A stretch of DNA of 29,534 bases, from IMG/VR virus record IMGVR_UViG_3300035162_003488, positions 1 to 29,534 of that record, one strand, 5' to 3'. Shown piece by piece: positions 1 through 29,534 of the stretch (positions are counted from its first letter, which is position 1; the number at the start of each line of letters is the position of its first letter). The translations under genes were made by a program, and so were the position numbers. Source of the stretch: a virus. The notes under the pieces are model-generated. The model ran no database searches and had not been told where the DNA came from. It saw only the letters and a program-made list of their open reading frames with translations.

Positions 1-491
1 TACCACCTTGTCATTGGGCATTTGAGTTATATACAGAGGAATTGACTAACGATGAGTTTTGTGAATACCACTCCCACGAATTATGGCAAGACATTGCAGC
101 GTATTGCCCTAAAGACAATACATTTGAAGAATATGCAAATGAAGCGGGGTTTGCTACAAGAAGATTACATCTTAAATGGCATCAAAGATCAGTAGATAGT
201 CTACTTGGTTGCCCATATAATATAGCAAGTTACGCACTATTACTTCATATGTTTGCACAACAAACTAATATGGTACCTGGTACATTAGTTGGTGATTTAA
301 CAAACGTACATATTTACGACAACCATATGGAATACGTAAAGAAACAACTGGGTCGTGATAGTAACAAATATTCAACACCAACCCTAAAATTAAAAAAGGC
401 AAAAGACATATTCAGTTATACTTATGAAGATTTTGAAATAATTGATTATGAAACATACCCAAATTGGAAAAACGTACCAATAGCAATTTAA
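1..491 (+). CDS. thyA: Thymidylate synthase, C-terminal part (5' end outside window)
   Basis: The enzyme makes dTMP from dUMP with methylene-tetrahydrofolate, supplying thymidine for phage DNA synthesis. The reading frame is already open at base 3 and starts with PPCHW, the motif around the catalytic cysteine (codon 9-11), so the gene begins upstream of the window; the TTG at 42 is an internal codon, not a start. Family hallmarks follow: QRSVDSLLG (phosphate-binding Arg-Ser and Asp), PYNIASYALLLHM, and the VHIYDNH motif, then a normal C-terminus ending PIAI. The Asn in PYNIASYA is the residue that selects uracil; T4-type dCMP hydroxymethylases carry Asp there, so this reads as a true thymidylate synthase. 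What is left is roughly the C-terminal 60% of the usual length. Confidence 0.95.
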   Translation, partial: PPCHWAFELYTEELTNDEFCEYHSHELWQDIAAYCPKDNTFEEYANEAGFATRRLHLKWHQRSVDSLLGCPYNIASYALLLHMFAQQTNMVPGTLVGDLTNVHIYDNHMEYVKKQLGRDSNKYSTPTLKLKKAKDIFSYTYEDFEIIDYETYPNWKNVPIAI

Positions 492-511
492 TTATGAAAT
501 TACAAATATAA

Positions 512-895
512 ATGATAAAATTATTCTACATATTATTATTCCTAATACCTTTCACAAGTTATTCGCAAGAAACTGTCATCTATTCTGATACATTACATTG
601 TTATGGTAGTTGTTTAGATGAGTGTGATAGTGTTAAAACATATATAGAGGTAATTCAGTTTAATGATTATAGTGGTGGTTATATCCACATTAATATATAC
701 CCTGATAGTAGTAGGTTTGATGGTTGTCGGAATATGGATATTAAAAAATGGAATTGTGGTGATGCGGTAATGTATATCGTACCCTGGAAAAATGAATGGG
801 GGGTTAAATCGATATATATTGATGAAGATGGTGTCTACTTTAAACATAAACATAATATTTTTAAGTCACATAGATTTGTTTATCATAATCCGTAG
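512..895 (+). CDS. Small secreted Cys-rich protein, unknown function
   Basis: A 127-aa protein with a clear N-terminal signal peptide: Lys-3, a hydrophobic core at residues 4-15, then SYSQE, with signal peptidase I cleavage likely near residues 18-19. This ending is common in Bacteroidota exported proteins. The mature part has five cysteines (30, 34, 38, 72, 82), three of them in a CxxxCxxxC cluster, which suggests disulphides or metal binding in the periplasm. No lipobox cysteine follows the hydrophobic core, so a lipoprotein is unlikely. It lies 20 bases after thyA and just before a likely late promoter. I do not recognise the family. Roles such as superinfection exclusion or envelope modification are possible but are only inferred from the export signal. 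Confidence 0.75.
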   Translation: MIKLFYILLFLIPFTSYSQETVIYSDTLHCYGSCLDECDSVKTYIEVIQFNDYSGGYIHINIYPDSSRFDGCRNMDIKKWNCGDAVMYIVPWKNEWGVKSIYIDEDGVYFKHKHNIFKSHRFVYHNP

Positions 896-911
896 TATTT
901 ATTAAGAAAAT
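896..911 (+). promoter_or_regulatory. Putative late promoter (TATTTATTAAGAAAAT)
   Basis: TATTTATTAAGAAAATAA starts 21 bases before the ATG at 917. The same 18-mer occurs before the next gene at 1704. It belongs to the recurrent pre-gene motif described in the findings. There is no recognisable -35 element, as in T4 late promoters. Confidence 0.55.
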
Positions 912-916
912 AATTT

Positions 917-1681
917 ATGGATTTAAAGAGAGCAACAGAGGAAGTGATATCAGAGGTGACAAACCCGGAGGATATTGACTTATCATCTTTTAAAGTCAGA
1001 GACACTCTTAACCCAAAAATATTTGAATCGGATCAGAAACTTAATGATAAAATCAGATCAAGGTTACTGATGATTGCCGATGATTTCTTTGAAACATTAG
1101 ATATCTCTTGGGTAGATGTGGAAGATGTTACACTTACAGGTAGTTTATCAAACTATAATTGGTCAAAATTCTCTGATGTAGATTTACATATTTTACTTAA
1201 TTACGAAGATATAGATGAAAATAGTGAACTAGTTTCAGAATATCTTATGGCTAAAAAGAATATATGGAATGAAAAACATAGTATCACGATCAAAGGATAT
1301 GATGTAGAGGTATACGCTCAAAATATTTCTGAGGAACACATTTCAACAGGGGTATATTCGATATTATGGGATGACTGGTTAGTAAAACCAAAAAAGAGTG
1401 TTGTAAATATTGATGCTAAAAAAGTAAGACAAAAAGCTTCTACTATAATTGATGGTTATGATACCTTATTAATAACTTTTGGTGAGAATGAATATGATAA
1501 AGTTATTAGAAGAATTCAGAACTTAAAAACAAAGATTAAAAAATTAAGGCAAACTGGTTTAGATAGGGAAGGTGAGTACTCTTATGAGAATATTACCTTT
1601 AAAGTATTGCGAAGAGTTGGGTTGTTAGAAAAATTATCAGATTTAGAAACGTTAGCTTATGATAAATCTTTATCATTATAA
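917..1681 (+). CDS. Nucleotidyltransferase-fold protein (pol beta superfamily)
   Basis: A 254-aa protein with the minimal nucleotidyltransferase signature: LTGSLSNYNW (Gly75-Ser76) followed by FSDVDLHIL (Asp87 and Asp89, the metal-binding pair), with a candidate third carboxylate in YDVEVY (Asp129/Glu131). Such proteins transfer a nucleotide to RNA, protein or a small molecule; the substrate here is unknown. The C-terminal half (about 165-254) is helical and Lys/Arg-rich (KTKIKKLRQ), which could bind nucleic acid. Genes of this fold occur in other T4-like phages, usually unassigned. It sits directly after a putative late promoter, so late expression is likely. It is not a kanamycin- or CCA-type enzyme as far as can be seen. 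Confidence 0.75.
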   Translation: MDLKRATEEVISEVTNPEDIDLSSFKVRDTLNPKIFESDQKLNDKIRSRLLMIADDFFETLDISWVDVEDVTLTGSLSNYNWSKFSDVDLHILLNYEDIDENSELVSEYLMAKKNIWNEKHSITIKGYDVEVYAQNISEEHISTGVYSILWDDWLVKPKKSVVNIDAKKVRQKASTIIDGYDTLLITFGENEYDKVIRRIQNLKTKIKKLRQTGLDREGEYSYENITFKVLRRVGLLEKLSDLETLAYDKSLSL

Positions 1682-1703
1682 TGTTTTTTTAATGATATCA
1701 TAA

Positions 1704-1719
1704 TATTTATTAAGAAAAT
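1704..1719 (+). promoter_or_regulatory. Putative late promoter (TATTTATTAAGAAAAT)
   Basis: Same 18-mer as at 896, starting 21 bases before the ATG at 1725; both copies therefore sit at exactly the same distance from their start codons. Confidence 0.6.
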
Positions 1720-1724
1720 AAGAC

Positions 1725-2036
1725 ATGAATACATTTCAAAACGGAACATTCGGTGTTATACATAGTAGTACAAACTATGATTTCACTAATAATATATACA
1801 GTGCTATTTATGTGTTAGCCACTGGTTCAGAAACTATAAATGGTACATCATTTACAACCACAGTTGCAGGTGAAACAATCCCAATTATAGTTAAAGACGC
1901 AGGAACAACAGTAAGTGCTAGGATTTTACTTTTAGGGAACCCTAAACCAACTGGGTTAGATAAAACAGGAAAAATAAGTGGTACAACTTATCAATTCATT
2001 GATATTAAAACTGGTTTACCAACACAACAATCATAA
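1725..2036 (+). CDS. Small probable virion protein, unknown
   Basis: A 103-aa protein rich in Thr, Ser, Gly and Ile with alternating hydrophobic residues, predicted mostly beta. It has no signal peptide, no charged clusters and no catalytic motif. The composition (for example TSFTTTVAGETIPIIVK) is like small head-decoration or fibre-tip proteins of phages. It is preceded by its own late-type promoter motif and followed, 25 bases on, by the acidic protein at 2062. A structural role is inferred only from composition and position; no family is recognised. Confidence 0.6.
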   Translation: MNTFQNGTFGVIHSSTNYDFTNNIYSAIYVLATGSETINGTSFTTTVAGETIPIIVKDAGTTVSARILLLGNPKPTGLDKTGKISGTTYQFIDIKTGLPTQQS

Positions 2037-2061
2037 AGAATAAAAACAAAAACATTATAAA

Positions 2062-3771
2062 ATGGGAAAAAATATAAATCCGAAAAGTTTAAAAGGGAAA
2101 GATAAAGTAGATAGGATTAAAAATCTTATGGGTAGAATGAACACTCTTAATGAGAGTACTTCATTATCCGAATTAGAGTTGGTTAAGAAAGGACCAAATG
2201 GAGTAATATATGGTGTTGTTAGAGAAAACCATAAATACTTTATTAAAACCACAGAAAAAAAATCAGGTAATGTAGTGGCAGAAGATTTTAACTACATTGG
2301 TGGTTTGCAAAATAAATTCGATGAAGCTTATAATTCATATGCTGAAGTTACAAAACAATTAAACTTAAAGTTTGATATGTTAAATGAATCTTTTGGTATT
2401 GAAGAAAACAACAATATTTTTGAAAATGATGGTGTTGCCTTTGATCGTGGTACTGGATTTGGATTTTCAATGGATAAAGAAAATGAAGAAGAGGAAGTTG
2501 TTGATGAACAAGAGTATAAACTTAAAGTAGATGCACCTCAACCTTCTGTTGATCCTGTTGAACCATCTATGGAGGCGCCTGTTGAAGATGAAGTTGATAT
2601 GGGTGGTGAAGAAGATTTCGCTGAAGAACCTGCAATGGATAACATGGGTGGTGAAGAAGATTTAGATGGTGAAGATGAATCTGACCCAACAAAGAAAATA
2701 CAGAAAATGACTGGTAAGATTGGTCAAATGATGAGAGATATGGAAGAAGTAGATACTGATTTAGAAAAGTATGTAATTAATTCTGTAATATCTGCAATGC
2801 ATTTAGATCAATTCTCTGATGAAGATATTGAAGATGTTATTACTAAATTAGAGGGTGAAGATGAAGAAGATGATATGGGTGCTGAAGATGGTGGTGGTGA
2901 ATTACCATTAGAAGAACCATCTATGGAAGGTGAACCTGAAATGGAGGAAGAACCAATCGATGAACCAGAAATGGCTGAAGAAAGTTATAAAATTAAAAAA
3001 GGTGATTTAGTTGAGTCTTTAACTAAAAAAATAGTTAAGAAAAAATTAAGTGAAGATTTTGGTGGTTATGGCAGGATGAAACCTTCATCACCTAAACGTA
3101 GATCAGCTGCAAGAAATTGGAGATATAATAAGAGAAACGAACAAGAAAATATTTTTGTAGATGAAGATTTCGAAATGGGTATGGATACAAAAATGGAAAT
3201 GAGGAGAGATGATTTTGATATGGAAATGTCATCTGATTATATAGATTGTTCTGATTGTGATGGTATGGGTTGTCCTCATTGTGATGGACAAGGGTATCAT
3301 ATGTCTAATGAGTTTGATGGTGACGATATTGCTGATGACTTTATGACGATAGATGGTGAAACTGGTGAATATGGTCCATTTGATAGAGATGGTGATGATA
3401 TAGCTTCATCAGTTGATCAAGATGACGATGGAGATGGATTTCTAGATGAGATGGAAGGTGATGGTTATGGTATGGATGTGTTAAATTCTATATCAGGATC
3501 AATTGATATCGATGGAGATGGGATATCATCTAAAGTAGATAATAGTATGTATGGTGATGGTGAATCTAATGGTTTAGATATTGAATTCTTTAATGATCCA
3601 ATGACTAAACCAAGAACACGTCCAGGTATTGGTGACCCAACAACAACACCCGGTAAGAAAGAAAGAAAGGGACCTTGGACAAAACCTGATAAAAAAGGTA
3701 AACCAAAAGCAATAGATGGTGATGCACCAATAGAAAGAAGATCATTTAGAAAAAAAGGATTTTTTAGGTAA
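2062..3771 (+). CDS. Large acidic head-associated protein with Zn-knuckle and EF-hand-like repeats
   Basis: A 569-aa protein of unusual make-up. Residues 1-115 form a folded N-terminal region with two prohead-protease-like sites (LNE|S at 29-32 and 107-110). Residues 120-310 are Asp/Glu/Pro/Met low complexity with a helical island (about 211-265). Residues 311-360 are basic and begin IKKGDLVESL. Residues 396-407 hold CSDCDGMGCPHC, a DnaJ-like double CxxC probably binding zinc. Residues 441-492 hold three 12-residue EF-hand/TSP3-like loops (starting near 441, 452 and 482; the middle one, DQDDDGDGFLDE, is a complete calcium-loop pattern). The C-terminus (515-569) is Lys/Arg/Pro-rich. It is translationally coupled to the next gene (TAATG). 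Probably an internal or core head protein; no known family is recognised. Confidence 0.7.
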   Translation: MGKNINPKSLKGKDKVDRIKNLMGRMNTLNESTSLSELELVKKGPNGVIYGVVRENHKYFIKTTEKKSGNVVAEDFNYIGGLQNKFDEAYNSYAEVTKQLNLKFDMLNESFGIEENNNIFENDGVAFDRGTGFGFSMDKENEEEEVVDEQEYKLKVDAPQPSVDPVEPSMEAPVEDEVDMGGEEDFAEEPAMDNMGGEEDLDGEDESDPTKKIQKMTGKIGQMMRDMEEVDTDLEKYVINSVISAMHLDQFSDEDIEDVITKLEGEDEEDDMGAEDGGGELPLEEPSMEGEPEMEEEPIDEPEMAEESYKIKKGDLVESLTKKIVKKKLSEDFGGYGRMKPSSPKRRSAARNWRYNKRNEQENIFVDEDFEMGMDTKMEMRRDDFDMEMSSDYIDCSDCDGMGCPHCDGQGYHMSNEFDGDDIADDFMTIDGETGEYGPFDRDGDDIASSVDQDDDGDGFLDEMEGDGYGMDVLNSISGSIDIDGDGISSKVDNSMYGDGESNGLDIEFFNDPMTKPRTRPGIGDPTTTPGKKERKGPWTKPDKKGKPKAIDGDAPIERRSFRKKGFFR

Positions 3772-4169
3772 TGAAATTAATTTATATCAATAAAATTGGT
3801 CAGAATTGGAAAGGGAAATTTGTTTATGAGTTTCTCTTTTCTGACGCAAATTTAAAAGATATAGATGGTGAAGGATGGGATAGTTATCCATCATCAGGTA
3901 ATCCTGAAGCTCCGGAGGATTTTGTTGGTAAAACAGGGTCATTAGTTTCTGAAATGAAATTAGACTTAATCCAAGATAGTGATACTTTCGCTATATGGGA
4001 TGCAATCGATGGAGTTGTCTCAATGGCTTGGGAAAATATGGAAGGTTATGATGAGTATCCTGATAGTAGATTAAATTTCTCCTTTGCTGAAGATATTAAA
4101 TCAGTAGAAGATAAACTATATGAAAAAGATATGGTATTAAATTACGATAAAGAATTATTAAACGTATGA
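3771..4169 (+). CDS. Hypothetical protein, coupled to neighbours
   Basis: A 132-aa acidic protein. Its ATG overlaps the stop of the preceding gene (TAATG) and its own stop overlaps the next start (ATGA at 4166), so three genes are translationally coupled and likely work in one assembly. It reads as a compact alpha/beta protein (MKLIYINKIGQNWKGKFVYEFLF at the N-terminus in two beta strands, then acidic loops and GVVSMAWENMEGY). There is no signal peptide, membrane segment or catalytic motif. Function unknown; a virion or assembly role is inferred from the operon. Confidence 0.65.
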   Translation: MKLIYINKIGQNWKGKFVYEFLFSDANLKDIDGEGWDSYPSSGNPEAPEDFVGKTGSLVSEMKLDLIQDSDTFAIWDAIDGVVSMAWENMEGYDEYPDSRLNFSFAEDIKSVEDKLYEKDMVLNYDKELLNV

Positions 4170-4657
4170 AAAAAATAGTAAAACTTACAGAAAGTGATCT
4201 TAATAGAATTGTTAAGAAAGTTATGAAGGAATCAGTTGAGAATCCTGAAATGAGTGGGTCTTGGGAAAGATCTAAATATGAACCAACACCAAGAGAAGGT
4301 GGTGTTAAAGATGTATTCGGAAAATATGGTGAAGATATGTTACCTAATATCATAAGGTATTTGAGAAAAAATCCTGATGCTATTTTAAGAAGAATGTCTA
4401 AAATGTACCCAGAAATTTATATGAGACACGTACCAGTAGAACCGGATTATAGAGATGATGATGATTATATGTCTAGTTATGGTGATGATGTTTCTATGGA
4501 TGCACCATTGGATGAAGTAGATGAAAAGAATTTTAAAGAATTAACTTACACTAAAAATGATGTTGATAAAGCAGCATCAGACGGTATTGGTATCCAAGCT
4601 AATGGTAGTGTTACACCTACACCTGATGGTGGAATGAAAGTAACAAAAGAACAATAA
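4166..4657 (+). CDS. Unknown head-region protein with N-terminal LTES tag
   Basis: A 163-aa protein. The first 24 residues, with core KLTESDLNRIVKKVMKES, are basic and amphipathic and contain an (L/I)xE|S site at 7-10. They closely match the N-terminus of the otherwise unrelated protein at 13699. By analogy with T4 internal proteins this looks like a capsid-targeting peptide removed by the prohead protease. The body has an acidic middle (YRDDDDYMSSYGDDVSMD) and a C-terminal Gly/Thr-rich tail. It is coupled to the upstream gene through ATGA and followed one base later by the next start. Function otherwise unknown. Confidence 0.7.
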   Translation: MKKIVKLTESDLNRIVKKVMKESVENPEMSGSWERSKYEPTPREGGVKDVFGKYGEDMLPNIIRYLRKNPDAILRRMSKMYPEIYMRHVPVEPDYRDDDDYMSSYGDDVSMDAPLDEVDEKNFKELTYTKNDVDKAASDGIGIQANGSVTPTPDGGMKVTKEQ

Positions 4658-4658
4658 G

Positions 4659-5384
4659 ATGAAAGGTAAGAATAAATCTTTAATGTTGGACAGTAAGAAG
4701 AAGGGTAAGAAAAAGAATCCTCATACTGCGAAATGGAAACGTTGTTTCAAAAAAGTTTCCAAAGAGGAAACAGATGAGACATCAGCAAAGATTTGTACTG
4801 ATTCAGTAGGTTACGAAGAATCTTTTAAAGAAAAAAGTAAACATGAGTCAATAAATGAGAAAAATTTACTATCTTTGATAAAAGAAAAAGAAAACCCTAG
4901 AATGACAAAGAAAGGGTTAATAGAATATATTAAATTATCAAAGAAAAAAGAAGTTATTAAATCTACAAATAAAAAAGGAATGGTTTCAGAAGCATTAGGT
5001 AATAATTTAGGTACGAAATTACGTTATTTCAAAGGTGAAAAAGGTGCAATTACGAAGGTAATGAAGTATTTAGAAATGATTAGACAAAGTGGTTTAGAAA
5101 ATATGCATGGGGCACATCCAATACTTAATTGGGCTCCGGATGATTTACATAGGTATTTATATGGAAAAAGTATGGATCTTGATTCATTAGATGATGACGA
5201 TAGGGATAAAAAGGTTATTGAATATTTGGTAAACCATAAACAAGAAGTAAGAGATATTTTAACTAGGGTAGCACTAAGAAAAGCAGAGGAATTAGGTGAT
5301 CATGAAATGAATACCATACAAAGACATTTTAATCGAGCTTCACTTGAAGCGTTTGAGATTTGGGTGGGGATAATGAGTTTATAA
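4659..5384 (+). CDS. Hypothetical protein with strongly basic N-terminus
   Basis: A 241-aa protein. Residues 1-40 are very Lys-rich (KKKGKKKNPHTAKWKRCF), suiting nucleic-acid or scaffold contact. Residues 60-110 remain charged and include MVSEALG, another (x)SE|A-like site. The C-terminal half (120-241) looks globular and helical, with GAHPILNWAPDDLHRYLYGKS and a final run LEAFEIWVGIMSL. The start lies one base after the stop of the preceding gene, so it is in the same transcript. No family recognised; possibly a DNA-contacting head protein. Confidence 0.65.
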   Translation: MKGKNKSLMLDSKKKGKKKNPHTAKWKRCFKKVSKEETDETSAKICTDSVGYEESFKEKSKHESINEKNLLSLIKEKENPRMTKKGLIEYIKLSKKKEVIKSTNKKGMVSEALGNNLGTKLRYFKGEKGAITKVMKYLEMIRQSGLENMHGAHPILNWAPDDLHRYLYGKSMDLDSLDDDDRDKKVIEYLVNHKQEVRDILTRVALRKAEELGDHEMNTIQRHFNRASLEAFEIWVGIMSL

Positions 5385-5397
5385 AAACAATATAGAA

Positions 5398-6633
5398 ATG
5401 AGTAAGAAAATTAATGTTGGTAAAATAACTAACAAAATATTAAGTGAAAGATACGAAGTTAATAAAGAAGTTCAAAAATTAACTGAATCTATCGAATATG
5501 ATCCAGCACATCCTGAAAGAATGCATCGGGATATTGAGGATAAATTAAGGGCTGATAGTCACCATTTGGGTGGTAATAAATCTTTACCTAAAACTACTGA
5601 TCAGAGACACTATTCAGAAAAACTAGCATCTAAAAGATATAAAGATTTAGTAACTAGTGTAAAAAGGTATTGGGGTGTTGAAACTGTTGATCCTAGAATG
5701 GCAATGCAGGTTATGCAATTGTTACAACAAGTTATGGAATTGGAGAGACCTCACAGAGCTGAATTAGAAAGATTAGCTGTTGATTTAGTTAGAGAGGAAT
5801 TTGATGTTCCTGAAGATCAAGTTGACATTGATGCTAAATTAGTGGATGGACAGATTTCTGATGATGAAATGCAACAATCTGAAGATGAAGAAGAAATGGA
5901 TTTTGAAAGTGAGGTTGACATTGATCGGCTTAACGGAGAAGTCCAAAAAAGAAGAATGTTAAATGCTATTATGCAAGGTGCGGCTAAGAAAGGTCACTAT
6001 ATGTTTCATATGGTTGCTGAACAACTTACAAACATTGAACCGAGATTAGTAGGGTTATATGGTAAATTAATGTCTATGACTGATTTAACTTATTGGATGA
6101 TACCTGAAATGTCTGGCGGTGGTGGCGGTGGTGACATGAAAGGTGGTAAAGAAAAGTTAGATTTAAGTGGTGACAAACCAAAGATTATCGCTGAGGCTTG
6201 GATATTACCAGTATTACTTAACGAATTGATTAAAGGTGTTATGGAATTACTTGCAGCTCATGGGTTACCTGAAGATGAAAGAGAAGCTAACTATGTTATT
6301 GGTAAAGCTGATACGTTAGATTCTGAAATGTGGGATATGAGATTAGGTCCAGTTATATGGGAGAAATTTATTGGGGCTATTGAAGGTAGTGCTTACGATA
6401 TCAAACATTTCCTTTATTATGAAATGGGTCAATTACCACAAGATGAATTTCATACATTTATGAGAGAATTATTGGCTGGTAGTAGTAAAGGAAAACAAAT
6501 GTTAGTCGATATGGCAAATAAAGTACAGGATGATATCAAAGAAAGAGCGTCTGACGATGCTTTAGGTGATGGAGAGGATGACGATGATGATATTGATTTA
6601 GATGATATTGACATCTCTGACTTATTCAAATAA
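5398..6633 (+). CDS. Large probable structural/assembly protein, unknown
   Basis: A 411-aa protein. The N-terminus carries the recurring protease-like sites (ILSE|R at 15-17, LTE|S at 28-31). It then has a helical region (about 85-140), an acidic linker (about 150-175), a helical segment including GAAKKGHYMFHMVAEQL, a Gly6 run with GGGGGGDMKGGKEK (about 239-252), a second globular helical part (AEAWILPVLLNELIKGVMELL), and a highly acidic tail that ends DIDISDLFK. It is the last gene of the 2062-6633 unit and is followed by a good terminator. It has no membrane segment. I do not recognise it; head or neck structural component is the best inference. Confidence 0.65.
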   Translation: MSKKINVGKITNKILSERYEVNKEVQKLTESIEYDPAHPERMHRDIEDKLRADSHHLGGNKSLPKTTDQRHYSEKLASKRYKDLVTSVKRYWGVETVDPRMAMQVMQLLQQVMELERPHRAELERLAVDLVREEFDVPEDQVDIDAKLVDGQISDDEMQQSEDEEEMDFESEVDIDRLNGEVQKRRMLNAIMQGAAKKGHYMFHMVAEQLTNIEPRLVGLYGKLMSMTDLTYWMIPEMSGGGGGGDMKGGKEKLDLSGDKPKIIAEAWILPVLLNELIKGVMELLAAHGLPEDEREANYVIGKADTLDSEMWDMRLGPVIWEKFIGAIEGSAYDIKHFLYYEMGQLPQDEFHTFMRELLAGSSKGKQMLVDMANKVQDDIKERASDDALGDGEDDDDDIDLDDIDISDLFK

Positions 6634-6647
6634 TAGAATATAAAGTT

Positions 6648-6683
6648 AAAAAAAACCCATTATTAATCTAATGGGTTTTTTTA
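6648..6683 (+). terminator. Rho-independent terminator
   Basis: Perfect stem CCCATTA (6656-6662) with TAATGGG (6669-6675), 6-nt loop, followed by seven T and flanked by a matching A-run, so the stem can extend by A-T pairs and may work in both directions. It closes the 2062-6633 gene block. Confidence 0.85.
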
Positions 6684-6695
6684 TGCCCTTTTGTG

Positions 6696-6703
6696 TATTT
6701 ATT
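6696..6703 (+). promoter_or_regulatory. Putative late promoter (TATTTATT)
   Basis: TATTTAT ends 6 bases before the ATG at 6709 and follows directly on a terminator, so a new promoter is needed here. If the motif acts like a -10 box the mRNA would start at or next to the ATG. Confidence 0.45.
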
Positions 6704-6708
6704 GTTAT

Positions 6709-7794
6709 ATGAAATCACTCATAAGAAAATTATTAACCGAAGAAAAACAGAAGAAATCTTTTTACAGTAGATTTAATAAAGGCGGTTTGAAAAAGGCTGT
6801 AGATAAACAAATTGATGCCTATATGGTAGAGATTGGAAGGTTACATAATTTTTATGGTTCAGATATAATTTCAGAAGTGGCACAAAAATGGGCGTTAGAT
6901 TATACCACATCATCTTATTTAATTTTTAAGTATTTAATGGAGAGGGATGAAGATCCTACAACAATCTATAGCATGTCTGATTGGTTATACAAAAGTAATG
7001 ATGTTTTAGATTTTTTAAAATCTAGTGGATATTATGAAAAATACGTTGACATTTATAGTTTTCATGATTTAATCATTGAAGATGGTAAAGTGATATTGGA
7101 TGTTGAATGGATTGATTTTGTGAATTGGTTTGATGAACCAGAAATTGTAGAACAAGCATTAGGTGAAGATTGGGCACAATTTTTTGATTTATGGAGAAAA
7201 GATACCGAGTTTTTGGAGATATGTGAACTTTTAGATGATGACGCTGTGAAACACGTATTAGAAAGGTTAATTGAGGAATACGATGGGAAGGATATATATG
7301 GTCTAAGCCATAGGGAGGAATTTACATACTTACATGGTGATAATGACTTCTTCAATATGAGTGAAAAGGCGGATGAAGTAAGACAAATAACTGACAGATA
7401 TAATTTAAATGTTTTTATAGATGAAAGTGATTTATCACAATCAGAAGTGGTAGATGATATGTATAATGATTATAGTAACGCTTACAATCTTGTTGGTGAA
7501 GATGAAATATTTAAAGAATGTAAATCTGAAATAGAAGGATACTTGGGTAGTAAAGTAATAGAGGCTGAGGTAAAATTTGATATTACCGGAAGAATTAATG
7601 AGTTAATCGATGAATATATAGAAGGGTCTAGTGAAAATCCAACAGATGAACATAGTAGCTTTACTGATATGGTAGGATCATTATTAAGGAGTTATAGTGA
7701 TGTAAATAAATTAAGTACTTCAGACATAAGTTATTTTTACCCTGATGAAAAAAAATTAAAAGAATACTTCTCTGATCTTATTATACAAAGATAA
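6709..7794 (+). CDS. Unknown protein with N-terminal LTE tag, possible internal head protein
   Basis: A 361-aa acidic, helical protein. I chose ATG 6709 over the TTG at 6691 because the latter lies inside the promoter motif and adds only MCIYCY. The N-terminus MKSLIRKLLTEEKQKKS matches the recurring tag: basic/hydrophobic residues then LTE|E at 9-12. The rest is rich in Asp/Glu and aromatic residues (for example WIDFVNWFDEPEIVEQALGE) with no catalytic motif seen. It stands between a terminator and the next motif-driven gene, so it is an independently transcribed accessory gene. T4 internal proteins delivered with DNA are the closest functional analogy; this is inference. Confidence 0.65.
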   Translation: MKSLIRKLLTEEKQKKSFYSRFNKGGLKKAVDKQIDAYMVEIGRLHNFYGSDIISEVAQKWALDYTTSSYLIFKYLMERDEDPTTIYSMSDWLYKSNDVLDFLKSSGYYEKYVDIYSFHDLIIEDGKVILDVEWIDFVNWFDEPEIVEQALGEDWAQFFDLWRKDTEFLEICELLDDDAVKHVLERLIEEYDGKDIYGLSHREEFTYLHGDNDFFNMSEKADEVRQITDRYNLNVFIDESDLSQSEVVDDMYNDYSNAYNLVGEDEIFKECKSEIEGYLGSKVIEAEVKFDITGRINELIDEYIEGSSENPTDEHSSFTDMVGSLLRSYSDVNKLSTSDISYFYPDEKKLKEYFSDLIIQR

Positions 7795-7802
7795 TATTTA
7801 TA
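7795..7802 (+). promoter_or_regulatory. Putative late promoter (TATTTATA)
   Basis: TATTTAT ends 5 bases before the ATG at 7807, and the intervening AGGTA also looks weakly Shine-Dalgarno-like. The motif starts one base after the preceding stop codon. Confidence 0.4.
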
Positions 7803-7806
7803 GGTA

Positions 7807-8703
7807 ATGAGAATTAGAATCACAGAAAGTCAACGTAGAACAATCCTTAATGAAAATAGGTTTGATAAAGTTGTCGATAAAGTTATTTCAGAATATGGTG
7901 ATAAACCTATTGAGGATATTATAGATATATTAGTTAATAGGTATGCATTAGATTTAAACATTATTAACTCCAACCAAAGATTAAATGATTTCTTTAATGA
8001 AAAGTTTGATGTTCTTATAAACAGAGCAAAAAATGATACGGGATTTAATAAGTGGGCTTTAGAAAAAGATTACGATAAAAATGTTTTGGATATTATAATT
8101 CAAAAATTTGACACTTATTTATCTGATGAAATAGAACAAACATATAGTATAAAAAACCCCATCTCCCAATTAAGAAGATTAAATACAATTAAAAAAGTTG
8201 CTGGGTATATGTTAACTAATAGTGATACTGGTGATTTTATAGAAGATGTAATGGAAGGGTTAATTAATGACGCTATTGATTATATCTACACTAATTATAA
8301 GACAATTAAAGATATGTTAATACATTTAGCATCTGTTAAAAAATTATTCCATAAAAATTATCATAGTTCAGAACAAATAGATAAACAATTCCGATCAATA
8401 GGTAAAAAATATGGGTATAGTATGATACCTAAATCATATGAATGGTCATTTCAAAAAGGTGGCGGTCAAATACAAAGTATTATTAACTACATTAAGGATG
8501 TACCAAAAATGTCAAAGAAAACTAGAGGTGGTTGGCAAGCATCTGTTGGTGAAGACCCTAAAAGAAGGGGTTGGAATAGTAGATTGTGGTCAGCAATGTT
8601 ACAATCAGAGATAGTAGTATCGCATAGAGATGGTAAAGATACTATTTACACATTAGGACCAAACGCAGATGCCTTTGAACGAGGTAAATTAGTAGGTTAT
8701 TAA
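7807..8703 (+). CDS. Unknown protein with N-terminal ITES/LNEN tag
   Basis: A 298-aa protein. The N-terminus MRIRITESQRRTILNEN carries two prohead-protease-like sites, ITE|S (5-8) and LNE|N (14-17), and is nearly the same pattern as the start of the 18545 protein (MKITINESQYKRLFKES). The middle (20-190) is helical and charged. The last 65 residues (GGWQASVGEDP...WSAMLQSEIVVSHRDGKDTIYTLGPNADAF) look like a compact winged-helix-type fold that could bind DNA, with low certainty. It is an accessory gene between the unknown block and terminase. A packaged or injected protein is the favoured inference. Confidence 0.65.
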   Translation: MRIRITESQRRTILNENRFDKVVDKVISEYGDKPIEDIIDILVNRYALDLNIINSNQRLNDFFNEKFDVLINRAKNDTGFNKWALEKDYDKNVLDIIIQKFDTYLSDEIEQTYSIKNPISQLRRLNTIKKVAGYMLTNSDTGDFIEDVMEGLINDAIDYIYTNYKTIKDMLIHLASVKKLFHKNYHSSEQIDKQFRSIGKKYGYSMIPKSYEWSFQKGGGQIQSIINYIKDVPKMSKKTRGGWQASVGEDPKRRGWNSRLWSAMLQSEIVVSHRDGKDTIYTLGPNADAFERGKLVGY

Positions 8704-8722
8704 TACTTTACCCCTTTCTTGA

Positions 8723-8737
8723 TATTTATATAAAAAG
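8723..8737 (+). promoter_or_regulatory. Putative late promoter (TATTTATATAAAAAG)
   Basis: Recurrent motif in the 39-base gap before terminase; TATTTAT ends 13 bases before the ATG at 8743. Confidence 0.5.
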
Positions 8738-8742
8738 ATTAT

Positions 8743-10542
8743 ATGAATAAAACTGAACAATTACAGGTATATGCTAGAAGTTTAGGTGACCCTATTTTTG
8801 CCGTAGAAACGTTTTTTAAGACTTTTGATTTAACTCAAAAGGGTATGGTTCCGTTTAAATTATTTTACAAACAAAAACAAATAATTAAAGCTTACGAAAA
8901 GTATAATCGTAATATTGTAACAAAACCTCGTCAGGCAGGTGTATCAACAACAACTGCAGCTTATATCGCAGCAAAGTGTGCATTTGGTGATCCGACAAAC
9001 CCACATAAAATTCTAATATTAGCCAATAAACAAACATTGGCACAAGAATTCTTAAAAAAGGTGAAAGACTTTTTAGATCAAATACCTAATTGGGTATGGG
9101 GGTTGGAAGAGGGTGAAAGTTATTTAAGTACAGATTCGAAAGGTCATATCATAATTAAATCTAGTAATTGTGAAATTAGAGCGTTAGCAACATCTAAAGA
9201 TGCGTTAAGGGGATTCACCCCAACATTCTTAATTATGGATGAGGCAGCCTTTATTGACGCTGGTGCAGAGGTATTTGGTGCTGCTTTAGCTTCATTAGGT
9301 ACGGGTGGTAAGATTTCACTTATATCCACACCTAATGGTATGGATCCATTATATTATAAAATATATAATGATGCAAAAAACAACCCTAATAGTAACTTCC
9401 ATGTTGTGGAGATGAAATGGTATCATGATATTAGATACAATAGACATTTAAGATGGGAAAGAGGGGAAAATGAGATATTAGTATGTGAGTCTATTGGTAG
9501 AACGCGATTAAGATGGGATTATGAAGGTAAAACATACGAAACTACAGAATCAGATATAGAGGCATATGAATTAATGACTAATGATGGGTGGAAACCTTAT
9601 TCTACGTGGTATGATGATATGGCATCTGATATGGGTGACCCTAAAAAGATAGCACAAGAACTTGACGTATCATTTATTGGATCGGGGGGTAATGTTGTTG
9701 ACGATGAATTTGTAACTTTCCATGAAGAGAACAATGTTATGAAACCGGAATATATGGCTGAATTAGAAAAGTCTATGTGGGTTTGGAAAGAGCCAGAAGA
9801 AGGTCATAAATATATAATGGGTGTTGATGTATCAAGGGGTGACGGTAAGGATAGTTCAACAATAGTAATACTTGATTTTGAAGGTTTAGAACAGGTTGCT
9901 GAGTATCAAGCGAAAATTGCACCTGATTTATTAGCAGAATTAGTCTATAAATATGGGAATATGTATAACGCTTATACTGTAGTTGATATTACTGGTGGTA
10001 TGGGTGTGTCCACTGTTATGAAATTAATGGAGATGGAATATAAACATTTACATTATGACGATCCGAAGAGTAGAAAATTAAGTGATAAATACGCTAAAAC
10101 AAAATATAAACAAGGTGATAAGGTTCCTGGTTTTAATGTTGGTAATACAAGATTACAAATGATATCAGAATTAGAGGAACATATTAGGGAGAATAAGACT
10201 ACTATACGTTCATCAAGGATGATATCTGAATTAAGGACATTTGTTTATAAAGGTGGTAGACCTGACCATATGGAAGGTTATCATGATGATATTATAATGG
10301 CTTATGCAATGCCCTTATTCATTGTTCAAACTTCATTTAAGAAATTAGAACAAGCGGAAAAACAAACAAAGGCTATGTTAGAAGGTTGGATTAATGTTTC
10401 GCAGGATAATGATACAAACAAACAAATACGCTCTAACCAGGTATTTAATAATACACCATCTTATCACCCACCAGTTACTGGACAAAATGGTAGTAATAAT
10501 GATAATGGAGAATACAATTGGTTATTCGGTATAAGACAATAA
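8743..10542 (+). CDS. Terminase large subunit (gp17-like)
   Basis: The 599-aa packaging motor cuts concatemeric DNA and pumps it into proheads through the portal. ATPase domain: Walker A-like KPRQAGVSTTT (61-71), Walker B FLIMDEAAF (162-170, Asp166-Glu167), and coupling motif STPNG (195-199). Nuclease domain of RNase H type: MGVDVSRGDG (Asp362), VVDITGG (Asp415) and YHDDIIMA (Asp515/516) supply the metal ligands. The residue normally Lys in the P-loop (GK[ST]) is Val68-less in the usual place, reading AGVST; Lys61 just upstream may substitute, as in other terminases with a shifted lysine. The C-terminal 50 residues are Asn/Ser-rich and likely flexible. Length matches T4 gp17 (610 aa). T4 places sheath and tube genes after gp17; here a small unknown gene and portal follow. 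Confidence 0.96.
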   Translation: MNKTEQLQVYARSLGDPIFAVETFFKTFDLTQKGMVPFKLFYKQKQIIKAYEKYNRNIVTKPRQAGVSTTTAAYIAAKCAFGDPTNPHKILILANKQTLAQEFLKKVKDFLDQIPNWVWGLEEGESYLSTDSKGHIIIKSSNCEIRALATSKDALRGFTPTFLIMDEAAFIDAGAEVFGAALASLGTGGKISLISTPNGMDPLYYKIYNDAKNNPNSNFHVVEMKWYHDIRYNRHLRWERGENEILVCESIGRTRLRWDYEGKTYETTESDIEAYELMTNDGWKPYSTWYDDMASDMGDPKKIAQELDVSFIGSGGNVVDDEFVTFHEENNVMKPEYMAELEKSMWVWKEPEEGHKYIMGVDVSRGDGKDSSTIVILDFEGLEQVAEYQAKIAPDLLAELVYKYGNMYNAYTVVDITGGMGVSTVMKLMEMEYKHLHYDDPKSRKLSDKYAKTKYKQGDKVPGFNVGNTRLQMISELEEHIRENKTTIRSSRMISELRTFVYKGGRPDHMEGYHDDIIMAYAMPLFIVQTSFKKLEQAEKQTKAMLEGWINVSQDNDTNKQIRSNQVFNNTPSYHPPVTGQNGSNNDNGEYNWLFGIRQ

Positions 10543-10546
10543 AACT

Positions 10547-10813
10547 ATGGGAAGAAAATCAGGACATAAAAAACCTTTTTTAAGGAAACCAACTAATGGT
10601 GGATTTACATATAAATGGGGACCCTTTAAGGATTTACCTAAAGATATGGATGCTAGGAATGCAAAACAAAAAACAAAAAATAAAAAGTTTTGTACTGCGA
10701 TACCATTTTCACAAGGTGAAGATTTTAAAGTAAGATACGTTTATAATAAAGTTATTGATGGTTCCGGTAAAGAACACAGATATGCGTATGTAGAATGTGA
10801 TTATGTTAAATAA
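10547..10813 (+). CDS. Small basic protein between terminase and portal, unknown
   Basis: An 88-aa, very basic protein (N-terminus MGRKSGHKKPFLRKP; later KQKTKNKKF). The second half has a beta pattern (DFKVRYVYNKVIDGSGKEHRYAYVECDYV). It starts 4 bases after the terminase stop and so shares its transcript. The charge suggests DNA or RNA contact. In T4 this interval holds the sheath and tube genes (gp18, gp19), and this protein is neither. Function unknown. Confidence 0.6.
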   Translation: MGRKSGHKKPFLRKPTNGGFTYKWGPFKDLPKDMDARNAKQKTKNKKFCTAIPFSQGEDFKVRYVYNKVIDGSGKEHRYAYVECDYVK

Positions 10814-10831
10814 TCATTTAGTTTTTGATGA

Positions 10832-10839
10832 TATTTATT
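10832..10839 (+). promoter_or_regulatory. Putative late promoter (TATTTATT)
   Basis: TATTTATTATAA in the 54-base gap before portal; TATTTAT ends 29 bases before the ATG at 10868. Confidence 0.45.
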
Positions 10840-10867
10840 ATAATGGTATATAAAACTAAATAAAGTT

Positions 10868-12880
10868 ATGGCAGAAAAATATACAATATTTCAACAACTA
10901 GAAAGTCTATTCGGTCCTGAAAGGAAAAAAGAAGAGGCAAAATCTAGATATTCGTTGGGGGATGAACAAATACTAAAGACTCAATCTAAAGAAGAGTATG
11001 ATACGGCAAAATTAGAGGCACAACAATCAAAGTACCTTTCTAATATGTGGCATAAGGTGGATAATGAAATCTACCAACAATCAGTATTTTATGAGACAAC
11101 AAGGATTGCATCGTATTCTGATTTTGAGGGGATGGAATTTTTCCCTGAAATTGCAGCAGCGTTAGATATTATGATGGAGGAATCTACAACACAAAATGGT
11201 GAAGGTAGAATCCTTAATATCTTTTCAGAAAGTAAAAGAGTTAGGAGAATATTACAAGATTTATTTTTTAATAAATTAGATGTTCACACCAATTTAGCAA
11301 TGTGGACAAGAAACACTTGTAAGTATGGGGATAATTTCCTATTTTTAGATATCGACCCAAAAGAAGGTATTAGAGATGTAAAACAATTACCTAACATTGA
11401 GATAGAAAGAAGAGAGGGAGATTTTATTGGTCAATACCATGCTGGTAATATAGATAGTGGTGAAGATAAAGATGATGGTAAAGTATCATACTTTTGGAGA
11501 GGTAAAGATGTTACTTTCAATTCTTGGCAAATGGCACATTTTAGACTACTTGGTGATGATAGAAGATTACCTTATGGAACTTCAATGTTGGAGAAAGCTA
11601 GAAGGATTTGGAAACAATTATTACTTTCAGAAGATGCGATGTTAATCTATAGGGTGACAAGAGCTCCGGAAAGAAGAATATTCAAAATATACGTTGGTAA
11701 TATTGATGAACAAGATGTAGCTCAATATGTACAGAAAATTGCTAACAACTTTAAAAGAAGTCCAGTTATTGATGAAAACACTGGTCAAATAGATACAAAA
11801 TATAATCAGATGGCTCAGGATCAGGATTATTTTATTCCTGTTAGAGATCCATCAGCACCTAGTCCGATCGAAACACTTCCTGGTGCGACTAACCTATCGG
11901 AGATTGCTGATATTGAATTCTTACAAAAGAAATTATTTACTGCGTTAAGAGTTCCTAAACCATTTTTAGGTTTTGAGGAAACGAATGGAGATGGTAAGAA
12001 TTTAGCTTTACAGGATATTAGATTTACTAGAACTGTTAATCGTATCCAACAAGCAATGATACAGGAATTAAATAAAATCGCAATCATACATTTATATGTG
12101 TTAGGTTTGGAAGATGACTTGGATAATTTTACATTATCATTAAACAATCCATCTACACAAGCAGATATGTTAAGGACTGAACAACTTCAACAAAAAATAC
12201 AAGTGTATAGAGACTCTGTTGCAGATGCGGGAAATGGTTTTGCTGCAATGTCTATGACTAGAGCGAAGAAAGAGATTCTAGGTATGTCAGAAGAAGATAT
12301 TAGAGTTGATTTAGAGCAACAAAGGATGGAAAAAGCAGCTGCGGCTGAAATGGAACAAACTTCTAACATCATTAAGAAAACAGGTGTATTTGATAGAGTG
12401 GATGCATTATATGGTGAATTTGGTGGTTCTACTTCTGAAGGTGATACTGAAGGTGGTGCTGAAGGTGGAGATGAATTCGCTGCTGGAGGTGGTGGTGGAG
12501 GAGGCTTCGGTGGAGGTTTAGAAGGTGGGGATGAATTCGCTGATGATGGTTTAGGTGGTGAAGAAGGTAGTTTAGGCACTGAAGAACCATCAGTAGGTGG
12601 TGAAGAACTATCGGCAGAACCAGCGGCAGAACCAGCGGCAGAAATACCAATGGAATCACATAATAAAAAAGGTGATTTATTAGTGGAAACTGAAATAAGA
12701 AAAAGGAAATTAGATATTAGAACTAAAAAATATCAAAACATTTTTACTAATAGACTAATAGAGAGTCTTGATCGTAAAGGTATGATACAACCTATGGAAC
12801 ATATCGAAAAGAGTAAGGACAGTTTAACTGAAGATCTGAAGAAAATGTCAGATAATATAGATGAATTAACAAAAGATTAA
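10868..12880 (+). CDS. Portal vertex protein (gp20-like) with long C-terminal extension
   Basis: The dodecameric portal forms the DNA entry channel, docks the terminase and nucleates head assembly. Recognisable T4-family segments are YRVTRAPERRIFKIYVGN (261-278), DQDYFIPVRD (318-327), TLPGATNLSEIADIEFLQKKLF (336-357) and RVPKPFLGFEE (361-371). At 670 aa it is much longer than T4 gp20 (524 aa). After about residue 515 there is a Gly/Asp/Glu-rich low-complexity stretch (519-595, with Gly7 and two GGDEFA repeats), then a basic helical tail (597-670) that contains LVETE and LIES sites like those cut by the prohead protease. NKKGDLLVE (599-607) resembles IKKGDLVES of the 2062 protein. The extension may reach the head interior or bind scaffold. 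Confidence 0.95.
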   Translation: MAEKYTIFQQLESLFGPERKKEEAKSRYSLGDEQILKTQSKEEYDTAKLEAQQSKYLSNMWHKVDNEIYQQSVFYETTRIASYSDFEGMEFFPEIAAALDIMMEESTTQNGEGRILNIFSESKRVRRILQDLFFNKLDVHTNLAMWTRNTCKYGDNFLFLDIDPKEGIRDVKQLPNIEIERREGDFIGQYHAGNIDSGEDKDDGKVSYFWRGKDVTFNSWQMAHFRLLGDDRRLPYGTSMLEKARRIWKQLLLSEDAMLIYRVTRAPERRIFKIYVGNIDEQDVAQYVQKIANNFKRSPVIDENTGQIDTKYNQMAQDQDYFIPVRDPSAPSPIETLPGATNLSEIADIEFLQKKLFTALRVPKPFLGFEETNGDGKNLALQDIRFTRTVNRIQQAMIQELNKIAIIHLYVLGLEDDLDNFTLSLNNPSTQADMLRTEQLQQKIQVYRDSVADAGNGFAAMSMTRAKKEILGMSEEDIRVDLEQQRMEKAAAAEMEQTSNIIKKTGVFDRVDALYGEFGGSTSEGDTEGGAEGGDEFAAGGGGGGGFGGGLEGGDEFADDGLGGEEGSLGTEEPSVGGEELSAEPAAEPAAEIPMESHNKKGDLLVETEIRKRKLDIRTKKYQNIFTNRLIESLDRKGMIQPMEHIEKSKDSLTEDLKKMSDNIDELTKD

Positions 12881-12900
12881 TTTTTTTAGGATAAAGATAA

Positions 12901-12915
12901 TATTTATAAAGAAAT
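12901..12915 (+). promoter_or_regulatory. Putative late promoter (TATTTATAAAGAAAT)
   Basis: Long form of the recurrent motif in the gap after portal; TATTTAT ends 15 bases before the ATG at 12923. AAGGAAT just before the ATG could be a weak ribosome site. Confidence 0.55.
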
Positions 12916-12922
12916 AAGGAAT

Positions 12923-13696
12923 ATGAAAAACTTTGGGAAAATAAAAAATAAATTTAGTGAGGTTCTTATAGAATCTATAATTAAGAAGAATGATACTGGG
13001 AAGAAAACTTTTGGTAAATTCGTTAAAATGTTAAAAGAGAATGAAATATTAAAAACACAATATTTCATTTATGATAATATAGAAAATAAGTATTTTGATA
13101 ATAGTGGTGACGCTAAAGATTACATTAAAGAAAGTGTAAGTCTCTTATCAAAATATAAAAAGAAAGATATAATGGAGGCCAACAAAAAATTAGCTTCGTT
13201 AGTAACGGTTAAAAATGTTGACTATGACTCTAAAGGGTTACATGAAAATATTACAAAATTAATCTTTACAGGTAAATCTTCAAAAACACTTGAAGGGTTG
13301 TTAGAATCAATGAATACATTAAGAGACCATATGACTACAGAAAGAATAGATGAGAGTTCTGAATTCGAAAGAGTAGACTTACCTCCATCAGTATTATCTA
13401 AAATGGTTGTTAATAAATTCAATTCAAAGTATGAAGATATTAGTGAAGGTGAAAAGAAAATCATTAAATCAATCTTAAACGGATCGGAAGAAGATAAACA
13501 AGGTGTTTATGTTGATCTAATGAGGGAGTGTATTGACACTATTGATGGTAAGTTAAATGAAAGTAAGGATAATGACGTAAAAGGGAAATTATTAAGTGCT
13601 AAAGATAAATTACTACGTATGGAATATAATAAAGAAAATTATAGTTCAGATATCAGTAAGGTGTATCAATTAAAAGAATCAATAGAAACAGAATAA
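12923..13696 (+). CDS. Probable prohead core protein (gp67/gp68 position)
   Basis: A 257-aa, Lys/Glu-rich, largely helical protein lying between portal and protease genes, exactly where T4 has the prohead core genes 67 and 68. It contains many protease-like sites: LIE|S (15-18), LLE|S, IDE|S, LNE|S and LKE|S near the C-terminus, as expected of a core protein cut into peptides during maturation. No enzymatic motif is visible. The homology to T4 gp67/68 is by position and character, not clear sequence similarity. It is two bases from the next gene and shares its terminator. Confidence 0.65.
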   Translation: MKNFGKIKNKFSEVLIESIIKKNDTGKKTFGKFVKMLKENEILKTQYFIYDNIENKYFDNSGDAKDYIKESVSLLSKYKKKDIMEANKKLASLVTVKNVDYDSKGLHENITKLIFTGKSSKTLEGLLESMNTLRDHMTTERIDESSEFERVDLPPSVLSKMVVNKFNSKYEDISEGEKKIIKSILNGSEEDKQGVYVDLMRECIDTIDGKLNESKDNDVKGKLLSAKDKLLRMEYNKENYSSDISKVYQLKESIETE

Positions 13697-13698
13697 TT

Positions 13699-13956
13699 AT
13701 GAAAAAGAAAATAGTAAAATTAAACGAATCTGACATTACAAAGTTAGTTAAGAAAACACTTATTAAAGAAAGTGACACGTATCAGTTTAGACTTGAATAT
13801 TCTAAAAATTTAAGAAGACAAGAAAAAACGGCAACTGATGGTGATGCTGATCTTTTAGATGATATCGTAGATGTTTATAAAACTCACATAAAACAAATAC
13901 AGGATTACCTAAAGGGTAAATCCGATAAAGAAAAAGAATCAAAAAATAAAGACTAA
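13699..13956 (+). CDS. Small prohead-core-position protein with LNES tag
   Basis: An 85-aa basic/helical protein. Its N-terminal 25 residues (core VKLNESDITKLVKKTLIKES) carry LNE|S (8-11) and IKE|S (22-25) and closely match the N-terminus of the 4166 protein, although the codons differ (for example Ser-Asp is TCTGAC here and AGTGAT there). The remainder is a charged helix with a Lys/Glu tail. Size and place match T4 gp67 (pip), a small core protein degraded by gp21. A small core or cargo protein is likely; identity is inferred. Confidence 0.65.
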   Translation: MKKKIVKLNESDITKLVKKTLIKESDTYQFRLEYSKNLRRQEKTATDGDADLLDDIVDVYKTHIKQIQDYLKGKSDKEKESKNKD

Positions 13957-13961
13957 TATTC

Positions 13962-13987
13962 AAACCCACTTAATTGTGGGTTTTTTT
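13962..13987 (+). terminator. Rho-independent terminator
   Basis: Stem AAACCCAC (13962-13969) with GTGGGTTT (13976-13983), 6-nt loop, followed by T-tract. It closes the portal/core unit. Confidence 0.85.
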
Positions 13988-13997
13988 ATGACCTAAT

Positions 13998-14026
13998 TTG
14001 GTATAGGGAAACATAATGACTATAAT
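13998..14026 (+). promoter_or_regulatory. Possible sigma70-type promoter
   Basis: TTGGTA (13998-14003), a 17-base spacer, then a perfect TATAAT (14021-14026). It is preceded by a terminator and followed 36 bases later by the 14062 start, and the late-type TATTTAT motif is absent here. An early or middle, host-polymerase promoter is the inference; Bacteroidota consensus (TAnnTTTG) is only partly met. Confidence 0.4.
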
Positions 14027-14061
14027 TGATATATAATAACATAAAATTTTAGAAATTATGA

Positions 14062-14493
14062 ATGAAAAGAGGAAAAGAAATTACTTTAAAGTCAAAAAAC
14101 AATTATAAAGTAAAATTAGGTACGATAGATAATAAAAACCCAAAAACAATCTATTTAAATGTCTCAGCTTGGGGTAAACCTTTAACTGAAGAAGAAAATT
14201 ACGATAATGTAATAAGTAAGTTAAGAAAAAAAATAAAACAAAACCTACACACTAAAATAGGTGACAACAACTTTGAAAGTGAGAGGTACATTGTAGATTT
14301 AGATATGAGGTCTTCAGGTATCAACCATACTAAAAGAAGTTTTATGTCTTGTGAAATCACACTATTTCAAAAAGACAAAATAGCAGTAAACAATCCACTA
14401 ATGGTGGAGGAATCTAATAATCTAATTAGTGAGATTATTGACAATTGTTTCGAACAAAACAATCACTTCCAATTTTATAAGACCAAAAAATAA
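14062..14493 (+). CDS. Unknown protein inserted between core and protease genes
   Basis: A 143-aa, Lys/Asn-rich protein with an alpha/beta look: a beta-rich first part (KVKLGTIDNKNPKTIYLNV), a helix (NVISKLRKKIKQNLH), then IVDLDMRSSGINHTKRSFMSCEITLFQK and a closing helix. There is no membrane segment, tag or acidic region, so it differs from neighbouring head genes. The ATG at 14058 is out of frame and ends soon, so 14062 is used. Flanked by a terminator and its own sigma70-like promoter, it may be expressed earlier than the head genes. I do not recognise the family. Confidence 0.65.
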   Translation: MKRGKEITLKSKNNYKVKLGTIDNKNPKTIYLNVSAWGKPLTEEENYDNVISKLRKKIKQNLHTKIGDNNFESERYIVDLDMRSSGINHTKRSFMSCEITLFQKDKIAVNNPLMVEESNNLISEIIDNCFEQNNHFQFYKTKK

Positions 14494-14504
14494 TAGTTTT
14501 CATC

Positions 14505-14540
14505 ATATAGGTATATTTATTAAGAAAAGTATACCTATAT
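14505..14540 (+). promoter_or_regulatory. Late promoter motif enclosed in a perfect 11-bp inverted repeat
   Basis: TATTTATTAAGAAAAG (14514-14529) is bracketed by ATATAGGTATA (14505-14515) and its exact reverse complement TATACCTATAT (14530-14540). The dyad ends one base before the protease ATG. It could be an operator on DNA or, if transcribed from upstream, a hairpin near the start codon. Confidence 0.6.
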
Positions 14541-14541
14541 T

Positions 14542-15231
14542 ATGGAAATATTAAAAAACGATCAAACAGGCAAGAAAGGTCTCCTTATTGAGTACGATGC
14601 CGGTTACATATCCCCAAAGAACAACAAACATTTTATTAGTGAAGTAAATAAACTTACTAAAGGTGAACCTATTATAGAAGAACCTTTATATGTTTATGCT
14701 GTCATGCAAAAATACGACCTAGAGAATAGGAATGGGAGAGTCTATCCTGAAGCTATCTTACGAAGAGAAGCTGAAAATTATTTAAAACTTATTAAAGATA
14801 ATAGAGCATTAGGTGAAGCTGATCACCCTGAAAGTTCTATCGTTGCCGTTAGTAGGGTATCTCACAGCGTAGTTGATCTATGGTGGGAAGGTAATACCTT
14901 AATGGGTAAATTAGAAATCATTATGTCACCTGGATTCATCAACCAAGGAATTATCTCATGTGAAGGTGACAGAATAGCAAATTATTTAAGGAAGGGTATT
15001 AAGATAGGTGTATCGTCTAGAGGTGTTGGATCACTATCAAAAGAGAATGGTCAGAACGTAGTCCAAGAAGATTTTGAAATAATCTGTTGGGACATAGTTA
15101 CCTCACCATCAACACCGGGTTCTTGGATATATGGTGAGAAACCTTCCACAGAACAACAAATGAGTGAATCAGAAGATAAAAAGGATAAAAACCTGTTGAT
15201 GGATTCAATAGATGATTTTCTATTAGAATAA
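14542..15231 (+). CDS. Prohead core protease (gp21-like)
   Basis: A 229-aa serine protease of the herpesvirus-assemblin-like fold that cleaves scaffold, core and capsid proteins after (L/I)xE during head maturation. Signature segments: ENRNGRVYPEAIL (61-73), ALGEADHPESS (89-99, catalytic His95), LMGKLEIIMSPG (120-131) and IGVSSRGVGSL (155-165, catalytic Ser158 or Ser159). It then continues to SPSTPGSWIYG. The C-terminus is acidic and ends DSIDDFLLE. Length is close to T4 gp21 (212 aa). It lies just upstream of its scaffold and capsid substrates. Expression is likely from the motif at 14514, which is framed by an inverted repeat. Confidence 0.95.
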   Translation: MEILKNDQTGKKGLLIEYDAGYISPKNNKHFISEVNKLTKGEPIIEEPLYVYAVMQKYDLENRNGRVYPEAILRREAENYLKLIKDNRALGEADHPESSIVAVSRVSHSVVDLWWEGNTLMGKLEIIMSPGFINQGIISCEGDRIANYLRKGIKIGVSSRGVGSLSKENGQNVVQEDFEIICWDIVTSPSTPGSWIYGEKPSTEQQMSESEDKKDKNLLMDSIDDFLLE

Positions 15232-15272
15232 AAAATATTATTAGTAAATGGTGTTTTTTCAAAAGAACCACA

Positions 15273-15287
15273 TATTTATTAAGAAAT
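15273..15287 (+). promoter_or_regulatory. Putative late promoter (TATTTATTAAGAAAT)
   Basis: Long form of the motif, with TATTTAT ending 64 bases before the scaffold ATG, the longest leader in the window. A small hairpin AACCC-GTATT-GGGTT (15289-15303) follows inside the leader. Confidence 0.55.
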
Positions 15288-15343
15288 AAACCCGTATTGG
15301 GTTAATAATAATCAATAATAATTAATAAAACAAATTTATTAAA

Positions 15344-16621
15344 ATGGCTAAAGAAAAAAAATCAATCATTGAAGAGGCTTTGCTAGAAGCGAAGTCTTTA
15401 GAAGATGCCTTAAAAGCCAACACAAAAGAAATACTTGCTTCGACTATGAAGGAAGAAATTAATAGCGTTGTTAGAGAATCTCTTAATGAACAAGGGATTG
15501 AAGATGATGAGTTAGAGGATCAAAATGATGAAATGGAAGATGGATTACCTGGAGATGACGCAGGAGATGATTCAATTGGAGATGAAGAGTTAGGTGACAT
15601 GGAAATGGAACTTGGTGACGAAGAAGGTGTTGAACTGGATTTAGAACTTGATGACGAACTTGGAGACGAAGAAGGATCGGAATTACCTATGGAACTTGGA
15701 GACGAAGAAGGAATGTTAGGAGATTTAGAAGGACTTGGAGACGAGGATGAAATGGATCTTACTATGGCTGGAGACGATGAAGTTATGAAAGTTTTCAAAT
15801 CTATGAGTGACGATGATGAAATTGAAGTTGTAAAAGACGAAGGTGGAATCACACTTAAAGATAATCAGACAGGTGCTGAGTATTACATTAAAGAATCTGA
15901 AGAAGATGAAATTTGTGAAGGATGTGGCAGTGATGACATGTACGGAATTGAAGAAGGTAATTTAGATGAAGTTATGTATGAAGTTGAATTAGATGCCGAT
16001 ATGGCAGATGAGTTAGAAGCTTCTATGGATGAAGATGAAGAACTAATGGGTGAAGATCATACATTAGCTAGATCTAAAGGTCGACAAAGAAAAGGTGGAC
16101 ATAGAAATAGACAAACTTCTGAATCTAAAAGAAACAGAAAACCTTTAGTAAGAGAATCTATAAATAGAAAACCTACTACTAAAAGAAGAGTTACTGAATC
16201 TAAAACTAATGTAAGAAATGAGTCATACCAAAAGTTACTAAAAGAATACAAAGAGTTAAAAACTAGAAATGGTCAATATAAAGAAGCTCTTAAAGTATTT
16301 AAAACTAAAATAAATGAAGTGGCATTGTTCAATCAAAATTTAGCTCACGCTACAAGATTGTTTACTGAACATTCTACTACTAAAAAAGAGAAGATGAAAA
16401 TCTTAAAAAGATTTGATGATATTGAAACTATTAAAGAATCCAAATCTCTTTTTAAATCTATCGAAGGTGAGTTAGGTGAGAAATCTCCAATAACTGAATC
16501 TGTAGATAAGAAAATAAATAAAACTATTGATTCTTCTAAATCAAATCTTAATGAAGCTAAGGCTTATGTTGATCCACAGATTAACGCCATTAAAGATTTA
16601 ATGAAGAGAATTGAAAGATAA
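15344..16621 (+). CDS. Prohead scaffold protein (gp22-like)
   Basis: The 425-aa assembly scaffold fills the prohead and is degraded by the protease before packaging. Position between gp21 and gp23 and overall character fit gp22. The N-terminus (1-35) is an amphipathic helix with IIE|E and LLE|A sites. Residues about 45-235 are extremely Asp/Glu-rich with ELGDEEG repeats and a lone CEGC pair (Cys191, Cys194). Residues about 240-285 are Arg/Lys-rich with VRES, VTES and RNES sites. Residues about 290-425 form a coiled-coil including EVALFNQNLAHATRLFTEHS, typical of gp22. It is longer than T4 gp22 (269 aa); the extra length is mainly the acidic domain. Confidence 0.9.
   Translation: MAKEKKSIIEEALLEAKSLEDALKANTKEILASTMKEEINSVVRESLNEQGIEDDELEDQNDEMEDGLPGDDAGDDSIGDEELGDMEMELGDEEGVELDLELDDELGDEEGSELPMELGDEEGMLGDLEGLGDEDEMDLTMAGDDEVMKVFKSMSDDDEIEVVKDEGGITLKDNQTGAEYYIKESEEDEICEGCGSDDMYGIEEGNLDEVMYEVELDADMADELEASMDEDEELMGEDHTLARSKGRQRKGGHRNRQTSESKRNRKPLVRESINRKPTTKRRVTESKTNVRNESYQKLLKEYKELKTRNGQYKEALKVFKTKINEVALFNQNLAHATRLFTEHSTTKKEKMKILKRFDDIETIKESKSLFKSIEGELGEKSPITESVDKKINKTIDSSKSNLNEAKAYVDPQINAIKDLMKRIER
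15605..15748 (+). repeat. In-frame acidic repeats (ELGDEEG) in scaffold gene
   Basis: Three near-identical 21-base units coding ELGDEEG start at 15608, 15656 and 15692, with a variant (GLGDED) at 15731. Spacings are 48, 36 and 39 bases, all multiples of three, so length changes would keep the frame. Confidence 0.8.
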
Positions 16622-16651
16622 ATAAAATAAATTAAAATTAACATTAAAAAA

Positions 16652-18457
16652 ATGGGACATTTATTAAATTCAGGTGAAGTCGGTAATATCGGACTTGAAC
16701 ACCTAAAACAAATTAGAACAAAAACTATGTCGAAATGGGATAGTTTAGGATTCTTAGATGGTCTTAAAGGACACATCAAAGAGAACGTTGCTCAGTTATA
16801 TGAAAACCAAGCATCTTCTTTATTAACAGAGTCTTCTGACGCTGGTTCATCAGGTTCTTTCGAAACTGTTGTATTTCCAATCGTAAGAAGAGTATTCTCT
16901 AAATTATTAGCTAATGATATCGTATCAGTACAAGCTATGAACATGCCAATTGGTAAATTATTCTATTTCATTCCTAAAGTATCTGACGCACCAGTTGCAT
17001 TAGGTGGTAAGGTTGATAGTACTGCTAGTAACAATGGTTCTTTACCTTTTGGTAATGCTGGAACTGCAGTTGCAACGTATGAAGAGAAGTCTCTTTATGA
17101 TTTATATTATAACGATGGTTTATTTGATAAGTCAAAAGGAGCATCTACTATATTAACTGCGAATGGTGTTGAAGCTAACACTTTCGGACCTAATTCTGGT
17201 ACTACAATGGTGTCAGGTTTAACTTGTTCAACTAGCTACCCAGCTAACGAACAAAAAACATTAGGGGCGGATAATTCAGTAAGATATATCAAATTAGCTA
17301 TTCAAGGATTCACTGATTCTAGTGCCGGTAGATTAACTGATTCTTACGGAAATGAGGTAGATACAGAATCTTTCTTAGCTTCTTTAAAAGTTGTTACTAA
17401 TGGTGATATCGTTGATAATGATGGAACATCAATCGCTTTAAGTGGTGAGGAAGTACCATTTAGATTGGTAACACAGAAATACGGAAAAGGTATTGTGGAT
17501 TATTCTACAGGTGGTATTTGTGCTCCTGATGGTTGTCTATTAGTAGAAGTTGATTTAACTCACCCAGCGTGTGTTGATTGTTCTTCAGGTAGAATTGATG
17601 GTTATACTGGTGCTGAATCAGGATTCACATCAACGTCTGTTGCATCTTCAGGTAATTCATTTACTGCATCTTGGTTACAATACGAAGATATGGAATACAC
17701 AACTGAAATGGGAGAAGTATCTTTCGAACTTGATGAAGTTGTTGTATCAGTAACTGAAAGAAAATTAAGAGCTACTTGGTCACCAGAACTGGCACAAGAC
17801 GTTAGTGCTTTCCATAACATCGATGCAGAGGCTGAATTAACAGCATTGCTTTCTGAGCAAGTTGCAGCTGAAATCGATAGAGAGATATTAAGAGATCTAC
17901 GTAAAGGTGGAGCTTGGTCTTTAAGATGGGATTACAACGGATGGAAAAGAGCTAATTCAGGTGGAGGTTTCAACGCTTACACACAAAAAGAATGGAATCA
18001 AACATTGATCACTAAAGTGAATCAATTGTCTGCACAAATTCATAAAGCTACACTTAAAGGTGGTGCTAACTTTGTTGTTGTATCGTCTGAAGTATCAGCT
18101 ATCTTTGATGATTTAGAATACTTCCACGTAAGTAACGCTAACCCAGAACAAGATCAATATAACATGGGAATTGAGAAAATCGGTTCATTAGGAGGAAGAT
18201 ACACAGTATACAGAGATCCATATGCACCAGCTAACTCAATACTTATTGGACATAAAGGAAAATCGTTGTTAGATACTGGATATATCTACGCACCATACGT
18301 ACCTTTACAATTAACTCCAACGTTACAAAATCCATTTAACTTCGCTCCAACGAAGGGGATTATGACGAGATATGCTAAGAAGATGGTAAACAACAGATTC
18401 TATGGTAATATTAGAGTGGATGGAGTTCAAACGTTTGATATTAACGAATTAAGATAG
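16652..18457 (+). CDS. Major capsid protein (gp23-like)
   Basis: The 601-aa HK97-fold shell protein. The N-terminal delta region (1-60) ends in SLLTE|SSD (cleavage after Glu60), matching T4 gp23 processing after Glu65. Conserved segments follow: FETVVFPIVRRVFSKLLANDIVSVQ (70-94), MPIGKLFYF, then an insertion-like Gly/Ser/Thr-rich part, then SPELAQDVSAFHNIDAEAELTALLSEQ and AEIDREIL (about 375-410), and the C-terminal RYAKKMVNNRFYGNIRVDGV. Length is near the T4 protein (521 aa) plus about 80 residues of surface insertion. No late motif immediately precedes it, so it is likely read through from the scaffold promoter. A strong terminator follows. Confidence 0.97.
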   Translation: MGHLLNSGEVGNIGLEHLKQIRTKTMSKWDSLGFLDGLKGHIKENVAQLYENQASSLLTESSDAGSSGSFETVVFPIVRRVFSKLLANDIVSVQAMNMPIGKLFYFIPKVSDAPVALGGKVDSTASNNGSLPFGNAGTAVATYEEKSLYDLYYNDGLFDKSKGASTILTANGVEANTFGPNSGTTMVSGLTCSTSYPANEQKTLGADNSVRYIKLAIQGFTDSSAGRLTDSYGNEVDTESFLASLKVVTNGDIVDNDGTSIALSGEEVPFRLVTQKYGKGIVDYSTGGICAPDGCLLVEVDLTHPACVDCSSGRIDGYTGAESGFTSTSVASSGNSFTASWLQYEDMEYTTEMGEVSFELDEVVVSVTERKLRATWSPELAQDVSAFHNIDAEAELTALLSEQVAAEIDREILRDLRKGGAWSLRWDYNGWKRANSGGGFNAYTQKEWNQTLITKVNQLSAQIHKATLKGGANFVVVSSEVSAIFDDLEYFHVSNANPEQDQYNMGIEKIGSLGGRYTVYRDPYAPANSILIGHKGKSLLDTGYIYAPYVPLQLTPTLQNPFNFAPTKGIMTRYAKKMVNNRFYGNIRVDGVQTFDINELR

Positions 18458-18480
18458 TCTTAATTAATATATTATAAAAT

Positions 18481-18510
18481 AAAAGGGTAGATTTTTTCTA
18501 CCCTTTTTTT
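18481..18510 (+). terminator. Rho-independent terminator after capsid gene
   Basis: Stem GGGTAGA (18485-18491) with TCTACCC (18497-18503), loop of five T, extendable by A-T pairs to 11 bp, and followed by a T-tract. It ends the scaffold/capsid transcript. Confidence 0.9.
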
Positions 18511-18530
18511 ATGCTTTCATGTTTCGTAGA

Positions 18531-18540
18531 TATTTATAAA
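18531..18540 (+). promoter_or_regulatory. Putative late promoter (TATTTATAAA)
   Basis: Comes straight after the capsid terminator; TATTTAT ends 7 bases before the ATG at 18545. An ATG at 18540 runs into a stop after two codons. Confidence 0.45.
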
Positions 18541-18544
18541 TGGA

Positions 18545-19120
18545 ATGAAAATCACTATTAATGAATCACAATACAAAAGATTGTTTAAGGAGTCAATTCC
18601 TGATGACGTATCATTTGAACGTATTACGAATAACATAACCAAACAAACTATAAAGATATTTGAATGGTGTCATAAAAATACCCCACAAAAGAAAAGGTAT
18701 GAAGTAGATGTTAAGGTTAGTGAAAGTAGCCATGCGATACCATTATTAGGTGAAAAAATAAGTAGGGTATTTCTTTTACCTGAACAAGATAGTTTAGTAT
18801 TATCGTATAACTTTTTTATTAGGTATAATGATGAAGGGGATTATGATCAATTTATGGGAGAAGAGTTATCATATTTTGGTCAATATACATGGACTGGTGG
18901 TATTAATGTTGTAAGTCAGAATTATGGTGTTGCAGAAGATAGTAATGTTTGGGTTTATGCTAAAAGTCATGATGAAGCGGAAATTAACATTAATAGTGGT
19001 ATACATAGTGACATAGAAATAGGTGAAGAAATAAATGTTGATGGGTTTGATTACCCTGAATGGGAAATGGATATCGGTAATATAGAAGTAGATAGCCATG
19101 ATCAAATAGAATATAGTTAA
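18545..19120 (+). CDS. Unknown protein with N-terminal INES tag
   Basis: A 191-aa acidic protein. MKITINESQYKRLFKES has INE|S (5-8) in the same setting as the 7807 protein (MRIRITESQRR), whose body is unrelated. The middle is beta-rich (SRVFLLPEQDSLVLSYNFFIRYND; YTWTGGINVVSQNYG) and the C-terminus is very acidic. It has its own promoter motif after the capsid terminator and is followed 3 bases later by the 19124 gene. A packaged internal head protein is the inferred role; no family is recognised. Confidence 0.65.
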   Translation: MKITINESQYKRLFKESIPDDVSFERITNNITKQTIKIFEWCHKNTPQKKRYEVDVKVSESSHAIPLLGEKISRVFLLPEQDSLVLSYNFFIRYNDEGDYDQFMGEELSYFGQYTWTGGINVVSQNYGVAEDSNVWVYAKSHDEAEININSGIHSDIEIGEEINVDGFDYPEWEMDIGNIEVDSHDQIEYS

Positions 19121-19123
19121 GTT

Positions 19124-19927
19124 ATGAGAATTAAAAAGAAATACGTTATAAAAGAAGCTATACTTACAGAGGGTTTAATGGTTGATGATTTAGGTAACCT
19201 TACACCAACACAAAAGAAAGTATTAAAGTCTTTATATAAAAAATATGCAAAAAATGCGGATGATGACTTTAGATACTGGAGGTTAAACACGAATGATATT
19301 ACGAAAGAATTAAATGATAAATGGCAAATGTCATTTCATGAAGCTTATAAGATAAGTAGGTTATTTGTAATGCATGGTGATGATTTATTTAAAGAAAATA
19401 GAATTAACAGTGAAGTCCACGTTGCAGAAATTTTAAAGGGTTATATGGGTACCTTTATTAGTCACTATAAAAAGAGTTTAGAAGATGATGAAATAGAAGG
19501 TGGAGACTGGGATTTAAATATTGGTGGTGAGGTAACACCACATACTAGTCATTTCTGGGACAGTTATAATGGTTTTAGTTTATATTTACCGGTTAATTAT
19601 GATTACAGATGGGAACTACCAAGACATGAAAGAGATGTAGCAGAAAGAAAAATAATAATAATTAAAGTTATCTTCGATCTTGGTGACTATAGGGGAACAA
19701 ATACTGAACCAACCATCTCAATTAAATATAGTTTAGGGGATAGTACAACAGATGTTGCAAATGTTGAAGGTGTGTTAGTTGAGAAAGCGTATTTTGATTT
19801 ACCTAAAGAGGTAAGTAAAGAATCGATGAATGAATGGCTTGATGATCTTGTTGTAAACCAAATAAAACCAATAGTAACGGATTTTAAATATCCTGAAGCA
19901 CCATCGGAACCAGTAACAGAAGATTAA
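19124..19927 (+). CDS. Unknown protein with N-terminal IKEA/LTEG sites
   Basis: A 267-aa protein whose N-terminus MRIKKKYVIKEAILTEGLM has IKE|A (9-12) and LTE|G (14-17). Residues 25-75 look helical with a conserved-looking pattern (SLYKKYAKNADDDFRYWRLNTND), possibly a small helix-turn-helix-like unit. The rest is beta-rich (FSLYLPVNYDYRW; KIIIIKVIFDLGDYRG). It lies 3 bases after the 18545 gene and ends head-on with a - strand gene, the two stop codons overlapping at TTAA. Probably a second internal head or accessory protein; function unknown. Confidence 0.65.
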   Translation: MRIKKKYVIKEAILTEGLMVDDLGNLTPTQKKVLKSLYKKYAKNADDDFRYWRLNTNDITKELNDKWQMSFHEAYKISRLFVMHGDDLFKENRINSEVHVAEILKGYMGTFISHYKKSLEDDEIEGGDWDLNIGGEVTPHTSHFWDSYNGFSLYLPVNYDYRWELPRHERDVAERKIIIIKVIFDLGDYRGTNTEPTISIKYSLGDSTTDVANVEGVLVEKAYFDLPKEVSKESMNEWLDDLVVNQIKPIVTDFKYPEAPSEPVTED

Positions 19928-21324
19928 TGTAAATCTATCTGATTAACAATTTTAAATTTCATTGTATCACTATATGTTTTAACTTCAAGATTAGAAGTTA
20001 ATTTAACATCAATATAGTATATGTTAGGTATCATCCAAGATGTATCAATAATAAAGTAATTGTTGTTGAATGTTCTATTAACATTTTGCCAATCTATTAC
20101 ATTTACTTCAGTTGTACCTTCTTTAATATAAAGACGATACTCTAAACCATCAATGACATCAGTTTCGTTAGTTGTAAAGGGTTTTCTTGCAGTGACGAAT
20201 ACTTTCCTTTGGTCACCTCTTTTAATCTTCTCTTCCCTCTTAATACCTGTCACAGACATATAGTAATCTAATGAATTACTATCGTTAGTTCCAATATCAA
20301 AATAATTCTCATCATCTCTAACTTCAAAGTCTAAAGTAACATCAGATCTTGACACACCATTAACATTTAAGTCTCCCCATATATCACTATATATTACACA
20401 ATCATCAGCAGATGTTGGTATGGAGAATTCTACACTATAAACACCTTTAGTTACTTGTACAGTTTGTCCTGTTGTTATTGCGGTATAGGTAACATCATCT
20501 TCATCTTTAATAATAACACTAGGGTTATTATCTAAATTAGTTGGTTGACCTCCTACATTAACATAGAGGTATAATTTATTTGTTTTCCCTTTATAGAATT
20601 TATTTCTGTCATCTCTAATTGGGTTATCGTATAATGTCTCAACAAATGGTTCATAATAAGTTTGAGTTTCTTTAGTGAAAAAACCTACGTATTGTGATTC
20701 AGCCTTTATAACTAATTCTAAATCTCTATCAAAAGATATTCCATAACCATAGTTAACTGTACCACCTGTGATTAAACTATTAACCTCATTGGTGATATCC
20801 ATTTCTAAATTTTCATTACCCTTATCAAAGCTTTGTGTTGTTACAGTAATTGCCGATGGTGAACCTGAATAAACACCAGGTTCATCCCAATCAATAGTTG
20901 AAGTCGAACTGACCCAATTACTAGCACCTTCTACATAAGTAATCTCATCACTTTGTTGTGTGATTGATTGGGTATAGTCATACCCACATCCTTCATCCCA
21001 ATATTTATTAACCCTAAAAAGTGTTAAATCAAATGAACATGCCCTTTGAAATCCTTCACATGTTTTTTGCGCTAATAAATCTTCATCAAAGAAGGAAGTA
21101 TTAGTCATCTTTAATGTATGAGTTAAGTTACTTAAATCGCCTAACTCACCATTATTATATTTTGTTTGTAAATCATCCACATCAAAATATATTAAGTGTC
21201 TCGTATAGTTAGTTACTAATGCGTCACCACCATAATATAATTGAGCAATCTCATTTCTACCTGTATTTGCTAATAAACTTTTAATTATAGTATTATCTTT
21301 ATCTATGTATGTTCTGATTACCAT
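19924..21324 (-). CDS. Probable virion surface/tail-associated protein (DNRLRE-like start)
   Basis: A 466-aa beta-rich protein. The N-terminus (VIRTYIDKDNTIIKSLLANTGRN... then RHLIYFDVDDL) resembles DNRLRE-type domains: Asp-led strand, an NTG turn and a FDxxxL strand. Such domains occur in surface proteins with carbohydrate-binding relatives. Later parts (about 245-345 and 365-466) look like Ig-like beta sandwiches. It has no signal peptide or transmembrane segment. It is the last gene of the - strand unit beginning at PhoH, follows the gp5-like hub, and has its own motif at 21340. A tail or baseplate appendage, possibly host-binding, is inferred. Confidence 0.6.
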   Translation of the reverse strand: MVIRTYIDKDNTIIKSLLANTGRNEIAQLYYGGDALVTNYTRHLIYFDVDDLQTKYNNGELGDLSNLTHTLKMTNTSFFDEDLLAQKTCEGFQRACSFDLTLFRVNKYWDEGCGYDYTQSITQQSDEITYVEGASNWVSSTSTIDWDEPGVYSGSPSAITVTTQSFDKGNENLEMDITNEVNSLITGGTVNYGYGISFDRDLELVIKAESQYVGFFTKETQTYYEPFVETLYDNPIRDDRNKFYKGKTNKLYLYVNVGGQPTNLDNNPSVIIKDEDDVTYTAITTGQTVQVTKGVYSVEFSIPTSADDCVIYSDIWGDLNVNGVSRSDVTLDFEVRDDENYFDIGTNDSNSLDYYMSVTGIKREEKIKRGDQRKVFVTARKPFTTNETDVIDGLEYRLYIKEGTTEVNVIDWQNVNRTFNNNYFIIDTSWMIPNIYYIDVKLTSNLEVKTYSDTMKFKIVNQIDLH

Positions 21325-21329
21325 TTATT

Positions 21330-21346
21330 CCTTTTTATTATAAATA
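21330..21346 (-). promoter_or_regulatory. Putative late promoter (TATTTATAATAAAAAGG)
   Basis: Read on the - strand, TATTTAT (21346-21340) ends 15 bases before the ATG at 21324. It shows that the motif keeps its orientation relative to the gene on both strands. AAGGAAT follows as a possible weak ribosome site. Confidence 0.5.
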
Positions 21347-21348
21347 TC

Positions 21349-22689
21349 TTAATTAGAGTTAATATTCTTATTTAGTATTGTTTGTAGGTCATAATTTAAA
21401 ACACTTAACTTTTCTATACCTTCATCAGCTACCATCCCATGATAAGGATGAACATGTGATTTAACATAATCCCTCACTAACTCTAAAAATTCTACTAATG
21501 TATCACCATATACCATTGGGTGCGCCTTTGTATTTATATCGTTTTGAGTATCTTTAGTAATTAAATCTTTGGGGTCAGTTAATTCAAAAGTATGATCACC
21601 ATCATGACTAATTAAATTAATTTTATCTGCAACAATATTAACAATTGTACTCTTAACACCACTAGTGCTTTTTGTTAATTTTAATACTTTTTTAGTCTCT
21701 TGCACTTTTTGAGTACTATTTGGGTAAATGACAGTTCCATTTTTAAAGGAATCTTGTGACCCTTCTGCGTAGTGTTCTAATATTTCTTTTGTTTTAGTGA
21801 ATAATTCCCATTTACCACTTAAAGCATATACCCCTTCGAAAGTTGACCCATCACCACCCAACGCGTTAATTGATGCCTCTAATGCTTCTGTTCTTGCACT
21901 ATAACTACCACTGTCACTATTATCTATACTATTTGTTTTTAAATTCTTCTTCGTCATCAGTAATTGATGTGAACTTGCAGTGGAATATTCATCATCTGTT
22001 AGACCTTCAGGTAATATAACACCATTACTCATTATTGATGTAATTTGCGCAGTCATTTTCTTTTCTGGTGGTGTGTACTTATAAACAGTGACAATATCAT
22101 CGATAAATTCTTTTTTAAGATCATCATCACCATGTTTTAGTTGAATATACCCTAAATTTTCTTTATTGAATTTTAATCTATTACCACTTTTAAATTTACC
22201 TATCCTTAATATTGATTGCTCTTTTTTTAATATTAAATCACCTGACCCTCTTCCTTGTAATGCCACATCTTCTTTATCGGGGTAAGCCCCATGTGATTCA
22301 GGTATTTCTGTTATATTTTTATTAGGGTGAATTATACCACGAAGAAATCCTGATAACCCTTTTACTTTTTCTGATTTTTCTAAATCTGGTAATTGACTAA
22401 CAATCGGACCAAACCAAAAACGTTCACTCTTCTGTGTAGTTTCTGGACCTGAAGTCATCTCTAATTGAAAGACGAATACTGCCTCACCCACTTCTGGCAT
22501 TATATTAATATGTCTAGGTAATAATGGTAAACAAGGTATTAAGTTAGCTGTAGTGTCATTTTTATCTGTACCACCTTCTAACCTTACTTTAAGTTCGCCA
22601 ACACCACTAGCGTCAGAATTCTGTACTACTTCACCTATCTTGATAAATTTTACACCACCACCTCTACTATCACTATCTAACATTCCCAT
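21349..22689 (-). CDS. Baseplate hub/spike protein (gp5-like, no lysozyme domain)
   Basis: A 446-aa protein of the central tail spike. The N-terminal 110 residues read as an OB-fold (FIKIGEVVQNSDASGVGELKVRLEG; then LPLLPRHINIMPEVGEAVFVF and FWFGPIVSQLPD) as in gp5/VgrG-type hub proteins. The C-terminal part has NLISHDGDHTFELTDPKDLI and AHPMVYGDTLVEFLELVRDYVKSHVHPYHGM, a pattern I associate with gp5 of marine T4-like phages. T4 gp5 carries a lysozyme domain in the middle; I see no Glu-Asp-Thr lysozyme motif or obvious beta-helix repeat here. It begins 5 bases after the 52-aa gene. An ATG two codons in is an alternative start. Confidence 0.75.
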   Translation of the reverse strand: MGMLDSDSRGGGVKFIKIGEVVQNSDASGVGELKVRLEGGTDKNDTTANLIPCLPLLPRHINIMPEVGEAVFVFQLEMTSGPETTQKSERFWFGPIVSQLPDLEKSEKVKGLSGFLRGIIHPNKNITEIPESHGAYPDKEDVALQGRGSGDLILKKEQSILRIGKFKSGNRLKFNKENLGYIQLKHGDDDLKKEFIDDIVTVYKYTPPEKKMTAQITSIMSNGVILPEGLTDDEYSTASSHQLLMTKKNLKTNSIDNSDSGSYSARTEALEASINALGGDGSTFEGVYALSGKWELFTKTKEILEHYAEGSQDSFKNGTVIYPNSTQKVQETKKVLKLTKSTSGVKSTIVNIVADKINLISHDGDHTFELTDPKDLITKDTQNDINTKAHPMVYGDTLVEFLELVRDYVKSHVHPYHGMVADEGIEKLSVLNYDLQTILNKNINSN

Positions 22690-22694
22690 ATCAA

Positions 22695-22853
22695 TTACTC
22701 ACCTTTAGCTCTTTTTATTATAACTTCATTTCCATGTAAATATTCAATCTCCAAAGATTCCATAATATCTGTCATCTCATTCATCTTATTTTTAAGTGAT
22801 TCGTGCTCATGCTGTAATGACATTAGTTTCTCTCTAATGTTAGCGTTTGACAT
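22695..22853 (-). CDS. Small coiled-coil protein beside gp5-like hub
   Basis: A 52-aa protein starting MSNANIREKLMSLQHEHESL. I chose the ATG at 22853 because it lies 19 bases after the stop of the preceding gene and is preceded by GGGG in a purine-rich stretch; an in-frame ATG at 22946 would overlap the upstream gene by about 75 bases. Residues 7-40 have heptad-like hydrophobics, so a short coiled coil is likely. A baseplate chaperone or assembly factor is possible from its place. Function unknown. Confidence 0.6.
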   Translation of the reverse strand: MSNANIREKLMSLQHEHESLKNKMNEMTDIMESLEIEYLHGNEVIIKRAKGE

Positions 22854-22872
22854 ATTGCCCCACTCTATGTTT

Positions 22873-23325
22873 TTAACTAATGACACCTTCACCTTTTGCT
22901 TCATCTGCATTATATCCCGTAACATACCCATACCCACTACCTTCAAATTTGATTGATGATGTAGGTAAGCTGACGGTTATTTTACCCTTTGTTGTTAATT
23001 CCCTTATTATCTCTTCTGCCCTTATTCGTTCCATTTTCAAATCTATATTAGGTGCACCACTCGGTAATGTTTCAGTAGGTATCCCAGCTTCTGTTTTTCT
23101 ATTCATAACCCTTGCAGCTAAATCAGTTGAACTCATACCGGATCTAAACTTACTACCTACAGTTATTAAATATTTATTTAACCCAGGCATTGGTATTTCC
23201 GGCATATTCAATAACATTTTTAATATCTGAATAACTTTAGTGATGCTAGTTAAAGGAACCTGAAACCTAGGTTTTTTAGTTGTGTATATTTCTTTATTAT
23301 CAGTATCTTTACAATTCGATTCCAT
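22873..23325 (-). CDS. Probable baseplate-region protein, unknown
   Basis: A 150-aa protein with Pro-rich, hydrophobic middle (ILKMLLNMPEIPMPGLNKYLITVGSKF), a helical Arg/Glu segment (LKMERIRAEEIIRELTTKG) and a Gly-rich end (IKFEGSGYGYVTGYNADEAKGEGVIS). There are 5 bases to the 541-aa gene upstream and 19 to the coiled-coil gene downstream. I do not recognise the family; position in the hub cluster suggests a virion part. Confidence 0.6.
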   Translation of the reverse strand: MESNCKDTDNKEIYTTKKPRFQVPLTSITKVIQILKMLLNMPEIPMPGLNKYLITVGSKFRSGMSSTDLAARVMNRKTEAGIPTETLPSGAPNIDLKMERIRAEEIIRELTTKGKITVSLPTSSIKFEGSGYGYVTGYNADEAKGEGVIS

Positions 23326-23330
23326 AATTA

Positions 23331-24956
23331 TTAACTTGTTTGATTTTTGTTACCTTTCGCAATTGCACTTTCTCCTGAGTCAACCCCCACATCAATTGCA
23401 GAATTGGCAGCCCCTTCCACTACACCAAATGCTTTATCTAAACCTTTATTAAGTAAATCAGGGAATGGTGTCAAACTTGCGATTTGTTCTTTTATTTGTT
23501 CTTTTTTCTGGGTCACTTTAAATTTAATATAGCACTTTAATAATATCGTAATTGCTTTCAGTATTAATGGTAATAATAACTCATAAATTAATTTTTTCAA
23601 TAATTTCTGAATCATTTCCCTTAAAAGACATATTATATTTTTAATAAAGTCTCTTACACTTGTAAACCTCGCTTGACCATTAACCAAATAAAATAATGTT
23701 ATGATTAATATATTAATCTTTGGTGAGAGTATCATCTTAATTATTGTTATCTTAATTGCATCAATTAAGTTAATGATGAATTGCCATTTAGCTTTAGTTT
23801 TATTTTGTGGTGAGACATTGTTTGAACTAACATCAGAAAGTTGGTTAATTCCATTATTAACTATGGTAACTCTTTTATTTTCATTTGGTTCTGTCTTTAA
23901 CCTATCACTAAAATCTTTAACACTATGGAAGTCTACTAAAGATTCTTCTTCACCACAATTATCTAAATTAATTATACCTCTTTTTCTTTCTTCTACCCTT
24001 CTTTTAATATTAATAACTTGTTTATCGTCAAATTCAAAAAAGGAATCATCCAATATTACATTAGGGTCATCTACACCACATTTAATTAAATCTTCTACTG
24101 TTTGATCAAATTCTGCTTGTTTTTCTAAACTTATTTCATCTAAATTAATTTTCTTACTCAACACACCATAAATGAAATCCATTGCTTGTGGGATTGCTTT
24201 TTCTGAAGTAAATAAAGGCCTTTGAGAGTCTATATAATCATTTAAGAAAGTTATGAATGTTTTACTTTGATAAGAAGAATCAATCTTCATGTTAATAACA
24301 TTGTTCCGTTTGTCGTTGTTTTGTTGTCCAGTATCACCACCACCCGTATCTGAATTTTTATCATATCCAACAAATGACCCTGTTTCAACAAATTTAAAAG
24401 TAGCAATAGTTTTATCTGGGTTGTATGGGTCTGTCCAAGGTTGTTCGTTAGGAGTGTCTTGTATCACATCGAATAAGAATCTATTCATATCTTTATTTGA
24501 TGATGAATCATATAACAACCCACCTACTTCACTATCAGGGTTAACTTTTAACATAGAAGTTAAATCTATTTGATCAACTTCTATATTAATACCATCAGTA
24601 AACATCCAATCAGGTATCTTTGGACTTATTTTACATGCAAAACAAGATTTTAAATTAGTTTTAAGGTCAAAGGTGATTTCTTTCTCTAATGGTTTCATCA
24701 CTTTGATTAACCATTGGGTTAACATATCCCTAATTTCAGGTATTTGCAAACCCAATAAAGAACCTAACATATTTAGTAGGAATTTGATAACATCAGCAAC
24801 ATCCATCATCGGGATGGAGAGATCTACATTAAGTGTCGGGAAATTAGTGCAGAAGGTTTTGATCATTGATACGGTACCCATTACTTGCGCTGTTAATGTT
24901 GTTACCTTTGTAAGCTTTTCTACACGTCCTGTTTGTCTCTCTTCTTTAGTAGGCAT
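23331..24956 (-). CDS. Large hydrophobic-segment protein of the tail/hub cluster, unknown
   Basis: A 541-aa protein. Residues 1-90 are helical and hydrophobic (VADVIKFLLNMLGSLLGLQIPEI). Residues 100-350 are a soluble globular part with four cysteines in the first half including CFAC (105-108). A Gly/Asn linker lies near 204-217. Two strongly hydrophobic blocks follow at 391-428 and 437-482 (with IINLIDAIKITIIKMIL and LLLPLILKAITILLKC), then a charged helix and an Ala/Gly-rich tail (GVVEGAANSAIDVGV). This layout recalls proteins that enter or cross a membrane during infection. It sits directly upstream of baseplate genes. Whether it is a tape-measure-like, pilot or hub protein cannot be told from the sequence. 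Confidence 0.6.
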   Translation of the reverse strand: MPTKEERQTGRVEKLTKVTTLTAQVMGTVSMIKTFCTNFPTLNVDLSIPMMDVADVIKFLLNMLGSLLGLQIPEIRDMLTQWLIKVMKPLEKEITFDLKTNLKSCFACKISPKIPDWMFTDGINIEVDQIDLTSMLKVNPDSEVGGLLYDSSSNKDMNRFLFDVIQDTPNEQPWTDPYNPDKTIATFKFVETGSFVGYDKNSDTGGGDTGQQNNDKRNNVINMKIDSSYQSKTFITFLNDYIDSQRPLFTSEKAIPQAMDFIYGVLSKKINLDEISLEKQAEFDQTVEDLIKCGVDDPNVILDDSFFEFDDKQVINIKRRVEERKRGIINLDNCGEEESLVDFHSVKDFSDRLKTEPNENKRVTIVNNGINQLSDVSSNNVSPQNKTKAKWQFIINLIDAIKITIIKMILSPKINILIITLFYLVNGQARFTSVRDFIKNIICLLREMIQKLLKKLIYELLLPLILKAITILLKCYIKFKVTQKKEQIKEQIASLTPFPDLLNKGLDKAFGVVEGAANSAIDVGVDSGESAIAKGNKNQTS

Positions 24957-24967
24957 AAAACTATTTA

Positions 24968-25357
24968 TTAATCTTCACCTAAATCGTATTCCGAATTAGT
25001 TTTATCTTGTTGTTTCTTAAACATTTCTCTTAATGTTACCTTATCATCTTCTGAAAGGGCTTCACCGTTAGATTGCACATCATTATCAACCTTGTTATTT
25101 GTTACTATTTGGATTTGTAGTTTAGCTAATGCTAATTTTTTATCGATTGCGGAGTCAATGATTTTAATAGTTTCATTGTTAACTTTCCCTATTTGGTACT
25201 CATCTCCAATGTCTTCAACCTCAGCTCTATTTTTTCTTTCATTTAACTCTTTTCGAGCAGTATTCATCATAGTTACACTATCATTGTATATCTCCTGCAT
25301 GAATTCAGTTAAACTCTCTTTATTAAGAGTTATCTTTGTTTTCTTTGGTCGTGCCAT
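24968..25357 (-). CDS. Small helical protein; possible small terminase (gp16-like)
   Basis: A 129-aa, charged, all-helical protein. The N-terminus MARPKKTKITLNKESL is basic. Residues 17-45 and 60-90 form two long helices (IYNDSVTMMNTARKELNERKN; IIDSAIDKKLALAKLQIQIV) in an antiparallel hairpin pattern, as in T4 small terminase, and the C-terminus is acidic. T4 gp16 is 164 aa. Against this, T4 encodes gp16 next to gp17, which is on the other strand and 15 kb away here. The identification is tentative; a general helical assembly factor is equally possible. It has its own late-type motif upstream. Confidence 0.45.
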   Translation of the reverse strand: MARPKKTKITLNKESLTEFMQEIYNDSVTMMNTARKELNERKNRAEVEDIGDEYQIGKVNNETIKIIDSAIDKKLALAKLQIQIVTNNKVDNDVQSNGEALSEDDKVTLREMFKKQQDKTNSEYDLGED

Positions 25358-25362
25358 TTGTC

Positions 25363-25377
25363 TTTTCTATATAAATA
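25363..25377 (-). promoter_or_regulatory. Putative late promoter (TATTTATATAGAAAA)
   Basis: On the - strand, TATTTAT (25377-25371) ends 13 bases before the ATG at 25357, in the 35-base gap after the gp55-like gene. Confidence 0.5.
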
Positions 25378-25392
25378 TTAGAATAAGACGTT

Positions 25393-26211
25393 TTATAATA
25401 ATCCCTTATCTAATTTATCGTTTTTTGTGAGTTTATATATTTTTTTAAACCTTCTCATACCCAATCTAATGTCTTTAGTAGTTAGTGTAGTGATTTCTCT
25501 GATGTAGGATAAGATTAAATTTTTATTGTATTTATTACCACTTTGAACATTCTCAAAAATATTTTCCCAGTTATCTAAAATAGTTACTAACGCATCCCCT
25601 ACTTTTAATTCATTATCATTTAATTTACTATCCATCATTTCTTCTTTAATGGAATCTGAAATTTCTGTTATGAAAGTTTCTAAAGTTGTTTTATCACCTT
25701 CTTCTAGGTAATAAATCATTTCAGGTCTTTCTTCTACAGTCCTATAGACATCATCATATGATAAGTTCTGTTTCATCTTCTTATCATCTTTGATTAACTT
25801 ACCTAATAAGTAATTCTTACAGATTGTACCAAAATAAGAATACGCTTTTTTGTTAGCGTCAAAATCAAACTTTGACATTTTGGTTGCTAAAAAAGATAAG
25901 GTATCTGCGTGTATGTCCTCAAACACCATGTCTTTGGGGTAGAGTTTATATTTTCTGATGATTGACTCAATCATTTTGTTTAAAGGATCTCTGAGATCCC
26001 TATTATATACTCTTTCCCTTTCAAAACCATCTTCAGTTGTCCCTGTCCATAGTTGTCTAGCCTTATTAGGATCAATTTTAAATTTTGGATCTCTGATATC
26101 AGGTATCATTTCCCCTAAACTTAAAAATTTCCTAACAGCAACTTCTTGATCTGGACCGAAGTATAAGTCGTTGACTCTCTTTCTACCTCGTTTCTTTTTT
26201 TCTTCTAACAT
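25393..26211 (-). CDS. gp55-like late sigma factor
   Basis: A 272-aa RNA polymerase sigma factor that would direct late transcription. Residues 74-145 match sigma-70 region 2: RDPLNKMIESIIRKY, VFEDIHADTLSFLATKM, then the hallmark KFDFDANKKAYSYFGTICKNY (114-134) and LLGKLIKDDKK. T4 gp55 and cyanophage homologues have the same KFDP..AF.YF motif. No region 4 domain is apparent, as in gp55. It is longer than T4 gp55 (185 aa), with an N-terminal basic part (KKRGRKR) and a C-terminal helical part ending KIYKLTKNDKLDKGLL. Its ATG directly follows the glycosyltransferase stop (TAAATG). It is the likely reader of the TATTTAT motif; that pairing is inference. Confidence 0.85.
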   Translation of the reverse strand: MLEEKKKRGRKRVNDLYFGPDQEVAVRKFLSLGEMIPDIRDPKFKIDPNKARQLWTGTTEDGFERERVYNRDLRDPLNKMIESIIRKYKLYPKDMVFEDIHADTLSFLATKMSKFDFDANKKAYSYFGTICKNYLLGKLIKDDKKMKQNLSYDDVYRTVEERPEMIYYLEEGDKTTLETFITEISDSIKEEMMDSKLNDNELKVGDALVTILDNWENIFENVQSGNKYNKNLILSYIREITTLTTKDIRLGMRRFKKIYKLTKNDKLDKGLL

Positions 26212-27003
26212 TTAAGCTTCTTCACGCTCATATGTTATTTCTCTATCTTCACCCCAATAATATTCTTTCTTCGCTTGATTCTGCCAAAATCTACTTTCAA
26301 TAGGGTTCATTCTTTGTTTATAATCCATAAATAAAGAACCTTCTCTACTATTAGTATGTTTAACGCCTAATTTTGGTATAACCATCACTGGCACTGAATT
26401 ATAAGTCATTCTTAATAAGAATTCATATGTGAATGTTAATTCCATATTGGATTTCAACCCACCAAACTCTTCAACAACTGATTTCTTTACTATCATACCA
26501 TCAAAGTTAAAGTTCCCAAAATTTTGAAGAACATTATTATCGATGTAACCCATTTCTTCAGAAAAATCTTTAGCCCATACTGATTCGTTTGTAAATGATA
26601 GGAATTGACCTTCAGGGTTACATTCAAATACAATTGGGAGATACACCCCAACTTCAGGATAATGTTTAATGTATTCTACACCTGATTCTAACCATACTGC
26701 AGACATTTCATCATCATATTCTAAAAATGCGAAATAATCAGTTGTTGAGTTTTCAACACCATAGTTTATTTGACCTTGAAATGAGGTATCACCTTCATTC
26801 TCAACTAATCTCATAAAATCTTTAACTGATGAGAAATCAAACTCACCTAAAAACTTTTTTAGTTCCTCATTATTCGAATGAACGATTAATAATTCTTTTG
26901 GTTTTACATTTTGGTTTGCCACACTATTTACTGATCGTTTCAGTAAATCTGACATATTATTTTGTACTTCATGTACTGGTATAATTACTGTAATATTAGA
27001 CAT
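26212..27003 (-). CDS. Family 2-type glycosyltransferase (GT-A)
   Basis: A 263-aa GT-A enzyme transferring sugar from a nucleotide-sugar. The N-terminus ITVIIPVHEVQ is the nucleotide-binding first strand; LKRSVNSVANQNVKPKELLIVHSN follows; FLEYDDEMSAVW (93-104) holds the DxD-type metal motif (Asp97-Asp98); FDGMIVKKSVVEEFGG and the ELTFTYEFLLRM segment fit the acceptor side. It shows no membrane anchor, so it acts in the cytoplasm. It follows the GT-B gene and precedes the sigma factor with no gap. Targets could be modified phage DNA bases, virion protein or host glycan; the sequence does not tell. Confidence 0.85.
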   Translation of the reverse strand: MSNITVIIPVHEVQNNMSDLLKRSVNSVANQNVKPKELLIVHSNNEELKKFLGEFDFSSVKDFMRLVENEGDTSFQGQINYGVENSTTDYFAFLEYDDEMSAVWLESGVEYIKHYPEVGVYLPIVFECNPEGQFLSFTNESVWAKDFSEEMGYIDNNVLQNFGNFNFDGMIVKKSVVEEFGGLKSNMELTFTYEFLLRMTYNSVPVMVIPKLGVKHTNSREGSLFMDYKQRMNPIESRFWQNQAKKEYYWGEDREITYEREEA

Positions 27004-27028
27004 TTTATATATTTTTTATATTTGAATA

Positions 27029-28162
27029 TTATTGATTAACGGTTTCTTCAATCTTATTTTCTTTCTCTTCTACTTGTTGTAATAAGACTGTAAGTTCTAA
27101 TTCTCTTTGTGATACAATCTCACCATAAGTTTTACTAACATTAGTAACCAATTCTTCTGTAGTGTAATTTTTAGCAGTTTCACTCATATTTGAAGTGATA
27201 TGTTCAGGAATACCACCTTCTAAAAATAAACCAACCATAGTTGCTACTACATCCGGTAATGTATTAATGTTACCTGACCATACACCATTATCTTTAAGTG
27301 TTATATTCCCGTTTTCATCAGCTGATCCCATCCATTCAGGAACCATTCTAGGTATTTTACCAACAACAGGTGTATTACATTTCATTGATTCTATTGGGAA
27401 TGTTCCAAATCCTGATATTTCATCAATCCAAACACTTACGAATGATTCTCTTAATTCTTCAGCGAATTTTTCTCTTGTCATTCCTGACATATCCCTAAAT
27501 GATATAAATTTATAATGTGGGTATTTTTGATAGAATACTTTAACTAATTTAAGTATCTCTCTTTTGTCTCTTGCACTGATTGCAACAACAGGAATTTTTG
27601 GTTTTTCGTTAGGTTTAAAAAATTCCGGTATACCTACAGGTACAACATGTGTTTTAATCCCTCTGAATACACTTTCGATATACGTTTTTTGAGTTTCATT
27701 TGTGGTAATGACTTCATTGATGCCATGTTGTGCCCAATTTTCACCTAAAGCTAAATCCTCAAATACATATTCATACGCTTGTAATAATACAATTCTTTTA
27801 CATGGGAAACTTGCAGTTTCTTTAATCAACCCAGCAAACGCTTCAGGTATAACTATAATGTCTGAAGGTCCAACTTGTAATTGTTGTGATTCTATCGATA
27901 TGTGTGGTAGGTTAGCATAGTCTACACCTAACCAATTGGCAATTCCCATACCATTCTCATCTTCATGTAATTTATAATCATTTTGTTGATGTAGTATGTA
28001 GGCTTTATAACCTTGTTCGTTTAATATCTTTACGTGTTCGTAGATATTCGCAACACTAGCAACAGGGTTACCTTTAGTATCTAAAGTGTAAAAATATATC
28101 CCAAAATCCTTACTTTTAATTTTATCTAATGCAGATTTTAAGTTTTCAACTTGTTCGCTCAT
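27029..28162 (-). CDS. Glycosyltransferase family 1/4-type (GT-B)
   Basis: A 377-aa GT-B enzyme. The N-terminal Rossmann half includes GNPVASVANIYEHVKILNEQGYKAYILHQ (31-59), where the substrate-binding loop lies. The C-terminal half has VVAISARDKREILKLVKVF, FVSVWIDEISGFGTFPIESMKCNTPVVG (241-268) and ends in a Glu-rich coiled helix (ELELTVLLQQVEEKENKIEE). The usual ExxxxxxxE motif (EGFG..P.E) reads S-GFGTFPIE, so the first Glu is Ser250 although Asp247-Glu248 stand nearby; Glu258 is kept. It is probably co-transcribed with the GT-A gene 25 bases downstream, suggesting a two-step glycan or nucleobase modification. Confidence 0.85.
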   Translation of the reverse strand: MSEQVENLKSALDKIKSKDFGIYFYTLDTKGNPVASVANIYEHVKILNEQGYKAYILHQQNDYKLHEDENGMGIANWLGVDYANLPHISIESQQLQVGPSDIIVIPEAFAGLIKETASFPCKRIVLLQAYEYVFEDLALGENWAQHGINEVITTNETQKTYIESVFRGIKTHVVPVGIPEFFKPNEKPKIPVVAISARDKREILKLVKVFYQKYPHYKFISFRDMSGMTREKFAEELRESFVSVWIDEISGFGTFPIESMKCNTPVVGKIPRMVPEWMGSADENGNITLKDNGVWSGNINTLPDVVATMVGLFLEGGIPEHITSNMSETAKNYTTEELVTNVSKTYGEIVSQRELELTVLLQQVEEKENKIEETVNQ

Positions 28163-28184
28163 TTTCTTCTTTTTTTTTAATAAA

Positions 28185-28505
28185 TTATTCGTTATCTTCT
28201 ATTTCTCTTAATATATCATAATGTATAAGGGTATTATACGAAATTTTAAATGGTATTGGCAATTGGTTTAATGCCATCACACCTAATTTATCATCAATAA
28301 CCTCAACAGTGTTTAATATTGTATTAACCATTTCTCTTACCATTTCATATTTAGTAACATCAATGGATGGTCCTCCATCCTCTTCCATCTCACCAGTTTC
28401 TTCATTTTTATAATGTATCGGTGGTAACCTTACAAGATCAGATAATGATTCAAAATCTATTATAAAATCTTTCCCTCCAAAGTCTAAATATTCTTTCTCT
28501 TCCAT
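28185..28505 (-). CDS. Hypothetical acidic protein
   Basis: A 106-aa acidic protein (EEKEYLDFGGKDFIIDFESLSDLVRLPPIHY at the start; a helix VREMVNTILNTVEVID later). There is no signal peptide, membrane segment or catalytic motif. It lies between the HAD-fold gene and the GT-B gene, 22 bases before the latter. A weak TATTTAC variant of the late motif sits at 28535-28541. Function unknown. Confidence 0.6.
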   Translation of the reverse strand: MEEKEYLDFGGKDFIIDFESLSDLVRLPPIHYKNEETGEMEEDGGPSIDVTKYEMVREMVNTILNTVEVIDDKLGVMALNQLPIPFKISYNTLIHYDILREIEDNE

Positions 28506-28541
28506 AAAACAATTGTATTTTAATATTGTGATAAGTAAATA

Positions 28542-29165
28542 TTACTCATCTATTTCTGTAAAACTCACCGTAGTAGTGGTAAGTATCTTTTCTTGTAGTT
28601 GTTTGTCGTCTAATAATTCTTTTAAGTCTAATATTGTATAGTCAGATTCACAATCTTTATTATAACCATTAATTACCTTAATTGAAATCTTTCCTTGTGG
28701 TTTTGAACCTAATGTTATCGGATTAGATGTGATTAACACATCAACATGATCCCATTTGTCTTCATATTCCCTAACAAATTTTATATTACTAACCTTACTA
28801 GAAAGTTTAGATAGAAAAAATAATGTTGATGGTTTGCTATTATTCAGTTCTCTCGAAATAACTAATGGGAAATGACCTTCATCTTCTAACAGATTATGGA
28901 ATTGGTTAAGGTGTTGCACTGCGTTTAATTTAGACTCACCTGGATGTCCAAAAACTTCTAACGCTGATTCCACATACATAAACTCATTTAACTCTGTTGT
29001 GCCACCACTAAATGGGAAATGATATAATAAATTAAATGAATCTATTTTCCTTTGTGGTAATTCCTCACCTTCTTCTACTTCTTCAGGGTAATATTTATCA
29101 TAGGTTTTTTCTAATTGACCCATGAAATCTCTTACTACCCCATCTAACGCAATTCCTACTCTCAT
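28542..29165 (-). CDS. HAD-fold protein with degenerate catalytic motifs (deoxynucleotidase-like pseudoenzyme?)
   Basis: A 207-aa protein shaped like phage 5'(3')-deoxyribonucleotidases. Motif I, normally DxDG, reads GIALDGVVRDF: Ala6 (codon GCG) replaces the nucleophile while Asp8 is kept. The second motif is present as PLVISRELNNSKPSTLFFL. Motif IV, normally DVLIDDxP, reads DVLITSNP, so the metal-binding Asp pair (146-147) is Thr-Ser. The fold pattern is otherwise intact and the frame unbroken, so it is not decaying; a binding or regulatory role is likely. It starts 2 bases after the PhoH stop. A working enzyme with other chemistry cannot be excluded. Confidence 0.7.
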   Translation of the reverse strand: MRVGIALDGVVRDFMGQLEKTYDKYYPEEVEEGEELPQRKIDSFNLLYHFPFSGGTTELNEFMYVESALEVFGHPGESKLNAVQHLNQFHNLLEDEGHFPLVISRELNNSKPSTLFFLSKLSSKVSNIKFVREYEDKWDHVDVLITSNPITLGSKPQGKISIKVINGYNKDCESDYTILDLKELLDDKQLQEKILTTTTVSFTEIDE

Positions 29166-29167
29166 AA

Positions 29168-29534
29168 TTATTTACCTTCTTCTAATTCATCAAAGATACT
29201 CTCAATGATTTTTATTATTGGGTTTCTAACTACATCATTAGGGTCTCTAAGTGAAACACAACCAAATCCATCTAAACCCTCAAACTTATCAATTACAATC
29301 TCTAATGAACTGTTCTTTGGGTTCTTGATGTCTTTCTGTTTAACATCACCAAGGATAATCATTTTCGAATTGTCACCAATCCTTGTCATAAGGGTTCTCA
29401 TATTCTGTATAGATATGTTTTGTGCCTCATCAACAACAATTATTGTGTTATCGATACTTCTACCTCTAACAAATGCTAATGGTTGTATTTGAATAAGTCC
29501 CAACTCCCTTAATTTATTTGTCAGTGACTCACCA
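29168..29534 (-). CDS. phoH: PhoH-like ATPase, C-terminal part (cut by window edge)
   Basis: The frame is open to base 29534 (the last readable codons give GESLTNKLRELGL), so the start is outside the window; the TTG at 29503 is internal. PhoH hallmarks are present: PLAFVRGRSIDNTIIVVDEAQN (Walker B DEAQN), NMRTLMTRIGDNSKMIILGDVKQ, then a normal C-terminal end. PhoH proteins are ATPases with helicase-like folds, common in marine and other phages, often linked to phosphate stress although the function in phages is unsettled. About 120 residues of the usual 220-250 remain. Confidence 0.93.
   Translation of the reverse strand, partial: GESLTNKLRELGLIQIQPLAFVRGRSIDNTIIVVDEAQNISIQNMRTLMTRIGDNSKMIILGDVKQKDIKNPKNSSLEIVIDKFEGLDGFGCVSLRDPNDVVRNPIIKIIESIFDELEEGK

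Follow-up and report, generated by a model that had tools for sequence, protein, structure and literature searches.

The window, a stretch of 29,534 nucleotides of viral DNA analysed at its full length, raises the question of why several proteins encoded around its capsid genes, with otherwise unrelated bodies, start with a short basic and hydrophobic tag that leads into an (L/I)xE site. Injected phage proteins are usually known only from the virion proteomics of a few isolates. Because the tag ends in the type of site cut by the T4 head protease, it most likely loads proteins into the head for delivery. The motif was described in no paper of the open-access literature searched, from which subscription journals are largely absent.

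The preliminary description had named six plus-strand proteins with such a site, and all six motifs were present at those genes (4166, 6709, 7807, 13699, 18545 and 19124; genes are called by their first position, and an arrow marks a candidate cleavage point). The core-like gene 15344 (IIEE↓A) was a seventh that obeyed the same rule. Thus, an (L/I)xE(S/A/E) site that ends in the first 12 residues was found in 7 of the 31 complete genes of the window, all on the plus strand, compared with a mean of 0.4-0.7 after the residues of each protein had been shuffled; seven was reached in 0 of 5000 trials (P < 2e-4). The second sites claimed for several of these proteins were likewise found, in 7807, 13699, 18545 and 19124 (E16, E24, E16 and E16, respectively), and 4166 also had one (E22). 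Candidate sites lay deeper in four other plus-strand proteins of the head region: 5398, 12923, 2062 and the capsid protein 16652. Pfam and PHROG searches assigned the tagged bodies of the window to no confident family.

Table 1. Head-region and tagged genes of the window with their candidate cleavage sites
Positions	Strand	Feature	Family match or tag score	Start, site and Glu codon
2062..3771	+	Acidic protein, 569 aa		Candidate LNE31↓S ahead of conserved body, 2152-2154
4166..4657	+	Tagged protein, 163 aa	Tag HMM E = 9e-14	MKKIVKLTE↓SDLNRIVKKVMKE↓S, tag 4166-4231; candidates KLTE↓S (E9) 4190-4192, MKE↓S (E22) 4229-4231
5398..6633	+	Head-region protein		Predicted 30-residue propeptide (5398-5487), end KLTE↓SIEYDP (E30)
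6709..7794	+	Tagged protein, 361 aa		MKSLIRKLLTE↓E (E11), 6739-6741
7807..8703	+	Tagged protein, 298 aa, directly upstream of large terminase gene		MRIRITE↓SQRRTILNE↓N; candidates RITE↓S (E7) 7825-7827, LNE↓N (E16) 7852-7854
8743..10542	+	Large terminase subunit (TerL)	phrog_2 E = 3e-49	
10868..12880	+	Portal protein	phrog_213 E = 2e-64	
12923..13696	+	257-aa protein between portal and protease		Candidate LIE↓S (E17), 12971-12973
13699..13956	+	Small tagged protein, 85 aa	Tag HMM E = 5e-10	MKKKIVKLNE↓SDITKLVKKTLIKE↓S; candidates KLNE↓S (E10) 13726-13728, IKE↓S (E24) 13768-13770
14542..15231	+	gp21-like prohead protease (S77)	PF03420 E = 1e-24; phrog_207 E = 6e-42	
15344..16621	+	Acidic protein between protease and capsid gene, T4 gp22 core-protein position		MAKEKKSIIEE↓ALLE↓A
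16652..18457	+	gp23-like major capsid protein	PF07068 E = 4e-71	Predicted maturation site SSLLTE↓SS, 16829-16831 (residue 60 from the conserved start)
18545..19120	+	Tagged protein, 191 aa		MKITINE↓SQYKRLFKE↓S; candidates TINE↓S (E7) 18563-18565, FKE↓S (E16) 18590-18592
19124..19927	+	Tagged protein, 267 aa		MRIKKKYVIKE↓AILTE↓G; candidates VIKE↓A (E11) 19154-19156, LTE↓G (E16) 19169-19171

The tag was retained while the proteins behind it changed. Homologues of the 4166 body kept the tag with a differing sequence, starts of the IIRKILKE↓S type were kept in several homologues of 6709, SIIEEAL was kept in many homologues of 15344, and all 20 listed homologues of 19124 carried the tag on bodies that were only about 20-45% identical. 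In related phages, the tag had a 23-residue consensus, MKKxIRLTESDLxRIVKRVIxE, in which an amphipathic helix lies between two LxE-type sites 13 residues apart, a Glu spacing found in 101 of 150 cases. The claim that unrelated bodies have the tag in common was borne out on this larger scale, since 285 tagged proteins formed 161 body clusters, of which 125 were singletons, with one common consensus. The strict form was enriched 65-fold at gene starts relative to internal methionines, the positions of the N-terminal sites peaked at residues 7-12, and P1 was Glu in 62% of [LIV][TN]x[SA] matches at N-termini vs 20% internally. Observed and expected counts in five long relatives were 22/3.3, 17/4.0, 11/4.1, 33/6.8 and 15/5.1, and about 7-26 genes per genome (genomes of 150-320 kb) were tagged above chance. 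The tag had also been described as absent from the minus strand, which was true of the window but not of the relatives, where many tagged genes lie far from the capsid genes and on the other strand.

The tag is confined to one phage lineage, uncultured relatives of T4. Its DNA pattern occurred in at least 120 viral stretches, while a codon-permuted control pattern occurred in none. A bacterial or host signal peptide would be found on cellular proteins, and the tag was not: 257 Gb of cellular DNA from 84,980 species genomes gave 8 matches to the DNA pattern, none of which was a genuine tag. Among 50,697 records of cultured phages there was no tag at E <= 1, in a search with a 23-residue query that would reveal only near-perfect copies. 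The tag HMM had no match in 10 unrelated records, in three huge-phage records, or in Flavobacterium phage immuto and Microcystis phage Mel-JY01, the nearest cultured phages by capsid protein.

The head genes of the window provide the candidate machinery. The gp21-like protease that had been proposed was confirmed by the matches of 14542 to PF03420 and phrog_207, and the enzyme may itself be cut near its N-terminus at LIE17↓Y. The gene order follows T4 20-67-68-21-22-23, and 13699, which carries the full tag between the portal and protease genes, is in the position of gp67, which in T4 is a known substrate of gp21. Cleavage of T4 gp23 follows E65; the column of the predicted maturation site in the capsid protein read [LI][LI]xE↓[SATG] in 81 distinct homologues, nearly all of them with [LI][LI][TNS]E↓[SAT]. 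LLTE↓S occupies the expected cleavage point of the gp23-type capsid protein in phages that also encode a gp21-type protease. An LxE(S/A/G/N)-type site lay near residue 17 in nearly all of 79 homologues of 12923, and [LI]xE(S/D/N/T) preceded the conserved body in several homologues of 2062. Removal of the tag is indirectly supported by the 5398 family, in which LxE is conserved at the end of a predicted leader: the leaders (10-44 aa) could not be aligned, [LIV]xE marked the junction of leader and body in 31 of 32 homologues, and E30 was nearly invariant. A fold search with 5398 gave no significant PDB match, its sole match being one uncharacterised protein of an uncultured phage.

The tag pattern was expected to be linked to gp21 in related genomes. 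The S77 protease did accompany the tag in most records, 14 of the 15 tag-found records of at least 120 kb vs 3 of 7 controls, but large T4-like phages carry S77 in any case, which partly confounds the association. The first control pattern returned only 17 contigs, none longer than 91 kb, so a looser control pattern was used. The protease was present in 30 of 30 relatives picked by their capsid or protease gene, and two protease-positive relatives (G007 and G008) lacked the tag. Two further candidates were rejected: a P2 preference common to the tags and the capsid site, as N-terminal and internal sites were alike at this residue, and P1' covariation between them, as capsid proteins with LINE↓A occur with LTE↓S tags. 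The conservation of LTESDL exceeds what the loose specificity of a gp21-type protease needs; this, like the untagged relatives and the two rejected correspondences, weighs against a simple capsid-targeting reading.

These observations are best accounted for by a lineage-specific capsid-targeting sequence (CTS) that works like that of T4, with a probability of roughly two in three for a reading in which we infer packaging, cleavage and injection. Tagged proteins would dock on the prohead core via the basic N-terminal strand and amphipathic helix, the shell would assemble around them, and the gp21-type protease, judging by the identity of the sites, would cut at one or both LxE sites, on the C-terminal side of Glu, while processing the capsid protein and core. 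The untagged bodies would remain in the head until they are ejected together with the DNA. A tag so short and portable could have allowed the cargo set to grow to its present size. Many cargo proteins would probably act early, to counter host defences or to alter host metabolism; ejection into the host and action there are hinted at by domains among the tagged bodies, among them two GNAT acetyltransferases, a LysM protein, a peptidoglycan-binding protein and a weak DHH match. A bolder version, to which we give even odds, is that a lineage of large uncultured T4-like phages loads one to several dozen different proteins per head via a private two-site capsid-targeting code, later cut off by the prohead protease, and that the code lists more than 150 injected families, mostly of no known function.

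Several alternatives were weighed. An unlikely one, though the most probable of them, is that the tag is not processed but is retained as a docking element, a short strand and capped amphipathic helix for binding a shared partner of phage or host origin. LTESDL reads as an N-cap, the 13-residue Glu spacing fits a capped helix of fixed length, and the hydrophobic pattern (MKVIINNRQHLLLVE) survives in orthologues without the first site, as in the 7807 family, where 5 of 26 homologues have lost the first site and the second (residues 14-16) is kept across all 26. However, some tags have LxE(S/A) with no helix after it (KQIKE↓ATSHRGSG, VLLE↓ATSDSGG), and these residues recur in the capsid protein and the 5398 family where processing apparently takes place. 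Moreover, the segment lies outside the ordered body in the AF2 models, with a pLDDT of 48-61 at residues 1-20 of 7807 and about 40-50 in the 5398 leader, where the LxE falls at the boundary between disorder and order, compared with about 90 in both bodies. The 7807 model had no significant match in a fold search against the PDB.

K-mer tests gave no clear sign of a late promoter common to the tagged and capsid genes; the promoter-like ATATTTAT element, which marks the TerL, 12923 family, protease and portal genes, was missing from the tagged genes, a further point against the capsid-targeting reading. None of 60 conserved replication, packaging and tail genes was tagged vs 50 of 1222 others, a difference in the direction of depletion with too few genes for significance. 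Somewhat less probable than unprocessed docking is a mixed case, in which the head-module proteins are core or capsid precursors cut by the protease and the dispersed tagged proteins, mostly not injected effectors, attach via the same helix to the head or the site of replication. It is favored by 1) the conservation of head-module tags orthologue by orthologue, 2) the predominance of body-sequence singletons among the dispersed tagged genes and 3) the absence from these genes of the promoter element common to packaging genes. Against this division, the gene in the gp67 position and the dispersed genes carry one 23-residue consensus, and T4 likewise uses one signal for non-essential cargo.

Recent copying of a DNA element that has no function at the protein level is a very improbable origin of the common start. 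Tagged genes do cluster in some genomes (8 adjacent pairs in G036 vs 1.05 expected), but such copying was largely refuted by the codons: the same-codon fraction was 0.59 vs 0.49 expected from codon usage, so that residues are held while synonymous codons differ nearly as predicted, and orthologues keep the tag on bodies as divergent as those of 19124. Chance or start-codon composition, the least credible alternative, could produce a few loose matches, as LxE is common (capsid protein MGALLESG), but was refuted by the enrichment over internal methionines, the window shuffles and the lack of HMM matches in control phages.

If the tag is a capsid address, phage heads could be loaded with proteins through a new signal, and hundreds of probable first-wave proteins could be read from uncultured genomes, a focused set for anti-defence and host-takeover testing.

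Comparable systems differ in instructive ways. Inner-head proteins of the SPN3US/phiKZ group lose N-terminal propeptides via a related prohead protease; compared with the tag, these are mostly longer than 100 residues and have no single short consensus and a different cleavage motif (PMC5694885). In phage P1, whose Dar proteins counter host restriction, the N-terminal residues of DarB are enough to bring a reporter to the capsid (PMC9024508). The tag would similarly be a capsid-targeting N-terminus; the DarB signal was described for one large protein and was not reported there as a motif common to many (PMC9024508). The closest precedent is T4, in which internal proteins (IPs) are targeted to the capsid, cleaved and injected (PMC9026906, PMC9958956, PMC12373910), and the few that are tagged are specific anti-restriction factors (PMC12373910). 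The T4 sites served as positive control (IPII/IPIII MKTYQEFIAE↓A; gp24 LRE↓S). Like the T4 CTS of IPI, IPII, IPIII and gpAlt, the tag is a short basic/hydrophobic N-terminus whose LxE-type site precedes A or S, it occurs on small, otherwise unrelated proteins, and it is accompanied by an S77 protease and a gp23 capsid protein with a matching site. Homology to the T4 CTS was not detected, as the tag HMM had no match in T4 and the consensus differs beyond the LxE site; unlike MKTYQEFIAEA, the tag is about twice as long and has a second site. T4 has three IPs, and at least 10 have been reported in all among the T-evens (PMC12373910), compared with the 161 body clusters, and about 7-26 genes per genome above chance, that carry the tag. 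The best reading is that the tag is a T4-type CTS that has a consensus of its own and a much larger set of cargo.

The N-terminal tag, a short sequence carrying (L/I)xE-type sites on otherwise unrelated proteins, is a real feature and is most likely a capsid-targeting sequence of the T4 type. When the complete genes of the window were searched for Met followed by 1-8 residues and [LI]xE[SAE], 7 of 31 fit this rule, all on the + strand. They were the six genes in which the preliminary description had seen the motif, on this strand only (starting at 4166, 6709, 7807, 13699, 18545 and 19124), all of them confirmed, and the gene at 15344. Shuffling the residues of each protein gave a mean of 0.4-0.7 matches, and seven were reached in 0 of 5000 trials. 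T4 served as the positive control for the motif search, with sites at the start of IPII and IPIII (MKTYQEFIAE/A, the slash marking a candidate cleavage point after Glu), in gp24 (LRE/S, ending at residue 10) and in gp23 (LTE/A at 65).

The window, a 29,534-base fragment from a single IMG/VR virus record, carries on its + strand a T4-like head module, the gene order of which parallels the 20-67-68-21-22-23 order of T4 and which includes the gp21-like protease that had been described earlier, here identified by its PF03420 match. The gene at 917-1681 adjoins the module; its product has a nucleotidyltransferase-like stretch (TGSLSNYNWSKFSDVDLHIL) and belongs to phrog_36119, of unknown function, while homologues in some relatives are part of longer proteins.

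Head-module genes of the window and window examples of the upstream element ATATTTAT(A)
Feature	Position	Strand	Match or remark
Large terminase	8743-10542	+	phrog_2, 3e-49
Portal	10868-12880	+	phrog_213, 2e-64
257-aa protein	12923	+	head module
85-aa protein	13699	+	head module
143-aa protein	14062	+	head module
gp21-like protease	14542-15231	+	PF03420, 1e-24
Acidic core-like protein	15344-16621	+	head module
gp23-like capsid protein	16652-18457	+	PF07068, 4e-71
ATATTTAT(A)	upstream of 7807, 8743, 12923, 18545	+	
ATATTTAT(A)	upstream of 19924-21324, 24968-25357	-	

A search of related phages, proposed in the preliminary description, showed that the pattern was enriched at gene starts. In the + strand genes of 160 loci fetched through capsid or protease homology, independently of the motif, the Glu of [LI]xE[SA] had a sharp peak at residues 7-12 and a further one at 16-17 and 20; the background amounted to a few at each position. 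N-terminal motif counts over entire long records, compared with the mean of internal windows, were 22 versus 3.3 (G021), 17 versus 4.0 (G026) and 11 versus 4.1 (G028), and, in two records found through the tag, 33 versus 6.8 (G036) and 15 versus 5.1 (G059). There was no clear N-terminal excess in the relative G007 (5 versus 4.5) or in Flavobacterium phage immuto (6 versus 4.3), and three control phages gave 3 versus 2.1, 3 versus 1.7 and 1 versus 4.8. Among 4038 non-redundant gene starts, a set that takes in tag-found loci, 6.0% had a strict pattern, versus 0.09% of internal methionines. Clustering of 285 tagged proteins on the sequence from residue 31 onward yielded 161 body clusters, 125 of them singletons. 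When 150 cluster representatives were aligned, the consensus was confined to the start, MKKxIRLTESDLxRIVKRVIxE, with 13 residues between the two LxE-type sites in 101 of the 150; shorter variants, such as MKIKLTESQYKRIL.E and ..IIKKILREA, were also present.

We infer that the tagged proteins are packaged, cleaved and injected. Four observations speak for cleavage. Across 81 distinct homologues, the capsid protein had [LI][LI]xE/[SATG] at a single column, with N, T or S at P2 in 78; the candidate site in the window protein is SSLLTE/SS at residue 60, and the T4 counterpart is cleaved after 65. The 13699 protein, which has a full tag, sits at the position of T4 gp67, a gp21 substrate (PMC9958956). 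In the family of the 5398 protein, the leaders (10-44 residues) were unalignable and [LIV]xE ended the leader directly before the conserved body in 31 of 32 members, 22 in strict register and another nine, one residue out of register, counted by eye. The AF2 model of the 5398 protein had a pLDDT of about 40-50 in the leader and about 90 in the body. In the 7807 family, residues 1-20 were poorly ordered and preceded a modeled body that started near residue 21, so that loss of the tag would spare the fold. Other findings count against this reading. The first site was missing in 5 of 26 orthologues of 7807, all five of which kept the second. P2 and P1' of the tag did not covary with the capsid-protein site. 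Moreover, the first site of the tag was in general more conserved than cleavage demands and is compatible with a helix cap, so the tag may possibly dock without being cleaved.

A further point against the capsid-targeting reading is that the tagged genes do not have in common the element that lies upstream of packaging genes. This directional element, ATATTTAT(A), is probably a promoter or leader element. It was located about 25 and 15 bases ahead of the start codon in 8-20% of lineage genes, with examples in G021, G026, G028, G036 and G059, and was nearly absent from three control phages. It preceded the genes for TerL (34/45), the 12923 family (71/72), the protease (65/81) and the portal (35/71), and none of 56 capsid genes.

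A recently copied DNA element as the origin of the tag was ruled out, since the residues were kept while synonymous codons varied (same codon 0.59, expected 0.49). The codons for M-K-K-[IV]-[IV]-[KR]-L-[TN]-E-S, searched as a DNA pattern, had matches in viral contigs in at least 120 stretches, where a codon-permuted control had none. The eight matches in 257 Gb of cellular genomes included no tag; at least three were where ribosomal protein S19 begins, one was where a surface-sugar gene begins (MKKIIKFNETK) and the remainder lay away from gene starts. A 23-position HMM of the tag was positive in 25 of the 28 lineage records, with 1-16 copies in each; among these 25 were 11 of the 14 picked via capsid or protease, window included. 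The HMM had no matches in T4, immuto or Mel-JY01, nor in three huge-phage records and ten unrelated ones. No lineage member was found among cultured phages.

The suggested linkage of the tag to gp21 was seen as an association in records of at least 120 kb, a cut set after the data had been seen because shorter records are fragments: PF03420 was present in 14/15 tag-found versus 3/7 control records (19/36 versus 5/32 at all sizes). Although consistent, the association is in part confounded with T4-like ancestry, and G007 and G008 had the protease without the tag.

Most tagged bodies had no known domain. The exceptions were two different GNAT acetyltransferases (L019, L024), a LysM protein (L266), a peptidoglycan-binding protein (L185) and a weak DHH match (L233). 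The 7807-8703 protein may bind DNA because its C-terminal region is winged-helix-like in the AF2 model, with weak Foldseek matches to ArsR-like structures; its gene, just upstream of the large terminase, occupies the place of the T4 small terminase gene. A tagged family of about 500 aa, function unknown, recurs in several phages (L205:521-1936, L220:5774-7321, L201:2067-3557) with a similar post-tag start, EYYEIPASEYxxLLSxTGYNG. Six small genes lying close together at L210:6013-8551 (G036:C1:31641-34179) all start with MK(Y/F)LITES and most bodies are related (YLDNQDF...), which looks, from sequence, like a tandem-duplicated cargo family. A tagged 152-aa protein (L320:231-689) has a GLGTDE stretch resembling an annexin repeat; the one annexin match, in a group Pfam scan (8e-5), was not reproduced when the protein was scanned singly.

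T4 illustrates the roles that this kind of cargo can have. Its internal proteins IPI, IPII and IPIII have only the packaging leader in common, and the GmrSD restriction enzyme that is blocked differs from one to the next (PMC12373910); host RNA polymerase is ADP-ribosylated by gpAlt (PMC9958956). Dissection of the leader showed that targeting depends on residues 4 and 7 and processing on residues 8 and 10, and the leader also packages foreign proteins (PMC9026906). This kind of signal is already known; the literature searched contained no description of the present variant or of its scale. The tag differs from the T4 capsid-targeting sequence in consensus and most likely serves an exceptionally large set of cargo proteins.
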